Shown here one piece after another: positions 1 to 64,000 of a stretch of DNA of 64,000 bases; the stretch's first letter is position 1; each line of letters begins with the position of its first letter. A program made the position numbers and the translations under genes. Where the stretch lies: NCBI GenBank assembly GCA_012970285.1, contig JIBW01000004.1, forward strand, positions 1 to 64,000, read 5' to 3'. Under the pieces are notes generated by a model, which was not told where the DNA came from, did not search any database, and worked only from the letters and a program-made list of their open reading frames with translations. The DNA comes from Bacillaceae bacterium JMAK1 (GTDB lineage: Bacteria > Bacillota > Bacilli > Bacillales > Marinococcaceae).

Positions 1-147
1 GCGTGTAGCAAGAGGAGGTAAGCATGTAGCAAGAGAAGGAGAGCGTGTAGTAAGGGAAGGAAAGCGTGGAACAAGGGAGGGGGAGCGTGTAGCAAGAGAA
101 TATGAGCATGGAGCAAGAAAGGGTGAGCGCGGAACAAGACCCAGACA
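1..147. repeat. Degenerate 21-bp tandem repeat, about seven units, cut by the window edge
   Basis: Units begin at 1, 22, 43, 64, 85, 106 and 127, with no insertions, on a GCGTGTAGCAAGAGAAGG-like theme. The last unit decays after its first 13 bases. The 21-bp period is seven codons, and the minus strand stays open across the array, reading heptads such as SPSLATR, FPSLTTR and SPSLVPR. No start codon or ribosome site supports translation. The array starts at the window edge, so its full length is unknown. The 180 bp after it (148-330) are AT-rich and hold nothing recognisable. Confidence 0.85.
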
Positions 148-339
148 AATAACCCAACTGAACGTACTAGATCAACAATTTATTCCAACTTTTTCAATAG
201 AAATGCTTTCTAAACTGAAACTTTGTATGCAATTATCACGTATTAAAGATAAACATAACAATTCTATAAACTTTATTTTCATTTTGCAGTAACGTGTTAA
301 AGTGATTTTATAGAGAGAGAACTGAGGAGGATGATTGGT

Positions 340-552
340 GTGGAAGAAATTAGAATTCGTGAGATTAATAAAGTCGATGAGAAAAATGGCGAAGTTAAAG
401 TTATTCTTCTAGATCAGAATGTGAGTCGTGCGGTGGATATTATGATTGAAAACGGTCAGCCTATGTTCAAACACTTTGATTTGAGAGTCGTTGTTCGGAC
501 TAGAATTGTTGATGAGATTCGTAAACATTGGGACGTTAAATGTATCGTGTAA
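340..552 (+). CDS. Hypothetical protein, 70 aa
   Basis: A small soluble, charged protein with no recognised domain (it begins VEEIRIREINKVDEK). A strong AGGAGG at 325-330 abuts the upstream in-frame ATG at 331 but sits nine bases before the GTG at 340, so GTG is the likelier start. The sequence alternates beta-like and charged stretches and has no membrane segment or signal. It stands alone between the repeat tract and a membrane protein gene. It is probably a real gene, because the ribosome site is excellent and the composition is protein-like, but its role is unknown. Confidence 0.6.
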   Translation: MEEIRIREINKVDEKNGEVKVILLDQNVSRAVDIMIENGQPMFKHFDLRVVVRTRIVDEIRKHWDVKCIV

Positions 553-622
553 GAACACAATACTTATCATAATCTACCATTATTTATAATAGCAATAGAG
601 TAACAATGATAGGATTGGATGG

Positions 623-1021
623 ATGTTTGTGTATATTCGTTTAGGTTTTTCGACAGCTTGCTGGTTGGTTTCAATGATTATGGTGATTATGGTTGCTTCG
701 CAGTCACTTAGTGTGATGCACTTTTCTTTTACTTCTTTTGGAGAAGTAATTGTCGCAATGGCCTATGTGAGTGTGTTTTTTGCTATACCTATTGCATTGG
801 CTTTCTCGAATCGAATCGTTTTACGTGTTGTGTCAGGGGTTTATCAACTTTTTGGATTTTTTACGTTTTTTGTTGTGACGTTAACGATGATGGCTTTTTC
901 AAACGGACTGTTACTAAGTGGTTGGGCTATTTTTGGTACGGTTCTTTGTTTAACAAGTGCAATGATCACCATTTCTGTTAGCGAGCAAAAGAGAAGAGGG
1001 TACCAACTGCAATTTAATTAG
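623..1021 (+). CDS. Hypothetical four-helix membrane protein, 132 aa
   Basis: The protein is almost entirely hydrophobic, with about four transmembrane segments (roughly residues 5-27, 38-62, 68-92 and 97-117) and a short charged tail ending near QKRRGYQLQFN. The ribosome site is weak (AGGA about eight bases upstream). No family was recognised. The length and helix count resemble small inner-membrane proteins of unknown function common in Bacillus genomes. It is followed after 78 bp by the serine hydrolase gene on the same strand, but no shared function can be argued. Confidence 0.6.
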   Translation: MFVYIRLGFSTACWLVSMIMVIMVASQSLSVMHFSFTSFGEVIVAMAYVSVFFAIPIALAFSNRIVLRVVSGVYQLFGFFTFFVVTLTMMAFSNGLLLSGWAIFGTVLCLTSAMITISVSEQKRRGYQLQFN

Positions 1022-1099
1022 ACAATCATGAACGTATATCTTAATACGAGGTATGCGTTTCTTTCTATTCTTATCAATACAATTGAGTAGGTGAAAATA

Positions 1100-2131
1100 A
1101 TGAAGCTAAGCGATGAATACATTCTTGAACGGATGAATCATTACAAAGTTCAAGGGTTGAGCATAGCTGCAATTGCAGGCGATCATCAACTGTCGCATCA
1201 GTACGGTGTTGTTCAAGCGGATCGTCATCGAAAAGTAACGGAGCAGACATTATTTAACGCTTGTTCAGTAAGTAAATTTGTAACGGCTCTTACGGCGATA
1301 CTTTTAGTGGCAAAAGGGCTACTTCAATTAGACCAACCGGTTAATGACAAACTTATTCGTTGGAAAATTCCATCTACTAATAAAGAAGCTGTAACGTTAA
1401 GGCATTTACTTAGTCATCAATCAGGCATTATTGATTCAAAAGATAGTTTTCAACCCTATGAAGCTCGCTTGGGTGTTCCTACGATGCCAGACATTTTAAG
1501 TGGTAAAACACCATATTGTTCGACGGCAATCACGGTGGAGGAGGAGCCGGAGCGTGAATTCCACTATTCCGATGCTGGTTACTGTGTGATCCAACTGCTC
1601 ATTGAGGACGTCACGAGGAAGACGTTTGAGCAGGTGGTAAACAATTATGTATTTACACCTCTTCAGTTGCATGCTCGTTATGTAACGACAACGTCGCTTG
1701 CGTATATTAGCGATGATTTGGCGAGGGGGCATTCGAAACAAGGACAACCGATTTGTTTTACTGAAACGATGTATCCATATCCTGCCGCCTCAGGTCTGTG
1801 GTCAAGCTCAACGACGCTTGTGAGGTTGTTTCAAGAACTGCTATATGCTCAAAAAGGAAAGAGCAAGCTCGGTCTTTCAAAGGAATTAGCGAGTGATATG
1901 ATGACCCCTCAATTCGGCAAAGCATGGTCAGGGTTAGGTGTCTTTATTGAAGCATCTAAAGCAGGGAGAGAAATCGTATCGTGGGGCTGGGGAAAGGGAT
2001 ACCAATGTATGGGATTTGTGCACCCGGACGTCAACCGCGCAGCGGTCATTATGACGAATGGAGAACTTGGGGTTCATCAGATGGAAGGATTGATCGGTGA
2101 AGTGTACCGATGTCTTACATACGAGAATTGA
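1100..2131 (+). CDS. Serine hydrolase of the class C beta-lactamase / penicillin-binding-protein-like family
   Basis: A 343-aa protein with the SxxK catalytic tetrad SVSK at residues 56-59 (nucleophile Ser56, Lys59) and a YSDAGY motif at 156-161 in the place of the YxN motif. This arrangement fits class C beta-lactamase-fold esterases and D-aminopeptidases. It has no signal peptide, so it is probably cytoplasmic and more likely an esterase or peptidase than a true beta-lactamase. The TAGGTG at 1088-1093 overlaps an in-frame GTG at 1091 but is well placed for the ATG at 1100, which is chosen. Substrate cannot be inferred. The next gene downstream is a remnant. Confidence 0.85.
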   Translation: MKLSDEYILERMNHYKVQGLSIAAIAGDHQLSHQYGVVQADRHRKVTEQTLFNACSVSKFVTALTAILLVAKGLLQLDQPVNDKLIRWKIPSTNKEAVTLRHLLSHQSGIIDSKDSFQPYEARLGVPTMPDILSGKTPYCSTAITVEEEPEREFHYSDAGYCVIQLLIEDVTRKTFEQVVNNYVFTPLQLHARYVTTTSLAYISDDLARGHSKQGQPICFTETMYPYPAASGLWSSSTTLVRLFQELLYAQKGKSKLGLSKELASDMMTPQFGKAWSGLGVFIEASKAGREIVSWGWGKGYQCMGFVHPDVNRAAVIMTNGELGVHQMEGLIGEVYRCLTYEN

Positions 2132-2145
2132 AAGGTGTGTATAAA

Positions 2146-2274
2146 ATGATCTTGGAAGCTGCTTACTTACAAGTTAAATTGGGATTTGAACATGAATTTG
2201 AGGAGGTATTTCAAAAATCATCGAAGGTCATTTCATCGATGAATGGTTACATTTCTCATGAGTTGCAACGTTAA
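2146..2274 (+). pseudogene. Truncated antibiotic biosynthesis monooxygenase (ABM) family gene, 5' fragment
   Basis: The 42 codons from MILEAAYLQVKLG to YISHELQR match the N-terminal part of the roughly 95-100 residue ABM-domain monooxygenases. They stop at TAA just where the family normally continues into its second strand and its aromatic core. The next codon in the same frame begins the C-terminal half of a HAD phosphatase, so the truncation is best explained by a deletion that joined two genes. The 42-residue product lacks the rest of the ferredoxin-like fold and is unlikely to function. Identification rests on pattern memory of the family; the truncation is seen directly. Confidence 0.7.
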
Positions 2275-2520
2275 GGCATCAAAAAGCCAGAAAAGGGGAT
2301 TTTCTTAAAAGCTGTGAATCAATTAGAGCTTACTGCTGATCAATGTGTTTTTGTTGGAGACCATATAGAGAACGATATTATCGCCTCAAAACGTGTAGAA
2401 TTAAAAGCAATCTGGAAGAACAATACAACATCCGATGTGGAAGTCGAGGCAGATGTTGTAATTGAAAATCTAAATAAAATTCCTACTATTATCGAAAATT
2501 GGAGTAAAGAAAATGAGTAG
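2275..2520 (+). pseudogene. HAD-superfamily hydrolase, 3' fragment only
   Basis: Reading on from the ABM stop codon in the same frame gives GIKKPEKGIFLKAVNQLEL, then CVFVGDHIENDIIASKR. These are the KPxxxIF lysine motif III and the GDxxxxD acidic motif IV of HAD phosphatases. The nucleophile motif (DxDxT) and the cap domain are missing. A GTG at 2314 could start a 68-residue peptide, but without the catalytic aspartate it could not be a phosphatase. The end overlaps the following P-loop NTPase start by eight bases (ATGAGTAG), so the two were once translationally coupled. Confidence 0.75.
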
Positions 2521-3064
2521 ATTAAAGCCTGCTAAACCGTTCATCATTGCAATTGCTTCAGTTTCTGGTGGAGGGAAAACTACGATTACATCTCATTTGC
2601 AAGATCAACTTCCGAATAGCGTAGCGATGTATTATGATGATTATTCACTTCAAGGACCTGAGGACTTTATTACTTGGATTCAATCTGGTGCGGATCCGAA
2701 TGAATGGAATATCGAACCTATCATGGCAGGTATCAAAGAACATATCGAACAAGGGTATTCTTACATTGTTTTAGATTTCCCTTTTGGGAGAAACCATCAA
2801 CATAGTCAAGATTGGTTAGATCTTACCGTATTCCTCGATACACCGCTTGATGTGGCCATGGCTAGAAGGGTTATTAGGGAAGGCCAAAGCATAATAAAAA
2901 GAGACTTACCGGAGGAAATGAAACAGTACATTGAATGTGGAAGAGTTGGTTAACTTGCTTCACTAGAACAAGTTAAGCCAGCATCTGACATTGTTATTGA
3001 TGGGCTGCTCCCTGTTGAGACGATTGTATCGAAGATCAAGAAACATCTAATAAAGAAAGACTAA
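2513..3064 (+). pseudogene. P-loop nucleoside/uridine-kinase-like protein, interrupted by one in-frame TAA
   Basis: The product starts MSRLKPAKPFIIAIA and has a Walker A loop (SVSGGGKTT, about residues 17-25), a DD pair after strand 2, and the helix VFLDTPLDVAMARRVIREG near residue 110. This is typical of the uridine-kinase-like AAA family of about 180 residues. The frame stops at TAA (2951-2953), but the same frame continues without another stop through LASLEQVKPASDIVIDGLL to TAA at 3062. Family members have a Tyr at the stop position (GRxGYLxxL), so a single Tyr codon to TAA change explains the break. The truncated 146-residue form keeps the ATP site but loses the last helix and strand. Confidence 0.75.
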
Positions 3065-3080
3065 AAGAAGGGAGCAACCA

Positions 3081-3947
3081 ATGCGATCAAGTGATGAAAT
3101 GATGGAGTTGATCTTATCTGTAGCTAAACAAGATGAGCGAGTACGAGCGGTCTACATGAACGGCTCACGGACGAACCCGAATGTTCGACCGGATTCTCTT
3201 CAAGATTATGACATTGTTTATGTGGTTTCTGATATTGAGTCCTTTCGTAAAGACGTTAATTGGATTCGTGTCTTTGGAGAGCTGATCATCGTCCAACAGC
3301 CTGATGAGAATGACCTTGCACTTGGAATTGAGGTTGATGTTACCCAATCGTATGCCTATTTGATGTTGTTTGAGGATGGGAATCGAATTGATTTACGATT
3401 AGTGACGATACGGAAAATGCTTGAACAATATGGGAAAGATTCGTTAACGACCCCGTTACTTGATAAGGACTTACATCTCGCAGACATCTCGCCGGCATCA
3501 GATGAGAGTTATTGGGTAAAAAAACCTTCAGAAGCTGAGCATTTTAATTGCTGTAATAATTTCCTCTGGTGTGCCCAAAACGTCGCAAAGGGTCTTAGTC
3601 GGGATGAACTTCCGTATGCAAAACAAATGTTTGAAGTGATTGTTCGAGCGGATCTTCACCAAATAATTGATTGGTGGATTGGCAGTCAACATTCGTATCG
3701 TGTCTCAACAGGAATGTTCGGCAAATACTATAAAAAATTGCTGCCAATCGAATTGTGGGAGTTGTATGAAAAGACGTATGCGGGTGCAAATCTTGAAGCT
3801 TCTTGGGATTCGTTGACAACCGCATGTGAATTGTTTAAAAGAGTAGCACAAGAAGTTTCCATCGTTCACCAGTTCTCTTACCTTGAAGAAGAACATGAAA
3901 AGATGATGGTTTATCTTGAACAACTGCATATGAAAAACGAGGAGTAG
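3081..3947 (+). CDS. aadK: Aminoglycoside 6-nucleotidyltransferase, ANT(6)/AadK type
   Basis: A 288-aa protein matching B. subtilis AadK in length and along its whole sequence. It opens MRSSDEMMELILSVAKQDERV. The nucleotidyltransferase signature is GSRTN (28-32) followed by DYDIVYVV (about 43-50), with the metal-binding Asp residues. The family transfers AMP to the 6-hydroxyl of streptomycin in the cytoplasm. AGAAGGGA sits upstream of the ATG. It is a stand-alone gene, and its stop codon lies within a shared convergent terminator. Chromosomal AadK homologues often give only modest streptomycin resistance, so resistance here is an inference. Confidence 0.88.
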   Translation: MRSSDEMMELILSVAKQDERVRAVYMNGSRTNPNVRPDSLQDYDIVYVVSDIESFRKDVNWIRVFGELIIVQQPDENDLALGIEVDVTQSYAYLMLFEDGNRIDLRLVTIRKMLEQYGKDSLTTPLLDKDLHLADISPASDESYWVKKPSEAEHFNCCNNFLWCAQNVAKGLSRDELPYAKQMFEVIVRADLHQIIDWWIGSQHSYRVSTGMFGKYYKKLLPIELWELYEKTYAGANLEASWDSLTTACELFKRVAQEVSIVHQFSYLEEEHEKMMVYLEQLHMKNEE

Positions 3948-3965
3948 CGGTTACTCCTCGTTTTT
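3933..3965. terminator. Bidirectional terminator shared by aadK and the convergent ferritin-like gene
   Basis: The arms AAAAACGAGGAGTA (3933-3946) and TACTCCTCGTTTTT (3952-3965) are perfect complements over 14 bp with a five-base loop, and give a T run on each strand. The aadK stop TAG (3945-3947) and the opposing TAA (3951-3953) both lie in the hairpin, so the last codons of both genes are part of it. Confidence 0.9.
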
Positions 3966-4403
3966 CATATTATCCAGAATAACTTTCAATTCATCCACAT
4001 GCTCTCGCTGTTTGGAAAGAATCGTGTGAATGAGCTGTTGATTGTGTTCGTCTAACTCTTCACTAGCAATTTTTTCAGTCATTTTGTTTCCGTAAATGTT
4101 CTCACCTTTTATGGCGTGTTTCACGATTTCTTTTTCATCGTGAGGGCGATCGAACAGTTCACTCATGAAAAGTTCCATTTTCCCAACCAAGCCTTCGCTT
4201 TTCTTTGGTGTGCCTCCAAGTTCTAAAATGCGCGTGCTAAGTAGATTTGCATGATCACGCAAATCAGATTGAATGGCGATAAATGGATCTTTCAGTGGTG
4301 AAGATGTGGACAGCTTCTCAAGGTAACTTTCGTAAGCATCGACCCCCATGTGTTGGCCTTTTAATAATTTATTTAACGTATCGACTTGATGTTCTTTACT
4401 CAC
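3951..4403 (-). CDS. Ferritin-like four-helix-bundle protein (PA2169/DUF2383 type)
   Basis: A 150-aa, highly charged, all-helical protein: VSKEHQVDTLNKLLKGQHMGVDAY at the start, then HANLLSTRILELGG, a GENIYG turn, and a C-terminal helix with REHVDELKVIL. The pattern of paired helices with conserved Glu/His fits the DUF2383 (PA2169-like) ferritin-superfamily proteins, often stress-linked. The GTG start at 4403 is set by AAGGAGGG about seven bases upstream; a longer frame exists but has no ribosome site. The function of the family is poorly known. Metal binding is possible but not shown. Confidence 0.7.
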   Translation of the reverse strand: MSKEHQVDTLNKLLKGQHMGVDAYESYLEKLSTSSPLKDPFIAIQSDLRDHANLLSTRILELGGTPKKSEGLVGKMELFMSELFDRPHDEKEIVKHAIKGENIYGNKMTEKIASEELDEHNQQLIHTILSKQREHVDELKVILDNMKNEE

Positions 4404-4619
4404 TTTTAAACCCTCCTTACTTGTATCATGTGTAAATGATGATGTATCCAAACTTAGAAAAAGTAGGGAAATACTAAAGGGGAGGAATCGAGCACTCTCG
4501 TACTTCATGCTTCTTACAACCAAAGTCGTAGAAAAGAAACGACGAATGGCGATCGTAAATTTTGTGCTTTTATAGGAAACTAAATAGACACATGATACGA
4601 TAGAAAGAAGGAATTTTAT

Positions 4620-5024
4620 ATGAAGTTTAATGATTTTGTTGCGGCACAAGTACGAATTGCAAGGCCGACCGATCAATTCGATCGAGTGATTGATTTCTAT
4701 GTGAATGGTTTAGGGTTGGCAGAAATTGAACGATTCAAAGGTCATCGTGGATATGAAGGTGTCGTAATTGGATTGCCAAGTTCTGATTATCATTTAGAGT
4801 TCACTCATCACCATGATGGGAGTCCTTGCCCTGCACCAACTCGAGATAATTTACTCGTCTTTTATATTAAGGACTACGAACAAATTAGAAATGTAGCATA
4901 CCGGTTATACGATATGGGCTATCCAGAAGTGGCGCCAGAAAATGAGTATTGGAAAGAAAAAGGAGTGACGATTGAGGATCCCGATGGATGGAGAGTTGTG
5001 CTGATGAACCGAACGTATGAATGA
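4620..5024 (+). CDS. yycE: VOC (glyoxalase/bleomycin-resistance fold) protein, YycE-like
   Basis: A 134-aa protein closely resembling B. subtilis YycE. Matching segments are AAQVRIARPTDQFDRVIDFY at the start, GLPSSDYHLEFTHH in the middle (His and Glu metal-ligand candidates), and VTIEDPDGWRVVLMN at the end. Two beta-alpha-beta-beta-beta modules make one VOC monomer. An AAGGA lies about eight bases before the ATG. The enzymatic activity of YycE is not established, to my knowledge. The next gene is an alpha/beta hydrolase on the same strand, 36 bp away, so the two may be co-transcribed. Confidence 0.85.
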   Translation: MKFNDFVAAQVRIARPTDQFDRVIDFYVNGLGLAEIERFKGHRGYEGVVIGLPSSDYHLEFTHHHDGSPCPAPTRDNLLVFYIKDYEQIRNVAYRLYDMGYPEVAPENEYWKEKGVTIEDPDGWRVVLMNRTYE

Positions 5025-5060
5025 AAAAACATAGAGGATTACGAAAGAACGGATGAAAAG

Positions 5061-5639
5061 ATGAAAACAACCATTCTAGTTTTGCATGAAATCTATGGCG
5101 TTAATGCACATAGTAAAGATTACTGTGAAGCATTACGTAATGTGGGGTTTCACGTAGAAGTCATCAATTTTCTGCAAAGAGTCCATCCGTTTCGTTATGA
5201 AGAAGAAATTGAAGCCTATCGTTCATTTATGGAAGATGTCGGTTTTCAACAAGCTGTGCACACTGTAAACAAACGGATTAGAAATCTTCGTGACGAGAAT
5301 CGAAACGTTATCCTTATTGGGTTTAGCATAGGGGCAACGGTCGCTTGGCTTTGTGGAAAAGAAGATAATGTAGTCGGAATCATAGGTTATTACGGTTCAC
5401 GCATACGCGATTATGTTCATCAAATACCTAAAGCAGAATGTTTGTTATTTTATCCACATGTGGAGAAGTCATTTTCCGTAGATGCACTTGTGGACAAGCT
5501 AAAGGCAAAAGGAATCATCACCATTACATATCCAGTAACGCATGGATTTAGCGATCCTTATTCTGAGCATTTTGATAAAGTATCTGCGAAAGAAGCGTTT
5601 AAGGAGACGATTGCATTTATTAATCGCAATCGATTGTGA
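5061..5639 (+). CDS. Dienelactone-hydrolase-like alpha/beta hydrolase
   Basis: A 192-aa protein of dienelactone hydrolase size, starting MKTTILVLHEIYGVNAHSKD (the oxyanion-hole HEIYG motif). It has a nucleophile elbow GFSIGA (about 92-97) with Ser in place of the family's usual Cys. A late HGF (about 161-163) supplies the catalytic His, and the Asp is presumably in the preceding VDALVDKL region or nearby. The protein is cytoplasmic. The ribosome site is weak, so translation may depend on the gene upstream. The substrate is unknown; with Ser as nucleophile it could be a general carboxylesterase. Confidence 0.8.
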   Translation: MKTTILVLHEIYGVNAHSKDYCEALRNVGFHVEVINFLQRVHPFRYEEEIEAYRSFMEDVGFQQAVHTVNKRIRNLRDENRNVILIGFSIGATVAWLCGKEDNVVGIIGYYGSRIRDYVHQIPKAECLLFYPHVEKSFSVDALVDKLKAKGIITITYPVTHGFSDPYSEHFDKVSAKEAFKETIAFINRNRL

Positions 5640-5770
5640 TCGAAATGGCAATACAGTCTATAATAATAGGTGTCTGAATTATTAGTATAGTATTTAGCGG
5701 TGAGCATTTGCAGTATGAATCAATTACCAAGGGGTTACGCTATTATTACTTAAAAAGGTGAGGTGTTGTG

Positions 5771-6172
5771 ATGACAAGGGTGTTTGTTAATTTCCCAATT
5801 CGCGATTTGCAGAAATCAACACATTTTTATGAACAACTTGGCTTTAAAAAGAATGAATTGTTCTCCAATGAACATTCAAGTGCGATGATGTGGAATGACC
5901 ATTTTTGGATTATGATTTTAACTCATGACTTCTACAAGCAATTTCTTAAGAATAAAACCATTGCGGACACTCAAACAACAAGTGGGACCTTAATTGCCAT
6001 TGAAATGGAAAGCGTTGAAGCTGTGAAGCAATTCGCTGAAACGGCAAAAGAACATGGTGGCGATTACTATCATTTAGATCACGGAATTCCAGAAGATCAA
6101 ATGTATGGTTTAGAAGTTCAAGACCCAGATGGAAATATGCTCGAGCCAACATGGATGGCGCCAACTTCGTAG
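5771..6172 (+). CDS. VOC family protein (glyoxalase-fold)
   Basis: A 133-aa protein: MTRVFVNFPIRDLQKSTHFY is the first strand and helix of a VOC module, and LEVQDPDGNMLEPTWM is the typical last strand with the metal-ligand Glu. AGGTGAGG precedes both the GTG at 5768 and the ATG at 5771; the ATG is taken. It resembles the uncharacterised extradiol-dioxygenase-like VOC proteins of the B. cereus group, and no substrate is known. A terminator-like hairpin follows 40 bp downstream. Confidence 0.85.
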   Translation: MTRVFVNFPIRDLQKSTHFYEQLGFKKNELFSNEHSSAMMWNDHFWIMILTHDFYKQFLKNKTIADTQTTSGTLIAIEMESVEAVKQFAETAKEHGGDYYHLDHGIPEDQMYGLEVQDPDGNMLEPTWMAPTS

Positions 6173-6211
6173 AAAATAAAATGGCGAGTAGAGATGGCTA
6201 TGTGGTAGCTA

Positions 6212-6239
6212 AGGTCTTATCAATGATAAGGCCTTTTTT
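6212..6239 (+). terminator. Rho-independent terminator after the VOC gene
   Basis: AAGGTCTTATC and GATAAGGCCTT pair around a three-base loop with one G-T pair, and a T6 run follows. It ends the transcript of the VOC gene. Confidence 0.75.
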
Positions 6240-6301
6240 GCATCAAGCAATTAAGTATTGGGCTCAAAAACCACTTCATGTTGCTGTACTTTAATGTTCA
6301 T

Positions 6302-6478
6302 ATGGATGTTGACATGGCATTTACTAAAAGGAAATCTTTAATAAATGAAGAAGAATTTAAAGGCATGTTACTTCGGATCTAAAACATTGAGAACCAGAGG
6401 CTTAAAGTGAAGTCTAAAATTGCTAAACGGTTTATAAATACCATAAATTCAATTGATGTTGCGTTGTTCGATGGGTGA
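6302..6478 (+). other. Possible decayed reading frame in a 360-bp gap
   Basis: The gap between the VOC gene and the next small gene (6240-6538) has no intact gene. One frame from ATG 6302 gives a protein-like 58 codons (MDVDMAFTKRKS, then after a stop at codon 27, NIENQRLKVKSKIAKRF) and ends at TGA. Charged helical composition and the single internal stop suggest a remnant, but I do not recognise a family. Chance is a fair alternative. Confidence 0.2.
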
Positions 6479-6538
6479 TTACGTTGTATCCCTCAAGTAT
6501 GAAGTTTAAGTTGAAATAAAACGAGGAGGCGGAAATAA

Positions 6539-6619
6539 ATGAGTGTAGGTGTTTGGGTTGCTATCGGTGTTGCCTTATTAACTGCATTGGGCATTTTCGG
6601 TAAATCAAAAAAGAAATGA
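6539..6619 (+). CDS. 26-aa single-span membrane microprotein
   Basis: The product is MSVGVWVAIGVALLTALGIF followed by GKSKKK: one hydrophobic segment with a short basic tail, which would place the C-terminus inside. GAGGAGGCGG (6522-6531) lies seven bases before the ATG and is among the best ribosome sites in the window, which is the main support for translation. Proteins of this size in Bacillaceae are often regulators or stabilisers of membrane complexes, but no partner is visible here. Confidence 0.6.
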   Translation: MSVGVWVAIGVALLTALGIFGKSKKK

Positions 6620-6788
6620 GGATGTATACAGTCGTGTATCTAAAGGAATAAAAGAAGAAAAGTATCTTGCGAGCTGCTTTGCTTCTTTTAAATGGGTTGG
6701 GACTGTTCCATTTAGTATAGCAAGTGAATAGTAAACGATATGTTGTGTGAGTATGGTGTTTATCATTTATACATAGGTGGCGAAGAGG

Positions 6789-7103
6789 ATGAAAGCAGAT
6801 ACATTTCAAGAATGGGTAGATAACTTCTATGGAAGAAGAGGATGGCTGGAGTTAGATATATTTATGCGAATCGGCTTCTTATCCGAAGAAACTGGAGAAG
6901 TTGCAAGGGCGGTAAGGGCGCTAGAAATAGGTAGAGATCGACCAGACGAAGAAGCGCAATCATCGGAAATGAATAAGCAAGCGTTAGTTGAAGAGTTAGG
7001 AGATTTAATGGGTAACGTCGCAGTCATTGCTAATAAGTATGACATAGAATTAGAAAAAGTATTTTTAGAACATCAAAGAAAATTAGAGCAACGTTTTATT
7101 TAA
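6789..7103 (+). CDS. MazG-like nucleotide pyrophosphohydrolase
   Basis: A 104-aa all-helical protein with the two acidic pairs of the MazG fold: EETGEVARA (about 33-41) and EELGDLMGNV (about 68-77). Together they form the EExxE...ExxD magnesium site. MazG-like enzymes hydrolyse (d)NTPs or modified nucleotides to monophosphates. A GTG at 6777 is an alternative start, but AGGTGG at 6774 is positioned for the ATG at 6789. It is a single gene ending at a clear terminator. Substrate specificity cannot be read from sequence. Confidence 0.85.
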   Translation: MKADTFQEWVDNFYGRRGWLELDIFMRIGFLSEETGEVARAVRALEIGRDRPDEEAQSSEMNKQALVEELGDLMGNVAVIANKYDIELEKVFLEHQRKLEQRFI

Positions 7104-7145
7104 CTTATTTTGTGTAGTTGTAAATGGGACTTAGAAGGTTACAAA

Positions 7146-7182
7146 AGTCGATTTCAGAGCGTGAAGGAAATCGACTTTTTTG
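7146..7182 (+). terminator. Terminator after the MazG-like gene
   Basis: The arms AGTCGATTTC (7146-7155) and GAAATCGACT (7167-7176) are perfect, and a T6 run follows immediately. Confidence 0.85.
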
Positions 7183-7198
7183 AATTGAGCTAAAAAAG

Positions 7199-7265
7199 TT
7201 GTGGACTATTCAGTTCAACTGTATTATGTTATTACTAAGTCAAACTATATAGTTGAACTGAATAG
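7199..7265 (+). promoter_or_regulatory. Promoter with 15-bp inverted repeat operator upstream of padR/DUF2812
   Basis: The -35 TTGTGG (7199-7204) and -10 TATTAT (7222-7227) are separated by 17 bp. CTATTCAGTTCAACT fills 7206-7220, inside the spacer, and its exact complement AGTTGAACTGAATAG lies at 7251-7265, just before the start codon. A second small palindrome, AACTATATAGTT, is at 7243-7254. The layout fits autorepression by the PadR protein encoded 12 bp downstream; that assignment is inference. Confidence 0.65.
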
Positions 7266-7276
7266 AGGTTAAGAGT

Positions 7277-7579
7277 ATGAAGCATAAATTATTACCGTTG
7301 TCTGAAACCATGCACTATATTTTATTAGCTCTACGTGAACCACTCCACGGTTATGCTGTTATGCAGGAGATAGAAGAAATGAGCAATGGTTCTGTCATTT
7401 TAGCGGCGGGTACATTATATGGTGCTATTGAAAATTTAAATAAACATGGTTGGATTGAAGTAGTAGGAAATTCAGGTCGGAGAAAAGTATATAAAATTAC
7501 TGCAGAAGGAAGTACCGTTTTGAAACTGGAACAACAAAGGCTATTGCATATTCTATCCTTGTATGAAGGAAGTGAATGA
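7277..7579 (+). CDS. PadR family transcriptional repressor
   Basis: A 100-aa winged-helix protein with the PadR signature: MHYILLALREPLHGYAVMQ (recognition module), then AAGTLYGAIENLNKHGWIEV and RKVYKITAEG in the wing. It lacks the long C-terminal helical domain (short PadR-s2 type). It is followed one base after its stop by a DUF2812 membrane protein, a pairing repeated across Firmicutes, where PadR usually represses the pair. The perfect inverted repeat in its promoter is the likely operator. Confidence 0.9.
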   Translation: MKHKLLPLSETMHYILLALREPLHGYAVMQEIEEMSNGSVILAAGTLYGAIENLNKHGWIEVVGNSGRRKVYKITAEGSTVLKLEQQRLLHILSLYEGSE

Positions 7580-7580
7580 C

Positions 7581-8150
7581 ATGAAGAAGGTTAAATGGTT
7601 CTTTAATATTGAAAAAGAAGAGCAATGGCTAAATGAACAATTACAAAAAGGCTTTCGCTGTACAGGTGTTAGCGGATTTGGCATATATACTTTCGACAAA
7701 ACTGAGAAGCAGTATGTTATGCGACTTGATTACCAAGATAATTTACCAAAAGATAAATTGCAGGAATACAAAGGAATATATGAAGATTTCGGTTGGAACT
7801 ATGTAAAGGGATCTTGGCTTAGTGGAATACGGTATTGGCAAAAAGAAGAAGGTAATCAGAATGAAATCTTCTCAGATCGTGAATCAAAGGGAAAGTATTA
7901 TAAACGACTAATGGGTTATTCATTTTGGATGGGGATGCTGTGCTTCGCTCTTTCTTATATGATTTACAAGGACCTTTCTGGCTTCTACCATGATGGGCTT
8001 TGGAATATGGAAGGTGCATTATTTTGGTATGCGTTATTATTTGAAACTCCATTTGTACTAGTGAAGTTGTCTCCTGTAATGCTAGCTATTTTATTTGCTA
8101 GCAACTTTTATAGTGGGTATCGTAATTATTCAGTGTTGGCAGAAAAATAA
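7581..8150 (+). CDS. DUF2812 membrane protein
   Basis: A 189-aa protein. The N-terminal 90 residues (MKKVKWFFNIEKEEQWLNE, then GFGIYTFDK and a DYQDNL turn) form the cytoplasmic DUF2812 domain. Two transmembrane segments follow, near residues 112-132 and 150-175. The ATG at 7581 follows the padR stop by one base, and the GGAAGTGA ribosome site is inside padR, so the two are translationally coupled. DUF2812 proteins paired with PadR are widespread but uncharacterised. A role in membrane or antimicrobial stress is a common guess, not shown here. Confidence 0.85.
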   Translation: MKKVKWFFNIEKEEQWLNEQLQKGFRCTGVSGFGIYTFDKTEKQYVMRLDYQDNLPKDKLQEYKGIYEDFGWNYVKGSWLSGIRYWQKEEGNQNEIFSDRESKGKYYKRLMGYSFWMGMLCFALSYMIYKDLSGFYHDGLWNMEGALFWYALLFETPFVLVKLSPVMLAILFASNFYSGYRNYSVLAEK

Positions 8151-8171
8151 GTTGAATTACTAAGAAAACAA

Positions 8172-8223
8172 TTGACAATGTATAATAAAGTTTCCTATAC
8201 TACTAATATTCAACGTTGACTAT
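8172..8223 (+). promoter_or_regulatory. Promoter and 18-bp palindromic operator of the second padR
   Basis: TTGACA (8172-8177) and TATACT (8196-8201) form a sigma-A promoter with an 18-bp spacer. ATATTCAACGTTGACTAT at 8206-8223 is palindromic except at one symmetric pair, with a perfect TCAACGTTGA core. It begins four bases after the -10, so it covers the expected transcription start. The same element in inverse orientation lies upstream of the ABC operon. Confidence 0.75.
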
Positions 8224-8237
8224 TCAAAGGTGATTAT

Positions 8238-8783
8238 ATGACGACAAAGTTAATGGTTCTTGCGCTGTTAGGGATTAAACCGATGTCTGGTTATGACATT
8301 AAAGAAATGCTCAAGTTAACGGATGCCGAACGTTGGAGTGGGATCTTAATTGGGTCAATTTATAATGCGATCCATAAACTGGAGCGGGACGGTTACATTG
8401 AAGTGAGTAAGATTGAGCATACGGGTCATCGCCAAAAAGCAATTTATACGATCACGAAACGCGGGCAAGAATATGAAAAAGAGTTAATAAGAGAAAGTTT
8501 AGAGAAGCCGTTTAATTCTTATCCGACACAACTTTACTCTGGTCTTTCGTTTGTTGATCGTATTGATAAGCCCGAAGCGATAGATGCACTTAATGACCAG
8601 AAGGCACACTTGGACGCAGAGTACTCTGCCGTTACGATAGGCTTCAACGCAAAAGAAGAGGCGGCAAGCGGGACATTATCACCGTTAACGCGACTGGTCT
8701 TTGACCACATGTTTAAAACGATTGAGTTACAACAAGCGTTTGTCCAAGAAGCGATTGATTTATTGAAATCAAAGGAGTCGTAG
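8238..8783 (+). CDS. PadR family repressor with C-terminal helical domain
   Basis: A 181-aa long-form PadR. The winged helix (MVLALLGIKPMSGYDIKEML, then SGILIGSIYNAIHKLERDGYIEV and the wing HRQKAIYTITKRG) covers residues 1-80. A helical, acidic C-terminal domain for dimerisation follows (residues 90-178). AAAGGTGATT supplies the ribosome site. The nearly identical palindromes at its own promoter and 40 bp upstream of the ABC ATPase start predict that it represses both itself and the transporter, a standard PadR arrangement for drug- or peptide-inducible exporters. Confidence 0.9.
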   Translation: MTTKLMVLALLGIKPMSGYDIKEMLKLTDAERWSGILIGSIYNAIHKLERDGYIEVSKIEHTGHRQKAIYTITKRGQEYEKELIRESLEKPFNSYPTQLYSGLSFVDRIDKPEAIDALNDQKAHLDAEYSAVTIGFNAKEEAASGTLSPLTRLVFDHMFKTIELQQAFVQEAIDLLKSKES

Positions 8784-8812
8784 AAATTGCTCCCAAGTTA
8801 AGGGAGTAATTT

Positions 8813-8839
8813 TATAATCACATAGTCAAAGTTGAATAT
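8813..8839 (+). promoter_or_regulatory. -10 element and second PadR operator before the ABC exporter
   Basis: TATAAT (8813-8818) is followed after three bases by ATAGTCAAAGTTGAATAT (8822-8839). The latter is the reverse complement of the padR operator with one mismatch. The spacing to the -10 is the same as at padR within one base. A small hairpin (CTCCC/GGGAG, 8791-8807) just upstream may end the padR transcript; no good -35 is visible. Confidence 0.65.
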
Positions 8840-8867
8840 ACAAATTTGATTGAAAGAGGTGACTTAC

Positions 8868-9581
8868 TTGAATGTGCTTATTCAGGCTACCGGTTTAAGA
8901 AAAGCGTTTCGAGAGCGTCAAGTCGTGAAGGATGTGACACTTGAAATTAAGGAAGGAGAGGTTATCGCATTAATGGGACCGAATGGTGCAGGGAAATCTA
9001 CAATTATTGGAATGCTGCTTGATACGATTCGCGTAGACGCTGGTGAGATTACGTATTGGCGTTCAGACTTTAAGAGAGCAACGGGTATCCAATTACAATC
9101 AACTCCTTTTTTTGAAGGATACACGGTTTTGGAAAATGTGAAGTTATTCGCCTCGATCTACGGAGTGAAAGTGTCAGAATCGGAAATTCAACAACAGCTT
9201 GAAGCGTACCAATTAGAAGAAATGAAGAAGGTGATTGCTTCTAAATTGTCGATTGGTCAACAGAAGCGCTTGGCTATTGCCCTTGCCACATTACACAATC
9301 CAAAACTTGTGTTTTTAGATGAGCCATCAGCAGGACTGGACCCGAAAGGACAAAAGAAAATTAGAAGATTAATTGAGTACTTAAAGGAAAAGAATGTGAC
9401 AGTAGTATTTGCTTCACATGACATGCTTGAAGTGAATCACATTGCAGATCGATTAATGTTCATAAATGCTGGTGAACTTGTGGCGAACGGAACCCCATGT
9501 GAACTATATAAGCGTTATGGCGTAGAAACCATGGAAGACTTATATGATAAGGTAAACCATCATGAGGGGGACGAGAGGTGA
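8868..9581 (+). CDS. ABC transporter ATP-binding protein (drug/antimicrobial export type)
   Basis: A 237-aa protein with a complete ATPase core: Walker A GPNGAGKST (about 38-46), Q-loop near LQSTPF, signature LSIGQQKR (about 128-135, a variant of LSGGQ), Walker B LVFLDEPSAGLDP, and switch His in FASHDM. The TTG start at 8868 is chosen because GAAAGAGGTG lies eight bases upstream; the in-frame TTG at 8850 has none. It overlaps the permease gene by GTGA, so they are coupled. One ATPase with one six-helix permease fits ABC-2 exporters working as dimers. Confidence 0.9.
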   Translation: MNVLIQATGLRKAFRERQVVKDVTLEIKEGEVIALMGPNGAGKSTIIGMLLDTIRVDAGEITYWRSDFKRATGIQLQSTPFFEGYTVLENVKLFASIYGVKVSESEIQQQLEAYQLEEMKKVIASKLSIGQQKRLAIALATLHNPKLVFLDEPSAGLDPKGQKKIRRLIEYLKEKNVTVVFASHDMLEVNHIADRLMFINAGELVANGTPCELYKRYGVETMEDLYDKVNHHEGDER

Positions 9582-10288
9582 GTACTATATTTTTGTTGCA
9601 AGCGAAATCATCGATGAAAGACTTGTATTTAGTCATTTGGTCAATCGTAATCCCCATAACGGCTCTTTTATCACTTGCTCATTTCTTTCCTAATTACTTA
9701 AGCTATAGTCTCGCTGGAATTATTGCTGTTAGTTTGATGTTTTATGCTTTTGTCACGTTTTCGTTCACAGCATTGTCGCAACGAAGAAGAGGAGTATATG
9801 ATTTACTCCATGCAACGCCTATGCCTTTGTATCAATACATTCTTAGCATTTCGATTGCGAATGCGTTAGTTGCTGTAGCTGTAAGTAGTTTCGTTTTAAT
9901 GATTGGTCTATTCATCAGTGATGTTTCCAATTCAATCATGGGTATTGTATTGTCCCTCCCAGTCTTATTTGTATCTGCTGTAATGTATTTATTTCTAAGC
10001 TTTATTGTGTCGAGTATCGTGAAAACTGAAGGGCATTTAAGCATGACAACAAATCTTATTATGTTGCCGATGATCTTAGGAAGTAGTGCATTTTATTCTT
10101 TAAGTGATGCGCATGCTATTGTTCAGTGGCTTCAGGTGCTAAACCCGTTTGAATGGTTTCTAAGTGGGATACGCGCTGCCTTCACGATGGATTTCGCACT
10201 TTGGGGCCAAAGTTTACTTTTTCTTTTCATATTTTTCAGTTTGTTCTTTGTTGGCTCCATCAAAACATTCTCATATGGACGTAGGTAG
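9578..10288 (+). CDS. ABC-2 type permease
   Basis: A 236-aa protein with six predicted membrane helices. The family hallmark is the cytoplasmic loop after helix 2 (FTALSQRRRGVYDLLHATPMP), which couples to the ATPase, and a late LNPFEWFLSGIRAAF amphipathic segment. The GTG start overlaps the ATPase stop. With the upstream ATPase it forms an exporter presumed to be under PadR control. The substrate is unknown; PadR-linked ABC-2 systems commonly export lipophilic drugs or antimicrobial peptides. Confidence 0.85.
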   Translation: MSTIFLLQAKSSMKDLYLVIWSIVIPITALLSLAHFFPNYLSYSLAGIIAVSLMFYAFVTFSFTALSQRRRGVYDLLHATPMPLYQYILSISIANALVAVAVSSFVLMIGLFISDVSNSIMGIVLSLPVLFVSAVMYLFLSFIVSSIVKTEGHLSMTTNLIMLPMILGSSAFYSLSDAHAIVQWLQVLNPFEWFLSGIRAAFTMDFALWGQSLLFLFIFFSLFFVGSIKTFSYGRR

Positions 10289-10342
10289 TAATGTGACGAT
10301 GAAACAGTCTTAATCAAGCAATTAAAAACGTATTATAATAAA

Positions 10343-10402
10343 AAAATGTACCCTATCAAGCAGACATTCTAAAAAGGTCTACCTGTAGAGTACATTTTGT
10401 TT
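10343..10402. terminator. Imperfect hairpin between convergent permease and helD
   Basis: AAAATGTAC (10344-10352) and GTACATTTT (10390-10398) pair perfectly at the base. The inner part (GCAGAC with GTCTAC) pairs imperfectly. A and T tracts flank both sides, as expected for a two-way terminator between converging genes. Confidence 0.5.
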
Positions 10403-10449
10403 ATTTTACAATCAGAGAATTGCAGAATGAAATAAGCTAAGACATCTAA

Positions 10450-12522
10450 CTAGGGGTGCTCTTCTTCTGACCTATCAGTAATTAATGGCGATAAGTTGGC
10501 TTTTTCGTGCAGGATGGTTAAGCGGTGCATTGCCCTCGTTGTAGCAATGTACAATAGACTTTTGTCAAATTCAGATTTGTATACCTGGGCATTTGCATAA
10601 GGGATGATCACTTCATCAAATTCCAACCCTTTAGCTAATTGAACTGTTGTTATGGTTATCCCTACGTCAAATGTTTCACTCGATTTACTTAGCTTAGTAA
10701 GCGTCACGGACTGTTTAAGCTCATCATACAATTGGTCTGCCTGCGTTTCGGTTTTACAAATAATACCTAAACGGTTAAGCATACTATCATGAAATTGAGT
10801 GATCAATGTTTGTAAAGTGTTAATCAAAGTACAAGAGTTTGTATACGATACGATGTTAGGCTCTTCTCCATGGCGATCAATGGTTTCTATTGTATTATCA
10901 GGAACAAATTGTTTCGCGGACTCAATAATCTCATAGGAGGATCGATAACTTTTTTTCAACTCTACAAATTCCATTTTAGTAAATATCGTACTTATTGAAT
11001 CACCTAAATTTAAACTAAATGGATTTATCATCTGTCCAAGATCACCTAATATCGTTTTCTTACAGTGAAACAACTTGTTAATTACCGCATATTGAACGGG
11101 ACTGTAATCTTGCATTTCATCTATAATGACATGCTTCACAGATTCAAACGTCTGAATTCCATCAAAATAGTGTATACAATATAAATATGGGAAGACATCT
11201 TGATATTCTAGTTTATTTTTATGCAAATTTAGGGTATCAGTAGGGTTAATTTCATTATAAAAATTTATATAGATGGATTGAGCATCTTTAAATATTAAGA
11301 AGGTGCGAAGTTTTTTGATGACGTCTTTTTTTGAAGGAATTCTTTTAATTTCAGCTGCCTTACTTGTTTGTATAACATCGAGGATGTCATTCGCTAATTC
11401 ATCTAATCGTTGTTTTACTGGTAATTTATGATAACTATAGAATCTTGATGTGAGATAGTTCCTCGTAATGAGAGTATCTGCGATGTAGATGTCCTGATCT
11501 GGTTGGAAGATCGTAGAATCGATCTCGTTTACATACTTGCTCAATTGCCTAAAGAAAGTGAATGTGGATTTTAATTTTACTCGATACGTGTAATTAGAGT
11601 GAGGTTCTTCTATGATTTTTTTAGTTTGCTCGTATGAGGTTTCTATTTTAAGACTCTTTGGAAGAAGATTGATAGCAATTTCATCGAAAGTTTGTTCATG
11701 AACAGGCTCTTCACCTAGTTCAGGTAAAACATTAGAAATGAAATCAGCAAAAATTTTATTCGGTGATATGATCGTTATTTGATCAGAAGATAAAGTCCCT
11801 TTGTGTTTGTAAAGCAAATAGGCAATGCGATGAAGAGCAATGGCTGACTTTCCTGAACCAGCGACGCCTTGAATGATGAGCGTGTGAGCCGATTCATTGC
11901 GAACAATAGAATTCTGTTCTTTCTGTATCGTTGATATAATTGTTTTCATTCGGTCATCTGACGTTGTACTTAATTCTTTTTGAAGGACTTCATCATGAAT
12001 ATTCATTGAGCTTTCAAGTGCATAGTACAGGTGTTGATCTTTAATTTTAAATTGTCTCTTTCGAGTGATTTCTCCGTAGATCTTACCGATTTTTGAATCA
12101 TAAGACGCCTGTCCGAGCTCATATTCATAATACATACTTGATATGGGAGCACGCCAATCATAAATGAGTATATCGTTATCTTGATCAGTAAAGCTAAACT
12201 TACCAATATAAACTTCTTCAACGTCAACGTCATCCTCAAATAGAAAATCAATCCGACCGAAATATGGTGCTTCTAATAGTTTTTGAATTTTATTTATTTG
12301 ATTAAAGTAAAAGTTAATTGTTTTGGAAACGTTAGTCATGGATCGGTAGTTTTGGTACATTTCCATTGGATCCGCAGTAAACTCAGACAAGTAGTGTTTT
12401 AAGTCATCGTAATCTTCATTATGACCTTCAATCTTTAAATGGATATCGTCTTTTTCTTTTTCCAAGCGTTGAATCATTTCTTTTAATCGTATACCTTCTT
12501 CATGAAAAATATCAGATGACAT
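10450..12522 (-). CDS. helD: HelD-like RNA polymerase recycling ATPase (UvrD/Rep superfamily)
   Basis: A 690-aa protein. It has an N-terminal coiled coil (about 5-50, the arm that enters the RNA polymerase secondary channel in HelD), then the HelD-typical YDWRAPISSMYYEYE (121-135). Walker A is GVAGSGKSA (219-227), followed by ALHRIAYLLY. The DEMQDYSPVQY Walker B lies near residue 460, SYRSS near 520, and the motif V region is QLAKGLEFDEVIIP. It is somewhat shorter than B. subtilis HelD (about 775 aa). HelD removes RNA polymerase from stalled complexes and can confer rifampicin tolerance in some species. It lies 40 bp downstream of the AraC-GNAT gene. Confidence 0.85.
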   Translation of the reverse strand: MSSDIFHEEGIRLKEMIQRLEKEKDDIHLKIEGHNEDYDDLKHYLSEFTADPMEMYQNYRSMTNVSKTINFYFNQINKIQKLLEAPYFGRIDFLFEDDVDVEEVYIGKFSFTDQDNDILIYDWRAPISSMYYEYELGQASYDSKIGKIYGEITRKRQFKIKDQHLYYALESSMNIHDEVLQKELSTTSDDRMKTIISTIQKEQNSIVRNESAHTLIIQGVAGSGKSAIALHRIAYLLYKHKGTLSSDQITIISPNKIFADFISNVLPELGEEPVHEQTFDEIAINLLPKSLKIETSYEQTKKIIEEPHSNYTYRVKLKSTFTFFRQLSKYVNEIDSTIFQPDQDIYIADTLITRNYLTSRFYSYHKLPVKQRLDELANDILDVIQTSKAAEIKRIPSKKDVIKKLRTFLIFKDAQSIYINFYNEINPTDTLNLHKNKLEYQDVFPYLYCIHYFDGIQTFESVKHVIIDEMQDYSPVQYAVINKLFHCKKTILGDLGQMINPFSLNLGDSISTIFTKMEFVELKKSYRSSYEIIESAKQFVPDNTIETIDRHGEEPNIVSYTNSCTLINTLQTLITQFHDSMLNRLGIICKTETQADQLYDELKQSVTLTKLSKSSETFDVGITITTVQLAKGLEFDEVIIPYANAQVYKSEFDKSLLYIATTRAMHRLTILHEKANLSPLITDRSEEEHP

Positions 12523-12562
12523 AGTGGTCTCTTCCTCCTTTGTAAATCTTAATCATCACATG

Positions 12563-13411
12563 TTACCCACGTTTTTCCTCCCCTTGGTATAAAACCATTT
12601 CTTGAGTAGGATAACCGAATTCTATCAGCAACTCTGCTTCGGTAAAGCCTAACTGGATTAACGCTTCTCGGTAACCAGTATCTGCTTTATCACCTTCCCT
12701 AAATGATGTGATGCGGATCTCTTGGTGATTTGCTAAGTCGGTCATTTTAATCATTAATTCCATAATCTCTCGTTTAGTATAGAAAGGATGAACTCCTAAA
12801 AAGTTAATTCTTCCACTTGTACCTGAAATTAATAGATTTCCAATGATTAAACCACCTTCCATCATAATAAAGGCACGTTGATCAATGATGAATGTTTGGA
12901 GTACTTTCCTATGCTCGTCTTCGTGCAGGTAAGGAAAGCCATCAATCACTATACGAACAAAGGCCATCCAAGATTGAATATCGTCTTTGGTCGCCACTTT
13001 TATGATTCTTTCTGTGGCTAACTCTTTATATTTACCGATCGGTATCGATCCACTATCAAATTGGAATCGCAATTGTAGTGGATAATAGTTTCTTTCAATA
13101 CGAAATTGAAGAGGGGATTTCTTATAAAGTGCTTTGAAAATAGTGGTGAATGCTTGTTGACTGTCATAACCTGCAACGAGTGCAATTTCTAGAATTGACT
13201 TATTAGAGGATACAAGTTGTTTTGCCGCCTCAGTTAATTGCCTTCGTTGTACATAATCATGAATGGTCATACCTACAGTTTGGGAAAATACGCGATGTAG
13301 ATGATACTTCGAATAATGCAAAGCTTGCGCAACACGATCAAGGTTTAACTTCTCTGATAAATGGGCTTCAATATAATCAATGGTATTTACTATTAAATCC
13401 ACTTTTTTCAA
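12563..13411 (-). CDS. AraC-type regulator fused to a GNAT-like acetyltransferase domain
   Basis: A 282-aa protein. Residues 1-105 are a double helix-turn-helix AraC/XylS domain at the N-terminus (IDYIEAHLSEKLNLDRVAQ, HLHRVFSQTVGMTIHDYVQ, ILEIALVAGYDSQQAFTTIF). After a linker, residues 135-275 look like a GNAT fold: FIMMEGGLIIGNLLISG, INFLGVHPFYTKREIMELMI at the acetyl-CoA loop position, and GYREALIQLGFTEAE near the end. N-terminal AraC domains with C-terminal sensor or enzyme domains are known (GyrI-like types). Here the C-terminal part may bind acyl-CoA as an effector. Catalysis is not assured. Confidence 0.75.
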   Translation of the reverse strand: MKKVDLIVNTIDYIEAHLSEKLNLDRVAQALHYSKYHLHRVFSQTVGMTIHDYVQRRQLTEAAKQLVSSNKSILEIALVAGYDSQQAFTTIFKALYKKSPLQFRIERNYYPLQLRFQFDSGSIPIGKYKELATERIIKVATKDDIQSWMAFVRIVIDGFPYLHEDEHRKVLQTFIIDQRAFIMMEGGLIIGNLLISGTSGRINFLGVHPFYTKREIMELMIKMTDLANHQEIRITSFREGDKADTGYREALIQLGFTEAELLIEFGYPTQEMVLYQGEEKRG

Positions 13412-13716
13412 AGCTTTTGCCCTCCCTCACACATAATAACGAGAAAAGCGTAAGATCTTTTCATGATTCTTGCTCTTTTATTTGAATTAGAGACTAGCTG
13501 GTTATTTTGTATTGTGATCCAAACGTATGGTGATAATCATTTTTAATAAAAATATGAATTCAATTTGGCATAACTCTTTCGACCTTTCGTTTGTTTATCT
13601 TAAATGGTACGTCTATTCAAGGAGCACTTGGACTAATTATCTATTATTCTTCACATAAGTAGTCTTATGTGCATGTAGTATAGAGAAATAGGTTCTCGTG
13701 TAATCGAGTTTGTTGA
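13412..13716. other. Intergenic stretch without a recognisable gene
   Basis: About 300 AT-rich bases between divergent-facing ends of the AraC gene start and the MFS gene end. It must hold the promoter of the minus-strand AraC gene. I see no convincing -35/-10 pair, no long reading frame with a ribosome site and no repeat. Confidence 0.5.
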
Positions 13717-13745
13717 AAAAACCACTTCTTGAGAGAAGTGGTTTT
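13717..13745 (-). terminator. Terminator of the MFS pump gene
   Basis: AAAACCACTTCT and AGAAGTGGTTTT pair perfectly around TGAG. On the minus strand the hairpin is followed by a T6 run, 14 bp past the MFS stop codon. Confidence 0.85.
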
Positions 13746-13758
13746 AATGTGTATTTGA

Positions 13759-14991
13759 TTAATAATTCGACGTGTAGTTTCTGTACGTTTTTCCTCTCCA
13801 TAATGTGATTAATGCAATGAGTAAACCGATTAGTGAGAAGGATAAGATGACCAATTGGATATCAACACCTCTTGCAACGAGTACGGTTACCCCTGCGTAA
13901 GCGAGTGGATCAAACCCGTTCATCGCTAAGAAAATGATACTCATGACGCGACCCATAATACGGGGGTCTGTATCTTCTTGAGCAGAAGTGAAGAAGGGAA
14001 TAGAAACGATAGTAATTGTAAATCCGATTAAGAACGCGAGTGCGGTCAAGATCGATAAATTAGGAATTTGGCTAAATGCGATTGCGACAAGTAAAGTTGC
14101 AATGAGACCAAGAAGTGAGGTCAACCCTCTTCGGCGGATTTTTACCGTACCGATAATGGCTGTACTCACTAACATCCCAATCCCTAACGCAGCTTCAATG
14201 TAACTCAGGTTAATTGGGGAACCTCCATAGGTCTCCACTAATATCGGGATGGCGATGGAGATCGATCCGAAGGCAAAGAAGTTTAACGTAATCAAGATTA
14301 GAATGCCGGTAATGAGAAACCTACTTGCTCTCACATAGTTAAATCCTTCAATCAAATCTTTAAGTGGAGTTTGTTTAATCGTATTGTCCACGGGGCCTTC
14401 CTTTAAGAATGGCGGGAACATAAAGAAGGCTGACAGCAGTACAATGATTGCTGCGACAAAGTAACCGGTTGTGACACCGGCGAACTCCATTACACTTCCA
14501 GAGATAACTGGACCAATTACGATACCAATTTGACCGAATCCTTGAATGATCGCATTGGCTTGCTTAATTTGGCTTTTTTCCACTAATTTCGGGATTAATG
14601 ATGTTCCTGCAGGGCCAGAAAAGGCGTCCAATGTTCCGAAAAGAAGACCTAAAATAATTAAATACCCAAACGTTAATTGGTCTGCATTATTCAATAAGAA
14701 AATGATGACGAGTAGAATTCCTTGAATAAAGCTCGTTGTGAACATGATCGTCGTCTTCTTAAATTTATCAGCGAGAACCCCGCCAAATGCCATCATTAAA
14801 ATACGTGGTACCGTAATCGCAATGAGTATAATGCCAAGTGAACTAGCCGAGCCTAAATCAGAAATGACAAACCAAGTCGTTGTCATGAAAAACATCGTAA
14901 AGCCAATCATCGCTAAAAAGCTACCTAGAAATAGGAATATAAATGGACGATTCTTTAGTAATGATTGTTGTTTTTGCTCTTGTTCCTCCAT
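13759..14991 (-). CDS. MFS drug-efflux-type transporter
   Basis: A 410-aa protein with twelve predicted helices. The sequence starts MEEQEQKQQSLLKNRPFIFL and carries the loop 2-3 motif GGVLADKFKKTT (the MFS GxxxDxxGRR-like signature). The ATG at 14991 is preceded by GAAAGGAAGG on the minus strand; a longer frame upstream would read through the operator and is rejected. It diverges from a MerR regulator, and its promoter has the 19-bp spacer typical of MerR activation with a perfect palindrome inside. This predicts an inducible efflux pump for a compound sensed by that regulator. Confidence 0.9.
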   Translation of the reverse strand: MEEQEQKQQSLLKNRPFIFLFLGSFLAMIGFTMFFMTTTWFVISDLGSASSLGIILIAITVPRILMMAFGGVLADKFKKTTIMFTTSFIQGILLVIIFLLNNADQLTFGYLIILGLLFGTLDAFSGPAGTSLIPKLVEKSQIKQANAIIQGFGQIGIVIGPVISGSVMEFAGVTTGYFVAAIIVLLSAFFMFPPFLKEGPVDNTIKQTPLKDLIEGFNYVRASRFLITGILILITLNFFAFGSISIAIPILVETYGGSPINLSYIEAALGIGMLVSTAIIGTVKIRRRGLTSLLGLIATLLVAIAFSQIPNLSILTALAFLIGFTITIVSIPFFTSAQEDTDPRIMGRVMSIIFLAMNGFDPLAYAGVTVLVARGVDIQLVILSFSLIGLLIALITLWRGKTYRNYTSNY

Positions 14992-15025
14992 AAATAACCT
15001 TCCTTTCGAACTGAATCTATGACCT

Positions 15026-15056
15026 ATATTAGATTGTGACGTAACGTCACAATCAA
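15026..15056 (-). promoter_or_regulatory. MerR-type promoter with 19-bp spacer and perfect palindromic operator
   Basis: On the minus strand, TTGATT (15056-15051) is followed by exactly 19 bp and then TAATAT (15031-15026). The spacer is almost wholly occupied by a 23-bp perfect palindrome centred at 15043, with arms GATTGTGACGT and ACGTCACAATC. A stretched 19-bp spacer with a central operator is the hallmark of promoters activated by MerR proteins through DNA untwisting. It drives the MFS gene. Confidence 0.85.
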
Positions 15057-15105
15057 GCACTTTTTTTAGGGGAATTTATCCTTACCGAACAAAAAGCAAA
15101 AAGGA

Positions 15106-15134
15106 TTGCCTGTGACGTTACGTAACAGTATAAA
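15106..15134 (+). promoter_or_regulatory. Promoter of merR-like gene with a related half-symmetric operator
   Basis: TTGCCT (15106-15111) and TATAAA (15129-15134) are 17 bp apart. The spacer holds GTGACGTTACGTAACAG, which shares the GTGACGT-ACGT core with the divergent operator. This suggests weaker autoregulation, by repression since the spacing is normal. Confidence 0.65.
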
Positions 15135-15156
15135 ATGTAGTGAGGAGGTCTTTACT

Positions 15157-15954
15157 ATGGAAGTAACCATCGGTTCATTTGCGAAGATCGTAGGAACAAC
15201 TGTACGAACATTACGTTATTACGATAAGATTGGCTTGTTAAGCCCAAATAAGCTAAATGATAGTGGCAATAAAGTTTACACACGTAAAGAATGGGAGTCT
15301 TACCAGCAAATCAACATCTATAAACATCTCGGTCTAACGTTGGGTGAAATTAAAGAACAAATGACAGATAATAAGGTGAGTAACCGCGAGTTATTACGAA
15401 TCCAGAAGACGTTAATCGAAGAAAAGCAAGAGCAATTAAATGAGCTGAAAGGCGTTATAACTAGAATGGAACGTCTCTACAATTTTGAAGATACGTCAGA
15501 GGGTGAACTTGATCAATTTGCGTTTATTATGCTTGATTTATTTATGCGAGAAAAGAAACAAATGCAAGCATTTGAACAGCACTTTAACGAAGACGAACAA
15601 CTCATGGAACAAATAAAGTCGTTTAACGAACCAAAGTCTCAAGACCTTATGGATAAAATCACGTGGGAGTTATTCCAAGCCATTAAAGATTCGATTTCGT
15701 TTAATGACGCTGCAAGTAAAAAGAAAGTCCATGACACGCTAGAGAAAATGGATACGTTATTCCCTGCAAATGAAAAATTTCTGTTCCGCGTCATTGATGA
15801 CAACAGCTTCTTTGAAAAGCACAGCTCTAATTTTAACAATTACTTTCCTGAAGAGATCGGCGATTACATGTATAAGGAAATGAAAGCTTATTACCAAAAG
15901 AAGCAAGATCGCGCTGCTAAACATGACCTTCCTGATTCTAAAAAGGACAATTAA
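15157..15954 (+). CDS. MerR family regulator, probable activator of the divergent MFS pump
   Basis: A 265-aa protein. The N-terminal winged helix covers residues 1-70: MEVTIGSFAKIVGTTVRTLRYYDKIGLL, then the wing and KHLGLTLGEIKEQM. A coiled-coil dimerisation helix (about 80-115, LIEEKQEQLNELKGVITRME) and a helical effector-binding domain of about 140 residues follow. It is longer than simple MerR proteins and closer to TipA/BmrR-size regulators. GAGGAGG lies seven bases before the ATG at 15157; an in-frame ATG-less extension upstream covers the promoter and is rejected. The ligand is unknown. Confidence 0.9.
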   Translation: MEVTIGSFAKIVGTTVRTLRYYDKIGLLSPNKLNDSGNKVYTRKEWESYQQINIYKHLGLTLGEIKEQMTDNKVSNRELLRIQKTLIEEKQEQLNELKGVITRMERLYNFEDTSEGELDQFAFIMLDLFMREKKQMQAFEQHFNEDEQLMEQIKSFNEPKSQDLMDKITWELFQAIKDSISFNDAASKKKVHDTLEKMDTLFPANEKFLFRVIDDNSFFEKHSSNFNNYFPEEIGDYMYKEMKAYYQKKQDRAAKHDLPDSKKDN

Positions 15955-16262
15955 AGAAATTGATACCGACAATGTAGTGTAAATAAAGGAGAGTGTCTCT
16001 TTTTAGAGAACCTACTAAGCTATTGGTTCAAGGAGGGGCACATTGTGAATAGTAGAACATTACTCTAGAAGATTACGAAAAAAAGACATTCAGTTATGGG
16101 AAAAAGCAGGTATCAAGTTGTCAGAGAAAGATTAGTATAACTGTGTTGAACTAGTTGTGCGTCGAACAAATTAATGTTGCCTCCTTCTTCAAAAAATGAG
16201 ACGTTCTGTCATACTAGGATGTAGCAGTAAATTCATACTTGAAGTAGAAAGGTGTATCGCAC
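15955..16262 (+). other. Intergenic stretch, possible gene remnant
   Basis: This 308-bp gap has no intact gene. A strong AAGGAGGGG (16029-16037) precedes a GTG that runs only seven codons to a stop. Further on, one frame reads LRKKDIQLWEKAGIKLSEKD before a stop at about 16133, which looks like the tail of a lost helical protein. The GAAAGGTG near 16248 is the ribosome site of the next gene. Confidence 0.35.
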
Positions 16263-16550
16263 TTGGAAGCCATTTTATTTACGTTATACATGATTGGCGC
16301 ATTAGGGCTATTCGTGTTTCTGTTTCGGTCTAAATCAAAACGAGCGAAGATGATGTCTTGGGGGCTATTAATCGTATTCGTTGTCTCACCGATGATTAGT
16401 TATGTCGTTGCAATTCTCGCTTCCGTATACGCTGGAGTTAGCGTATTGCTAATCGTGACCCCTTTGTTTGCAATCGTTGGTTTTGTTGTTTTTATTATCG
16501 GATTTATTCCGTTTGTGAAGGAAAAAGTTCAAAAAGCTCAACAGAGATAA
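16263..16550 (+). CDS. Hypothetical three-helix membrane protein, 95 aa
   Basis: It starts with TTG, supported by GAAAGGTG eight bases upstream. The product (MEAILFTLYMIGALGLFVFL, a basic loop RSKSKRAKM, then two more helices at about 32-55 and 58-82, and a basic tail KEKVQKAQQR) is a small membrane protein with positive loops facing inward. I recognise no family. The next gene, a methyltransferase, follows after 52 bp on the same strand. Confidence 0.6.
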   Translation: MEAILFTLYMIGALGLFVFLFRSKSKRAKMMSWGLLIVFVVSPMISYVVAILASVYAGVSVLLIVTPLFAIVGFVVFIIGFIPFVKEKVQKAQQR

Positions 16551-16602
16551 GCTGTATGAGCTTTTGTTCGTAATAGGATCTAGAGTCTAGAGGGGGAGTT
16601 AA

Positions 16603-17235
16603 ATGTTAAACAAAAAAGGCTTTGATTTATGGGCAGATGGGTACGATCAATCGGTTCAGGTTAGTGAAGAGAATGATCATTATCCTTTTGCGGGTTATAA
16701 GCAAATTCTAAATGAAATTTACAATGAAATAATGACAAAGGAATCACTCAACATACTAGACATTGGATTTGGAACAGGCGTACTAACAAGGAAGTTATAT
16801 GATGCAGGTCACCGTATTACAGGACTGGACTTCTCAGACAAGATGATTCAGATTGCCAAAGAGAAGATGCCAAATGCGACGCTCATTCAATGGGATTTAA
16901 CGAACGGGTTCCCAGATCAAATTTTGACTGAAAAATACGATTATATTGTCAGTACATATGCATTACATCATTTTACGGATGCGTACAAAGTTCAGTTATT
17001 GGAACAGGTGCTACCTACTTTAACTAAAGAAGGTAAATTATTAATCGGTGATGTTTCGTTTAAAACAGAAGAAGATCACAATCGTTGTCGTGATCAATAC
17101 AAAGATGTTTGGGATCATGATGAATTTTATTTTGTAGTAGAAGGGATAAAACGAAGATTTAGCGCGAATGTTCACGTTGATTACGAACAAATCTCTCATT
17201 GTGGTGGGGTATATGTAGTAACGCCGCAATCGTAG
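16603..17235 (+). CDS. Class I SAM-dependent methyltransferase
   Basis: A 210-aa protein. Motif I is LNILDIGFGTGVLTRKL (about 48-64), motif II contains the acidic GLDFSDKMI, and motif IV is YDYIVSTYALHHF. The N-terminal FDLWADGYDQSV is the substrate-side segment shared with a large Bacillus methyltransferase group that includes YrrT-like proteins. A GGGGGAG ribosome site is present. The protein is cytoplasmic and its substrate is unknown. The gene is not next to mtnN/mccA, which surround true yrrT, so no symbol is given. Confidence 0.88.
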   Translation: MLNKKGFDLWADGYDQSVQVSEENDHYPFAGYKQILNEIYNEIMTKESLNILDIGFGTGVLTRKLYDAGHRITGLDFSDKMIQIAKEKMPNATLIQWDLTNGFPDQILTEKYDYIVSTYALHHFTDAYKVQLLEQVLPTLTKEGKLLIGDVSFKTEEDHNRCRDQYKDVWDHDEFYFVVEGIKRRFSANVHVDYEQISHCGGVYVVTPQS

Positions 17236-17277
17236 TTACGTGAAGTATTTTTGTAGAAATATAGGAAGGTGATTAAC

Positions 17278-17472
17278 GTGTTCTCGAATTCTAAGCCACT
17301 CGAAGTTATTATCATGATTGTGATGGCAGTGTTGGCTTCTGTCACTGGTGAATTTGTTACATTCATTATGCTCGGTCTTATTTTGATGCAACTTCATAAT
17401 ATTCAACGAGCAATTGAGCGGTCGAATGAAACGAAGCATATTAAGGCGTCTGAAGAAGGAACAAATGTCTAA
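17278..17472 (+). CDS. Hypothetical membrane protein, 64 aa
   Basis: The GTG at 17278 is supported by AGGAAGGTG about seven bases upstream. The in-frame GTG at 17269 lies inside that ribosome site. Two closely spaced hydrophobic segments (EVIIMIVMAVLASV and FVTFIMLGLILMQL) are followed by a polar helix with NIQRAIERSNETK. No family is recognised. It lies 42 bp after the methyltransferase and may be co-transcribed with it. Confidence 0.55.
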   Translation: MFSNSKPLEVIIMIVMAVLASVTGEFVTFIMLGLILMQLHNIQRAIERSNETKHIKASEEGTNV

Positions 17473-17546
17473 TCATGATACGTGTATTACTGAGATATTC
17501 ATAGACATATGGGACATGATACGAACGATATAGTAAACAAAAAGAA

Positions 17547-17580
17547 AACGGCTGTCACAAATGACGGCCGTTATACTTTT
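17547..17580. terminator. Terminator between convergent genes
   Basis: AACGGCTGTCA (17547-17557) pairs with TGACGGCCGTT (17562-17572), with one G-T pair. T-rich DNA follows on both strands, best on the minus strand (TTCTTTTTG), so it probably serves the DUF2254 gene as well. Confidence 0.75.
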
Positions 17581-17584
17581 AAAT

Positions 17585-18979
17585 TTAAGCATATTTTGGG
17601 TTGTTTAATCGCTCTTTTAACTCTTGTTCTAATTGTGAATAGTCTTCTTGGTTGTCAGTCATTTGAGAGATTTTCTCAAGGTGTGTGTAAAAGTCTTTCT
17701 CGTGGTATGCAAAGGCAAATGGTGCTTGATAACCTCTTGCGACCATCATCGCAAATGTCCAAACGCTTTTGTGATTGGCAGTTGAGGTTGAGCTCGCTAA
17801 TAAGCTTACCGCATGCAAAATGTCGTTCGTGATGACGGGGTCTTCTTTTGCATAAATGCTAATGTGTGAGAAAGAAGAGTACAGGTAATAGTCGAATGTC
17901 TCTTCGTTAATAATGACGCGAAGGTTACCTTCTTTGTCCGTAAGATACGGTGTGAAGTGCGTGATCTCAGAAATCGAAAGCAACAAGTCAGATAGCTGTA
18001 GAATGGCATTCTTTGCCGTGTTCGGATCATCATTTCCGATCGACTTAATCGCAATTTCTTTGAGCTTGTTTACCCCAAATTCTATGTCTTGGACTTCTGT
18101 TTGTTTTCGTCCGACGAACAGTTTACTACAAATAAATGCCTCGTTTACATCGCAATCTTCTCGTTTCCAATAGGTGAGGAGGGGGATGTCTTTTAAGACA
18201 AACTCACCGATACGTTTTTCTAAACGAATAATGAGCCCTTTTTTCTCAGCGTATTGAAAGAGGCTTTTGAAATCAATGATTTGGATGAAACCAGAATCCT
18301 TGGCGTAAAGGATTGTGCCTTCATCTTCGTTTAACTCCATCTCTTCTTTCTTTGTCTCTTGTGTTCGATAAGGTTCAAGGTCTTCAACGAGTGTAGTAAG
18401 GATTTGCTTTTCTGACTCGTTCTTCATATTGAACGTTAAGTTAGGTACTTGCATCCACTTAACAGCATGATTAATAAAAAAGACGAAAGTAGCGAGTGCA
18501 AAGAACATAAGTAAAATGGTTAGCGTTGGGAAGGCGGCGTAATACTCTGCTGTTCCATCATTAATCATGAAAAAGGAGAACAGAATAAAAACAAACACCA
18601 TATTAAAGATACCGACGGCGTGTTGTGTTTTACGATCCGCAATGAACGTAAGTAACATTCGTGGGGTGAATTGCCCAGAGAAGTTCGTTAATACGACGAG
18701 GATAGAGTTTAGTGTAAATGCGTTTAACGTAATAATTCCGGCAACGAGCGAGCTAATAATTTGTCTCGTTAATTCATAATCTACCTGAAAAAAAGAAGCG
18801 TGTTCCCCTATAAATAATCGCATGTCCAATACATACGCGATTCCTACAATTAAGAACCCGAGCAGTCCGTAATAGAGACTGATAAGCCATACATTCGCTT
18901 GCGTTTCAAAACGAATCTGCCTTCGTGACATACTAAGAAGACGTTGACCCGTTTTGGGCATCCATTTGCGGACACTCAT
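17585..18979 (-). CDS. DUF2254 membrane protein
   Basis: A 464-aa protein. Four transmembrane segments lie in the first 190 residues (about 30-52, 72-98, 115-137 and 145-170), with the conserved stretch between helices 2 and 3 (LNAFTLNSILVVLTNFSGQF, then TPRMLLTFI). A long soluble cytoplasmic domain of about 270 residues follows. This matches DUF2254, a widespread predicted integral membrane family with no assigned biochemical role. The minus-strand gene stands alone, with a ribosome site just before the ATG and a terminator 13 bp past the stop. Confidence 0.85.
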   Translation of the reverse strand: MSVRKWMPKTGQRLLSMSRRQIRFETQANVWLISLYYGLLGFLIVGIAYVLDMRLFIGEHASFFQVDYELTRQIISSLVAGIITLNAFTLNSILVVLTNFSGQFTPRMLLTFIADRKTQHAVGIFNMVFVFILFSFFMINDGTAEYYAAFPTLTILLMFFALATFVFFINHAVKWMQVPNLTFNMKNESEKQILTTLVEDLEPYRTQETKKEEMELNEDEGTILYAKDSGFIQIIDFKSLFQYAEKKGLIIRLEKRIGEFVLKDIPLLTYWKREDCDVNEAFICSKLFVGRKQTEVQDIEFGVNKLKEIAIKSIGNDDPNTAKNAILQLSDLLLSISEITHFTPYLTDKEGNLRVIINEETFDYYLYSSFSHISIYAKEDPVITNDILHAVSLLASSTSTANHKSVWTFAMMVARGYQAPFAFAYHEKDFYTHLEKISQMTDNQEDYSQLEQELKERLNNPKYA

Positions 18980-19169
18980 TGACGTTCACTCCTTTGGTTA
19001 ACTAAGCATGGTGAAGGTGTTCCCGAATATGGACAAGGAATAACCGTTTTAATCTAAAAAAGGACTTTTGATGCGAGTGATGAAGTACAAAGAGTAGAAT
19101 GTAAAGGGATGAAGTACCAATATGTTGAAATATAGTGGGAATGAAGCTACGTAGAAGTGGGGGATTTAT

Positions 19170-19601
19170 TTGGAGGTTCGTCTGGCTACGATGAGTGATG
19201 TGAAATCGATGAGCGTGTTGATCACTCAACTCGGTTATCCTACGTCGGTAAAGCAGATGGAAAGCCGGTTTGACCGTATCAAAGCGCATGGCGATTATCG
19301 GACTTGGTTAGCAGTTATAAATGGAGAAGTTGCCGGCATGATTGGTGCAGTAAAAAGTTACTTTTATGAAAAAGACGGTGAGTACGTACGAATTGTCGCA
19401 TTTGTCGTTGATGAAAAACACCGAGGACAAGGCGTTGGTCAGAGGCTTATGCAAAAGTCGGAGGAATGGGCAACCAGAATAGGTGTTACGACAATTGCGT
19501 TAAATAGTGGAGCGAAAGAGGAGAGAACAAATGCTCACGAATTTTATATAAACGCTGGGTTTCAAGAAACGAATGTGGGCTTTACGAAAAGCCTGAAATG
19601 A
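19170..19601 (+). CDS. GNAT family N-acetyltransferase
   Basis: A 143-aa single GNAT domain: N-terminal VRLATMSDVKSMSVLITQLGY, the acetyl-CoA pyrophosphate loop in VVDEKHRGQGVGQRLM (about 87-102, the Q/RxxGxG/A motif), and C-terminal NAHEFYINAGF. The TTG start is supported by AGTGGGGGA upstream. It resembles aminoglycoside 6'-acetyltransferase-type GNAT proteins in overall layout, but acceptor specificity cannot be assigned. Confidence 0.85.
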   Translation: MEVRLATMSDVKSMSVLITQLGYPTSVKQMESRFDRIKAHGDYRTWLAVINGEVAGMIGAVKSYFYEKDGEYVRIVAFVVDEKHRGQGVGQRLMQKSEEWATRIGVTTIALNSGAKEERTNAHEFYINAGFQETNVGFTKSLK

Positions 19602-19611
19602 AAGCCAACGA

Positions 19612-19641
19612 AGAAAAAAAGTCGCTACTGCTCGTAGCGAC
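19612..19641 (-). terminator. Terminator of the 4Fe-4S protein gene
   Basis: GTCGCTA (19621-19627) and TAGCGAC (19635-19641) form the stem. On the minus strand the hairpin is followed by a T-rich run (AAAAAAA on the plus strand at 19614-19620). It lies 16 bp past the ferredoxin-like stop. Confidence 0.7.
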
Positions 19642-19656
19642 GTTGTTCATGATTGT

Positions 19657-19893
19657 TTAATTGTCGTAACGGTATTGTAGTGCACCACTAGGACATAGTT
19701 TTACAGTACGTTCTACCTTTAGTGCAGAAGCTTCGTCGGGTGTTATCCAAGGTCTCTTCGTAGTATCAAACACTTCTGGAGCATTGCCGACACATTCTGC
19801 AGCGTGTTCACAAATCTCCTTATTGAAGTAGACGTTGATCTCTTCGCCGTAGTATCGCTTAAAGCCTCGCTCAAGTAACTGTTTGTCGCTCAT
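19657..19893 (-). CDS. Divergent 4Fe-4S mono-cluster protein, YjdI-like
   Basis: A 78-aa protein with cysteines in CEHAAECVGNAPEVFD (two Cys seven apart) and a single later Cys in KLCPSGAL. The layout matches the divergent 4Fe-4S mono-cluster family (Fer4_19, B. subtilis YjdI), which has fewer cysteines than classic ferredoxins. The ATG at 19893 is preferred over a TTG one codon upstream; AAGGGTGA is the ribosome site. Its electron-transfer partner is unknown. No oxidoreductase gene adjoins it. Confidence 0.8.
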   Translation of the reverse strand: MSDKQLLERGFKRYYGEEINVYFNKEICEHAAECVGNAPEVFDTTKRPWITPDEASALKVERTVKLCPSGALQYRYDN

Positions 19894-20028
19894 CAAATCA
19901 CCCTTATTTTTTGAATATTATAGTAACATCTTTACTAGATATATCCAACTGAAACGCACTTGGAGCGAATTGAATTTTAACATGCTAGGCTTGTAAGATG
20001 ATGCATATACAGATTGAAGGTGATTTGG

Positions 20029-20946
20029 ATGAAATCGTTTAAGAAGGACGTTTCAGATCAATGGGTGAGAACAATTGTGAAGGAACACTATCCGAAAGCA
20101 GAACAATTTAAGAGGATTGATATCGGTGAGCTCAGTCGTGTTGATCAATTTATGATGAAAGAGAAGGCTTATGTTGCTCACATTCGAGATTATTCGGAAA
20201 GCTTTTATAAAGCGCGAGTCGTATACGAACGATATGGGACAAGGCTACCAATTCCAAAAGTTGTTGCGATTCATGAGTATGAAGGTACGTACGTGATGGT
20301 TAGCGAGAAACTAAATGGAGGTCCAGTGTCCGCATATCCAGAACTTGAGCAAGCAGATCTTTCTTCTAATCTTATTACGATCTTAGAATCGATGATTACG
20401 ATTCGTGACAACGATGCGTTTGGGTGGATCAACCCAAGTAAAAACGTGCGTTATCAAACTTGGCAAGAAATGCTTGAGAGTTTATTCGTAGAAGAGAGTA
20501 AAGGGTTTTTCGCTAACTGGCGCACGATGTTCATAGAAGGAGTGTTAGAAAAAGAAGTGTTTGAAGCAGGTTACGATAAGATGCTCAAACTAGCAAGCTA
20601 TGCACCAATGCGACCGTTTCTCGTACACGGTGATTTTCATTTAGGAAATGTGTTAGCGGATGGTACTTCGGTTACCGGCATCGTAGATTGGGAGATGGCG
20701 ATGCATGGCGACTTCTTATATGATGTAGCGAATCTTCACTTATGGTCACCAAGCTTGGACTTCCCTACAAAAGTTAAACGGCACTTTGAAGAGAGAAGCA
20801 TCGATATACCGTATTTTCGAGAGAGGCTCTATGCAAATTTATTGTGTCGATCACTTAATGGTCTTCGCTTCTACGCTAAGCAAGAAAACCATGACGGGTA
20901 CAATCTTATGAAAAACACGTTGATGAAGCAATTGGATGAGGTGTAG
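20029..20946 (+). CDS. Aminoglycoside phosphotransferase (APH/ChoK) family kinase
   Basis: A 305-aa protein with the Brenner motif LVHGDFHLGNVL (about 202-213, catalytic Asp) and the metal-binding GIVDWEMAMHGDFLYDVANL (about 221-240). The N-lobe has YVAHIRDYSESFYKARVVYERY. GAAGGTGAT precedes the ATG at 20029, which is chosen over an upstream in-frame codon. Members phosphorylate antibiotics, choline, homoserine, sugars or macrolides. The sequence does not resolve the substrate, so resistance should not be assumed. A PH-like membrane protein gene follows immediately. Confidence 0.85.
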   Translation: MKSFKKDVSDQWVRTIVKEHYPKAEQFKRIDIGELSRVDQFMMKEKAYVAHIRDYSESFYKARVVYERYGTRLPIPKVVAIHEYEGTYVMVSEKLNGGPVSAYPELEQADLSSNLITILESMITIRDNDAFGWINPSKNVRYQTWQEMLESLFVEESKGFFANWRTMFIEGVLEKEVFEAGYDKMLKLASYAPMRPFLVHGDFHLGNVLADGTSVTGIVDWEMAMHGDFLYDVANLHLWSPSLDFPTKVKRHFEERSIDIPYFRERLYANLLCRSLNGLRFYAKQENHDGYNLMKNTLMKQLDEV

Positions 20947-20950
20947 TTCT

Positions 20951-21406
20951 ATGAATAAAGGGTGTTCTGTAACGTTTCGTACACGCACGTCTTATTCCGT
21001 AGTCGTGTTGATGGTTTTAGCAATATCTTTATTCTTACCTTTAATACACCTTATCCTTAACGCTGAATTTGTTGCAGCGATTGTGATTACAGCAATCATT
21101 TTACCAATCGTTCCTATATTTATTATTCATTACGAAATTTGTGATGATATGTTGCGCATTCGATTTGGGTTTGTGATTACAGCGATGACGATCCCGATTA
21201 AAGACATTACAATGATTCAACCGACAAAAAGCTTGTTAAGTTCACCTGCCGCTTCACTCACGGATCGGATTGAATTGTCGAGGGGAAATGGAGAGATGCC
21301 CGTTATCATTTCTCCGAAAGATCGAGATGGACTTCTAGATCAGCTCATCCAAATCCATTCGAAAATCGAATTGGATGAACGACTAAATACTAACAAAAGC
21401 CGGTAA
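20951..21406 (+). CDS. PH-domain-like membrane protein (bPH family)
   Basis: A 151-aa protein. Two transmembrane helices (about 15-35 and 40-60) are followed by a beta-rich domain (YEICDDMLRIRFGFVITAM, then IPIKDITMIQPTKS and IELSRGNGE) typical of bacterial PH-like domains (bPH_6, DUF1200 type). The ATG at 20951 follows the kinase stop by four bases, and its ribosome site GATGAGGTG is inside the kinase gene, so the two are coupled. The family has no known biochemical role. Confidence 0.75.
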   Translation: MNKGCSVTFRTRTSYSVVVLMVLAISLFLPLIHLILNAEFVAAIVITAIILPIVPIFIIHYEICDDMLRIRFGFVITAMTIPIKDITMIQPTKSLLSSPAASLTDRIELSRGNGEMPVIISPKDRDGLLDQLIQIHSKIELDERLNTNKSR

Positions 21407-21560
21407 CATAGGCAATTGGCTACGCACATTAGCTCATTCAGGTTCGTACTATAGAGAAGCTAAAGAATAAGACATTCGTAATGAATTCGCTGAAAATTGT
21501 TTTTGTACAGTATATTAAGGGTATCGGGTAGTACACAAATAAATACTGAAGGTGTTGCCT

Positions 21561-21719
21561 ATGACGAATCAAGAGGCAGTCCTCGTTAAGAAGCACCTTA
21601 ACGACCTCATAACGTTCAGAGACAGTCAAACCTTTCACGATGAATGCACTTATTTACCTATTTTAATCCAAGAAATTGATGAAACTCTGCGAGTACTCAC
21701 TGAGCATGGATATATGTGA
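21561..21719 (+). CDS. Small hypothetical protein, 52 aa
   Basis: The product is MTNQEAVLVKKHLNDLITF, then RDSQTFHDECTYLPILIQ and a final EIDETLRVLTEHGYM. It is a soluble, acidic, helical protein. GAAGGTG lies six bases before the ATG, and the composition is clearly protein-like, which supports a real gene below the usual length cut-off. No family is recognised and there are no coupled neighbours. Confidence 0.55.
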   Translation: MTNQEAVLVKKHLNDLITFRDSQTFHDECTYLPILIQEIDETLRVLTEHGYM

Positions 21720-21828
21720 ATCCATGTTCTTTATTTTGCTCTGATTTATCTCTTAGGTGCTAGTTAGCCCAGGTATAGATTTACAATAAATGGTTAAATT
21801 AGGAAAAGGACATTTATCGGAGGTATGA

Positions 21829-22413
21829 ATGGCGAGAAATAAACATGTTGGGTTGCTTAAGCTACTCCCCCAATCAGTGCCCGTATTCTTTGTTGTCGTC
21901 TGCTTTTCTATCGCTTTTGTACTGGCATACCCGATTACCACAATTGCAATTGCGTTACTAGTGATTACTACTATGACTTCACTAATTATTTGGCGTATTA
22001 AACAAGACCGAGCTTTGGAAGAACGATATTTACGAAGTGGTATTGAGCAGATTGACCAGATGAGTGGAAAAGAGTTTGAAAGACGACTAGCTATTCATTT
22101 TACATATTGTGGTTGGCACGTTCATTTGACTTCAGACACCGGGGACTATGGGGCGGACCTTGTCGGAGAGAATCAGGAAGGTGAAACCGTCGTGATTCAG
22201 GCGAAGCGTTATAAAAGAAACATTGGAGTTCGAGCGGTGCAAGAAGTGAATAGTGCTAAGACGTATTACGGTGCAGGACAAGCAATCGTAATCACGAATC
22301 AGTATTTCACAAGAAATGCTGAGGAACTTGCTAGACGTTGCGGTGTTGAGCTTTGGGATCGCAATCGTTTGATGACATCTTTAGATGACGTATATGAGCA
22401 TCTTCCAAGTTGA
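21829..22413 (+). CDS. Membrane-anchored Mrr-like restriction endonuclease domain protein
   Basis: A 194-aa protein. Two N-terminal transmembrane helices (about 12-34 and 36-56) are followed by an Mrr catalytic (PD-(D/E)xK) domain: MSGKEFERRLAIHF, then DTGDYGADLVGEN, VVIQAKRYKRNIG (the QxK of the nuclease core) and a C-terminal AIVITNQYFTRNAEELARR. The three acid/base residues D, Q and K are present, so it may be an active nuclease. Membrane-bound Mrr_cat proteins occur in many Firmicutes. Roles in defence against methylated DNA or in envelope-linked DNA turnover are guesses. Confidence 0.8.
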   Translation: MARNKHVGLLKLLPQSVPVFFVVVCFSIAFVLAYPITTIAIALLVITTMTSLIIWRIKQDRALEERYLRSGIEQIDQMSGKEFERRLAIHFTYCGWHVHLTSDTGDYGADLVGENQEGETVVIQAKRYKRNIGVRAVQEVNSAKTYYGAGQAIVITNQYFTRNAEELARRCGVELWDRNRLMTSLDDVYEHLPS

Positions 22414-22483
22414 AGAGTGTTGATCGTCGCACTTCATTCTCCCATCTCAACAAATGACATGGGATATTTGTTTTCTAATCAAG

Positions 22484-23365
22484 CTATGTGAGCTTCTTTA
22501 TTGGTTCCGAGCGTTTACGGCGAAGTAGGGCAATTTCATGTTCATAAGGTGCATCTTTGTATTTTATTGGACCGATCGACGGTGTTTCAAGGAGCTTTGG
22601 CAGGTTTGTGAGTTGTGGGTGATGAACGACATAATCGAGTGCTTCTAAGCCGATTAAACCGTGTCCAATGTTTTCATGACGATCTTTTCTCGAACCGATA
22701 GGATTTTTGGAATCGTTAATGTGAAGGACTTTTAATTTCTCAAGACCGATCGTTTGATCAAACTCATCCAACACACCGTCGAAATCATGGACAATGTCGT
22801 AGCCGGCATCATGGATATGACACGTGTCCAAGCAAATAGATAGACGATCGTTATGAGTGACGCCATCAATAATTTGAGCAAGTTCTTCAAATGATCGTCC
22901 AACTTCTGTACCTTTCCCAGCCATCGTCTCAAGCGAGATTTGCACGCTTGAGGGGTGAGTAAGAACCTCATTTAACCCTTCTATAATCTTCTTTATACCA
23001 ATGTCAGGCCCCGCACCTACATGAGATCCAGGATGAAGAACGAGTTGAGTAGATTGCAAAGCTTCAGTACGTTCGATTTCTTGTTGTAGAAACTCAATGC
23101 TATATGAAAACACTCGCTCTTTCTTCGAATTGGCTAAGTTTACGAGGAACGGAGCATGAACGACAATATTCGAAATCCCATGGTCTTTCATGTGGTTGAA
23201 CCCAGCTTCAAGGTTGTATGCCTCAATTGGTTTGCGCAAAGAATTTTGTGGTGCCCCTGTATAGATTAAAAACGTATTTGCTTTATACGATGCCGCTTCT
23301 TTACTAGCATTTAACAACATGTCTTTTCCACCCATAGAAACGTGAGAGCCTAGCAATAAGGTCAT
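22484..23365 (-). CDS. nfo: Deoxyribonuclease IV (AP endonuclease Nfo)
   Basis: A 293-aa protein of normal family length. It has the zinc-site segments of endonuclease [11 protein letters not shown] at the start (His), [33 protein letters not shown] (Glu), [14 protein letters not shown] (Asp, His) and [23 protein letters not shown] (His, Asp, His). The last segment is the Nfo signature. It incises DNA 5' of abasic sites in base excision repair. It faces an Fpg-type glycosylase gene about 870 bp away on the other strand. Confidence 0.95.
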
Positions 23366-23537
23366 GTGATCACCTCGTCAAAAAGGATGGTCATAGAATG
23401 CCCAATTAAATCGAACTCATGAGTGAGGCATTGTAATAATGGCAAAGGTCGGTAAACGATGCGCTACTTTCTTATGGTAAACCGAATAAGATGCCACACG
23501 AACGACCAATCTAAGCGCAAAGTTTATTGTTTAGAAA

Positions 23538-24179
23538 GTGGCGGTTATCGTGAAATTTGAATGTAATAATACGAATACAGGGATTGTGATCACCGATCCG
23601 CAAAATGATTTCTTATCTCCAGATGGAAAAGGGTACTATTTGACCAAAGGAGTTATTGATAAGAACAATACCGTACTTAACTTAGAACGATTGTTAAATA
23701 CTGCCCAAAATAACGGCTATACCATTTTTGTCTCTCCCCATTACTTGTACCCGCACGATAATAAGTGGAAGTACAAAGGCAAAGAACAAGACATGTTGTT
23801 AACAAATAAGGTGTATCAAAAACAAGATAATACTAGCCCAACACCGGACGTATCAGACTTCGTTCAATCGTTAAAAAAATACCTTCTACATGAAGACGCA
23901 GTCATGTGTACACCACATAAAGTAGCGGGACCTGAATCAAACGACCTTGTCTATCAATTACGCCAACATGGAATTGACCGTGTATTTCTTGCTGGTGTGC
24001 TTTCAAATGTGTGTGTGGAGTCACATATGAGAAGTTTAATTGAAAACGGCTTTCAGACTGCGGTTGTCTACGATGCGACAGCAGCAACGAGTAAAGATGA
24101 CTTTAATGCGGCCATGACCAACTATAAAGCGTTTGCTACGTCGGTTTGTACGACTGACCAAGTCATCGCGGAGATGTAA
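23538..24179 (+). CDS. Isochorismatase-family cysteine hydrolase
   Basis: A 213-aa protein with the triad of the family: Asp in TDPQNDFLSP (about 20-29), Lys in the MCTPHKVAGPE region, and the nucleophile Cys in LAGVLSNVCVESH (about 155-167), with the preceding non-proline cis bond. Family members hydrolyse isochorismate, nicotinamide, ureidoacrylate or similar amides. This one has the insertion YLYPHDNKWKYKGKEQ before the lysine and resembles the peroxyureidoacrylate/biuret-type group only loosely. GTG at 23538 or 23550 may be the start; AGTGGCGG favours the second slightly. Confidence 0.85.
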   Translation: MAVIVKFECNNTNTGIVITDPQNDFLSPDGKGYYLTKGVIDKNNTVLNLERLLNTAQNNGYTIFVSPHYLYPHDNKWKYKGKEQDMLLTNKVYQKQDNTSPTPDVSDFVQSLKKYLLHEDAVMCTPHKVAGPESNDLVYQLRQHGIDRVFLAGVLSNVCVESHMRSLIENGFQTAVVYDATAATSKDDFNAAMTNYKAFATSVCTTDQVIAEM

Positions 24180-24235
24180 ACGTTAATAATTGCTGTTGTA
24201 TTATCCATTCTGAGTGTAAATTAAGGGTGAGTGCT

Positions 24236-25033
24236 ATGCCTGAAATGCCAGAAGTAGAACATATTAAGCAAATGATAAATCGAGAAGTGAAGAACCGAGA
24301 AGTCGAGGGCATTGAAGTATTATACGCTGGTGTAATAAAAAGACCGACAGACCCTAATCAGTTTATTCATTCCTTAGTTGGACAAACGTTGCATCATGTA
24401 GACCGACGTGGAAAGTATTTACTGTTCCATTTTGAAGAAAGTGTTCTCGTCTCTCACTTGCGAATGACAGGCTCCTACTATGTTCATCAATCGACCGACT
24501 CATTAGCAAACTATGCAGCGGTCATCTTTCAATTTAGTAATGATCGACAACTTCGCTATCATGATCTTCGCAAACTCGGGACGATGGAGATTTACGGCAA
24601 AAATGAACCGATTGTTCCAATTGAACGTTTAGGGATTGAACCATTGAGTGAAGGGTTTACTGTTGCTCTTTTAGAAGAGCTTGGAATGAAGTCCAATCGG
24701 TCAATCAAAAGCTTTTTGTTAGATCAACGAAAAGTCGCAGGCATTGGGAACATTTATGCAGATGAGATCTGCTATAAAGCTAGAATTAATCCAGGTCGTA
24801 AGACGTTAGATATAACCGAGATCGAGTGGGAACATTTATATACAACGATCATGCTTGTTTTAAAGGATGCCATCGCTTTTGGTGGGGGATATACATTTTT
24901 TGAAAAGCATGGGCACTATCCTTTTTCACTTTATCAGCGAGCTGGCTCTTTATGTGAACAATGTGGAACTGAAATCGAACGTGTTGTCGTTACAATGAGA
25001 GGAACGTATTATTGCCCGACGTGCCAAAAGTAA
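24236..25033 (+). CDS. Fpg/Nei-family DNA glycosylase (formamidopyrimidine-DNA glycosylase-like)
   Basis: A 265-aa protein. The mature N-terminus PEMPEVEHI provides the catalytic Pro2 and Glu3, which decides the start at the ATG of MPEMPEVE rather than at GTG 24227. Other marks are the lysine of RRGKYLLFHF, KVAGIGNIYADE (helix-two-turn-helix) and a zinc finger CEQC...CPTC with the recognition Arg in MRGTYYC. It excises oxidised purines such as 8-oxoguanine and formamidopyrimidine. It is not in the polA-coaE context of the housekeeping mutM, so it may be a second paralogue; no symbol is given. A ribosome site AAGGGTGAG is present. Confidence 0.88.
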   Translation: MPEMPEVEHIKQMINREVKNREVEGIEVLYAGVIKRPTDPNQFIHSLVGQTLHHVDRRGKYLLFHFEESVLVSHLRMTGSYYVHQSTDSLANYAAVIFQFSNDRQLRYHDLRKLGTMEIYGKNEPIVPIERLGIEPLSEGFTVALLEELGMKSNRSIKSFLLDQRKVAGIGNIYADEICYKARINPGRKTLDITEIEWEHLYTTIMLVLKDAIAFGGGYTFFEKHGHYPFSLYQRAGSLCEQCGTEIERVVVTMRGTYYCPTCQK

Positions 25034-25060
25034 CCATCTGTTTATTTCAGGTGGTTTTTA
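25033..25060 (+). terminator. Terminator after the Fpg-type gene
   Basis: ACCATCTG (25033-25040) pairs with CAGGTGGT (25048-25055), with one G-T pair. TTTTT follows. Confidence 0.65.
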
Positions 25061-25119
25061 GCTGTTATGATAGAATGACACATAAGTTAAGGCGTAGGTA
25101 GTAAAAGGAGGCGTAACTT

Positions 25120-25809
25120 GTGGGGATTCTACTCGTTGAAGATGACAAAACAATTGCCTTAGGATTGGAATATTCATTGCAACAAGAAGGTTACGGGACA
25201 ACTCATAAAGCTAATTTTGCATCAGCTCAAGAATACATTGAATCATCACTTGAAGACGTTCAGTTATGCGTGTTTGATTTGTCCTTACCAGATGGATCAG
25301 GCTATGAGCTATGTAAGCTCGTTAAACAGAAAAAAGACATTCCAGTTATTTTCTTAACGGTTGTTGATGACGAAGTAAACGTTGTGATGGGCTTAGATAT
25401 GGGTGCGGATGATTATATTACGAAGCCATTTCGGATCCGGGAATTAATGTCTAGAATTAAATCGGTCCTTCGTCGCTACGAAAAACAACAACAAGGTCAA
25501 GCGACCGAGCACATTGAGCTCGGCAATATTACAATCTCAACGGCAGAAGCGAAGGTGTGGAAAGCAGGAAATGAGATGGCGTTAACAGCTCTTGAATATC
25601 GCCTGCTCTTAATCTTCTCTCAACATCAAGGACAAGTGTTAACACGTGCGCAATTATTAGAACAGATTTGGGACGTGGCAGGGGATTTTGTAAATGACAA
25701 CACATTAACGGTTTACATTAAGCGTCTGCGTGAGAAGCTAGAAGAAAATCCGCAAAAGCCCACCATTATTCAGACTGTAAGAGGATTAGGTTATCGGGCA
25801 GGTGAGTAA
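25120..25809 (+). CDS. OmpR-family response regulator
   Basis: A 229-aa protein. The receiver domain (1-118) has acidic pocket DD at 8-9, phosphoacceptor Asp53 in FDLSLPDG, Thr in FLTVVDD and Lys in DYITKPF. The winged-helix output domain (130-227) contains LTALEYRLLLIFSQHQG and NTLTVYIKRLREKL. The GTG start is supported by AAAGGAGG eight bases upstream. With the adjacent kinase and the ABC genes downstream it forms a BceRS/VncRS-like sensing module. Its predicted target is the direct repeat upstream of the ABC ATPase. Confidence 0.9.
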   Translation: MGILLVEDDKTIALGLEYSLQQEGYGTTHKANFASAQEYIESSLEDVQLCVFDLSLPDGSGYELCKLVKQKKDIPVIFLTVVDDEVNVVMGLDMGADDYITKPFRIRELMSRIKSVLRRYEKQQQGQATEHIELGNITISTAEAKVWKAGNEMALTALEYRLLLIFSQHQGQVLTRAQLLEQIWDVAGDFVNDNTLTVYIKRLREKLEENPQKPTIIQTVRGLGYRAGE

Positions 25810-25810
25810 C

Positions 25811-26812
25811 ATGTATCGTAATCGCGAATTTCGTATATTCATCGGGTGGCAAATCCTAGTCGGCAGTGTCGCAATTGGAACAAGTCTTCTGTTGCCTCGT
25901 TTTTCTTTGTTCATTGTGATTGCACTTGCAGTCGTGATGATCGTTTCTTTTATTGCTTTTACAAAAAAGCGGTACCGTCATATTGAGCAGCTGTCTACAT
26001 ATTTAAAAGAAATTAATGCAGGTTCGTACAGTTTAGACGTTCGTGATAATGAAGAAGGCGAACTTAGCATTCTAAAAAATGATATCTATAAAGTAACGTC
26101 TCGTTTAGCGGAATACAATGTGGACCTCGAAGAAGATCGTAAGAAGTTGACAGAAGCAATTTCAGATATCTCTCATCAATTGAAAACCCCAATTACTTCG
26201 ATGACGGTGATGGCCGATTTATTGCAAGGTAGCGAGTTAACGACTGAGCGGAGAGTGGCGTTTACAAAAACGATCCAACACCAATTGGAACGAATGGATT
26301 GGCTCGTCACTTCCTTATTAAAACTGTCCAAGATTGATGCAGGTACGATTGAATTTAAACGTGAAAAAGTTCCCGTAGAGAGCATCATCACCGATGCCTT
26401 AAACCCGTTACTTATTCCAATTGAAGTGAAAGGGATCACGCTGGATATTGAAGGGTTAGAAGATGGTGTACTTAGTGCCGATTACAATTGGACGAAAGAA
26501 GCCGTTATTAATATCTTGAAAAATGCAGTTGAGCATACAGGTAATGGCGGAATCGTGTCCATTCAATATAATGAAAACGCCATTTATCAAGAGATCCGTA
26601 TTCGCGATTCAGGTGAGGGAATCTCTGCTAAAGATTTGCCTTATATTTTCAAACGTTTTTATAAAGGCCTTAATGCAGGGGAAAACAGCGTCGGTATTGG
26701 ACTCGCAATGGCACAAAACATAGTAACGAAGCAACATGGAGACATTGAAGTAACAAGTCAAGAAGGGATCGGAACGACGTTTTCGATTAAATTCTATAAA
26801 CGAGTCGTATAA
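25811..26812 (+). CDS. Sensor histidine kinase with short extracellular loop
   Basis: A 333-aa protein. Two membrane helices (about 9-28 and 31-52) are separated by only a few residues, so there is no real sensing domain outside. A HAMP-like linker follows. The H-box DISHQLKTPITSM has His122, the N-box is NILKNAVEHTGNG, and the G-box is GEGISAKDLPYIF followed by VGIGLAMAQNIV. The ATG at 25811 comes one base after the regulator stop; the GTG at 25802 is less likely. Intramembrane-sensing kinases of this shape usually rely on an associated FtsX-type ABC transporter to detect antimicrobial peptides. Confidence 0.9.
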   Translation: MYRNREFRIFIGWQILVGSVAIGTSLLLPRFSLFIVIALAVVMIVSFIAFTKKRYRHIEQLSTYLKEINAGSYSLDVRDNEEGELSILKNDIYKVTSRLAEYNVDLEEDRKKLTEAISDISHQLKTPITSMTVMADLLQGSELTTERRVAFTKTIQHQLERMDWLVTSLLKLSKIDAGTIEFKREKVPVESIITDALNPLLIPIEVKGITLDIEGLEDGVLSADYNWTKEAVINILKNAVEHTGNGGIVSIQYNENAIYQEIRIRDSGEGISAKDLPYIFKRFYKGLNAGENSVGIGLAMAQNIVTKQHGDIEVTSQEGIGTTFSIKFYKRVV

Positions 26813-26821
26813 GAAATTGTG

Positions 26822-26862
26822 AAACTTGCTAAGCCTTCGAATAAAAGCTAGCAAGTTTTTTA
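26822..26862 (+). terminator. Terminator after the histidine kinase
   Basis: AAACTTGCT (26822-26830) and AGCAAGTTT (26850-26858) pair perfectly. A T run follows (TTTTTTAT). It separates the two-component genes from the ABC genes. Confidence 0.75.
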
Positions 26863-26900
26863 TGAATGAGCATCCTAAAGTTGGTGCACATTCAAGCATA

Positions 26901-26940
26901 AGTGACTAAACTGTCATTTTGTGAGTCACGAAACCGTCAT
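26901..26940 (+). promoter_or_regulatory. Tandem direct repeat, probable response regulator binding site
   Basis: AGTGACTAAACTGTCAT (26901-26917) and AGTCACGAAACCGTCAT (26924-26940) agree at 14 of 17 positions with a 23-bp period, about two helical turns. They lie 50-90 bp before the ABC ATPase start. OmpR-type regulators bind such same-face direct repeats. TACACT at 26951-26956 is a possible -10. Confidence 0.6.
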
Positions 26941-26989
26941 GTTAGATGCTTACACTAAATGTAGCAAGAAACTAGTGGGGGTATGAACG

Positions 26990-27673
26990 ATGGATATATT
27001 AAAGATCGACAAGCTAACTAAAGTGTATGGCAAAGGCGACACGGCGGTAAAAGCGTTAGATGACGTATCGTTTTCTGTGAAAAAAGGGGAGTTTATTGCC
27101 ATTATTGGACCTTCAGGTTCAGGGAAATCGACACTTCTTCATTTGTTAGGTGGCGTTGATAAGCCGAGCAGCGGGAAAGTACTCGTTGATAATACCGACA
27201 TCTATGAATTAAATGAAACGAATTTAGCCATTTTTAGAAGAAGGCAAATTGGACTCATTTATCAATTTTATAACTTATTACCGATTCTCTCTGTCGAAGA
27301 AAATATTACGTTGCCAGTGTTGTTAGATGGTCATACCGTTAATGACAAGCATTTCAAGGAAACGGTTGAATTATTAGGCTTAAGTGGACGATTAACGCAT
27401 TTGCCAAATCAATTGTCAGGCGGACAACAGCAACGTGTTTCGATTGGCCGAGCGTTAATTAGTAACCCTGCGATTATGTTGGCGGATGAGCCAACAGGGA
27501 ATTTGGATAGTAAAAACAGCAAGGAGATCATTGATCTATTGAAGATGTTCAATAAGACGTATAACCAAACGCTTATCGTCATTACTCATGATGATCGCAT
27601 TGCCTTACAAGCGGATCGCGTTATATCAATTGAAGACGGGAAAGTGGCGAGCGACGAGGTGATTCGTCCATGA
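26990..27673 (+). CDS. ABC transporter ATP-binding protein, MacB/BceA type
   Basis: A 227-aa protein. It has Walker A GPSGSGKST (40-48), Q-loop YQFYNLLP, signature LSGGQQQR (about 142-149), Walker B IMLADEPTGNLDS and H-loop VITHDD. The sequence class (LADEPTGNLDS, FRRRQIG) is that of ATPases partnering MacB/FtsX-like permeases, which use mechanotransmission rather than a classic transport path. Four bases overlap the permease gene. Likely regulation is by the neighbouring two-component pair. Confidence 0.92.
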   Translation: MDILKIDKLTKVYGKGDTAVKALDDVSFSVKKGEFIAIIGPSGSGKSTLLHLLGGVDKPSSGKVLVDNTDIYELNETNLAIFRRRQIGLIYQFYNLLPILSVEENITLPVLLDGHTVNDKHFKETVELLGLSGRLTHLPNQLSGGQQQRVSIGRALISNPAIMLADEPTGNLDSKNSKEIIDLLKMFNKTYNQTLIVITHDDRIALQADRVISIEDGKVASDEVIRP

Positions 27674-30279
27674 ATATCGTTAACAAAGTGACGATTCGTC
27701 ACTTGAAGGAAAACAAAAAGCGTACACTGATTACGTTAATCGGTACGATTATTTCTGTCGCGATGATCATGGCTGTTGCCACTTTAGGTTCAACGTTTCT
27801 AGATCTTATGAAACGAGAAGCTGTGACGAGTTCAGGAGATTGGCATGTCGGGTTTGAAGAAGTTCAACATGAACATAAGCGAGCGCTTGAAGAAAGCGAC
27901 TGGCTAGGTGATGTAGCGTTAATGCGAGAGCACGGTTATGCAGAGTTTGAAGAAAGCCCTGACTCTACAAAACCGTATTTCTACGTGCGTGACTTAAATC
28001 CAACGGCCTTTGAAACGATGCAAATCGAACTTCTCGATGGGCGCCTGCCACATGCCCCTGATGAAGTAGTTATCTCTGAAGATCTTCGCGCAATGAATCA
28101 GTTTGATTACGCGATTGGTGATACAGTGACACTCGCAATTGGTGATCGAACGAGTGAACATATCGCAAGTGAAGAAACAAGAACGAGCTCGTACTCATTG
28201 CATGTGATGGATGGCGAGCGGGAAGAGTCGTTGACGAACGTACAAGATGAGATCTACACGATTGTTGGTGTAACAAAAAAACCATTATGGGAATCTTCCT
28301 GGTCACCTGGATACTCAATGATTCGCATCCTCACTGACAACAATCAAGATGCGTTTAACGATGTTGCTGCGTTCATGTCAGTGCCAAACGTGGACCGAGG
28401 TGTTTATGACGAATTAACAACCTTCGGGGAAGAAGTCGGACTTGACCGACCATTTTTTAACGATGATCTGTTACGAGCGAGTGGAATTACTGCGAGTGAT
28501 TCGATGCAATCCGTTCTCTACGGGTTGATCTCCATTATTATGGCGATCATCGTTGTCGGCTCTGTTGCTCTAATCTTTAATTCCTTTGCGATTTCGGTAT
28601 CGGAACGTTCTCGTTACTTAGGAATGTTATCAAGCGTTGGAGCGACAAAAAGACAGAAGCGTAACTCTGTCTATTTTGAAGGCGTTATTATCGGCTTAAT
28701 TGCGATTCCTTTAGGAATGATCGCAGGTGTTCTAGGGATCGGTGTAACGCTGTCGATTATCGGTTCAATTATGGCAGACATGGGTGTTGAGACAGAATTA
28801 TTAATGGTGGTATCACCTGAAGCTGTCATTATTTCAGCAGTCATAGCGATGCTAACGATCTTTATTTCAACGTATGTTCCAGCTCAACGCGCATCGCGAA
28901 TTACGGCAATTGATGCCATTAGACAGTCACACGATGTGAAATTAACGAAGCGAAAAGTAAAAACGAATCGTTTCGTTCGATCTCTTTTTGGCGTCGAAGG
29001 AGAAATTGCACTAAAAAACCAAAAACGAAACAAAAAACGCTACATGGTTACCGTGTTCTCATTAGTCGTAAGCATCGTATTGTTCTTGTCTGTATCCTAC
29101 TTTGGTTCAGCGTTTACGAAATCCATAGAACTATCCAATGCTCAACAGAACTTTGACATTAGTGTTCAGCTAGATTCAGATGAAAATGAAGAGGCTGATA
29201 TTGTACAAGAGTTGACGAGCTTAGATACGGTGGAGCGCTTTAGCATGAATCGCTCTCAAATGTTTCGAACGGTCGTTGAGGAAGAGAGACTACCCGAAGC
29301 GCTAGTCGATGACATGAATAACCATGCCCCAGTGTTGAAAGAAGAAGGTGGCTATTCGTATTATGTGCGTGTGTTCGGTTTGTCTGATTCGAGTTTTTCA
29401 GAATACGCCCAACAGATCGGTGTTGACGATGCCTCGTTTATGAACACAGATGATCCACAAGCCATACTCATTAATCATGTTCAATACGAAGATGGCGAGG
29501 CTGGTAAGTTCGTCGAAACGGAAAGCATCCAAGCAGACGTTGGTGATCAGTTTGATATTGAGATCGAAGTGTATCCGGAGGGAGCAGATGAATGGACATA
29601 TGAAGATGTCGGTTCGATTGAAATCGGTGCACTTACTTCCGAGCACCCAATTGGCTATATTGAACAATGGCTCGGCTCAATGACACTGATCGTCTCAACA
29701 GACGTGTTTGAGGCGTTAACAGAACAAGCAACGTACCCATCGAATTATCGACTCTATTTGCAGTCGGATGATCCTGAGCTCGTTCAAGAACAGATCGATC
29801 AAATCGATCAGGTTTCTGAATCAGCCGTGATGAATATGCATGAATCGCAACAACGAGATCAACAAATGGTCATGATTATTTCCATCTTTTTATACGGATT
29901 TATCACGCTCATTACGTTAATTTCCATTGCGAACATCTTAAATACAATTTCAACAAGCATTGCACTTCGTAAACGAGAATTCGCCATGCTGAAATCAATG
30001 GGAATGACCCCTAAATCATTTAATAAAATGATTTACTTTGAAAGTATTTTCTATGGCATAAAAGCGTTGGCATACGGGTTACCAATTAGTGGAATTATTA
30101 TGTATGGCATCTATTTCACAAATCAAAATGCCTTTTCCTATGCATTTGAGCTACCTTGGACAGAAATTATCGCCGTTATCATCGGCGTGTTCATCATCGT
30201 TGCCATGGCAATGGCTTACTCCATGTCCAAAGTGAAGAAAAACAACATCATCGAAACGCTAAAACAAGAGAATATGTAA
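27670..30279 (+). CDS. Large FtsX-type ABC permease (two FtsX domains)
   Basis: An 869-aa protein. An N-terminal helix (about 20-42) is followed by a large, strongly acidic extracytoplasmic domain (about 45-270). Three helices with the FtsX core follow (ISIIMAIIVVGSVALIFNSF, FEGVIIGLIAIPLGMIAGVL, a third near 380-400). Then comes a second repeat unit: a helix at about 452-478, another acidic external domain of about 260 residues, and three final helices. This double-FtsX layout fits permeases of about 650-1100 residues that sense or detoxify peptide antibiotics or drive lipoprotein and cell-wall functions. The high Asp/Glu content outside suits alkaline or saline surroundings. Confidence 0.88.
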   Translation: MNIVNKVTIRHLKENKKRTLITLIGTIISVAMIMAVATLGSTFLDLMKREAVTSSGDWHVGFEEVQHEHKRALEESDWLGDVALMREHGYAEFEESPDSTKPYFYVRDLNPTAFETMQIELLDGRLPHAPDEVVISEDLRAMNQFDYAIGDTVTLAIGDRTSEHIASEETRTSSYSLHVMDGEREESLTNVQDEIYTIVGVTKKPLWESSWSPGYSMIRILTDNNQDAFNDVAAFMSVPNVDRGVYDELTTFGEEVGLDRPFFNDDLLRASGITASDSMQSVLYGLISIIMAIIVVGSVALIFNSFAISVSERSRYLGMLSSVGATKRQKRNSVYFEGVIIGLIAIPLGMIAGVLGIGVTLSIIGSIMADMGVETELLMVVSPEAVIISAVIAMLTIFISTYVPAQRASRITAIDAIRQSHDVKLTKRKVKTNRFVRSLFGVEGEIALKNQKRNKKRYMVTVFSLVVSIVLFLSVSYFGSAFTKSIELSNAQQNFDISVQLDSDENEEADIVQELTSLDTVERFSMNRSQMFRTVVEEERLPEALVDDMNNHAPVLKEEGGYSYYVRVFGLSDSSFSEYAQQIGVDDASFMNTDDPQAILINHVQYEDGEAGKFVETESIQADVGDQFDIEIEVYPEGADEWTYEDVGSIEIGALTSEHPIGYIEQWLGSMTLIVSTDVFEALTEQATYPSNYRLYLQSDDPELVQEQIDQIDQVSESAVMNMHESQQRDQQMVMIISIFLYGFITLITLISIANILNTISTSIALRKREFAMLKSMGMTPKSFNKMIYFESIFYGIKALAYGLPISGIIMYGIYFTNQNAFSYAFELPWTEIIAVIIGVFIIVAMAMAYSMSKVKKNNIIETLKQENM

Positions 30280-30282
30280 CAG

Positions 30283-30320
30283 AATCCCCTCGTAGCGATT
30301 GATACGAGGGGATTTTTAGA
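30283..30320 (+). terminator. Terminator after the FtsX-type permease
   Basis: AATCCCCTCGTA and TACGAGGGGATT form a perfect 12-bp stem with an eight-base loop. TTTTT follows. Confidence 0.9.
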
Positions 30321-30322
30321 AA

Positions 30323-30406
30323 GATCAAGACTCGGGCCCGGTGGATCAAGACTCTTACATTTCGGATCAATCCTCGCACATGACGAGTCTCTTGCTAAAT
30401 CACGTA
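30323..30406. repeat. Second 21-bp-period repeat patch, three to four degenerate units
   Basis: GATCAAGACTC starts at 30323 and 30344, and GATCAATCCTC at 30365, giving two exact 21-bp steps. A weaker fourth unit follows. As at the left window edge, the minus strand reads an open seven-residue repeat (PPGPSLD, KCKSLDP, SCARIDP). The patch sits directly after a terminator, so it is probably non-coding. Confidence 0.6.
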
Positions 30407-30428
30407 AATCCACCTCAGCTAGTTATTT

Positions 30429-30725
30429 TTACATAGACGAAGATACAACAGTCATTATGATTGCCATGATAGCACCAATTCCAAAAGATCCTACTACGAG
30501 CCATTGCGGTGTTTTCTCTCGTCGTCTCTTTATTAAGAATTCTATGATACTTACCGCGGCATAAATTGCTACAATCGGAAGTAGTAAGTTATCAAGAGTG
30601 ATTGAACCACCTGTTGCGACCATTAGCGTCACAAATAGCATGCCGTAGATGAGGACTGACATGAAGGCATGGCTTCTTGGGCCTAATACGCCTTCTTTTG
30701 TTTTAGCGGTAGTTTCAGTATTCAT
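30429..30725 (-). CDS. Hypothetical three-helix membrane protein, 98 aa
   Basis: An N-terminal polar stretch (MNTETTAKTKEGVLGPRSHA) is followed by helices at about 22-40, 46-64 and 76-96, with a basic loop KRRREKTPQ between the second and third. A good ribosome site (AAGAGGTGAG) precedes the ATG on the minus strand. It is divergent from the GNAT gene. No family is recognised. Confidence 0.65.
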   Translation of the reverse strand: MNTETTAKTKEGVLGPRSHAFMSVLIYGMLFVTLMVATGGSITLDNLLLPIVAIYAAVSIIEFLIKRRREKTPQWLVVGSFGIGAIMAIIMTVVSSSM

Positions 30726-30798
30726 TAATTCTCACCTCTTACTTTTAGTGTACCTGAATTTATATCTTCTGAAAATTAGTGATTGGAGGAACACAGTC

Positions 30799-31302
30799 AT
30801 GGGTATTCGACTTGCAATGGTTTCTGATGCGGTGTCCATCTATACGATTCAAAATGCTGTTATTAAAGAAGACAACGGCCTGATCACGAGCCCGACAGAA
30901 TGGACAAAACAAGTGGACGATGTGGAGGAAGAGATTAATCAGACGATCACGAATGAGCGTGAAGTGATCTATGTAGCTGTAGAAAATGAATCTTTGGTTG
31001 GGTATGTTTGGTGTCATTCTCCGAAGCCAGTTCGGTTACAGCATACAGCATCATTTGAAATGATGATCAGCAAAGCAAATCGAGGAGAAGGGTATGGTGA
31101 ATCGCTCCTTCAACATTTACTTTCTTGGGCAAAAGAAAACCCTTATATAGAAAAAATCAGTTTAGGGGTACTCTCGTCAAATCACCAGGCCATTCGCTTG
31201 TATGAACGGCTCGGATTTATTGAAGAAGGGCGCAAACGTAACGAATGGAAGCGTGGACCGAATGAGTATGCGGATGATGTCTTGATGTATGTGTTTGTAT
31301 AG
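30799..31302 (+). CDS. GNAT family N-acetyltransferase
   Basis: A 167-aa protein. The N-terminal GIRLAMVSDAVSIYTIQN is followed by strands up to SFEMMISKANRGEGYGESLLQHLL (about 94-117), whose RGEGYG is the acetyl-CoA loop. LGVLSSNHQAIRLYERLGF and a final WKRGPNEYADDVLMYVF follow. This is the RimI/phosphinothricin-type layout. GGAGGA eight bases upstream fixes the ATG at 30799; the frame is open further upstream but overlaps the divergent gene. The substrate is unknown. Confidence 0.87.
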   Translation: MGIRLAMVSDAVSIYTIQNAVIKEDNGLITSPTEWTKQVDDVEEEINQTITNEREVIYVAVENESLVGYVWCHSPKPVRLQHTASFEMMISKANRGEGYGESLLQHLLSWAKENPYIEKISLGVLSSNHQAIRLYERLGFIEEGRKRNEWKRGPNEYADDVLMYVFV

Positions 31303-31439
31303 AGGAAAGAGAGTTAGGTGCGTCTTTATTCTTAACGACAGACTTAAAAGGTTTAGGAGAATGATTATTAGGAAGGTGAGGATTATAAAAAATCCAACAT
31401 AAACGCGATGGGATTCTGTGCTCAAATAAAGATTAAAAA

Positions 31440-31462
31440 AACGAGCCCGGATTGGGCTCGTT
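31440..31462 (-). terminator. Terminator of the small lmo0937-type gene
   Basis: AACGAGCCC (31440-31448) and GGGCTCGTT (31454-31462) form a perfect stem. On the minus strand a T7 run follows. Confidence 0.85.
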
Positions 31463-31484
31463 CCTAAAAATAATATGAGTGCTG

Positions 31485-31625
31485 TTATCTTCTTCCAGTT
31501 AATAATTGAATAATAACGATAACCAATGCAACGACTAGTAAAAGGTGAACGAGTCCGCCACCGACACCGCCGATAAATCCTAGTAACCATAAAATTAAAA
31601 TGATACCAATAATTGTCCAAAGCAT
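31485..31625 (-). CDS. Lmo0937/DUF5670-family membrane microprotein, 46 aa
   Basis: The product begins MLWTIIGIILILWLLGFIGG, continues VGGGLVHLLLVVALV and ends LLTGRR. It has two hydrophobic helices around a glycine-rich turn, which is the pattern of the lmo0937/YqaE-size membrane peptides common in Firmicutes, often with several copies per genome. A strong AAAGGAG precedes the ATG and a perfect terminator follows the stop. The role is unknown; stress induction has been reported for some small hydrophobic proteins, but nothing here shows it. Confidence 0.8.
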   Translation of the reverse strand: MLWTIIGIILILWLLGFIGGVGGGLVHLLLVVALVIVIIQLLTGRR

Positions 31626-31777
31626 GTGATTTGGCTCCTTTGTGTTTGTGTTATAACTTTACATTCCCTAGAGTTTACCTCGTGAAACATCTAGTCTTTT
31701 TCTATCTTAAAAATAGGAGTTTTAGAGTAGAAGTAGCGGGAATGTTGTAGGGGAGAAAAGTTTTAGGGAGTGAACTC

Positions 31778-33097
31778 ATGATTACAGCACAGGATACAAA
31801 CGTAACTGCAATTCATAAAGAAATCGAAAATAGTTGGAATGAGCAACTTGAGTTTCTAAAAGAGTTAATACGATATAAATCATTAAGTGGCGATGAACGA
31901 CCGATACAACAATATATTGCCCATTACTTGCAAAATCATTTACACATGCACGTCGATCGGTTTCAACCAGACATTGAATCAATCGCTAAGCACCCTGGTT
32001 TTTCCCCGGTGGAGTGGGATTATGAGAATAGTGATGTTGTTGTTGGGAGTCACTATGGATCAGAAGGCGAAAAGAATGCTTTGATTTTCCAGGGTCATAC
32101 CGATGTGGTAAGTGCTGAGCCGGTTTCTCTCTGGAACACTGACCCTTATGAACCGACAGAAAAAGACGGTCGTTTATACGGGCGTGGTGCTGCAGATATG
32201 AAAGCAGGATTAGCGGCGATGGTTTTTGCGTACCGTGCCATTCAAAAAGCAGGCTATCAACCGAAGTCGAATGTGATGCTACAATTTGTTCCAGATGAAG
32301 AACGAACAGGTAATGGGGCATTAGCTGCATTAGAGGCGGGGTACACAGGAAAAGCCGCTTTAATTCCTGAGCCGTTCGGGTTAAAGGCGGCTTATGCTCA
32401 AGTTGGAAGCATGTGGTTTAGAGTTCGCTACGATACAGTTCGGAATACACAAGATGGACATGTGCAATGCAATGCCATTGAAAAAGGGCAAGTAATCATT
32501 GATGCTTTAAAGCAGCATGTCCGTCACTTAAACGAACAAGTGACTCATCCGGCTTTTAAAGATCAAGAAGAACCGATCGAAATGAACATCGGGAAGTTTT
32601 ATTCTGGAGACTTTGAATCGAATGAACCTGTCGTTGGGACAATTGAAGGGCGTATTGGTCTCGTCCCAGGAGAAACAGTGAAAGAGCGTAAAGAGCAGAT
32701 GCGTTCATTTTTACGGGAAGCTTTACAGTCAGACGACTGGTTCCGTGATCACCTTCCTCACATTGAATTTTATGGTTTCCATGCTGAACCGACAGAAAGT
32801 GATGATCAATCACCGTTATTCCAAGCTTTAGATAGCGCTCATGAAGAAATCATTGGAGGTCAGCCAAAGCGACGTACATTGCCGTCGACAACGGATGCCC
32901 GCTTCTTCCAGTTGTATTATGATAGCGATGCGATTTGCTATGGACCAGAAGGAGCGAACTTTCATGAAATCGATGAGTGGGTTGATTTAGAGAGTGTGAA
33001 GCAAGTGACGAAGGTTTATGCGAATTTATTAAGTTCGTGGTGTGGCTTAGAAAAAATTAGCGAGGCTACTACTGAGCATGCGAATAAGAGCAAGTAA
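31778..33097 (+). CDS. M20 family metallopeptidase/deacylase (ArgE/DapE type)
   Basis: A 439-aa protein. Metal-site segments are FQGHTDVV (His, Asp), GRGAADMKAG (bridging Asp) and FVPDEERTGNG (Glu pair), and C-terminal STTDARFF and NFHEIDE supply the last ligands. The N-terminal domain is long, with NSDVVVGSH before the first metal motif, as in YodQ/YlmB-like members of Bacillus that act on N-acyl amino or formylamino compounds. A short dimerisation domain lies at about 215-345. The substrate is not assignable. It is a stand-alone gene ending in a terminator. Confidence 0.87.
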   Translation: MITAQDTNVTAIHKEIENSWNEQLEFLKELIRYKSLSGDERPIQQYIAHYLQNHLHMHVDRFQPDIESIAKHPGFSPVEWDYENSDVVVGSHYGSEGEKNALIFQGHTDVVSAEPVSLWNTDPYEPTEKDGRLYGRGAADMKAGLAAMVFAYRAIQKAGYQPKSNVMLQFVPDEERTGNGALAALEAGYTGKAALIPEPFGLKAAYAQVGSMWFRVRYDTVRNTQDGHVQCNAIEKGQVIIDALKQHVRHLNEQVTHPAFKDQEEPIEMNIGKFYSGDFESNEPVVGTIEGRIGLVPGETVKERKEQMRSFLREALQSDDWFRDHLPHIEFYGFHAEPTESDDQSPLFQALDSAHEEIIGGQPKRRTLPSTTDARFFQLYYDSDAICYGPEGANFHEIDEWVDLESVKQVTKVYANLLSSWCGLEKISEATTEHANKSK

Positions 33098-33098
33098 G

Positions 33099-33125
33099 GC
33101 GGACCATTATGGTTCGTCTTTTTTT
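33099..33125 (+). terminator. Terminator after the M20 gene
   Basis: CGGACCA and TGGTTCG pair around TTA with one G-T pair. Seven T residues follow. Confidence 0.65.
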
Positions 33126-33346
33126 ATAGTTATGTTTACTACCGATTAACACAATTAACATTCGTGATGATCATTGTACTAGTTTACGTCGGTTAAGTTC
33201 ATAGCAATCGACTGACCGTAAAGGAAGACTAGCCTTAGGAAAGTCTCATTTTGAACCGTCTACGGAACATTTAACTTTCTCCAATATGTGATTAACGTTC
33301 GCTTGTTACGCTAACTGTGACAACAAAAACATTGGAGGGATTCGGG

Positions 33347-34438
33347 ATGAAAAAGTGGATGGTTAGTTCTGTTGTGGCGACAGCTGTTTTGACAGGGCTT
33401 GGAGATGTAAGTGAGCAAGCCGAAGCACAAGGGGAAGCGAAAAATGTGATTTTTATGATTCCTGATGGGTATTCATCTGGTTATGCTAGTGTATACCGAG
33501 CATTTAAAGACGAAGGAATTCCAGCTTGGGATGAGCACCAAGTCGGCCACATGATGACACACTCTGCGAATAATCGTGTCACAGACTCTGCGGCAGCGGG
33601 AACAGCGATGGCAACCGGAGTGAAGACGAACAATGGTGTGATTGGCTTGAACCCAGAAGGAGAGCGTGTGCAGACGGTTCTTGAAGCCGCTAAAGATTCT
33701 GGAAGGTCTACCGGGTTAGTGGCGACATCGACGATCACTCATGCGACACCAGCCGCGTTTGCCTCCCATGTTTCAAACCGAAACAATGAAATGGAAATTG
33801 CTAATTAGTTTTACAATCAAGATATTGATGTGTTACTCGGTGGAGGAGAAAGCTATTTCTTGCCGAAAAGTGAAGGTGGTCACCAATACTTAATGAATTA
33901 CATGAAACGCTTTGAACGGGACGGTTATGAGATTGCTCGAAATGCAGATCAGTTACAATCTGCGAATAGTGATCGAATTGTCGGGTTGTTCGCAAACAAC
34001 GCAATGGCTCCTGAACGGGATCGTCATGAAACGGATGAACCTTCTCTTCAAGAGATGACTGAGGCCGCTCTAAGTTCGCTTGATCAAAACGACGACGGCT
34101 TCTTCCTCATGGTTGAAGGAAGTCAAATTGACTGGGCAGGTCACGCAAACGATTATGATTGGGCGATGACCGATACAGAAGCATTTGAAGCGGCTTATAT
34201 CGAAGCAATTGAATTTGCGAAAGAAGACGAAGAAACGCTTGTCGTGATGGCGAGTGATCATGATACGGGTGGTTTAGCACTTGATGGCAATGACAACCCG
34301 GTGTGGAGCACAACGAACCATACTGGTGTTGATGTTCCGGTCTATAGCTTCGGACCAGGCAGTGAACAGTTCGGTGGACTAATGGACAATACTGATTTAC
34401 CTAAAATGATTGCAAATGCGTTAGACATAGAATTATAA
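33347..34438 (+). pseudogene. Secreted alkaline phosphatase interrupted by one amber codon
   Basis: The 363-codon frame starts at ATG 33347 (AGGG eight bases upstream) with a signal peptide (MKKWMVSSVVATAVLTGLGD). It has metal Asp40 (FMIPDG) and the catalytic Ser81 motif RVTDSAAAGTAMATG. Codon 154 is TAG (33806-33808). Beyond it the same frame continues unbroken through VLLGGGESYF, EGSQIDWAGH (metal ligands), MASDHDTGGL and TTNHTGVDVP. The family usually has Gln or similar at this point (EIAxQ), and CAG to TAG is one transition. The truncated product lacks most zinc ligands and cannot be active. The full frame would be a normal, rather short, PhoA-type enzyme. Confidence 0.85.
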
Positions 34439-34447
34439 GTTCATCTA

Positions 34448-34492
34448 AAAAAGTCGTGTGGACGGGCATCCCGATTCCGCACGGCTTTTTTT
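34448..34492 (+). terminator. Terminator after the alkaline phosphatase gene
   Basis: AAGTCGTGTGGA and TCCGCACGGCTT pair through G-T contacts, with an inner GGGCATCCC hairpin. T7 follows. Confidence 0.8.
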
Positions 34493-34585
34493 GTGATTGT
34501 TCAGAGCATCAGCCTAAAAAAACAGGAAAATAACAGATAAATGGATAATAAGTTAAAGAATAGAAATCTAGTTAGGAGGATCAAA

Positions 34586-36199
34586 ATGATGTCAGAACAA
34601 ACGCATCAAACAGATTATGACGTTCTTGTTGTTGGGGCAGGGTTTTCGGGATTGTATGCGGTATATCGTTTTCGTGAGGCTGGGTTAACAGTGCAAGGGT
34701 TTGAGCGAGCTGAAGATGTTGGGGGGGTGTGGCATTGGAATCGCTATCCGGGAGCAAAATGTGATTCCGAAAGCATCTACTACAACTTTACCTTCTCGGA
34801 AGAACTTTACCGAAAGTGGACGTGGTCATCACGGTTTGCTTCTCAAAAAGAAATATTACGTTACTTACATTTTGTTGCAGAAGAGCTGGACTTAAAAAAA
34901 CATTTCCAGTTTCAGCGAGAAGTCGTGTCCGCGTTTTATGATGATGTGAACAAGTTGTGGAAGGTTCATTTTGGTGACGGTGTTACTATCACAGCGAAGT
35001 ATTTCATTGCGGCAACAGGCTGCTTATCCAAAGCGAATGTTCCACCAATTTCAGGGATTGATCAGTTTGAGGGGGAATGGTATCACACGGGTGATTGGCC
35101 AGTTGATGAAGTAGACTTTAAAGATCAAGACGTAGCGGTAATTGGGACTGGTTCGAGCGGTGTACAAGCGATTCCGGTAATTGCTAGAGAATCCAAATCG
35201 TTGACTGTGTTCCAACGTACTCCACAGTATGCAGTGCCTGCAAACAATTACGTGTATGAGCATGACTACATCGATGGCGTAAAGAACGATAGAAGTTCAA
35301 TTCGTGAATTGATGTATTCGACTCGTCTTGGCATGCCTACGGACCGGCGCGAAGTGTCTGCTCTTGATGAAACAAAAGAACAGCGTGAAATAATCTATGA
35401 ACATGCGTGGAATAAAGGTGGGTTTGTTTTTCCAACCGCGTATAATGATTTATTAATAAGTGAAGAATCTAACGCTACAGCAGCGAACTTTATTCGCAAT
35501 AAAATTCGCTCGGTCGTTCAAGATAAAGATGTCGCAGAGCAGTTATGTCCAGAATATTACTACGCTGCGAAGCGACCGATTTTTGATAGTGGATATTATG
35601 AGTCCTTTAATCAACCGAACGTCTCGCTCGTTGACGTGAAGCAAGAACCGATTGAAATGCTCACAAAAACGGGGATCCAGACGACAAAGACGATTTATGA
35701 CTTTGATAAGATCGTCTTCGCAACAGGGTACGACGGAATCACAGGGTCTTTGTTTAAGATGAATATTCACGGACGTAATGGCCACGCACTCCAAGAGCAT
35801 TGGCAGAACGGTGAGGCCGTGCAAACATACTTGGGAGTTGCAACGGATGATTTTCCTAATTTCTTTATGATTACGGGACCTCAAAGCCCTTCGGTTCTCA
35901 TGAACATGCCGGTTGCCATTGAACAGCATGTAGATTTCATTACAGACTTGATTATGAATGCGAGGGAAAAAGGGAGTACGAACGTTGAGGTCGTTCAAGC
36001 TGCGGTGTCGAATTGGAGTAAAGAATGCAAGACGATTGCGGACTATACGTTATACGTAAAAACAGATTCTTGGTATACTGGTACGAATATTGAAAACCGC
36101 AAAAGTCGCTTTCCGATTTTTGTAGGTGGCTTTCCGATGTTTAAGCAGATCTGTGATCAAGTCATTCAAAACGATTTCGAAGGATTTGTGGTGAGCTAA
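34586..36199 (+). CDS. Type I Baeyer-Villiger-like flavin monooxygenase
   Basis: A 537-aa protein. The FAD-binding GAGFSG is at 17-22, the Baeyer-Villiger fingerprint FEGEWYHTGDWP at 161-172 (FxGxxxHxxxWP), and the NADPH-binding GTGSSG at 187-192. ATG and a later GPQSPS segment complete the cyclohexanone/cyclopentanone monooxygenase-type architecture. AGGAGG at 34573-34578 is seven bases from the ATG at 34586; an upstream in-frame ATG is rejected. The enzyme inserts oxygen next to a ketone, forming esters or lactones, using NADPH and FAD. No hydrolase or alcohol dehydrogenase adjoins it, so the substrate pathway is open. Confidence 0.9.
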   Translation: MMSEQTHQTDYDVLVVGAGFSGLYAVYRFREAGLTVQGFERAEDVGGVWHWNRYPGAKCDSESIYYNFTFSEELYRKWTWSSRFASQKEILRYLHFVAEELDLKKHFQFQREVVSAFYDDVNKLWKVHFGDGVTITAKYFIAATGCLSKANVPPISGIDQFEGEWYHTGDWPVDEVDFKDQDVAVIGTGSSGVQAIPVIARESKSLTVFQRTPQYAVPANNYVYEHDYIDGVKNDRSSIRELMYSTRLGMPTDRREVSALDETKEQREIIYEHAWNKGGFVFPTAYNDLLISEESNATAANFIRNKIRSVVQDKDVAEQLCPEYYYAAKRPIFDSGYYESFNQPNVSLVDVKQEPIEMLTKTGIQTTKTIYDFDKIVFATGYDGITGSLFKMNIHGRNGHALQEHWQNGEAVQTYLGVATDDFPNFFMITGPQSPSVLMNMPVAIEQHVDFITDLIMNAREKGSTNVEVVQAAVSNWSKECKTIADYTLYVKTDSWYTGTNIENRKSRFPIFVGGFPMFKQICDQVIQNDFEGFVVS

Positions 36200-36285
36200 G
36201 CAGACAAGATTTGGGACAACGACCTCTGCGATTTGTTCGGTTGCAGAGGTTTAATTGTGCGTGTAGATGAACAAGGGGTGATGAG

Positions 36286-36741
36286 GTGATTGTTGTGAGT
36301 GCTTGTTTAGCCGGAATGCCGGTTCGCTATGATGGCCAACATAAAGGTCATGAGTTGATTCAACAATGGCTTCGTGAGAAGAAAGCGATACCGGTTTGCC
36401 CGGAATTACTTGGGGGATTACAGACGCCAAGGGAACCTGCGGAAATCGTAGGCGGTACTGGGGACGACGTGCTCGAGGGGTGTGCACAAGTCTTCGACAA
36501 AACAGGACATGATGTGAGTGATCAATTTATAGCTGGAGCGTATAAAACGTTAAGAAGGATTCAAGAACTAGATGCGAGCCTCGTTATTCTAAAAGAAGAT
36601 AGCCCGTCTTGTGGAAGTCAGTCGATCTATAGCGGATCATTTAACGGCGAGAAAATTCAAGGCAACGGCGTGACTACAGCTCTTCTGAAGAAGCATGGGA
36701 TTGAGGTAATCTCTGAACATGAGCTGATAAATCTAGGATGA
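36286..36741 (+). CDS. DUF523 protein
   Basis: A 151-aa protein opening VVSACLAGMPVRYDGQHKG, with PVCPELLGGLQTPREPAEI and SPSCGSQSIYSGSF. These are the three conserved Cys-containing stretches of DUF523, a small single-domain family (sometimes fused to DUF1722). The GTG start is supported by AAGGGGTGA. The conserved Cys and Arg residues suggest metal or thiol chemistry. Members have been linked to 2-thiouracil-type desulfurisation, but I cannot confirm that for this protein. Confidence 0.88.
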   Translation: MIVVSACLAGMPVRYDGQHKGHELIQQWLREKKAIPVCPELLGGLQTPREPAEIVGGTGDDVLEGCAQVFDKTGHDVSDQFIAGAYKTLRRIQELDASLVILKEDSPSCGSQSIYSGSFNGEKIQGNGVTTALLKKHGIEVISEHELINLG

Positions 36742-36831
36742 ATAGTATGCTGCTCATAGGATGTTCCAGATAATTCCTTTTAAGTTAAAGTCAAGCTGAT
36801 GACGGGTATAGACCCAAAAGGAGGAATTATA

Positions 36832-36987
36832 ATGGGATTTGAGTGGGTCGGTTTGTTTGCGATCTTGTTGTACATCGCTTTTTTTGCCGCTGGTGCAGTG
36901 GTTGCCTACTTTGTCATTCGTGTGGCAGTGAAACATGGCGTGAGAGATGCCCAGCATGAATTGAAGAAACAACCGCCAGGGGCTTAG
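36832..36987 (+). CDS. Small membrane protein, 51 aa
   Basis: The sequence begins MGFEWVGLFAILLYIAFFAAG and has one long hydrophobic helix to about residue 33, followed by a basic amphipathic tail (KHGVRDAQHELKKQPPGA). AAGGAGG seven bases upstream of the ATG at 36832 overrules a longer frame. Similar short proteins in Bacillus are unannotated. It is followed by another small membrane protein gene 54 bp away. Confidence 0.65.
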   Translation: MGFEWVGLFAILLYIAFFAAGAVVAYFVIRVAVKHGVRDAQHELKKQPPGA

Positions 36988-37041
36988 CGTGATGAATGTA
37001 AATAGACGAGAAGTGACTCTGCATTCATAGGAGTGTTATCG

Positions 37042-37371
37042 ATGTTGGTAGAAATCATGCTTGTGGTTGGTATTGCTTTACTTATCATGACTGCAGTTAC
37101 GTATGCTTACAAAGATGAAGAGAAAGTAGATAAAGGTTTTACATTGAATTATCACCGTTTATCGTATCGAAGGAAGTTTAAACGTACATTGTGGATGACC
37201 CCAGTCATTATTTTCTTATTAGTATTCATACTCAGGTTATCGATTTGGGGTGTGGCAATCGATATTCTTGTTATTTCAATGTTAATAATTTCTCACGTCG
37301 TTCAACTGATCTACACGTACATGAAATGGAAGAAAACCGAATCTGAAGGGCATGAGTTAAATCATGAGTGA
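37042..37371 (+). CDS. Hypothetical membrane protein, 109 aa
   Basis: A first helix at about 2-20 (LVEIMLVVGIALLIMTAV) is followed by a charged cytoplasmic segment with YKDEEKVDKGF and KFKRTL, then two helices at about 50-65 and 70-92. A polar tail ends SEGHELNHE. TAGGAGTG precedes the ATG at 37042 with better spacing than the GTG at 37033. No family is recognised. Confidence 0.6.
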   Translation: MLVEIMLVVGIALLIMTAVTYAYKDEEKVDKGFTLNYHRLSYRRKFKRTLWMTPVIIFLLVFILRLSIWGVAIDILVISMLIISHVVQLIYTYMKWKKTESEGHELNHE

Positions 37372-37495
37372 TCTGTAGCTTCGCATTTGCGTGGCTTATT
37401 TTTTTGACAAATTATTGAAATTATTGCAATGAACAAGGAGAATCCGAAACGTTAACGGAAAGGGTTATTAATTGAAACGATAAGGTGGGATGTTT

Positions 37496-38725
37496 TTGCA
37501 AAGAGATGACTGGAAACCACGTTTTCTGTTGCTGTCTACATTAGGAATTTCAAGTGTTGGTGATTTTATTTACCTTGTGGCAATTAATCTATTCGTCTTT
37601 CAACTGACGGGTTCTGCAGCGGCTGTTGCAACACTCTGGTTAATTGGACCTTTAACGAATATGGTTGCGAAGTTTTGGACGGGAAGTTTTATTGACGAAC
37701 GTAGTAAACGGAAAGTGATGATGACTACATACGTATGCCGGGCGGTTTTTGTGGCGTGTATTCCTTTAGCACCTAATCTTATGGTCGTTTATCTTATCTT
37801 GGTTTTACTTAGTGTTGCACGTGCATTTTATCACCCTTCCTCGATGACATTTGTAACGATGACAGTACCTAAAGAGAAGCGCAAAAAGTTCAACTCGTTA
37901 CGATCTCTATTCACATCAAGTGCAAGCATTATCGGACCGGCAATTGGTGGGGCGTTAATTATGCTTACGACCGTACAACTTACGTTTTGGATTAATGTCT
38001 CATTTTTCCTCATTGCCGCATTCCTCCTTTGGTTAATGCCTGACAATGAGAAGCGAGAGAAAGAGAAGATTCCTACACTAACCATTGCGCAAGTGATCCA
38101 AGACTTTCGAGTCGTACAGTCATTTATGAAACAACAACGTTATGTTGCGTTCATTTACATGAGTTTTATTTTATTAATGACATTTACGTTTGCGATGGAT
38201 GCACAAGAAGTCGTGTTCACACAACAAGTCATTGGGCTTAGTGAACTTGAATACAGTCTATTAATTAGCTTAACAGGTATTGGTGCGATTGCCGGCGGTT
38301 TGGTATTAACGACGATATCAAGGCACCTCTCCATTCGGGTAATGATTGTTATGGGACTCATGTTGACCATTAGTGGGTACGGAATTTACGCGTTGTCATG
38401 GTCGTTTCTGTCGATCACTGTTGGCTTTATGATTCTCGGATTCTTTAATGCTTTTCTGTATGCGGGCATGACAACATTTTATCAAAACAATGTACCCGTC
38501 GAGATGATGGGAAGGGTAACGAGCATTTATGATTTGATCCAAAGTGCTAGCCAGATTGTCTTGATCTTAATGCTCGGATTGTTCGCGGATTTGTTTTCAT
38601 TACGAGCAACGTTATTATTTTTCGTCAGTGTGATGGCAGTCGGTGCAATTTGTTTCTCAGTTGCAATCTTGAATAAGCAAAAAGATCCCCTATTTTCTGA
38701 ACAAGAAGATCATCGCTCAGCATAA
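37496..38725 (+). CDS. MFS transporter
   Basis: A twelve-helix protein of 409-411 aa. The loop 2-3 motif is TGSFIDERSKRKVMM and the C-terminal half repeat has GGLVLTTISRHLSIR. It resembles the Bacillus MFS-3 group of putative drug or metabolite exporters. AAGGTGGG abuts the ATG at 37490, while the TTG at 37496 has better spacing, so the true start is one of these two. No regulator adjoins it and the substrate is unknown. Confidence 0.85.
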   Translation: MQRDDWKPRFLLLSTLGISSVGDFIYLVAINLFVFQLTGSAAAVATLWLIGPLTNMVAKFWTGSFIDERSKRKVMMTTYVCRAVFVACIPLAPNLMVVYLILVLLSVARAFYHPSSMTFVTMTVPKEKRKKFNSLRSLFTSSASIIGPAIGGALIMLTTVQLTFWINVSFFLIAAFLLWLMPDNEKREKEKIPTLTIAQVIQDFRVVQSFMKQQRYVAFIYMSFILLMTFTFAMDAQEVVFTQQVIGLSELEYSLLISLTGIGAIAGGLVLTTISRHLSIRVMIVMGLMLTISGYGIYALSWSFLSITVGFMILGFFNAFLYAGMTTFYQNNVPVEMMGRVTSIYDLIQSASQIVLILMLGLFADLFSLRATLLFFVSVMAVGAICFSVAILNKQKDPLFSEQEDHRSA

Positions 38726-38790
38726 CTTATGATAGAATATAAGAGGTCTAAAGTTTCAATTATAGCAAATTTTCAATGAATGAGGAGATT

Positions 38791-39744
38791 ATGAGAAAGA
38801 TAAAGATCGTTGCGATGATCGTTAGTGCATGTTTCATTGTCATAATTATAGGAATTCGAATAATGCACGTCGTTGCAAGTGAGAATGAAAGTGAACGTTT
38901 CCCCGTTCCAGGTGATGTTGTACGTGTTAACGACACCAACATACACGTGTATAGCGATGGGCAAGGCGAGAAAACGATTGTATTTATGAGTGGTGGCGGA
39001 ACGCAAGCCCCTACGATTGATTTCAAACCGTTATGGTCGCTTCTTTCAGATGATTATCGTATTGCTGTGGTGGAAAAGCCAGGGTACGGTTGGAGCGAAG
39101 GATCAGACAGTCCTCGTACCGTCGAACAAATGGTAACAGAGATGAGAGAAGCACTTAGACTTTCCGGACATACACCGCCGTATGTGTTGGCACCACACTC
39201 CATGTCTGGTCTTGAAGCACTCTATTTTGCATCGGTTTATCCAGATGAGGTGAAAGCCATTGTTGGTCTTGATCCTGCTGTACCGAAAAGCTATGAGCAA
39301 TTGCAAGTTCCGAGTTCTGTAATGATCGCTGGGTCGGGTGCCTTAAGTGAGTTTGGCGGATTGCGCATCTTACCTTCATTTGTAAAAGAAGCAGATATTT
39401 TTTCGACGGATTACTTATCTACAAAGAATACCGAAGCTTACAAATCTTTTATTCATCGTGGAACGATGACGAAGAATATGCGTGAGGAAATCGAGCGAGT
39501 GCATGAGAATGCGGCAGTTGTGAGCGATCATATTCCGAGGGAGACGCCGATGTTGTTTTTTGCTTCGAACGGTCAAGGGACGGGAATTGATGCTTGGCGA
39601 GAAACATTGAACGAGTTTTTACATGAAATTAACGATAGTACAATTATAGAAATCAATCGTAGTCACTATATTCACGTGTATGAACCTGAACAGATCGCTG
39701 AAGAAATGAAACGCTTTTTGCATCGATTAGATGAAGAGTCGTAG
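38791..39744 (+). CDS. Membrane-anchored alpha/beta hydrolase
   Basis: A 317-aa protein. An N-terminal transmembrane anchor (about 5-27) precedes an extracytoplasmic alpha/beta hydrolase domain. GHT is followed by the nucleophile elbow APHSMSGLEA (Ser in HSMSG), LDPAVPKSY, and a late SHYIHVYEPEQI with the catalytic His. The Ser-containing elbow and the N-anchor suggest a surface esterase or lipase-like enzyme. TGAGGAG lies just before the ATG at 38791; the ATG at 38776 has no ribosome site. Two small membrane proteins follow. Confidence 0.82.
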   Translation: MRKIKIVAMIVSACFIVIIIGIRIMHVVASENESERFPVPGDVVRVNDTNIHVYSDGQGEKTIVFMSGGGTQAPTIDFKPLWSLLSDDYRIAVVEKPGYGWSEGSDSPRTVEQMVTEMREALRLSGHTPPYVLAPHSMSGLEALYFASVYPDEVKAIVGLDPAVPKSYEQLQVPSSVMIAGSGALSEFGGLRILPSFVKEADIFSTDYLSTKNTEAYKSFIHRGTMTKNMREEIERVHENAAVVSDHIPRETPMLFFASNGQGTGIDAWRETLNEFLHEINDSTIIEINRSHYIHVYEPEQIAEEMKRFLHRLDEES

Positions 39745-39771
39745 CCAATGTTTTTAGGAGATGAGTAGCTT

Positions 39772-39876
39772 ATGAACATCTTTTTCGGAGTGTTGTTCTT
39801 TCTTTGGGGAATCGTTGTTATTGTGCTCGGTCTTACAAAACTAAAAGCAGCCGATTTAAAATCAAAAGGGATTTGA
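39772..39876 (+). CDS. 34-aa membrane microprotein
   Basis: The product is MNIFFGVLFFLWGIVVIVLG followed by LTKLKAADLKSKGI: one helix and a basic amphipathic tail. TAGGAGATGAG is upstream of the ATG. The next microprotein gene begins two bases after the stop, so the two form a tiny tandem. Support is the ribosome site and helix pattern only. Confidence 0.5.
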   Translation: MNIFFGVLFFLWGIVVIVLGLTKLKAADLKSKGI

Positions 39877-39877
39877 A

Positions 39878-39991
39878 GTGGAGTGGTTGACGAGATGGAT
39901 TCAGAACTTCCCAACAGCAATTATTCGTAGCTTTGTGATTTTCATTGGCGTTAGTTTCTCGGGATTTGGTTTGTTTCTGCTCGTATGGTAA
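39878..39991 (+). CDS. 37-aa membrane microprotein
   Basis: The GTG start gives VEWLTRWIQNFPTAIIRSFV, then IFIGVSFSGFGLFLLVW, with one hydrophobic helix in the second half. TTG at 39887 is an alternative start. It overlaps the end of the preceding microprotein region closely enough to be translationally coupled. No homologue comes to mind, so confidence is modest. Confidence 0.4.
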   Translation: MEWLTRWIQNFPTAIIRSFVIFIGVSFSGFGLFLLVW

Positions 39992-40024
39992 ACGGTGAAT
40001 TTGAAAGTGGGGATTGTCATTACA

Positions 40025-41281
40025 ATGACAGAACAGAAGATAAGAATTGAAATTCAAGAGCAGAGTACGTTAGTTACAGAAAGTTTCTCATTACAGATTG
40101 AGACAGAAGAAGCGAATAAGTCCTTTCGCATAGCAATCTCAACGAAGGATGATCGAAGTCATGTTTTTGTGGCATCAATGGATGTGTTAACCGATGAACA
40201 TGGAACGATTAATATGGCAAACGATTTGATGAAGCTTATTGAGTCGAGGAAAAGTAAAGATGGAAAAGAAAGAATGTTCGTGAAGCATTCAGACGCACCG
40301 GTAACGTTTGAACTTGAACTAACGGATCGAGAGAACGTGATCGCTAAAGCAACGGTTGCGAGAACATTCCTAACCGACAATGTTCAAAAAGAAATCATTG
40401 AAGGTGAAGGACTTGTTGGTACGGTGTATTATCCTCATTCAGAAGAACCGAAGCCTGCAATCGTCATCGTTGGAGGTTCAGATGGTGCACACCATGAGTC
40501 CGCTGCAGCTTTACTTGCTTCAAAAGGATACGTTGTTATGGCGCTCGCCTACTTCGGGAAAGCAGGATTGCCGAAAGGAATTGTGAACATTCCCCTTGAG
40601 TATGTGGACGATGCGTTTACATACTTGAAGAAAAAGACGATTGTGGATAACGAAAGACTTGCAATGATCGGTCATTCTAGAGGTTCTGAGCTTGCGTTAT
40701 TATATGCATCCACTTATTCGAGCTTAAAAGCAGTGATTGGTGTTGCACCAAGCGCCGTGCAATTTTCAGGAATCCAGAACTTCCAACCCGTAGCAAAGCC
40801 TGCGTGGACTTACAATGGTCAGCCGTTCTCGTTTTTTGCGGCGAAGCAAACATTTTCAGATATGTTGTCGTTCTTCGGCCATATGATTACGAGAAAGCCA
40901 TTTAAAGGCCTAGAAGCGATGGAAAGGAACTTGGCAGATCAAAAGCTATACGAAGAACATCTCATTCCTGTAGAGAAGATTGACGCATCAGTTATGCTCG
41001 TAGCGGGTACTGACGATCAAGTTCAACCTGCAGTATTTTTCTCAGAATTGATGGAAAAGAAACTTCAAGATCATCATGATCGAACGAAAAACCGTGTGAT
41101 CATTCACGAAGGTGCGGGGCACTTCTCTGCATTCCCGAGTCATTTACCGCATCTTCCGCAGACACTTGGCGATACAAACGCTGCGATGACGATGATATTC
41201 GGAGGAACGAGAGAAATGAATGCTGAAGCGACGAACAAATCATGGGAAGAGACACTCACGTTTTTAGAGGAAAGTTTATAG
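40025..41281 (+). CDS. Acyl-CoA thioester hydrolase / BAAT-type protein
   Basis: A 418-aa protein with two domains. The N-terminal beta-sandwich (1-125) is typical of acyl-CoA thioester hydrolase/bile acid-CoA:amino acid N-acyltransferase (ELELTDRENVIAKATVAR). The C-terminal alpha/beta hydrolase (130-415) has GVPK-like GKAGLPKGIVN, the nucleophile elbow GHSRGSELALLYA (Ser; Cys in BAAT) and the catalytic His in GAGHFSAFPSHLPH. With Ser it is expected to hydrolyse thioesters rather than conjugate amino acids. The start is uncertain because the ribosome site is about 12 bases away; GTG 39995 is the alternative. Confidence 0.82.
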   Translation: MTEQKIRIEIQEQSTLVTESFSLQIETEEANKSFRIAISTKDDRSHVFVASMDVLTDEHGTINMANDLMKLIESRKSKDGKERMFVKHSDAPVTFELELTDRENVIAKATVARTFLTDNVQKEIIEGEGLVGTVYYPHSEEPKPAIVIVGGSDGAHHESAAALLASKGYVVMALAYFGKAGLPKGIVNIPLEYVDDAFTYLKKKTIVDNERLAMIGHSRGSELALLYASTYSSLKAVIGVAPSAVQFSGIQNFQPVAKPAWTYNGQPFSFFAAKQTFSDMLSFFGHMITRKPFKGLEAMERNLADQKLYEEHLIPVEKIDASVMLVAGTDDQVQPAVFFSELMEKKLQDHHDRTKNRVIIHEGAGHFSAFPSHLPHLPQTLGDTNAAMTMIFGGTREMNAEATNKSWEETLTFLEESL

Positions 41282-41353
41282 GTTAACGTAAGGAAAAATA
41301 AGTAATCGTATATTCACAATGCATTCCTATATTCTAGCTTTTAAAAATCTAGC

Positions 41354-41381
41354 CACCTTTGATCATCAAAGGTGTTTTTTT
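41354..41381 (+). terminator. Terminator after the thioester hydrolase gene
   Basis: CACCTTTGA (41354-41362) and TCAAAGGTG (41366-41374) form a perfect stem with a three-base loop. T7 follows. Confidence 0.85.
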
Positions 41382-41491
41382 GTTATTCATTCAAACTGTC
41401 ACGAACCGCTGCATACAATCATAAATAATTAGGTAAAGCACTTATGGATTTTATGGGATTGTGTTAAGAACAGAGAGGGTGATCACTGATT

Positions 41492-41785
41492 ATGGACACG
41501 ATGTTAAGTGTATTCTTTTTAGTTGTCCTCATTGGTCCTCTAGTTATATTTGGACCTTCCCAAGTCATTCATGTCACAGAATCCGCCATCACGCCTCGAG
41601 AAAAACGACGGTTTTTCAATGTTGCTGTGATCAATTCTGGAGTCATGCTCATGGCTATTGTCATTGGCCTTGGAACCGGGACTTGGATTCCTGTCTTAGC
41701 TTCGGCACTCGTGTATTATCATCTAACCATTCTATTATGTGTGTATATCGTAAAAGTACGAAAAGAAAAGAAGAGAGAAATCTAA
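41492..41785 (+). CDS. Hypothetical membrane protein, 97 aa
   Basis: Three helices are predicted at about 4-22, 44-62 and 65-85, with a loop THVTESAITPREKRRFF containing basic residues and a basic tail KVRKEKKREI. AGAGGGTGATC is the ribosome site for the ATG at 41492. An overlapping frame starting at 41461 is Cys/His/Ser-rich and unlikely to be real. No family is recognised. Confidence 0.6.
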   Translation: MDTMLSVFFLVVLIGPLVIFGPSQVIHVTESAITPREKRRFFNVAVINSGVMLMAIVIGLGTGTWIPVLASALVYYHLTILLCVYIVKVRKEKKREI

Positions 41786-41798
41786 TCCTATTTAGTAG

Positions 41799-41832
41799 CC
41801 CTTTTGACAACGGTTAAAAGGGTTGTTTTGTT
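41799..41832 (+). terminator. Terminator before the catabolic island
   Basis: CCCTTTTGA and TTAAAAGGG pair with one G-T contact around CAACGG. TTGTTTTGTTTT follows. Confidence 0.65.
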
Positions 41833-41919
41833 TTATTAGTACGCTTATATTTTTAATGAAAATACGTACAACCTATCAAATTGTCGGTTTAAATGAGAAA
41901 TATATAATGTATTCATTTG

Positions 41920-41949
41920 TTGACATGTATACTAGTATGCACTTAAAAT
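41920..41949 (+). promoter_or_regulatory. gntR promoter with 16-bp operator in the spacer
   Basis: TTGACA (41920-41925) is followed by TAAAAT (41944-41949). Between them is TGTATACTAGTATGCA (41926-41941), an almost perfect palindrome. Its core GTATACTAGTAT recurs after the gene at 42720-42731. GntR/FCD regulators bind short AT-rich palindromes like this and often repress their own gene. Confidence 0.7.
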
Positions 41950-41980
41950 TATCTTAATTCAGAATACAAGCAGGTGAATT

Positions 41981-42682
41981 ATGGCAAACATAACATTTCC
42001 ACGAAAGACGTTAGGCACTGAAATCTACCGTTATTTGTATAACGAAGTAATAACGTTGAAGTATAAGCCAGGTCAAATGATTTCAGAGAACGAACTTGCG
42101 CAGTTGCTTGGTGTGAGTAGAACACCGATTCGTGAGGCTATCCGTTTGTTGTCATCGGAAGGGTTTCTACGAGTGATTCCGCAAAAGGGGATTCAAGTTG
42201 AGTACATTTCATTAAATAAAGTGAAAGAAGCCTTTCAAGTACGTGAGAGTTTAGAACGGACAGCATTTCGGCAAGTTGCCGAATCATGGAATCCAGAGAC
42301 AAAAGAAGCGACATACCATAAAAGAGTAGTTCTTGATGTCATTATGCAGCAGAAGGAAGCTGCCAACAAAGATGATTTAGAACAATTTTATCATTACGAT
42401 GAAGTGTTTCATGATAAAATTTTAGAAATTTGCGGAAATGAAACATTAAGTGAATATGTGAGGCAAGTGCGTGGGCATGTAAATCGTATGCGTTATCTAG
42501 AATTCTATGAAACACAAGAAACAGATCGAATTATTGAAGATCACGAACAGATGCTACAACTAATTGAGTCTAACGATGTTGCGGCTTTAGACACTAAGTT
42601 AACTGAGCACCTTAACAATGTCTGGGCGTACTATGATTACATTTTTGAGAAATATCCAGAGTACTTTTCATCAAGGCGGTAA
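41981..42682 (+). CDS. GntR family regulator, FCD subfamily
   Basis: A 233-aa protein. The winged helix (8-75) reads EIYRYLYNEVITLKYKPGQM, then SENELAQLLGVSRTPIREAIRLL and the wing. The C-terminal FCD helical domain (80-225) has the metal ligands Asp (VLDVIM), His (FHDKIL) and later His in DHEQML and TEHLNNVW. FCD-type GntR proteins sense organic acids such as lactate, pyruvate, gluconate and aromatic acids. This regulator opens the catabolic island, and operators flank it on both sides. Confidence 0.9.
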   Translation: MANITFPRKTLGTEIYRYLYNEVITLKYKPGQMISENELAQLLGVSRTPIREAIRLLSSEGFLRVIPQKGIQVEYISLNKVKEAFQVRESLERTAFRQVAESWNPETKEATYHKRVVLDVIMQQKEAANKDDLEQFYHYDEVFHDKILEICGNETLSEYVRQVRGHVNRMRYLEFYETQETDRIIEDHEQMLQLIESNDVAALDTKLTEHLNNVWAYYDYIFEKYPEYFSSRR

Positions 42683-42702
42683 ACGTAAAAGCTTTACTGT
42701 CC

Positions 42703-42731
42703 TTTACTTGCTCTAACTTGTATACTAGTAT
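42703..42731 (+). promoter_or_regulatory. Promoter overlapped by second GntR-type operator
   Basis: TTTACT (42703-42708) and TAGTAT (42726-42731) are 17 bp apart. GTATACTAGTAT (42720-42731) repeats the core of the gntR operator exactly and covers the -10. It would let the GntR protein control the downstream operon. Confidence 0.6.
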
Positions 42732-42974
42732 CTCAGTCTCGTGGCTGATTAAGAAAACGGCTGATTTTAATACAAAATGTACGATACAGGTACGATGAAT
42801 TTGTTCAGATCATGGAGATTTCATTGTAAATAAGACTATTTTGTGGAGAAATTAAATGCATTGAATTCTGAAGTGAGAAAATGGATATCTGAGTATTGTG
42901 AAAAAATGTTATGTCTTTCTCAATTACCTAAATCTATAAAATAGATGGGTGCATTCAATATAAGCAGCTATTTT

Positions 42975-42988
42975 AGAAAGCGCTTACG
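42975..42988 (+). promoter_or_regulatory. cre-like box before the catabolic operon
   Basis: AGAAAGCGCTTACG fits 12 of 14 positions of the CcpA consensus TGWAANCGNTNWCA. It lies about 170 bp before the first enzyme gene. Confidence 0.5.
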
Positions 42989-43150
42989 TAATGGGGTGTT
43001 AGTTGTGAAGAGTAGAGGATTAATCAATGTAAGAGGTTATTATATGAAACGCACTTTGTTAAGAGTTCAACAATGGCATGGAAAAGCAGTTAAATAAGAA
43101 CAACTGTCGAATCGGCAGTAATAATTAAGAATTTGAGAGGAGTGGCTCAG

Positions 43151-43981
43151 ATGAGCTATAAGTATTCACTCGCACATTTAACAGCATTGGATTTAGCGCC
43201 TCACGAATTGACATATACGGCCGCAAAAGCAGGATATGACTATGTAAGCATTCGCCCGATTTACATGGGATTGCCTAACGAGCCAAATTATGATCTTGCA
43301 AACAAGAAAGAGATGTTTAGAGATACACGTAAAGCCTTACAGGAGACAGGGATTGAACTATTGGATATTGAGCTAGCAAAGATTAATAACGGTACCAACC
43401 CATTGGATTATGAACCTGCTTTTCATGTTGCTGCAGAGCTGGGTGGTAAGCACGTTCTAAGTAGCATATGGACAGAGGATACAGTGTTTGCCAAAGAATG
43501 TTTTGCAGAGCTTTGTGATATAGCAAAACCATATGGCTTGACGGTAGAGTTAGAATTTGTGCCAATTGCTACCGTATCAACCTTACAAGGTGCTGTGGAT
43601 GTATTAGAATCTACTAAACGATCAAATTCCGGATTGATGATTGACGCACATCATTTTCATCGTTCTAGAGATCGAGTTGAGGACTTAGATCATATTCCTG
43701 AAGAGTGGTTTCGTTATTTTCATTTGTGTGATGCTGTCGGTCAAATACCAGTTGACCGCGAGGAAATGACCCGAATTGTACGTGAAGAAAGGTTGTATAT
43801 AGGTGAAGGGGGCACCAATGTTGGTGAAGTCTTAAAACGGATTCCAAAAATTCCAATGTCACTCGAAATGCCTCATAAAGCACGTGCGAAAGAGTTCGGA
43901 AACGAAGAGTTTGTCCGGCGCTGCTTACAGTCAGCCAAAACGTTTATAGCATCGATAGAAGCAGAAGTAAATAAAAATTAA
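43151..43981 (+). CDS. TIM-barrel sugar-phosphate isomerase/dehydratase-like protein
   Basis: A 276-aa protein of the xylose isomerase-like TIM barrel (AP_endonuc_2) superfamily. Likely metal ligands are Glu135 (VELEFVP), Asp165 (MIDAHH), His191 (YFHLCDA) and Glu239 (SLEMP), the pattern of IolE/IolI-type enzymes and of 3-dehydroshikimate dehydratases. GAGAGGAGTGG supports the ATG at 43151. With a type I dehydroquinase in the same cluster, dehydroshikimate dehydration is a candidate activity. An inositol-type isomerase/dehydratase is equally compatible. Confidence 0.8.
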   Translation: MSYKYSLAHLTALDLAPHELTYTAAKAGYDYVSIRPIYMGLPNEPNYDLANKKEMFRDTRKALQETGIELLDIELAKINNGTNPLDYEPAFHVAAELGGKHVLSSIWTEDTVFAKECFAELCDIAKPYGLTVELEFVPIATVSTLQGAVDVLESTKRSNSGLMIDAHHFHRSRDRVEDLDHIPEEWFRYFHLCDAVGQIPVDREEMTRIVREERLYIGEGGTNVGEVLKRIPKIPMSLEMPHKARAKEFGNEEFVRRCLQSAKTFIASIEAEVNKN

Positions 43982-43991
43982 AGCGTTTTCA
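43978..43991 (+). promoter_or_regulatory. cre-like box at the iclR promoter
   Basis: TTAAAGCGTTTTCA fits 13 of 14 positions of the cre consensus, overlaps the stop codon of the TIM-barrel gene, and lies two bases before the iclR -35. Confidence 0.65.
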
Positions 43992-43993
43992 AA

Positions 43994-44065
43994 TTGACAC
44001 GCCATCCGTCCCGTTTTACAATGGTGGTACCATTTAACGAAATCGTGTTCTATTTAATGGAACAC
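43994..44065 (+). promoter_or_regulatory. Strong iclR promoter and IclR-type operator
   Basis: TTGACA (43994-43999) and TACAAT (44017-44022) have an ideal 17-bp spacer. About 20 bp downstream of the start, at 44045-44065, lies a 21-bp near-perfect palindrome with arms GTGTTC and GAACAC. Its core TTCTATTTAATGGAA (44048-44062) recurs with two changes upstream of the tctC operon. TGGTACCA at 44024-44031 is a further small palindrome. Confidence 0.8.
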
Positions 44066-44083
44066 CAAAAAGGCGGGTTATGA

Positions 44084-44812
44084 TTGGAAAAGAAAGATTC
44101 TTTGCGAACTGTGCAACGTGCGTTGGACATTCTAGATTGTTTTTCAATGGAAAAACAAGAGTTAACGTTGACAGAAATATCAAACATGATTGAGCTAGCT
44201 AAGTCAACGACAACTAGGATGCTCTCTACGTTGGAAACAAACGGCTTAATTATAAAGAATGAGAGTACGATGAAATACAAACTTGGTCATAAATTGTATT
44301 ATTTGGGTTCAATTGCTGGAAAGTCATTTGATATTAAAGAAGTCGCAAAGCCTGTTATGTCGAGGCTACGTGAACTAACATCCGAAACGGTGAACTTGTA
44401 TACTATTGCCAATGATCGCAGAATCTGTATCGAGCAATTTGAAGGGTTTCGCCCCCTTCGCCATCTCGTGTCGTTAGGACAACCATTGCCTTTATTTGCT
44501 GGGGCCGGGGGAAAGGTGTTACTTGCTTATCAAAGCCCTGCATTCCAGGAACGAATTTTTAAACAGATGAACAATCCTGAACGGTTAGAAGTTCTAAAAC
44601 GTGACTTAAAACAAATTAAAGAACAGGGTTATGCTGTCACCCATGAAGAAAGGGAGCAAGGGTTGTCGGCCATTTCTGCCCCGATTTTTAATCAAAACGG
44701 AGAAGTTCACTACTGTATATCGATCAGTGGTTTAGCTCAAAGATTTACAGAAGAGAATGTGGATAACTACTTAGCAAGTCTAAAAGAGCTTGTACACCAG
44801 CTATTAAGTTAG
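44084..44812 (+). CDS. IclR family regulator
   Basis: A 242-aa protein. The N-terminal winged helix (1-70) reads SLRTVQRALDILDCFSME, TEISNMIELAKSTTTRMLSTLE and YKLGHKLYYLG. The effector domain (75-240) has VNLYTIANDRRICIEQFEG, GAGGKVLLAY and EQGLSAISAPIFNQNGEV. The TTG start is supported by AAAGGCGGGTT. IclR proteins regulate catabolism of aromatic, glyoxylate and quinate/shikimate-type acids. The palindromes at its own promoter and at the tctC promoter make it the likely regulator of this island. Confidence 0.92.
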   Translation: MEKKDSLRTVQRALDILDCFSMEKQELTLTEISNMIELAKSTTTRMLSTLETNGLIIKNESTMKYKLGHKLYYLGSIAGKSFDIKEVAKPVMSRLRELTSETVNLYTIANDRRICIEQFEGFRPLRHLVSLGQPLPLFAGAGGKVLLAYQSPAFQERIFKQMNNPERLEVLKRDLKQIKEQGYAVTHEEREQGLSAISAPIFNQNGEVHYCISISGLAQRFTEENVDNYLASLKELVHQLLS

Positions 44813-44827
44813 AAAGTGGGGATATCT

Positions 44828-45655
44828 ATGAGTCGTAGTGCATTAGAAGCCTATTCAAATGGTGGTGCATGGTGGGAAACAAGTATTAGTCATATTAAGA
44901 AGAATGAAATTATAATACGTGGAGAGCGCGTTGAAGATTTAATCGGTAATGTTTCATATACACAAATGCTGTTTTTTTTACTTTGTGGAAAGCATTTGAC
45001 AGAGGGACAAGCGAAATTATTTGAGAGTGTTCTCGTTGCTGGAGCAGATCATGGACCACGCGCTCCCTCTATTGCAGCAGCACGTATGGCGGCAACATGT
45101 GGGGTATCTTTTAATTCTGCCGTTGCAACTGGCATGAATATGCTCGGAGATGTTCATGGAGGAGCGGTAGAGGAAGCAATGAGCATCCTCTATAAAACGA
45201 AAGAAAATCTTGCAAACAATGAAAATGCCGTAGATGAAAAACTTACGGAAATTTTTAGTCGGAAAGGAAAACTGCCTGGCTTTGGACATCAACTACATGA
45301 TGATGATCCGCGTGTCAGCCGGCTGTATTCATTGTCAGAACAGTTAATCTCCAGTGGAGAGATTAGTGGTTCATACTTAGATATCTTAGCAACTTATCGT
45401 GATCGCCTTTCAGAACGAAAAGGGCGCAAAATGACAATTAACGTGGACGGTATCTCTGCTGCTATTCAATGTGAACTTGAAATCCCTGCTGAAGCGGCAA
45501 AAGGTATCTTTGCTCTTTCACGAGGAATGGGGATTGTTGCGCACGCTTATGAAGAATTAATGAGCGGGGTTCGAATTAAAGGACCTTGTCCGAATGAAGA
45601 GCACCTCGTTCGATATACTGGCGTCCAAAAACAGAATGGGGGAGAACTATCATGA
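44828..45655 (+). CDS. Citryl-CoA-lyase-like protein (short citrate-synthase fold)
   Basis: A 275-aa protein, well short of citrate synthase (about 370-430) and similar in size to the citryl-CoA lyase module of ATP-citrate lyase. Landmarks are His75 (GADHGPRAPS), the CS-like His110 in GDVHGGAVEEAM and His154 in GFGHQLHDDDPR (the CoA-binding GFGHxxxxxDPR). Loss of the N-terminal condensation region suggests it cleaves or forms a 3-hydroxyacyl-CoA related to citryl-CoA rather than making citrate. AAGTGGGGA precedes the ATG at 44828. It overlaps the aldehyde dehydrogenase gene by four bases. Confidence 0.8.
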   Translation: MSRSALEAYSNGGAWWETSISHIKKNEIIIRGERVEDLIGNVSYTQMLFFLLCGKHLTEGQAKLFESVLVAGADHGPRAPSIAAARMAATCGVSFNSAVATGMNMLGDVHGGAVEEAMSILYKTKENLANNENAVDEKLTEIFSRKGKLPGFGHQLHDDDPRVSRLYSLSEQLISSGEISGSYLDILATYRDRLSERKGRKMTINVDGISAAIQCELEIPAEAAKGIFALSRGMGIVAHAYEELMSGVRIKGPCPNEEHLVRYTGVQKQNGGELS

Positions 45656-47079
45656 AAAAAGCACAATCGTTTATTCAAGGACAGTGGGTTGAAAAAAATA
45701 CCGAGGGTCTAGATATCGTAAACCCCTACAACGGCGAAGTGATTGGCAAACAGTGGGAAGCGGAACAAGAAGATGTTGAGCGGGCATTAGCCAAGGCGTA
45801 CGAAGGAAAGAAATTCGTAGCTGGACTCTCGGCTGCAAAGCGGGCAGAAATTTTGAAAAAATCTGCATATCTACTAGCGGAGCAAAAGGAAACGTTTGCT
45901 AAACTTATTTCTTTGGAAGTTGGAAAAGCCTTAAAGAATACGCGCGATGAAGTCTCTCGTTCTATTGAGACACTGGAGCAGTCAGCAGAAGAGGCAAAGC
46001 GATTAATTGGTGAGACAATTCCTGGAAATGCGTCTGAACGTGGCAAAAACTCAATGGCACTGACATTTCGAATACCTGCAGGCGTAATTGCTGCCATTAC
46101 ACCATTCAACGCCCCGCTTAATCTCGTATGTCATAAGGTCGGACCGGCTTTTGCTGCGGGTAACGTCACATTGTTAAAGCCAGCACCGCAAACAACACTC
46201 GTTGCCACTGCCTTTGTCGAATTAATGGTAGAAGCAGGAATGCCAAAAGAAGCGCTTCACATGGTTCTTGGTGGTAGAGAAGTCGGTGAACAAATTGTTT
46301 CAGATGAACGCACGAATATTATTTCATTTACAGGCGGTGTCCCAGCTGGTCAGCAAATTTCTAAAATTTCAGGAATGAAGAAAGTACTACTTGAGCTTGG
46401 TGGGAATTCTGCAACGATTGTTCACTCTGACGCAGATGTAGAGCGAGCAGCCACATTAAGCGTTAAAACAGGGTTTAGCAATTCTGGCCAAAGCTGTATT
46501 TCCGTTCAACGTATTTATGTTCACGAACAAGTCATTGAACAATTTGTCAAAAAAGTCTATGAAAAAGTAAGTGAACTTAAGCAAGGCGATCCTCTTGATG
46601 AGACAACTGATGTAGGATGTGTTGTTGACGCAAACACGGGCAAGAGAATTGCAACTTGGATTGAAGAAGCCGTTTCTGACGGTGCTGAATTAATTGCAGG
46701 AGGTGTGGTTGATGGTGCTGCAGTTCAGCCATCTGTTCTTTATCGACCAAAACCGACGAGCAAAGTTGTATGCAACGAAGTGTTTGGGCCACTCATCAGT
46801 ATTCTCCCTTATAGTGACTTAGATGCTGTAATCACAGAAGTAAATGACTCCGAATTTGGCTTGCAAGCCGGTATTTTCTCAAACTCTATGGATGTAATTA
46901 GAAAAGCCGCCATCGAATTGGAGATGGGCGGGGTTGTTGTTAATGGCACGTCGAACTATCGTCTTGATCACTGGCCGTACGGAGGAATTAAAAATAGCGG
47001 TCTTGGCCGTGAAGGTGCACGTTTTGCCGTCGAAGAAATGACAGAAATGAAAATGATTGTTCTACAAGACTTAATGTAA
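45652..47079 (+). CDS. NAD(P)-dependent aldehyde dehydrogenase
   Basis: A 475-aa protein of full family length. It has catalytic Cys282 (NSGQSCISVQ), general base Glu248 (LLELGGNSA), Asn153 (TPFNAPLN) and the cofactor loop FTGGVPAGQQI. It is closest in style to glycolaldehyde/lactaldehyde or succinate-semialdehyde-type dehydrogenases. It overlaps the lyase gene by ATGA. In the pathway it probably oxidises the aldehyde produced by the ThDP enzyme or by C-C cleavage. Confidence 0.9.
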   Translation: MKKAQSFIQGQWVEKNTEGLDIVNPYNGEVIGKQWEAEQEDVERALAKAYEGKKFVAGLSAAKRAEILKKSAYLLAEQKETFAKLISLEVGKALKNTRDEVSRSIETLEQSAEEAKRLIGETIPGNASERGKNSMALTFRIPAGVIAAITPFNAPLNLVCHKVGPAFAAGNVTLLKPAPQTTLVATAFVELMVEAGMPKEALHMVLGGREVGEQIVSDERTNIISFTGGVPAGQQISKISGMKKVLLELGGNSATIVHSDADVERAATLSVKTGFSNSGQSCISVQRIYVHEQVIEQFVKKVYEKVSELKQGDPLDETTDVGCVVDANTGKRIATWIEEAVSDGAELIAGGVVDGAAVQPSVLYRPKPTSKVVCNEVFGPLISILPYSDLDAVITEVNDSEFGLQAGIFSNSMDVIRKAAIELEMGGVVVNGTSNYRLDHWPYGGIKNSGLGREGARFAVEEMTEMKMIVLQDLM

Positions 47080-47097
47080 AAGGGAGAGTTGTGAAAT

Positions 47098-47871
47098 ATG
47101 AAGAAACAGGTGAAATTGTCGATACCTCAACAAAGTGAGCAAAAACGCCCGCTTATTTGTACACCATTGACGGGGAGCGATCGCAATTCATTAATGACAC
47201 AGTTGGAAGTCATTGTAAAAAAGAACCCTGACATGATTGAGTGGCGAGTCGATTTCTTTGAGAAGCTTGATGATCTGCAAGCAGTGAAATCAGTGGCTGA
47301 AGAAATCCGAAATCGATCTGCTCACATTCCGATTCTTTTTACTCGTAGGTCGACTCGAGAAGGTGGAGAAGAGATTACAATTAGCGAAAAGCAAGTGTTT
47401 AATATGTATGAGGCAATGATGATTAGCAAAACGGTAGACCTCATCGATGTTGAGCTCAGCGCAGACCAAGCGGATATAGATAGAGTAAAGAGGTTGGCAG
47501 AAGACCATCATGTGCAATTATTAATGTCTTATCACAACTTTTCAGAGACACCGAGTGTAGAAGAAATCTACAACAAATTGAAAGAGACAGAAGATCAGGG
47601 TGCGGATATTGGCAAAATTGCCGTCATGCCACAATCGATTGAAGACGTGCTGAGTCTGATGCAAGCGACGACGAAAGCTTCCAAACACCTTTCAATTCCA
47701 ATCGTCACGATGTCAATGGGGCGCCTCGGTGCACTTTCTCGAATGATGGGTGGAGCCTGTGGTTCAGCTATGACCTTTGCTGTCGGTAGTGCAAGTTCGG
47801 CACCTGGGCAAATGCCGATTGAACAGCTTAATGCTGTGTTGCAAGTGATTGAAGATGTAATGGGGGAATGA
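47098..47871 (+). CDS. aroD: Type I 3-dehydroquinate dehydratase
   Basis: A 257-aa protein with the whole type I active site: Glu48, Arg50 and Asp52 (MIEWRVDFF), His146 (SYHNFSETP), the Schiff-base Lys173 (IGKIAVMP) and Arg209 (SMGRLG). It dehydrates 3-dehydroquinate to 3-dehydroshikimate. Embedded in a catabolic operon without other shikimate-pathway genes, it is more likely catabolic (quinate use) than biosynthetic. Its position is just before a zinc dehydrogenase that could make 3-dehydroquinate. The ribosome site is GGGAGAG. Confidence 0.92.
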   Translation: MKKQVKLSIPQQSEQKRPLICTPLTGSDRNSLMTQLEVIVKKNPDMIEWRVDFFEKLDDLQAVKSVAEEIRNRSAHIPILFTRRSTREGGEEITISEKQVFNMYEAMMISKTVDLIDVELSADQADIDRVKRLAEDHHVQLLMSYHNFSETPSVEEIYNKLKETEDQGADIGKIAVMPQSIEDVLSLMQATTKASKHLSIPIVTMSMGRLGALSRMMGGACGSAMTFAVGSASSAPGQMPIEQLNAVLQVIEDVMGE

Positions 47872-47875
47872 CATT

Positions 47876-48877
47876 GTGAGCGAGTTATTTATTGCTGAAC
47901 CGAATTCTTTAGTTCTTAGAGAATCTGAACCACTAGGCCGCGTAGGGGCTAATGAAGTGAAGATTCGTGTGACTTATGGTGGGATCTGTGGTTCTGACCT
48001 TTCTGTGTACCGTGGCAAAATACAACATGCGACATATCCTGTGAGGCCAGGTCACGAACTCGTCGGTATTGTCAAAGAAGCAGGTAGCATTGCGAACGTT
48101 ACGAAAGGAACAAGGGTCGTTGTTACACCGAATACATTCTGCGGGGAATGTGAGTATTGTTTGAGCGAACAAGAAAATATATGCCCGAATAAGAAATCAA
48201 TTGGAATAAATGCCGATGGTGGATTTTCTCATGAATTTGTTATTGATGCTCGTTATGTTATTCCGATTCCAGATGAAGTTTCCGATGAAAAGGCAGTACT
48301 AATTGAACCTTTGGCAGTTATTGTTCACGGTCTCAAAAAACTCAATTTGAGAAAAGGAAATTCAGTACTCGTAATTGGTTGTGGGACTGAAGGATTGTTA
48401 ACAGTTGCACTTGCTGATTATTTAGGAGCTAACGTCACAGCAGTAGATATTAACGCAGAGAAACTAGAAATGCTAAAATCTTTCCCGCACATTCAAGCAA
48501 CGCACCCGAACGATATTGAACCTGACACCTTTGATTATGTTGTTGAAGCGGCGGGAACTCCTCAGTCGGTACAATCTTGTTTTCGTTGGTTAAAACCGGG
48601 AGGTTCTGTTCTTCTAATCGGTATCACAAACGCATCAGAATTACCGGTTGGCCAAATTGTAAGAAAAGAACAGACGATTTACGGAAGCATCATTTATCGA
48701 TTTCCTAAAGATTTTGCAGAAAGTATTGAATACCTTTCAGACGAACGGTTCGATCCAACAGTGTTTATTTCAAAGATTTTACCGTTAGAAAACTACGAAG
48801 AAGCGTATGAGCTTGCACTTTCAGGTAACTTTGCAAAAATTATCATTGATTTTCAAAACAAGGAGGAACAACCATGA
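47876..48877 (+). CDS. Zinc-dependent medium-chain dehydrogenase
   Basis: A 333-aa protein. The catalytic zinc site has Cys in GGICGSD and GHE, and the structural zinc site is CGECEYCLSEQENIC. Its Rossmann motif departs from GxGxxG: VIGCGTEGL. It belongs to the sorbitol/threonine dehydrogenase group (polyol to ketone). The GTG start has GGGGGAATGA upstream, and the end overlaps the ThDP gene by four bases. In a cyclitol-acid pathway it would oxidise a ring hydroxyl, for example of quinate or shikimate. That role is inference. Confidence 0.88.
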   Translation: MSELFIAEPNSLVLRESEPLGRVGANEVKIRVTYGGICGSDLSVYRGKIQHATYPVRPGHELVGIVKEAGSIANVTKGTRVVVTPNTFCGECEYCLSEQENICPNKKSIGINADGGFSHEFVIDARYVIPIPDEVSDEKAVLIEPLAVIVHGLKKLNLRKGNSVLVIGCGTEGLLTVALADYLGANVTAVDINAEKLEMLKSFPHIQATHPNDIEPDTFDYVVEAAGTPQSVQSCFRWLKPGGSVLLIGITNASELPVGQIVRKEQTIYGSIIYRFPKDFAESIEYLSDERFDPTVFISKILPLENYEEAYELALSGNFAKIIIDFQNKEEQP

Positions 48878-50637
48878 AGAAACTCATTTCGACTCAGTTA
48901 GTCAAATATTTAGAAGATCGGAATGTTGAGCATATATTCGGATTATGCGGACATACAAATATTGCCGTATTATCCGAGCTTGATAAAAGCTCTATACAAT
49001 TTATTAATGTGCGCCATGAACAAATTGCTTCACATGCTGCAGACGGGTATGCCCGTGCCAAGAAAGAAACTTCAGTCGTGTTAAGTCACTTAGGACCTGG
49101 CTTGACTAATGCGGCTACTGGAGTTGCTAACGCAGCGCTCGATTCGATTCCAATGGTTGTGATTGCAGGTGATGTGCCGAGTCATTATTACGGCAAGCAC
49201 CCTCACCAAGAAGTGAATCTTCATGCAGACGGTGCTCAATACGAAATTTATCGTCCTTTTGTCAAACGTGCTTGGCGTGTCGACCGTCCCGACCTATTCC
49301 CAGAAATCATACAAAAGGCGTTCCAAGTAGCAGAAAGTGGTCGTCCAGGGCCTGTTCTCGTATCCGTTCCGATGGATATCTTCTCTAAAGAGGTAGATAC
49401 CAGCCTTTTCGAAAAGCTCCAGCATCATACCCGCGTGATTGAGAAGCCATCACTTGATGAAGAAACAGCAGAGCGTATCGTTAAAACATTAGCGGAGGCG
49501 AGTCGTCCTGTTATTTATGCGGGCGGCGGTGTCGTATTGGCAGATGCAACGGAGGAAATTCGCGAGTTCGTCGATCATATGAATATTCCGGTTGCCCATT
49601 CTTTAATGGGGAAAGGTGTCTTACCCGATGATCACCCGCTTACTTTAGGAATGACAGGTTTTTGGGGCACCAAATTCATCAATGATCAGACGAAAAATGC
49701 AGATTACCTTTTTGGGTTAGGAACAAGTTTTAAAGAAGCAGACAGCAGTTCATGGTATCCGGGCGTGACGTTTGAGATACCGAAGACGAAGCTTATTCAA
49801 ATTGATATCGATCCAAATGAAATTGGACGTAATTATCCGGTAGAGATTGGCGCAATAGCAGACTTGAAGCGAGCGTTAATGGCCTTAATTCGTGTTGCAA
49901 AACGTTTATACCCAGAAGGAATTCAACGAAATGAACAATTAAAAGAAGACATTCAGGCATATCGAAATGACTTGCGTGAGCGAATTAGTGACAATGTAAA
50001 TAGCAATGCCTTTCCGATGAAACCTGAGAGAATTTTGTCAGATGTGCGAGAAGTATTGCCTCGTGATGCGTTCATTACGACAGATGTGGGATGGAATAAG
50101 AATGGCGTAGGGCAACAGTTCCCAATCTACACACCAGGATCTATTCTGACACCAGGTGGTTTTGCAACGATGGGATTTGGTTCAAGTGCCGCACTTGGGG
50201 CAAAACTTGCCCACCCGGATCGTGTAGTCGTTTCTCTCATCGGCGACGGTGGTTTCGGTCAGAACCCAGCAGTTTTGGCAACGGCAGTTGAAGAGAATAT
50301 TCCAGTCGTATGGGTTGTCATGAATAATAGTGCATACGGTACGATCGCTGGCTTAGAAATGGCTCATTATGATACGACATACGGAACATTATTCAAGAAA
50401 AACGGCGAAACATATACGCCTGACTTTGCGGTGATTGCGCAAGGATTTGGAGTTAAAGGAATTAAAGTAAAGAGTGCAGAGGAATTCAAAGATGCAGTCA
50501 AGGAAGCTATAGAGGCCAATGAACCTGTTCTCATTGATGTTGCCATGCGAAATGAGCCTGTCCCTACAGATGGTCAGTGGAATATTAATGATATTTATTC
50601 ACCAAACAGCACCAAATCACACGTTAGCATTCCGTAA
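48874..50637 (+). CDS. Thiamine-diphosphate-dependent enzyme (acetolactate-synthase-like)
   Basis: A 587-aa protein in three domains: PYR domain 1-180 with the catalytic Glu49 in HEQIASHAADGYAR, a middle domain, and a PP domain with the ThDP motif GDGGFGQNPAVLATAVEENIP and NNSAYG. It has no regulatory-subunit partner. Relatives include acetolactate synthase, glyoxylate carboligase, benzoylformate/oxalyl-CoA decarboxylase and the inositol-pathway ring hydrolase IolD, so several C-C bond reactions are possible. It is translationally coupled to the dehydrogenase gene. Confidence 0.88.
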   Translation: MKKLISTQLVKYLEDRNVEHIFGLCGHTNIAVLSELDKSSIQFINVRHEQIASHAADGYARAKKETSVVLSHLGPGLTNAATGVANAALDSIPMVVIAGDVPSHYYGKHPHQEVNLHADGAQYEIYRPFVKRAWRVDRPDLFPEIIQKAFQVAESGRPGPVLVSVPMDIFSKEVDTSLFEKLQHHTRVIEKPSLDEETAERIVKTLAEASRPVIYAGGGVVLADATEEIREFVDHMNIPVAHSLMGKGVLPDDHPLTLGMTGFWGTKFINDQTKNADYLFGLGTSFKEADSSSWYPGVTFEIPKTKLIQIDIDPNEIGRNYPVEIGAIADLKRALMALIRVAKRLYPEGIQRNEQLKEDIQAYRNDLRERISDNVNSNAFPMKPERILSDVREVLPRDAFITTDVGWNKNGVGQQFPIYTPGSILTPGGFATMGFGSSAALGAKLAHPDRVVVSLIGDGGFGQNPAVLATAVEENIPVVWVVMNNSAYGTIAGLEMAHYDTTYGTLFKKNGETYTPDFAVIAQGFGVKGIKVKSAEEFKDAVKEAIEANEPVLIDVAMRNEPVPTDGQWNINDIYSPNSTKSHVSIP

Positions 50638-50674
50638 AGATTTCTCGGTCATATAGAAAGGAGTTAATAAATTC

Positions 50675-51874
50675 ATGGTTAAGACACCTTTAGAAGGAGT
50701 TACCATCCTTGATGTTTCGACAATGATTGCAGCCCCATATGGTACGGCACTTCTTGGGGACTTTGGCGCAGATGTAATCAAGATTGAAATTCCAGGAAGG
50801 GGAGATACCTCTCGCAGCGTCGGTCCATTTTCAGAGGATGGGGAACCACTTCGATGGCCGGGGCTTTCAAGAAACAAACGCTCACTAACATTGGACCTTC
50901 ACCAATCAGAAGGGGTAGAGATTTTAAAAAAACTCGCAAAAAAGGCAGACATTCTCGTTGAAAACTTTCGCCCAGGAACCCTTGAGAAGTGGGGCGTCGG
51001 ATATGACGTACTTAAAGAAGAAAATCCTAATTTGATAATGATTCGTGTATCAGGATATGGGCAGACTGGACCCTATAAAGAAAAAGCAGGATTTGGTACG
51101 CCTGCTACGGCATTCAGTGGCTACACATATCTTCAAGGATTTACAGATAGACACCCGGTCAGTCCGCCTTTTTCTTTAACGGATTACATTTGTGGTATTT
51201 ATGTTGCGTTTGCTGCGGTTACTGCTCTATACAATCGTGATACATCTGAAGAAGGCAGCGGTCAAATGGTCGACATTGCCTTGTATGAAACGGTGTTCCG
51301 GATGATGGAATTTCTTGTGGCAGAATATGATCAGCTTCAAAAAGTACGTGAACGTGCACCTGGTCTTCATGGGCACTCCTCACCTTCGGGGACGTTTAAA
51401 ACAAAAGACGGTCATTGGGTTGTCCTCGTGACGAGTACTGATACGACGTTTAACCGTTTGGCTGATGCGATGGACAGGAAAGATATGTTGGAAGATCAAC
51501 GTTATTTTACTAATTCAAAACGACTCGAAAACAACGATGAAACGAATCGGATTGTAGGAGAGTGGATTGCTACGAAAGAACGCAAGGATTTACTTGAGCA
51601 ATTAGATCAATACGGTGTTCCGATCAGTCCTGTGATGAGTATTGAAGACATATTCAATGATGAGCAGTATAAGGCAAGGGAGAATATCGTCCAAGTTAAT
51701 CACCCGCGACTTGGGACTATAAAAGTTCCAGGAATTATTCCAAAGTTCGAAAAGACACCGGGTAGTATTCGTAGTATCGCCCCTGATCTTGGTGAAAATA
51801 ACGAAGAAATTCTTGCGGATATAGGTTTAACAGTAGATGAAATCGTGCAATTAAGAACGAAAAACGTGATATAA
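50675..51874 (+). CDS. Class III CoA-transferase (CaiB/BaiF family)
   Basis: A 399-aa protein. The family signature runs LLGDFGADVIKIEIPGRGD, SRNKRSLTLDLHQSEG and ADILVENFRPGTLEKWGVGY, with the catalytic Asp170 in SLTDYICG. Such enzymes move CoA between carboxylates without free CoA. AAGGAG is upstream of the ATG. It is the last plus-strand gene of the island. It would activate the imported acid for the citryl-CoA-lyase-like enzyme, using for example acetyl- or succinyl-CoA; that partnership is inferred from the cluster. Confidence 0.9.
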   Translation: MVKTPLEGVTILDVSTMIAAPYGTALLGDFGADVIKIEIPGRGDTSRSVGPFSEDGEPLRWPGLSRNKRSLTLDLHQSEGVEILKKLAKKADILVENFRPGTLEKWGVGYDVLKEENPNLIMIRVSGYGQTGPYKEKAGFGTPATAFSGYTYLQGFTDRHPVSPPFSLTDYICGIYVAFAAVTALYNRDTSEEGSGQMVDIALYETVFRMMEFLVAEYDQLQKVRERAPGLHGHSSPSGTFKTKDGHWVVLVTSTDTTFNRLADAMDRKDMLEDQRYFTNSKRLENNDETNRIVGEWIATKERKDLLEQLDQYGVPISPVMSIEDIFNDEQYKARENIVQVNHPRLGTIKVPGIIPKFEKTPGSIRSIAPDLGENNEEILADIGLTVDEIVQLRTKNVI

Positions 51875-51996
51875 GCAGGGTTAATAAATATGTGGTGGGT
51901 GTAGCTCAAGCTAACAACTGTAATGTACTTTTGAAAGGAAGCTGAGCCATAACTCCTACAACTCAAACATCATAAATAGAAAGATCTTAAAAAAGA

Positions 51997-52052
51997 GAAA
52001 ATCCGAACTCATTCACATTCTAAAAGTAGAATAATGAATTGTTCGGATTTTC
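51997..52052 (+). terminator. Long hairpin after the CoA-transferase gene
   Basis: GAAAATCCGAAC (51997-52008) and GTTCGGATTTTC (52041-52052) are perfect complements, with further imperfect pairing inside. T-rich DNA follows. It probably ends the catabolic transcript. Confidence 0.7.
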
Positions 52053-52344
52053 TTATTGCGGGGCTATGTAACAACGCGATCAAAAAGAGTACAGCACCCT
52101 ATTTTCTCAAATAAATTAAAGGTATTCTAAGCACGTTTTCTGAATAGCGATACATTGACTGCCGATACATGCTAAATAAAGAGGGAATAGAACAGCTTCA
52201 CTTTGAAATGAGAATATTTATAACAAGGGTTTTAGTTAAAGTACTCTAACTTAAGATATGGAGAAGAGCTATAACTTTGAGTTAAGCGAACGTAGTAACT
52301 TTATTTGGTTGGTTAGAAGAGGAGTAATTTGATTATGCAAGAAT
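52053..52344. other. About 290 bp between convergent operons, no gene seen
   Basis: AT-rich sequence between the catabolic and transporter terminators. No frame with a ribosome site, repeat or clear promoter was found. Confidence 0.5.
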
Positions 52345-52387
52345 AAAACGCGGCAAGAGCTTGCAATCCATGCTCTTGCCGCGTTTT
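52345..52387. terminator. Strong terminator at the end of the tct operon
   Basis: AAAACGCGGCAAGAGC (52345-52360) and GCTCTTGCCGCGTTTT (52372-52387) form a perfect 16-bp stem, 24 bp past the tctA stop. It gives T runs on both strands. Confidence 0.9.
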
Positions 52388-52410
52388 GCTTTTTGGTATG
52401 AGATTCCCGA

Positions 52411-53925
52411 TTAAGCTTGCTGTTTCTTAGGAAAGATCCTTTGCTTTAGCTTTTTGTAAATGGGTGTTTGTGAAAAAATTGTAAAAACGATAACGATTGA
52501 GAGCACGAGACTGATTGGATTAGTTATAAATCCTGATAGGAAATCAGGCATTGAACCGTTGGCGGACATATAAGCCCGTCTAAAAGAAGTATCGATTAGT
52601 GGTCCGAGTATAATGCCTAATACAAGCGGCGCAACTGAAAAATTATGCACTTTCATAAAGAATCCGATCAATCCGAAACCAAGCATCCAATAGACATCGG
52701 TTAGACTATAATTCATTGCGTACGAACCAATAACTGTGATGACTGCAATGATTGGGAGTAGAATTTGTTTTGGAACCGTGACAATTCGTATGAAAATGGA
52801 AACGACCATCAAACCGAAAATGAGTAGAAATATGTTTGCAAGAATAGAAGACCCTACCATGACCCAAAAGAGATCCCCGCTCTGGGTCATCAGCATTGGA
52901 CCCGGTTGCAGTCCGTGTATAAAGAGAGCGCCAATGAATATTGCAGTTACGGCATCCCCTGGGATTCCAAGTGTAAGCATTGGGATCATGGCACCACCAA
53001 TGGCTGCGCTGTTTCCTGCCTCAGGCGCAATAACCCCTGCATGGGCGCCTTCTCCGAATGGTCGATTTGGATTCTTGGTTGAACGTTTTGCATGATCATA
53101 CGATAGTAGAGCGGCGATTTCACCACCTGCACCTGGTAACGCACCTGTAAGTACCCCTAGAATTGAAACTCGCAAAGAAAGCGGCAGAAATTTAAAGATA
53201 AAGCGAAGGGGTGGAATAATCATTTTCTTAATCTCAACTGGATTACCTTGACGCTTTAGCTCTCGCATCTGATAGAGAATCTCTGACATGCCAAAGAGAC
53301 CGAGTAGTGCAATAATAAAGTCAATACCGTTCATTAATTGCAATGAACCAAATGTAAATCGTGAGCCTCCGCCAATTGGATCCATACCGATCAATCCAAT
53401 GACGATTCCTGCCCCAGCTGAGAAAAGCCCTTTGGCGATGGTTCCGTTGCTCAAGTTACCAACTAATAGTAGTCCGAGCATTGCGAGTAGGAAATAATCG
53501 CGATTTGCGAATTGTACGGCAAATGAAGCAACAACAGGTGCTGCGCTTGCTAACACGATGACACCGATAAGTCCACCAACAAACGAAAAGATTGTTGTAA
53601 GAAAAAGCGCGAGACCGGCTTCACCTTTCTGAGACATCGGATATCCATCCAGTGATGTTGCAACAGAAGCAGGTGATCCAGGGATATTTACGAGAATGGC
53701 TGCCCTTGAACCCCCGTAAACGCCTCCATAATAAACGCCGAGCATGAGCGCAAGCGCCGGTAGCATATCCCAAGAATAGGTGAGGGAAAGTAACAAGGCG
53801 ACGGCCATTGTCACTGATAACCCTGGAATTGCACCGATAAAGATTCCCGCCAGTGTTCCAGCGGCCACAAGTAAGAGCAGTTCCCAATCAAAAAAAGGAA
53901 TTAAGATTTGTTGTAAAAATTCCAT
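52411..53925 (-). CDS. tctA: Tripartite tricarboxylate transporter, large membrane subunit TctA
   Basis: A 504-aa protein of the TctA family with about twelve helices. It has the family segments GIFIGAIPGLSVTMAVALLL, YYGGVYGGSRAAILVNIPGSPASVATSLDGYPM and, in the second half, GALPGAGGEIAALLSYDHAKR with GVIAPEAGNSAAIGGAMIPMLTLGIPG. It is the permease of a binding-protein-dependent secondary carrier. AAGGAG precedes the ATG. It is the third gene of tctC-tctB-tctA, convergent with the catabolic genes. The substrate is probably a carboxylic acid. Confidence 0.93.
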   Translation of the reverse strand: MEFLQQILIPFFDWELLLLVAAGTLAGIFIGAIPGLSVTMAVALLLSLTYSWDMLPALALMLGVYYGGVYGGSRAAILVNIPGSPASVATSLDGYPMSQKGEAGLALFLTTIFSFVGGLIGVIVLASAAPVVASFAVQFANRDYFLLAMLGLLLVGNLSNGTIAKGLFSAGAGIVIGLIGMDPIGGGSRFTFGSLQLMNGIDFIIALLGLFGMSEILYQMRELKRQGNPVEIKKMIIPPLRFIFKFLPLSLRVSILGVLTGALPGAGGEIAALLSYDHAKRSTKNPNRPFGEGAHAGVIAPEAGNSAAIGGAMIPMLTLGIPGDAVTAIFIGALFIHGLQPGPMLMTQSGDLFWVMVGSSILANIFLLIFGLMVVSIFIRIVTVPKQILLPIIAVITVIGSYAMNYSLTDVYWMLGFGLIGFFMKVHNFSVAPLVLGIILGPLIDTSFRRAYMSANGSMPDFLSGFITNPISLVLSIVIVFTIFSQTPIYKKLKQRIFPKKQQA

Positions 53926-53937
53926 TATGCTGGCTCC

Positions 53938-54393
53938 TTAAGGGAAGACAATGTTAAAAAGCTGCGAAAACAAGAAATAAATAATCATGACAGTAGCAAC
54001 AGAGACAATGATATTCGTGTACCACTTAATACCTTTAAGTAGATAAATGCTGATGATCAAAAACAAGGTCGTACTAATGAGAAAAGGCAAGAAGGACAGT
54101 GACAACACATATAAAACGATAAAGATAAAGTAAGAAAATATAAGTAGGTAATCACTATTGGAAAATGCTTTTTCCTTCTCTTCGTCAGTTTTTGTGGTTA
54201 CTTCTTTTCTAAGGTCGTTAATAATCGTGACGATTCCACAAATGATGAGTACGATGGCAATGATTCCGGGTAGAAAACCACCACCTGAAGGGTTTAGCTG
54301 TTCCGTCCCCTGAATTAGAAGAGATTGGTATAAAATGACCAAGCTGACGATAATCATCACAATGCCGGGTAGGGTTCGTCGTAATGTAATCAT
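53938..54393 (-). CDS. tctB: Tripartite tricarboxylate transporter, small membrane subunit TctB
   Basis: A 151-aa protein. A first helix (LPGIVMIIVSLVILYQSLL), then GGGFLPGIIAIVLIICGIV and two more helices near 85-105 and 115-145, give the four-helix TctB layout. The ATG at 54393 is preferred; the longer frame upstream lacks a ribosome site and overlaps the tctC tail region. Twelve bases separate it from tctA. It is required with TctA for transport in the known Salmonella and Bordetella systems. Confidence 0.88.
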   Translation of the reverse strand: MITLRRTLPGIVMIIVSLVILYQSLLIQGTEQLNPSGGGFLPGIIAIVLIICGIVTIINDLRKEVTTKTDEEKEKAFSNSDYLLIFSYFIFIVLYVLSLSFLPFLISTTLFLIISIYLLKGIKWYTNIIVSVATVMIIYFLFSQLFNIVFP

Positions 54394-54479
54394 GTGCTCT
54401 CGCGTCCTCACTTTATTGTAGATAGAATAAAAAGTTAAATTGAAAGAGAGGGCGCACATTGCACCCCCAACTTTAGAGT

Positions 54480-55505
54480 TTAGTCAAGATCTTCAACTCT
54501 TGGAATTCCAAATTCTTCAGGTGAACTTTCAGTTGCACCTGCATCATAGAGTAGCCAAGCCGATACCGCTTGTGTTTGTTGCATCCACTCGACTGCTTCA
54601 TCACCGCTAATATTAATTGGTTCTGCCCCTAATGAGGAGAGAAGTTCTTGAAATGATTCCTCAGCGACTGCTTCATTAAATGCATCAACGAGTGTCGATT
54701 TAATATCATCCGGTGTGTCAGGGTGGACAAATGCGCCGTAGAAAGGCCCCCATGGTAAGTACTTTTCGAATTCAGGGTATAGATCACTTAATGCTGGTGC
54801 ATCCCAAGCGTCAACTTCTTCATTATGAACAATTGAAAGCATCCGAATATCGCCGGCTTCAACATATTCTTGTGCACCGGCAACACCAACAACGGTCGCA
54901 TCAATTTGATTTCCAAGCATCGCAGTAAACAGTGGACCGTCTCCATCGTATGGGACTTGATTGAATTCAGTACCGAGTTCTGCGGAAAGCATCGAAGCGA
55001 CAACGTGTGGCAAGCCGCCTTCGCCGCTTGTTCCCAACGTTAAATCACCAGGATTATCTTGCGCATATTCAATGAGATCTTCTAATGTTTCGAATTCTGA
55101 GTCATCTTTCACTACGATTCCTGCAAGCCCTTGTCCAATAATATTGACTGGATAGAAATCTTCAATGTAATCTCTTTCAGAAATTCCTAGAACATTGTAA
55201 ATGAGTGGATTCTCTGCTCCAAACAGCACATTGTAGCCGTCTGAAGGTTGGTCATACACATATTGTGTTGCAATCGCACCAGTAGCGCCTTCTCGATTTT
55301 GCATGACAAAGGATGCATCCAAAGCCTCCTCAGCTTGAATTGCGAGACTTCGTGCAACATTGTCCGTTGCTCCGCCTTCACCCCACTGAATAATTCCATT
55401 AATGTCTCGAGATGGGTAGTTACTTTCCCCTGAAGTCTCCGATGATTCACATGCACCGAGTACAACAACTGCCATCATCCCCGTTAACAAGCCAAACTTT
55501 TTCAT
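54480..55505 (-). CDS. tctC: Tripartite tricarboxylate transporter, lipoprotein substrate-binding subunit TctC (BugT type)
   Basis: A 341-aa protein. The signal peptide ends in lipobox VLGAC (Cys19), so it is a membrane-anchored lipoprotein. The two-lobe Bug fold shows IIQWGEGGATDNVARSL at the ligand site, GATGAIATQYVYDQPSDGY and LGTSGEGGLPHVVASML. It is strongly acidic throughout. Unlike classic Bug proteins (PxxPGGxxD) it has WGEGGATDN, so the ligand may differ. GAAGGGGG supports the ATG at 55505. The gene is preceded by an IclR-type operator and a cre-like box. Confidence 0.92.
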   Translation of the reverse strand: MKKFGLLTGMMAVVVLGACESSETSGESNYPSRDINGIIQWGEGGATDNVARSLAIQAEEALDASFVMQNREGATGAIATQYVYDQPSDGYNVLFGAENPLIYNVLGISERDYIEDFYPVNIIGQGLAGIVVKDDSEFETLEDLIEYAQDNPGDLTLGTSGEGGLPHVVASMLSAELGTEFNQVPYDGDGPLFTAMLGNQIDATVVGVAGAQEYVEAGDIRMLSIVHNEEVDAWDAPALSDLYPEFEKYLPWGPFYGAFVHPDTPDDIKSTLVDAFNEAVAEESFQELLSSLGAEPINISGDEAVEWMQQTQAVSAWLLYDAGATESSPEEFGIPRVEDLD

Positions 55506-55524
55506 AGAATAACCCCCTTCGTAT

Positions 55525-55538
55525 ATAAAGCGCTTACA
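55525..55538 (-). promoter_or_regulatory. cre-like box upstream of tctC
   Basis: On the minus strand TGTAAGCGCTTTAT matches 12 of 14 cre positions. It lies between the IclR-type operator and the ribosome site, as expected for CcpA roadblock repression. Confidence 0.65.
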
Positions 55539-55552
55539 AATATCGCTAATTG

Positions 55553-55567
55553 TTCCATTCAATGGAA
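55553..55567 (-). promoter_or_regulatory. IclR-type operator upstream of the tct operon
   Basis: TTCCATTCAATGGAA is a perfect palindrome around its central base and matches the operator core at iclR (TTCTATTTAATGGAA) at 13 of 15 positions. A further half site, AATGGAAC, follows at 55581-55588. TACAAT on the minus strand nearby is a possible -10. Confidence 0.75.
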
Positions 55568-56162
55568 TTAAATATTGTATAATGGAACAGATGATTAACA
55601 GAATTGTAGCACTGTTTTCACATCATGTCACGAACTTTTTTGAAAGCTACGCAAAAGCTTTTGACAACTAGTAGTGATTAATACAAACGTTAACTTCTAT
55701 ATTTATAAATAAGATGATATAGGGAGCTAGACAAGTGGTTAAAAGTAAATGTGGCTGCTCAGTCACAGTTGGTAGGAACTTGAAAAATGTCCGGAAATTA
55801 TAATGGAAGATTCAGAAATATGTAGTGGGGATAGCTGAACTAGTTCTCTATATTAAAAGAGCACTAACTATTATAGGAAGATAAAGAGAATTACGTTTCA
55901 TAGTTGGGTCAATTCTTTTCATGGTAATAGATGTAATACTTCTAATGAAAATACTAGTATTAGGAGTGCTTTTCAATTATACCTTTTTATAAGTTGATTT
56001 AAAATGAGGAAGTGCGCTTCTCATTTAAGATGGCAAGCCACTTCCCCGTGTGTTACGAGAAGTAATAGTAAATTGAATTGGCACTCTATTGACTAACTGC
56101 ATACATAAATTGTGAGTTCTTCCACCTTTCTATTTATTAGGGAGAGCGAATAAATAATATGT
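55568..56162. other. About 600-bp gap with a possible third GntR-type site
   Basis: No gene was found in this AT-rich gap, which must contain the tct promoter on its right flank. ATACTAGTAT at 55951-55960, inside AATACTAGTATT, repeats the 10-bp core of the two GntR-type operators at the other end of the island. A weak hairpin (GAAGTG/CACTTC) at about 56010-56050 may end the CPBP transcript. Confidence 0.45.
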
Positions 56163-57014
56163 CTATGATCTACGCACCCTTCTAAAGAGTAATAAAACTA
56201 ACATAAGTCCGATACAACCATAAATCATCGTATCAATCATGACAGTGGCACCGAAGTTCAGTTCAGAGACGTTTTCAAACGAGACGATCGGAGGTGCGCC
56301 ATATTCTACGGGCATGATTAAGAATCGTGCCATTATTAAGTAGCCTAAATGAAAACCAATTGCCGCCCAAAGACTACCTGTATAAATTCGGATGAGCGCT
56401 AAGGCAATACCGAAAACAAAAAGTAAAATGAGCTGAGGCAGTTGCAAGAAGAACAGATTGAAAGTCGACATTCCAACAAGTACTTGCAAGAAATTCACAG
56501 TAAGTGCCATCATCATGAAAACAATCGTTTGAAAAAGTACCGCGAGAAAAACAGCAAACCGATGGTTTAAAGCATCGAAGATCAATCCCCGTAACGCCAA
56601 TTCTTCTGGTAATGCTTCATAGAAAAAAGCAATCAATAGATTTAAGAGTAGTGCTCCGATCCACGCATTTGGTACATTCCACTGATTAATTTCAATAAGG
56701 TTTAACGCACTTGCAAGGAACAAACCGACAAATGCTAATCCTGCTGCTAGTAGAAATCCACCAAAAAAGTGATGTGCTCGTTTCATTGAATACGCCGGTG
56801 GTCTTGGAGTAGGTAAGGACTTATTCATTTTTTTGTATAAGATGAGGATCGTTGGTACAACTATCCCGCTCATAACCACTGCATGGATTACTTGTCGCCC
56901 GTCACCTGTAATCCTGAAATGCTCTGTTGCAATTGATCCAAAAAAAGAAGCTAAAAACAGCCCAATTGTTACAGTTGCCCACCCTGTTAGAACGTAAAAC
57001 CATGCATTTTTCAT
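56163..57014 (-). CDS. CPBP (CAAX-protease/bacteriocin-processing) family membrane protein
   Basis: A 283-aa protein with about eight helices. Motif 1 is present as ALPEELALRGLIFDAL (Glu-Glu-xxx-Arg). Motif 3 is AIGFHLGYLI (His). Motif 2, normally FxxxH, reads FQTIVFMMMA without a His. Because one zinc or catalytic His is missing it may not be a functional protease. GATAGGAGC supports the ATG. CPBP proteins often act in bacteriocin self-immunity or membrane protein turnover; none of those genes adjoin it. Confidence 0.82.
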   Translation of the reverse strand: MKNAWFYVLTGWATVTIGLFLASFFGSIATEHFRITGDGRQVIHAVVMSGIVVPTILILYKKMNKSLPTPRPPAYSMKRAHHFFGGFLLAAGLAFVGLFLASALNLIEINQWNVPNAWIGALLLNLLIAFFYEALPEELALRGLIFDALNHRFAVFLAVLFQTIVFMMMALTVNFLQVLVGMSTFNLFFLQLPQLILLFVFGIALALIRIYTGSLWAAIGFHLGYLIMARFLIMPVEYGAPPIVSFENVSELNFGATVMIDTMIYGCIGLMLVLLLFRRVRRS

Positions 57015-57394
57015 TTGAAAGACCGCTCCTATCAGTACAGTTTTATTGAGATTAAGAACATCAGTACACTGTTAGTATGAGGGTCATTGTCAGACTAATC
57101 GTTAAAGTCGTCATAAGACGTGTACATAGCGGTATGAAAAGAGATGGATGTTGTGAAGCAGGTGTTTTCAGTTGCGAAGAGAACCGAAAGGGGGACTTTG
57201 CATCATAATAAAGTGGTCTACATGAACAATGTAAGCATAGGCATACAGAGTTGAGGTTCGTTATGGTGGATATACAAACAGATAGGAAAGTCCCGAAGAT
57301 CGTGGTCATCCAACGCAACACTAATTGTTGAAGAATTTATAATTTACGATTTATTTATGAACAATCTATGTTACACTGCCCGTTCAGCCTTTTT
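57015..57394. other. 380-bp gap without a convincing gene
   Basis: The gap carries the upstream region of the minus-strand CPBP gene. A 36-codon plus-strand frame from ATG near 57146 (MDVVKQVFSVAKRTERG) has only a poor ribosome site and is not called. No repeat, operator or terminator was recognised. Confidence 0.45.
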
Positions 57395-57520
57395 ATGGTG
57401 GTGAGAAAAATAATTCATGTTGGATGGTCTTCTATACTGCTAATAATATTAATTATCGGTCTAGTCATTGTGGGGTTCTATGGCCTTCTTAAAATGATTA
57501 GAAATCCACGAATAAAATAA
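57395..57520 (+). CDS. Possible 41-aa membrane microprotein
   Basis: From ATG 57395 (or GTG 57398/57401) the frame reads MVVRKIIHVGWSSILLIILI, then IGLVIVGFYGLLKMIRNPRIK: one long helix flanked by basic residues. The ribosome site is unclear, and composition and helix pattern are the only support. Confidence 0.35.
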   Translation: MVVRKIIHVGWSSILLIILIIGLVIVGFYGLLKMIRNPRIK

Positions 57521-57570
57521 CTTCCTCAAGTTTTGATGAACAAGTTACATCGATGGATGAGGGGTGTCGT

Positions 57571-57738
57571 GTGTATATTATTTGTCGTGAACACAAAGGG
57601 AAACTAGAAATATTGACGCACGCTAGTCGAAAAGACGAAAAACAGTATGAAAATAAACAAGAGGCAGAGCAGATGATGCATACGTTAAATACGTACCGGC
57701 TAAGACACGTTCCACCTTGGTTTTTACGAATCGTTTAA
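57571..57738 (+). CDS. Small hypothetical protein, 55 aa
   Basis: The GTG at 57571 has GATGAGGGG six bases upstream, better than the in-frame ATG at 57553. The product (VYIICREHKGKLEILTHASR, then KDEKQYENKQEAEQMMHTLN and YRLRHVPPWFLRIV) is a soluble, charged protein with a strand-helix-strand look. No family is recognised. It ends 50 bp before the promoter of the candidate structured RNA. Confidence 0.5.
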   Translation: MYIICREHKGKLEILTHASRKDEKQYENKQEAEQMMHTLNTYRLRHVPPWFLRIV

Positions 57739-57787
57739 AACCCGCTCGAAAAGGAGGTCGATTTACCTTCTTAGACTGTAGAGCAAC

Positions 57788-57816
57788 TTAAACGCACTAG
57801 ACTACGTTTTTACAAT
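57788..57816 (+). promoter_or_regulatory. Possible promoter of the structured RNA
   Basis: TTAAAC (57788-57793) and TACAAT (57811-57816) have a 17-bp spacer. The expected start, about 57823, coincides with the first base-paired stretch of the folded region. The -35 is weak. Confidence 0.45.
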
Positions 57817-57820
57817 GTGT

Positions 57821-57991
57821 AAGCGGCTTTTGTGGCTACGATTTGTCGTGGGCGTTGCCCGAGCGTTGTACTGCGCACGATGATCTTAAGATGACAAATT
57901 ATGGAGGTTCAACAGCCATTGCTTATTGCAATGGTGTCGAACCAATCTGCTTTGCAGGCCGCCGTAGGCGTCTTCGCCACTACAGCCGCTT
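57821..57991 (+). ncRNA. Candidate structured non-coding RNA, multi-branched
   Basis: An outer stem pairs AAGCGGCT (57821-57828) with AGCCGCTT (57984-57991), then GTGGC (57832-57836) with GCCAC (57976-57980). Inside lie GGGC-GTT-GCCC (57850-57860), a long arm from GGTTC (57906) to GAACC (57943) with CCATTGC/GCAATGG near its loop, CTGC-TTT-GCAG (57947-57957) and CGCC-GTA-GGCG (57960-57970). The stretch is visibly more GC-rich than its surroundings and has no good reading frame. I match it to no riboswitch or RNA family I know. A terminator lies 110 bp downstream. Confidence 0.6.
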
Positions 57992-58098
57992 TTCTACTGC
58001 ATGTTCAATTTGCAAAAGCTACATTATATGTGTTGTCTTTATAAAGCTATAAAACCAGTTCATCCATTTTGTGGAAGGAAGGGTTTTTCAACACTCTG

Positions 58099-58125
58099 AG
58101 AAGGTTGATGAACCTTCTTTTTTAT
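58099..58125 (+). terminator. Terminator downstream of the structured RNA
   Basis: AGAAGGTT (58099-58106) and AACCTTCT (58111-58118) pair perfectly around GATG. T6 follows. No protein gene ends near it, so it implies a non-coding transcript or the 57571 gene's distant end. Confidence 0.8.
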
Positions 58126-58189
58126 ATGCAATTTTAATTTCTTAGCGTACGATAATAGAAAAGAAACATTGTAAAGGATGGGGGAAATA

Positions 58190-58972
58190 ATGGACTATTA
58201 CGTTGTTGATGCGTTTGCAGAAAAGGTGTTTGAAGGAAATCCAGCGGGCGTTTGTGTGATGGACCGTTGGTTAGATGAAGAGACGATGCAGAAGATTGCC
58301 ATTGAGAATAATTTATCAGAAACAGCTTTTGCGGTTAAAGAAGGGGATGCTTACCATCTTCGATGGTTCACTCCAGGTGGGGAAATTGATCTTTGTGGAC
58401 ATGCAACGCTTGGAACCGCTTATGTGATCTGCAACTATTATGAAGAAGATGCAACCGGTGTTACGTTTCTTACGATGAGTGGCGAACTTCTAGTGAAGCG
58501 CAAAGGAGACCTTTATGAGATGGATTTTCCGAGTCGTATGCCGGAGATGATCTCATCAACTGCTGAGTTGGAAGATGTTCTTGGATTTACGCCGCTTGAA
58601 GTGTACTTAGGAAGAGACCTTATGGTTATCGCTCCTAATGAAGAGCTCATCGAACAATTCAATCCGAACTTTGAAAAAATTAAGCAATTGCAAGACGGAA
58701 TCGGATTAACGATCACAGCATCAAGCGAAACATACGATTTTGTTTCACGGTGTTTCTTTCCTAAATTGCAAGTGAACGAAGATCCTGTATGTGGCTCTGC
58801 TCATTGCAACTTTATTCCATATTGGGAACAACAACTCGGCAAATCAGAACTCGTAGCTCGACAATTGTCAGCACGTGGAGGCACGCTCTACTGCAAATCA
58901 GAAGGAGATCGAGTCAAGATCAGTGGATTCGTTACGCTCTATTCAAAAGCTACGCTCTACATAGGGAAGTGA
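58190..58972 (+). CDS. PhzF family isomerase
   Basis: A 260-aa protein of the diaminopimelate-epimerase-like fold. It opens MDYYVVDAFAEKVFEGNPAGVC and has the catalytic Glu44 in ENNLSETAFA, the substrate loop RWFTPGGEIDLCGHATLGTAYV, and the C-terminal DPVCGSAHCNFIPYW. GGATGGGGGA precedes the ATG at 58190; an upstream in-frame ATG lies inside that site. PhzF in phenazine synthesis isomerises DHHA, but most homologues lie outside phenazine clusters, as here, and their substrates are unknown. Confidence 0.92.
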   Translation: MDYYVVDAFAEKVFEGNPAGVCVMDRWLDEETMQKIAIENNLSETAFAVKEGDAYHLRWFTPGGEIDLCGHATLGTAYVICNYYEEDATGVTFLTMSGELLVKRKGDLYEMDFPSRMPEMISSTAELEDVLGFTPLEVYLGRDLMVIAPNEELIEQFNPNFEKIKQLQDGIGLTITASSETYDFVSRCFFPKLQVNEDPVCGSAHCNFIPYWEQQLGKSELVARQLSARGGTLYCKSEGDRVKISGFVTLYSKATLYIGK

Positions 58973-58984
58973 GGTTCAGCAAAG

Positions 58985-59290
58985 ATGCCAAAATGTTGGA
59001 AATGTGAAGCGACGATGAGTTGGCGCCAATGCATCGGATTGTATCATCGAATTGACTGCTTAGCTTGTGGAACAAGGAACTATCTTTCGTCCAAAGCGCA
59101 ATGGAACATAGGAACACCGTATTTTATCATACTTATTTTGCAGATGGTTCTTCGTCCGTGGCTAGACATTTCTTTTATAAGTGGTCTTATTTTTATTGTG
59201 CTTTTTGCTGTGTTTACTCATCTTGTAATACAGCCTTTCTTGTTAGAATACAAGGAAGATAAACAGTATTTAATTGATGGATTTAACTAG
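58985..59290 (+). CDS. CXXC-20-CXXC putative zinc-ribbon membrane protein
   Basis: A 101-aa protein. CWKC (4-7) and CLAC (25-28) form a zinc ribbon at the N-terminus, spaced by about 17 residues. Two transmembrane helices follow (about 45-62 and 66-86), then an acidic tail. This is the TIGR04104-type family of small Bacillus proteins with cytoplasmic Cys pairs and membrane helices. It lies 12 bp after phzF, so it is probably in the same transcript. The function is unknown. Confidence 0.78.
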   Translation: MPKCWKCEATMSWRQCIGLYHRIDCLACGTRNYLSSKAQWNIGTPYFIILILQMVLRPWLDISFISGLIFIVLFAVFTHLVIQPFLLEYKEDKQYLIDGFN

Positions 59291-59404
59291 CCGCTGACTT
59301 TTAGGGTTATTTTTCGTGAATACAGATGATAAGCGAACGTTTAAGCCGAGGGCTACTTCAGTTTTTCTTTTCTTTGGAAAGAGATTGGGCGTTTGTGTAT
59401 GCAT
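59270..59404 (-). CDS. Possible 44-aa protein antisense to the preceding gene's end
   Basis: On the minus strand TTGGAGGTGACGTT precedes an ATG (59404). The frame reads MHTQTPNLFPKKRKTEVALG, then LNVRLSSVFTKNNPKSQRL, and ends at TAA, overlapping the 3' end of the zinc-ribbon gene by 21 bp. The ribosome site is excellent and the product is basic, but there is no recognised family or promoter. Confidence 0.35.
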   Translation of the reverse strand: MHTQTPNLFPKKRKTEVALGLNVRLSSVFTKNNPKSQRLVKSIN

Positions 59405-59493
59405 AACGTCACCTCCAAATAGTGGTGTGACCTAAGCATAACCGGAGCATCTGTATTTGTTATGTGGCTTTTGTAAAGATTTGATGAATTGGA

Positions 59494-59542
59494 ACGCAAA
59501 GAAACACGGTTTGGGATCGTCCCAGACCGTGTTTCTTTGCGT
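59494..59542 (-). terminator. Terminator of the lysR gene, 23-bp stem
   Basis: Arms 59494-59516 and 59520-59542 pair over 23 bp with one G-T contact and a three-base loop. It starts right after the lysR stop codon. The flanks are T-poor, so termination efficiency is uncertain. Confidence 0.75.
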
Positions 59543-60442
59543 CTAATCAACGAGCGTAGCCGAATGATAGACAGAGTGAATATGTTCCGTGAAATGAGAA
59601 AGTGCAGGACTTGGATTCAAGTTCGTTGCCTTTGTCATGATTCCAATAGGTAGCTGCCCGTTAAAGTCTGCGATTGGTAAGTATCCTGTTTCAGAAAAGG
59701 GAGGCTTTGCAATGATTTCTGGAATGACTGCAATGCCAATCCCTGATTCTACGTATGGTTTTAAAGCTAATAGATTGCTAATTTCAATGTTTTTGCTTAC
59801 TTTAATATCGTTTTCTAGTAGCGCTTGGTCGAGTGTCGCTCGAAACGGGCACGACGGGGTCGTTTGCAGCAATGAATGTCCGTGTAGGTCATGCAGTGAC
59901 ACTGTCTCTTTCGCTGCAAGGGGATGAGAGGTAGGCGCTAATAGCCCAAACTCTTCATTAAATAACCATGAAAACGAAACTTCATCATTATATACCGTTG
60001 GTGTTGTTCCAATTGCTAAGTCAAGCTCTCCAGACTGTACGAGTTGTTCAAGTGCATTGGCGTTATGCACTTGAATAGAAAGCTTCATCAAAGGATGCTC
60101 TTTTTGAAACGTAGCGAGAAGCTGTGGTAAGCGAAAGCTGGCAGTCGGCTCCATCACCCCAATCGTAATAAACCCGCTCTTCCCACTTTGTAAACTCTTC
60201 ATCATCTCTTTTAACATATCAAAGTCTCGAAGTAGCACATCGCTTTGTTCGTACAACAACTTGCCTGAACTCGTAAGCTTTAGTTTTGGGAGGCGTTCCA
60301 ATAACGTGACGCCGAGTTCTTCTTCTAAATTCTTAATGTGCATCGTAACCGTGGACGGTGCATAATTCAACGTTTCAGCAGCGGCATGGAAGCTCCCTAA
60401 CTTCACGATGGATTGAAATGTAATAATATTGCGAAGATCCAA
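59543..60442 (-). CDS. LysR family regulator
   Basis: A 299-aa protein. The winged helix (1-60) reads MDLRNIITFQSIVKLGSFHAAAETLNYAPSTVTMHIKNLEEELGV in hydrophobic spacing typical of LysR. The effector domain (90-290) has FITIGVMEPTASFRLP, ELDLAIGTTPTVYNDEVSF and GIGIAVIPEIIA. It diverges from the sulfonate operon 165 bp away and is its likely regulator, comparable to CysL/Cbl-like control of sulfur supply, although no classical sulfur effector motif can be read from sequence. Confidence 0.9.
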   Translation of the reverse strand: MDLRNIITFQSIVKLGSFHAAAETLNYAPSTVTMHIKNLEEELGVTLLERLPKLKLTSSGKLLYEQSDVLLRDFDMLKEMMKSLQSGKSGFITIGVMEPTASFRLPQLLATFQKEHPLMKLSIQVHNANALEQLVQSGELDLAIGTTPTVYNDEVSFSWLFNEEFGLLAPTSHPLAAKETVSLHDLHGHSLLQTTPSCPFRATLDQALLENDIKVSKNIEISNLLALKPYVESGIGIAVIPEIIAKPPFSETGYLPIADFNGQLPIGIMTKATNLNPSPALSHFTEHIHSVYHSATLVD

Positions 60443-60607
60443 ATGATATCACCTCTCTTTATCCCTTGTTGTAAGCGTATTCGAATGAGCCGTTCAGTAA
60501 AACTGAATTCCGAGTTTACTTATTTGAAATTGATTGTACAGCACTATTAACGTATATTCAATAAAACAGATCAAATTAATAAGAATTATATGAAAGGTGG
60601 ACTTAGA
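60443..60607. promoter_or_regulatory. Divergent promoter region of lysR and the sulfonate operon
   Basis: A short palindrome TTCAGT-AAA-ACTGAA (60493-60507) sits mid-way. TTGTAC (60534-60539) with TTCAAT (60557-60562) at 17 bp is a possible operon promoter. Both are low-certainty; LysR sites (T-N11-A) are too loose to place. No T-box or S-box riboswitch was seen. Confidence 0.4.
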
Positions 60608-60955
60608 ATGACAATTCTTGCTGCAGCACTTAAAGGAGAAGAAATTGTCCCAATTGTTGAAGGCGATTGGATTCGAATTTATAACACTGAAACAAATGGG
60701 TTTGAAGATCATCGTAACCCTGCATTGTCTGTAGAAGAAGGGCGACGTGGAGAAGTATTAAAGTTCGTCAACAACTTCGCAGTGACTGTCTTTTTAGCGC
60801 CACCAAACACGTTCTGTGAACGTTCTTATGATAAAGCGAAAGAACAAGACATTCAGTTTGTTCAATTAAAGCCAGGAACTACGTTTCAGCAGTTGTTAGA
60901 GTCATCGTATCGTTTTAGCACGGAGTTACCGAGCGAAGAGATAGTCCCTAGCTAA
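60608..60955 (+). CDS. NifX/NifB-type Fe-Mo-cofactor-like domain protein at head of sulfonate operon
   Basis: A 115-aa protein. It reads MTILAAALKGEEIVPIVEGD, then WIRIYNTETNGFEDHRNPAL and GRRGEVLKFVNNFAVTVFLA, ending in a short helix. The strand-helix pattern with IYNTETNGFEDHRNP resembles the RNase H-like dinitrogenase cofactor domain (NifX/NifB-C, DUF-type). The usual HFG motif is replaced by EGD, so cofactor binding is doubtful. AAAGGTGG sets the ATG at 60608. Its place as first gene before the ABC ATPase suggests a link to sulfur or iron-sulfur use. Confidence 0.6.
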   Translation: MTILAAALKGEEIVPIVEGDWIRIYNTETNGFEDHRNPALSVEEGRRGEVLKFVNNFAVTVFLAPPNTFCERSYDKAKEQDIQFVQLKPGTTFQQLLESSYRFSTELPSEEIVPS

Positions 60956-60970
60956 GAAAGGAGAATGAAG

Positions 60971-61732
60971 ATGACCAACCAACAAAACGGCGTGCAATTA
61001 CGCATTGAAAATATGAAAAAGAACTTTGGTAAAACAGAAGTGATTAAGGGGATTGACTTGCAAATTGACGCTGGAGAGTTCGTGGCCATTGTCGGGAAAA
61101 GTGGTTGTGGAAAAAGCACATTACTTCGCCTAATCGCAGGGCTCGATGAGAAAACAGAAGGCACTATCTATCAAAATGACACAATTTTATCTAAACAAAA
61201 TAATGATGCTCGTGTCATGTTCCAAGAAGATCGTCTACTTCCGTGGCAAGATGTCCTCACAAACGTTGGGTTTGGTCTTCAACTCCAAAATGATTGGCAA
61301 AAAGGTGCCAAACAATTGCTTCAAGAGGTCGGTCTAGAAAACCATGCTTCTAAATGGCCTTCTCTTTTATCTGGTGGTCAAAAGCAACGCGTCGCATTAG
61401 CGAGAGCACTTGCAGCCAACCCGAGATTATTGCTGTTAGATGAACCACTCGGAGCGTTAGATGCGTTAACGCGTATTGAAATGCAAGGTCTCATTGAAGA
61501 GATCTGGAAACGCAATCAGTTTACAGCCCTACTCGTTACACACGATGTGAGTGAGGCCATTATGCTCGCGGATCGGATTATCGTGATTTCAGAAGGTACG
61601 ATTTCTTATGATCGTGACGTGCCATTATCAAGACCGCGGGAGCGAAGTCATCCAGTGTTTAAAGAAATTGAACGAGAACTTTATGCAGAACTATTAGAAG
61701 AAAGCCATAAACAACAGACGTTTGCTATGTAG
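60971..61732 (+). CDS. ssuB: Sulfonate/nitrate-type ABC transporter ATP-binding protein, SsuB-like
   Basis: A 253-aa protein. Walker A is GKSGCGKST (about 42-50), with Q-loop MFQEDRLLPW, signature LSGGQKQR, Walker B LLLLDEPLGALD and H-loop VTHDVSEA. Together these are diagnostic of the SsuB/TauB/NrtD group that energises sulfonate, taurine or nitrate import. AAAGGAG suits the ATG at 60971 better than the one at 60965. The monooxygenase and binding-protein genes that follow make sulfonate the likely substrate class. Confidence 0.9.
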   Translation: MTNQQNGVQLRIENMKKNFGKTEVIKGIDLQIDAGEFVAIVGKSGCGKSTLLRLIAGLDEKTEGTIYQNDTILSKQNNDARVMFQEDRLLPWQDVLTNVGFGLQLQNDWQKGAKQLLQEVGLENHASKWPSLLSGGQKQRVALARALAANPRLLLLDEPLGALDALTRIEMQGLIEEIWKRNQFTALLVTHDVSEAIMLADRIIVISEGTISYDRDVPLSRPRERSHPVFKEIERELYAELLEESHKQQTFAM

Positions 61733-61761
61733 TCGTAAGTGGCAACGAAGGAGGAACTAGA

Positions 61762-62862
61762 ATGGTTGAATTTATAACAATGGCGCCTACTTCCGGTGAT
61801 GGGAGAGTCATTGCAACAGGGAATGCCGGCTGGACGGATGGCAAAGGTAAGACCGAACGTGAACCGACTTTTGAATACATTCGAGATATTGCACTAGCAG
61901 CTGAACGTGGTGGTTTTTCTTCACTACTCTTGCCTACTGGCGCGGGTTGCCTAGACTCCCTTGCGGTTGCCGCAAGCTTGAGTACTCAAACGGAGTCGTT
62001 GAAATTTCTTTTTGCAGCAAGGCCAGGTGTGATGTCGCCGTTTACGTTTGCGAAGCAATTTGCAACTGTCGATAACTGGTCGGGTGGTCGTGCGCTCGTG
62101 AACATTGTGACTGGGGGCTCTCCAACAGAGCTAGCTGCTTACGGTGATTTCCAACCGCACGACGTTCGCTATCGTCGTACCGAAGAATACATTCATGTGT
62201 TAAAACGCCTTTTCACAGAAGAGAACGTCACGCATAGTGGTGAATTTTATGAGTTGAACTATGCGTCTCTTTTTCCAGAACTTGCGCAGTCAAAAGCGCC
62301 AGAGATCTACTTTGGTGGTGCATCTGAAACAGGAAGAAATGTCGCCGCCAAACAAGCGGATGTGTATATGACGTGGGGCGAGACGCTTTCTAACACGAAA
62401 GAAACAATCACAGATGTGAAAGAAAGGGCATCAAAGGAAAACCGAGAGCTTTCGTATAGCGTTTCATTCCAAGTGATTCTAGGCGAAACCGAAGAGCAGG
62501 CGTTTGAAAATGCAGAGCAATTGATTAAAGATTTATCGCCAGAAGCGTTGGAACAAAAGCAAACCGATCGCAAGAAAGGTGATTCTGAAGGGGTACGTCG
62601 TCTTCACGATCTAATGGAGAATAGTCGAGAAAGTAACTTCTTACTCGCTCCAAACCTTTGGGCGGGGTTAACACAAGTGTTATCAGGCAACTCCATTGCT
62701 CTTGTCGGCACACCAGAACAAGTGGCAGCGAGAATTGTGGAGTATGTTGACCTTGGCTTCGATAAAGTGTTGCTACGGGGTTTCCCTCATTTAGAAGTAA
62801 TTGAACAAATCGGAAACGAAGTTCTACCCCTTGTACGAGAACAACTAAAGAAACCTGTATAG
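61762..62862 (+). CDS. ssuD: FMNH2-dependent alkanesulfonate monooxygenase, SsuD-like
   Basis: A 366-aa bacterial luciferase-fold protein. Marks are MVEFITMAPTSGDGR, the active-site Cys63 in PTGAGCLDS (equivalent to SsuD Cys54), NIVTGGSPTELAAYGDF, YFGGASETG (FMN/sulfonate site) and the C-terminal LLRGFPHLEVIEQIG. It cleaves C-S bonds of alkanesulfonates to an aldehyde and sulfite, using reduced flavin supplied by an SsuE-type reductase not seen in this window. GGAGG lies before the ATG. The exact chain length preference cannot be inferred. Confidence 0.9.
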   Translation: MVEFITMAPTSGDGRVIATGNAGWTDGKGKTEREPTFEYIRDIALAAERGGFSSLLLPTGAGCLDSLAVAASLSTQTESLKFLFAARPGVMSPFTFAKQFATVDNWSGGRALVNIVTGGSPTELAAYGDFQPHDVRYRRTEEYIHVLKRLFTEENVTHSGEFYELNYASLFPELAQSKAPEIYFGGASETGRNVAAKQADVYMTWGETLSNTKETITDVKERASKENRELSYSVSFQVILGETEEQAFENAEQLIKDLSPEALEQKQTDRKKGDSEGVRRLHDLMENSRESNFLLAPNLWAGLTQVLSGNSIALVGTPEQVAARIVEYVDLGFDKVLLRGFPHLEVIEQIGNEVLPLVREQLKKPV

Positions 62863-62893
62863 AGACTAAGCGAAAGTCGGAGAGGATGAGAAG

Positions 62894-63865
62894 ATGCGAA
62901 AAGCAACAGTTGCTTTACTTGGAATGATTACGTCAGTAGGTGTGCTTTTTGCATGTAGTAATGAAGCCACGACGCACTCGCAAGAAATGAACGAAGTCAC
63001 GATTGGTTATCAAAAAAACGCCATTACACTCATGCTTCGTGAAGATGAACAATTCCAAGCAGACATGGAGGCGCTAGGCTACTCTGTAGACTGGGCAGAG
63101 TTTAATACAGGGAGCTCTACACTTGAGGCGCTCGGAACAGAAAGCGTGGACATTGCAAATGCTGGCGACATTCCTTCACTTTACTCTATTGCGAACAATC
63201 ATCCGATCCGATATATCGCATCAACAGAATCTGCGCCACATAGTCAAGGGATTTTAGTGCAAAGGGATACTGGGATAGATGAGATTAGTGACCTTGAAGG
63301 CAAACGGATTGCCTTTAATCGTGCATCGATTGCTCATTATTTAACACTGAAGACGCTTGAACAAGAAGGTCTTGATTTAGATGATGTGAGACCTGTGTAC
63401 CTGGATCCTCCTGATGCTATTTTAGCGATGGAACGCGGGGAAATTGATGCGTGGGTCGTCTGGGATCCTTATTTAGCAGCAGGTGAAGAGCGGGGGCATG
63501 AAGTCATTTCAACATCAGAAGATGTCGTTGCTTATCGGTCGTTTTACTTTACGAATGAAGCCTTTCTGACGGATCACCCTGAAGCGTTAGAAGTGTATGT
63601 AGATGCCGTTATTCGCATCGGTGAAGAAGTTGAAAACGATCCTTCCATTGCAACGCCGCTATTGTTTGAGGAAACGGGGCTGTCTGAAGAGACGTGGCAC
63701 CGAATCTTAGAACGGGGCATTAACATTGCTAATTACAATGGACCGGGTGTGGAGGAAGATCTGCAACAACAAGCGGACGATTTAGTAGAATTAGGATTTA
63801 TTGATGATCCTTTAGAAATGGATTCTTATATTGTAGAAGGGAAGGAGCTGTCAAATGACGAATAA
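62894..63865 (+). CDS. ssuA: Sulfonate-binding lipoprotein, SsuA-like
   Basis: A 323-aa protein. Signal peptide with lipobox VLFAC (Cys21). The two-lobe binding fold has VTIGYQKNAITLMLRED, GSSTLEALGTESVDIANAGDIPSL and the hinge DPPDAILAMERGEIDAWVVWDPY, which is characteristic of NMT1/SsuA-type aliphatic sulfonate binders. It is strongly acidic. AGAGGATGAG precedes the ATG. Its last codons overlap the permease start by 11 bases. It delivers substrate to SsuB and SsuC. Confidence 0.9.
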   Translation: MRKATVALLGMITSVGVLFACSNEATTHSQEMNEVTIGYQKNAITLMLREDEQFQADMEALGYSVDWAEFNTGSSTLEALGTESVDIANAGDIPSLYSIANNHPIRYIASTESAPHSQGILVQRDTGIDEISDLEGKRIAFNRASIAHYLTLKTLEQEGLDLDDVRPVYLDPPDAILAMERGEIDAWVVWDPYLAAGEERGHEVISTSEDVVAYRSFYFTNEAFLTDHPEALEVYVDAVIRIGEEVENDPSIATPLLFEETGLSEETWHRILERGINIANYNGPGVEEDLQQQADDLVELGFIDDPLEMDSYIVEGKELSNDE

Positions 63866-64000
63866 AGCAATTAGTAATCACGGCCTGAAGAATGTATATC
63901 AAAACTCTATTGCTCCTTGGGTTCTACCAGTAATCTTGCTCGTTGTTTGGCAAGTTTCTGTTTCTACTGGAGCGATGCAGTTAATTGCTAGTCCATATGA
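63855..64000 (+). CDS. ssuC: Sulfonate ABC transporter permease, SsuC-like (5' part, cut by the window)
   Basis: The first 48 codons read MTNKAISNHGLKNVYQNSIA, then PWVLPVILLVVWQVSVSTGAM, the start of the first transmembrane helix of an SsuC-type permease (usually about 260-280 aa). GAAGGAG precedes the ATG, and the gene overlaps ssuA. The position in the operon is the main support for the assignment. Confidence 0.8.
   Translation, partial: MTNKAISNHGLKNVYQNSIAPWVLPVILLVVWQVSVSTGAMQLIASPY

Follow-up and report, generated by a model that had tools for sequence, protein, structure and literature searches.

The gene set described here probably serves the degradation of hydroaromatic acids (quinate and shikimate) via homocitryl-CoA to acetyl-CoA and 2-oxoglutarate, without protocatechuate ever being made. 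The set was found in Geomicrobium (Bacillota), in a stretch of 64,000 nucleotides that is analysed here as a whole and called the window. The protein families of the genes, their conserved clustering, the replacements among them and the operator-like sites were all read directly from sequence.

Gene layout

All twelve genes of the original prediction were found as open reading frames with Pfam or NCBIfam families, in the predicted order and on the predicted strands. Nine plus-strand genes face tctC-tctB-tctA. The likely starts given below for three genes were chosen from the sequence upstream of each.

41926..41938, strandless: operator-like palindrome TGTATACTAGTAT, upstream of gntR
41981-42682, plus strand: GntR/FCD regulator (Pfam PF00392, PF07729)
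42719..42731, strandless: the same palindrome again, in the interval from gntR to the TIM-barrel gene
43133-43981, plus strand: xylose-isomerase-like TIM barrel (PF01261), likely start ATG 43151
44047..44063, strandless: IclR-type operator-like palindrome GTTCTATTTAATGGAAC, 20 bp before iclR
44084-44812, plus strand: IclR-family regulator (PF09339, PF01614), with which the enzyme operon begins
44816-45655, plus strand: citryl-CoA-lyase-family enzyme (NF004864), likely start ATG 44828
45652-47079, plus strand: aldehyde dehydrogenase (PF00171)
47098-47871, plus strand: type I 3-dehydroquinate dehydratase (TIGR01093)
47876-48877, plus strand: zinc (MDR) alcohol dehydrogenase (PF08240, PF00107)
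48874-50637, plus strand: ThDP enzyme of the acetolactate-synthase superfamily (PF02776, PF00205, PF02775)
50675-51874, plus strand: class III CoA-transferase (PF02515)
52411-53925, minus strand: TctA membrane subunit (PF01970)
53938-54459, minus strand: TctB membrane subunit (PF07331)
54480-55562, minus strand: TctC solute receptor (PF03401), likely start ATG 55505
55552..55568, strandless: GTTCCATTCAATGGAAT, an IclR-type operator-like palindrome some 47 bp ahead of the ATG where tctC probably starts
55951..55960, strandless: ATACTAGTAT for the third time, some 390 bp upstream of the tctC ORF as listed

The tight coupling that had been predicted for the genes holds from iclR onward, where the successive gaps through the CoA-transferase gene are 3, -4, 18, 4, -4 and 37 bp. 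It does not hold further upstream, as 450 bp separate gntR from the TIM-barrel gene and 102 bp separate the latter from iclR.

Conservation in other genomes

We compared the cluster across 35 loci. The set is conserved as a unit in other genera, and because the unit recurs there it is more than a chance grouping. Synteny, on which the original prediction depended, is kept, with tctA adjoining in 13 of the 35 loci. All five enzyme roles are present in 24 loci, and at least one is missing, within the stretch read, in 11. Two loci (L100 and L110) have an acyl-CoA dehydrogenase and no lyase, and the Terribacillus-type loci lack both the dehydroquinase and the zinc dehydrogenase. The cluster is absent from one (G001) of three other genomes of the same genus.

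The loci were picked by the lyase or by the ThDP enzyme, so the counts for these two enzymes are biased upward, and genes were called present using identity limits set in this analysis. Fisher values computed over the loci take no account of how closely these are related. Three regions (L098-L100) come from a single genome, and so do L097 and L110. We left out L051 (genome G018), where the stretch has IclR, CCL and CoA-transferase only and lacks a ThDP gene; L017 and L020, which duplicate L097 and L109; and L045, which is not a cluster locus. G243, with two ThDP pieces at contig ends, was excluded both here and from the 22 genomes used below for shikimate kinase.

Related clusters were found in Azoarcus and in two actinomycetes. 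Neither plasmids, searched with the citryl-CoA lyase as query (E 1e-60), nor phages, searched with the ThDP gene of Azoarcus, gave a match, though an Azoarcus copy of the lyase exists at 41% identity.

Operator-like sites

Allowing at most one mismatch, the IclR-type palindrome has two sites in the 4.1-Mb genome, one before the iclR operon and one before tctC, while the reversed control has none. Since the palindrome stands solely before these two units, it suggests that the importer and enzyme genes are co-regulated.

The palindrome TGTATACTAGTAT is flanked by TTGACA- and TAAAAT-like hexamers, which were spotted by eye. In the 4.12-Mb genome GTATACTAGTAT occurs twice, both times at this locus, and the reversed control pattern occurs twice as well. 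The 12-base GntR-type core is thus not rarer genome-wide than its control, and its weight rests on position and on conservation, the site being found at equivalent places in L009, L010, L011 and L014. For ATACTAGTAT there are three matches in the window, compared with 0.06 expected; the one at 55951 is a weak candidate for a third GntR-type site. An alignment to L010 was used to look for a scar left by deletion of the Gfo/Idh-TRAP block between gntR and the TIM-barrel gene. It is clear just at the gntR end and over the operator region, and shows no clear remnant of the block.

Proposed route and ring opening

From these families and their arrangement we infer the substrates and the reactions of all steps. 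The acid would be imported by TctABC, and its C3 hydroxyl would be oxidised by the zinc dehydrogenase, giving 3-dehydroquinate from quinate or 3-dehydroshikimate from shikimate. In relatives an inositol-dehydrogenase-like Gfo/Idh/MocA enzyme or AroE may do this additionally or instead. The dehydroquinase would interconvert the two products; from 3-dehydroshikimate to 3-dehydroquinate is the uphill direction. The TIM barrel would then take the C5 hydroxyl off 3-dehydroquinate as water while C4 becomes a ketone, as IolE does with inosose, to give 1-hydroxy-3,4-dioxocyclohexane-1-carboxylate. The ThDP enzyme would hydrolyse the C3-C4 bond of this dione, in the manner of IolD or cyclohexane-1,2-dione hydrolase, leaving OHC-CH2-C(OH)(COOH)-CH2-CH2-COOH. 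The aldehyde dehydrogenase would convert this to homocitrate and the class III CoA-transferase would form homocitryl-CoA, two reactions that a single CoA-acylating dehydrogenase may cover in some relatives. Finally, a citryl-CoA-lyase-like or HMG-CoA-lyase-like enzyme would split homocitryl-CoA into acetyl-CoA and 2-oxoglutarate. Seven carbons would yield two plus five with zero carbon loss, and the CoA could come from succinyl-CoA made out of 2-oxoglutarate.

In inositol catabolism inosose is dehydrated by IolE and the ring dione is opened by IolD. The TIM barrel of the window matches PF01261 and no NCBIfam model. Among the structures closest to it in fold are IolI (1i60), IolE (9zmv) and 5hmq, in which a TIM barrel is fused to HPPD, and sugar epimerases are common too. 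We propose that it is a 3-dehydroquinate dehydratase yielding a ring 1,2-dione.

For the ThDP enzyme we propose the role of ring 1,2-dione hydrolase. Counting against this, it scores higher for the acetolactate synthase large subunit (TIGR00118, 437.5 bits, cut-off 538.35) than for IolD (TIGR04377, 264.1 bits, cut-off 715), and by these HMM scores it appears to belong to neither. A G-H-x-N stretch, conserved without change across 10 aligned orthologues, resembles IolD. Against cyclohexane-1,2-dione hydrolase it scores 167 bits, and many other ThDP enzymes score higher. The part of the source available to us (PMC12247030) describes this hydrolase (CDH) as a ThDP enzyme that breaks the C-C bond of a ring 1,2-dione and names the active-site residues H28 and N484; the cleavage proposed here would be of the same kind. 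The structure model was poor (pLDDT 66.5) and was left unused. We rejected a 2-hydroxyacyl-CoA lyase working with a formyl-CoA transferase, as phmmer scores to HACL/OXC are below those to ALS, GCL and BbmA and this function does not match the links to shikimate genes.

The position of the ThDP enzyme near acetolactate-synthase-type carboligases, and the sugar epimerases frequent among the TIM-barrel fold matches, would also fit a different ring opening of a hydroaromatic substrate, again non-aromatic. The ThDP enzyme would act directly on 3-dehydroquinate, or on an isomer that the TIM barrel produces, and cleave its acyloin C3-C4 bond; the C5 hydroxyl would be kept, and the lyase would release acetyl-CoA and a hydroxylated 2-oxoacid, e.g. 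4-hydroxy-2-oxoglutarate. We consider this unlikely. A cupin replaces the TIM barrel in 4 of the 35 loci, and the variation between TIM barrel, cupin and QuiC-like enzymes suggests a dehydratase role. Furthermore, no hydroxy-oxoglutarate aldolase was recognised in the window operon, whereas the homocitrate route requires no extra enzyme.

Proposed CoA activation and cleavage

The homocitrate route would account for the citryl-CoA-lyase-like enzyme, as ring opening would yield a citrate homologue. The lyase of the window passes the citryl-CoA lyase family (PRK06224) NF004864 with 349 bits (cut-off 261), and its top PDB match is the citryl-CoA lyase 6hxp. We propose that it is a homocitryl-CoA lyase, with a substrate one carbon longer than that of 6hxp. 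In two loci, both without citryl-CoA lyase, an HMG-CoA lyase is found over its cut-off, a substitution that fits the retro-Claisen chemistry common to both enzymes.

The CoA-transferase is over the cut-off of PF02515 (391.4 bits) and under those of all 7 NCBIfam models listed, so that no subfamily with a named donor or acceptor is assigned. Its top PDB match is 9br6, a succinate-hydroxymethylglutarate CoA-transferase. We propose homocitrate CoA-transferase for this enzyme and homocitrate-semialdehyde dehydrogenase for the aldehyde dehydrogenase. Six loci have a CoA-acylating dehydrogenase, and all six lack both the aldehyde dehydrogenase and the CoA-transferase; this replacement indicates that the thioester sits on the aldehyde carbon.

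A CoA-transferase and a hydroxyacyl-CoA lyase are also part of itaconate/citramalate degradation (PMC12290011). The enzymes of that pathway are a CoA-transferase, a hydratase and citramalyl-CoA lyase. This was rejected as the main reading, as the cluster has additional ring-handling genes and no itaconyl-CoA hydratase was recognised in the window operon.

Ties to quinate and shikimate genes

The dehydroquinase of the window passes TIGR01093 (218.1 bits, cut-off 139.3), and the 22 PDB sequences that it matched are 3-dehydroquinate dehydratases, bifunctional enzymes or AROM. A dehydroquinase is present in 20 of the 35 loci, type I in 13 and type II in 7, and never both together. The cluster enzyme is an additional copy in the window genome (type I) and in 6 of the 7 genomes with a type II enzyme there. 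Of 22 genomes, 16 have shikimate kinase at most 12 kb from the ThDP gene, compared with 0.17 expected, and 12 have it within 10 kb; the 12-kb limit was fixed after the distances were known. In the 6 genomes outside those 16 it is more than 12 kb away or on another contig, and in the window genome it does not adjoin the cluster. A shikimate dehydrogenase gene is found in L100 (over the cut-off) and L110 (by similarity). The zinc dehydrogenase of the window matches PF08240 and PF00107 and is assigned to no specific NCBIfam family. For the Gfo/Idh/MocA protein of L012, IolG is the second-best match, far under the IolG cut-off.

In Azoarcus one run of genes combines aroD and a split QuiC-like dehydratase with a CoA-transferase (only 30% identical), citryl-CoA lyase and the ThDP enzyme. 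The run also holds a gene annotated as shikimate dehydrogenase, which scores below the AroE cut-offs, and no aldehyde dehydrogenase. The split dehydratase, a TIM barrel plus an HPPD-like protein, matches QuiC, a 3-dehydroshikimate dehydratase.

The TIM barrel of the window could thus be a dehydroshikimate dehydratase, and each of the three roles in the classical route has a candidate. Protocatechuate made by the zinc dehydrogenase, the dehydroquinase and the TIM barrel would then be degraded or excreted elsewhere, while a different acid would be the substrate of the ThDP enzyme, the aldehyde dehydrogenase, the CoA-transferase and the citryl-CoA lyase. This reading is quite improbable, since the ThDP, lyase and activation genes accompany the TIM barrel even without a dehydroquinase, and since the two ring-cleavage dioxygenase families searched are missing from the window genome, which has no match to PF00775 and none to PF02900. 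The search took in 14 genomes including G018, of which 13 carry the cluster; PF00775 has no match in 12 of these 13. Against the non-aromatic route, one of the 13 has an intradiol dioxygenase and 6 have LigB-family enzymes.

The 15 loci without dehydroquinase would agree with another cyclitol-type or tertiary hydroxy acid as substrate, the dehydroquinase and shikimate kinase adjoining for an unrelated reason. So would the PDB matches of TctC, which include BugD, Bug27 and a terephthalate-binding protein. TctABC itself is complete and over the Pfam cut-offs (TctA 478.9, TctB 80.0, TctC 126.8 bits), and is one of several alternative transporters among the relatives. However, two unrelated dehydroquinase types, shikimate kinase and shikimate dehydrogenase converge on the cluster, which makes another acid very unlikely. 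That the unit chiefly salvages external shikimate or quinate for aromatic amino acids, as transporters next to shikimate kinase and dehydroquinase might indicate, is hardly credible, as the ThDP enzyme, CoA-transferase, aldehyde dehydrogenase and lyase would be unneeded yet are among the most conserved parts.

The original prediction, that a cyclitol acid or a citrate-like polycarboxylate is degraded by an undescribed route which avoids or complements protocatechuate, gains support from the conserved synteny and from the palindrome linking the enzyme operon with tctC. Its two guesses can be reconciled: the substrate looks like a cyclitol acid, namely quinate or shikimate, and a citrate homologue would arise once the ring is opened. 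Literature searches on the route, with subscription papers mostly outside their coverage, found no description of it.

Comparison with known pathways

In bacteria, the genes leading from quinate and shikimate to protocatechuate are named qui or qsu, and the ring cleavage that follows is oxygen-dependent. The fungal qa route, in the part of PMC12610400 available to us, uses a quinate/shikimate dehydrogenase, a dehydroquinase and a dehydroshikimate dehydratase. The cluster shares with the protocatechuate pathway a dehydrogenase, a dehydroquinase and the likely substrates, but adds the ThDP enzyme, CoA activation and a citryl-CoA-type lyase. Myo-inositol catabolism proceeds in the order IolG, IolE, IolD, IolA. 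As proposed here, both routes oxidise a ring alcohol, dehydrate the resulting ketone with a TIM barrel to a 1,2-dione and open the ring with a ThDP hydrolase; inositol catabolism ends in a kinase and an aldolase, whereas the cluster would end in CoA activation and retro-Claisen cleavage.

On balance we lean towards a second, oxygenase-free and non-aromatic route for quinate and shikimate. It would join inositol-style ring opening to a reversed homocitrate-synthase-type cleavage, via homocitrate or homocitryl-CoA to acetyl-CoA and 2-oxoglutarate. Its parts would be exchangeable, there being two dehydroquinases, two lyases, two thioester routes and three kinds of dehydratase, and it would be spread over Bacillota, while Pseudomonadota and Actinomycetota would have relatives of it. 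Through the replacements, every orphan enzyme gets a specific proposed substrate, which can be synthesised for an assay. The route could bear on the degradation of hydroaromatic compounds by fermenting bacteria such as Ilyobacter insuetus, known to us from a reference title in PMC3035301. If the reading is true, quinate and shikimate would go straight to acetyl-CoA and 2-oxoglutarate with the carbon fully kept and no oxygenase needed, and homocitrate would gain a catabolic role.

Organisation of the cluster

The original prediction described nine plus-strand genes facing tctC-tctB-tctA on the minus strand, and each of these genes was recognised by family.

Gene order of the cluster in the window
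Plus strand: GntR/FCD regulator
43133-43981, plus strand: TIM barrel protein
Plus strand: IclR regulator
44816-45655, plus strand: citryl-CoA lyase
Plus strand: aldehyde dehydrogenase
Plus strand: type I dehydroquinase
Plus strand: zinc dehydrogenase
48874-50637, plus strand: ThDP enzyme
Plus strand: class III CoA-transferase
Minus strand, opposite the nine: tctC-tctB-tctA

The tight coupling also proposed is seen from iclR to the CoA-transferase gene (spacings of -4 to 37 bp, including two overlaps of 4 bp), but it does not extend to the first genes, where 450 bp separate gntR from the TIM barrel gene and 102 bp separate the latter from iclR. The G+C content is 0.418 in the cluster and 0.404 in the window.

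In the Geomicrobium locus L010, a Gfo/Idh dehydrogenase and a TRAP transporter occupy the site of the gntR-TIM gap (42683-43132, 450 bp); both are missing from this gap in the window strain and in the comparison locus L009. Upstream of the cluster, at 39995-41281, lies a BAAT-type acyl-CoA thioester hydrolase-like protein, and L009 has one too. TctA-family matches number eight in the 4.1-Mb genome, seven of them strong.

Conservation of the gene set

We searched for conserved neighbourhoods in other genomes, and the set recurs across genera. The citryl-CoA lyase query retrieved 14 loci from named genomes of Geomicrobium, Terribacillus, Virgibacillus, Shouchella, Aneurinibacillus, Geobacillus and Anoxybacillus. 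A lyase copy with at least 62% identity is present in nine of 61 relatives' genomes, the window counted. Among 398 genomes in the class, 17 have an orthologue of the ThDP enzyme at E up to 1e-180, and these represent 14 of 145 genera. Within the genus two other genomes carry the cluster, and it was not found in a third, G001.

Occurrence of each gene in the 35 loci compared, window included
ThDP enzyme: 35
Citryl-CoA lyase: 28
Aldehyde dehydrogenase: 27
TIM barrel: 26
Zinc dehydrogenase: 25
CoA-transferase: 23
Type I dehydroquinase: 13
Type II dehydroquinase: 7
Gfo/Idh/MocA dehydrogenase: 13, plus a second type in locus L099
tctA: 13
dctP: 13

Twenty-four of the 35 loci supply all five enzyme roles, namely a dehydrogenase, a candidate dehydratase, the ThDP enzyme, thioester formation and a lyase. 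At least one is missing within the stretch read in the other 11, among them L019, which comes from a short contig of 8.7 kb. Among the 17 loci retrieved through the ThDP gene alone, ten have a citryl-CoA lyase, two an HMG-CoA lyase and five neither. Four loci of the same family (L047-L050) have the block that starts with iclR and ends with the CoA-transferase gene; in these, tctCBA lies divergent to iclR.

In one of the nine genomes with the lyase, G018, the set is represented only by IclR, the lyase and the CoA-transferase. These genes (L051, 8742-13610) adjoin those of a LigK/RraA-like protein and a malate/lactate-type dehydrogenase, and may belong to a sister pathway that handles a different tertiary hydroxy acid. 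Three ThDP orthologues (L098, L099 and L100) lie within roughly 47 kb of genome G160, and the remaining enzyme genes are split among them.

Enzyme replacements

The replacements within the cluster show what chemistry it would carry out. A CoA-acylating aldehyde dehydrogenase is found in six of the 35 loci, from four genera, and none of the six has an ordinary aldehyde dehydrogenase or a CoA-transferase. The copy in L101 best matches the acylating sulfoacetaldehyde dehydrogenase model, at 477 bits and below the cut-off of 600; the remaining copies were assigned by similarity to it. Because one enzyme stands in place of two, a single step can cover the conversion of the aldehyde to the acid and on to the CoA ester, from which we infer that the thioester carbon would be the aldehyde carbon.

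Two loci that lack citryl-CoA lyase encode an HMG-CoA lyase, scoring 323 and 364 bits against a cut-off of 246. Either type of lyase releases acetyl-CoA from a 3-hydroxyacyl-CoA and leaves a carbonyl compound. A cupin of 137 residues (PF07883 in L107, other copies by similarity) occurs in four loci, all lacking the TIM barrel, and the two dehydroquinase types never share a locus among the 35. When relatedness of the loci is ignored, one-sided Fisher tests give 0.0006 for CoA-transferase versus acylating dehydrogenase, 0.00002 for ordinary versus acylating aldehyde dehydrogenase, 0.035 for citryl-CoA versus HMG-CoA lyase, 0.0024 for TIM barrel versus cupin and 0.025 for type I versus type II dehydroquinase.

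Relatives in Azoarcus and actinomycetes

The annotated gene order on a plasmid from Azoarcus sp. KH32C runs IclR (divergent), HPPD-like protein, TIM barrel, CoA-transferase, citryl-CoA lyase, ThDP enzyme, shikimate dehydrogenase and aroD. The ThDP enzyme is 71% identical to that of the window. The aroD product and the lyase score over their cut-offs, and the shikimate dehydrogenase under its own (161 bits versus 252, best model). The TIM barrel and HPPD-like proteins each match one half of the model for the QuiC dehydroshikimate dehydratase, with scores far under the full-length cut-off.

Streptomyces and Nonomuraea records in the plasmid collection have ThDP relatives at 50-51%, near which aldehyde dehydrogenase, IclR, CoA-transferase and citryl-CoA lyase are found at 29-49% identity. 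The Streptomyces stretch also contains a shikimate dehydrogenase over the cut-off.

Links to shikimate metabolism

Of 22 cluster genomes, 16 have a shikimate kinase gene no more than 12 kb from the ThDP gene, compared with 0.17 expected under random placement; in 12 it is within 10 kb. For 13 of these 16 genomes the search (E up to 1e-20) yielded no other kinase copy. In the other six, including the window genome, the kinase is farther off or on another contig. Six of the seven genomes with a type II dehydroquinase in the cluster have a second copy elsewhere, and a second type I gene of the window genome likewise lies outside the cluster.

This second copy (L045, 8459-11496; about 92.5-95.5 kb of contig C5) is flanked by a shikimate kinase and a 455-residue membrane protein with no Pfam or NCBIfam match. 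Since relatives of the membrane protein adjoin the cluster in ten of the 35 loci, they may be an unnamed family of quinate/shikimate permeases.

Shikimate dehydrogenase genes are present in L100 (over the family cut-off) and L110. These two variants combine the ThDP enzyme and shikimate dehydrogenase with a second TIM barrel, an acyl-CoA dehydrogenase and an aldehyde dehydrogenase, and have no lyase; another downstream route is possible. The L100 acyl-CoA dehydrogenase best matches cyclohexane-1-carbonyl-CoA dehydrogenase, below the cut-off.

Candidate operators

The palindrome TGTATACTAGTAT is located upstream of gntR and again between gntR and the TIM barrel gene. Its 12-base core has two sites in the 4.12-Mb genome, both here, and the reversed control also gives two; its 10-base palindrome occurs three times in the window versus 0.06 expected. 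The same or a similar palindrome lies by gntR or before the citryl-CoA lyase gene in seven of eight relatives examined (L009, L010, L011, L014, L015, L016, L046), and none was found by that pattern in L012.

A second palindrome, GTTCYATTYAATGGAAY, precedes the iclR operon and tctC, its only sites genome-wide at up to one mismatch (reversed control, 0). Allowing two mismatches, and with no shuffle control, similar palindromes lie by iclR and/or tctC in nine of 11 relatives (L009, L010, L019, L047-L050, L107, L111); none was found in L108, and the one match in L098 lies well away from iclR. The probable binders of these candidate operators are the GntR and IclR proteins encoded next to them.

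Proposed route

One linear route could accommodate all roles. The identities of the genes, their clustering and the replacements are established by sequence, and from them we infer the substrates, order and products of each step as follows. Quinate or shikimate would be converted to 3-dehydroquinate, then to 1-hydroxy-3,4-dioxocyclohexane-1-carboxylate and an open-chain aldehyde. The aldehyde would give homocitrate or homocitryl-CoA, and finally acetyl-CoA and 2-oxoglutarate. Arithmetically, the atom balance closes (C7H12O6, C7H10O6, C7H8O5, C7H10O6, C7H10O7).

The closest solved relative of the window CoA-transferase is succinate-hydroxymethylglutarate CoA-transferase, and hydroxymethylglutarate is a structural analogue of homocitrate. 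The predicted TIM barrel model (mean pLDDT 85.8) resembles in fold a putative sugar isomerase (2g0w), IolI (1i60), a TIM-barrel/HPPD fusion (5hmq), epimerases and IolE (9zmv). The ThDP enzyme passes the curated cut-off of neither IolD nor acetolactate synthase; it shares with IolD a G-H-x-N stretch that is invariant in ten aligned orthologues. As a precedent, Azoarcus CDH breaks a C-C bond of cyclohexane-1,2-dione with ThDP (PMC12247030).

Ring-cleavage dioxygenases of two families were searched for in 14 genomes, 13 with the cluster and G018 with part of it. Intradiol dioxygenases (PF00775) are absent from 12 of the 13, with one in G021, and the LigB family (PF02900) is absent from seven of the 13. 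Neither the window genome nor G018 has a match to either family.

We found no description of the route in the literature searched, which mostly did not cover subscription papers, so prior work could be missed. The cluster would represent hydroaromatic-acid catabolism by known enzyme families, acting on a known class of substrates.
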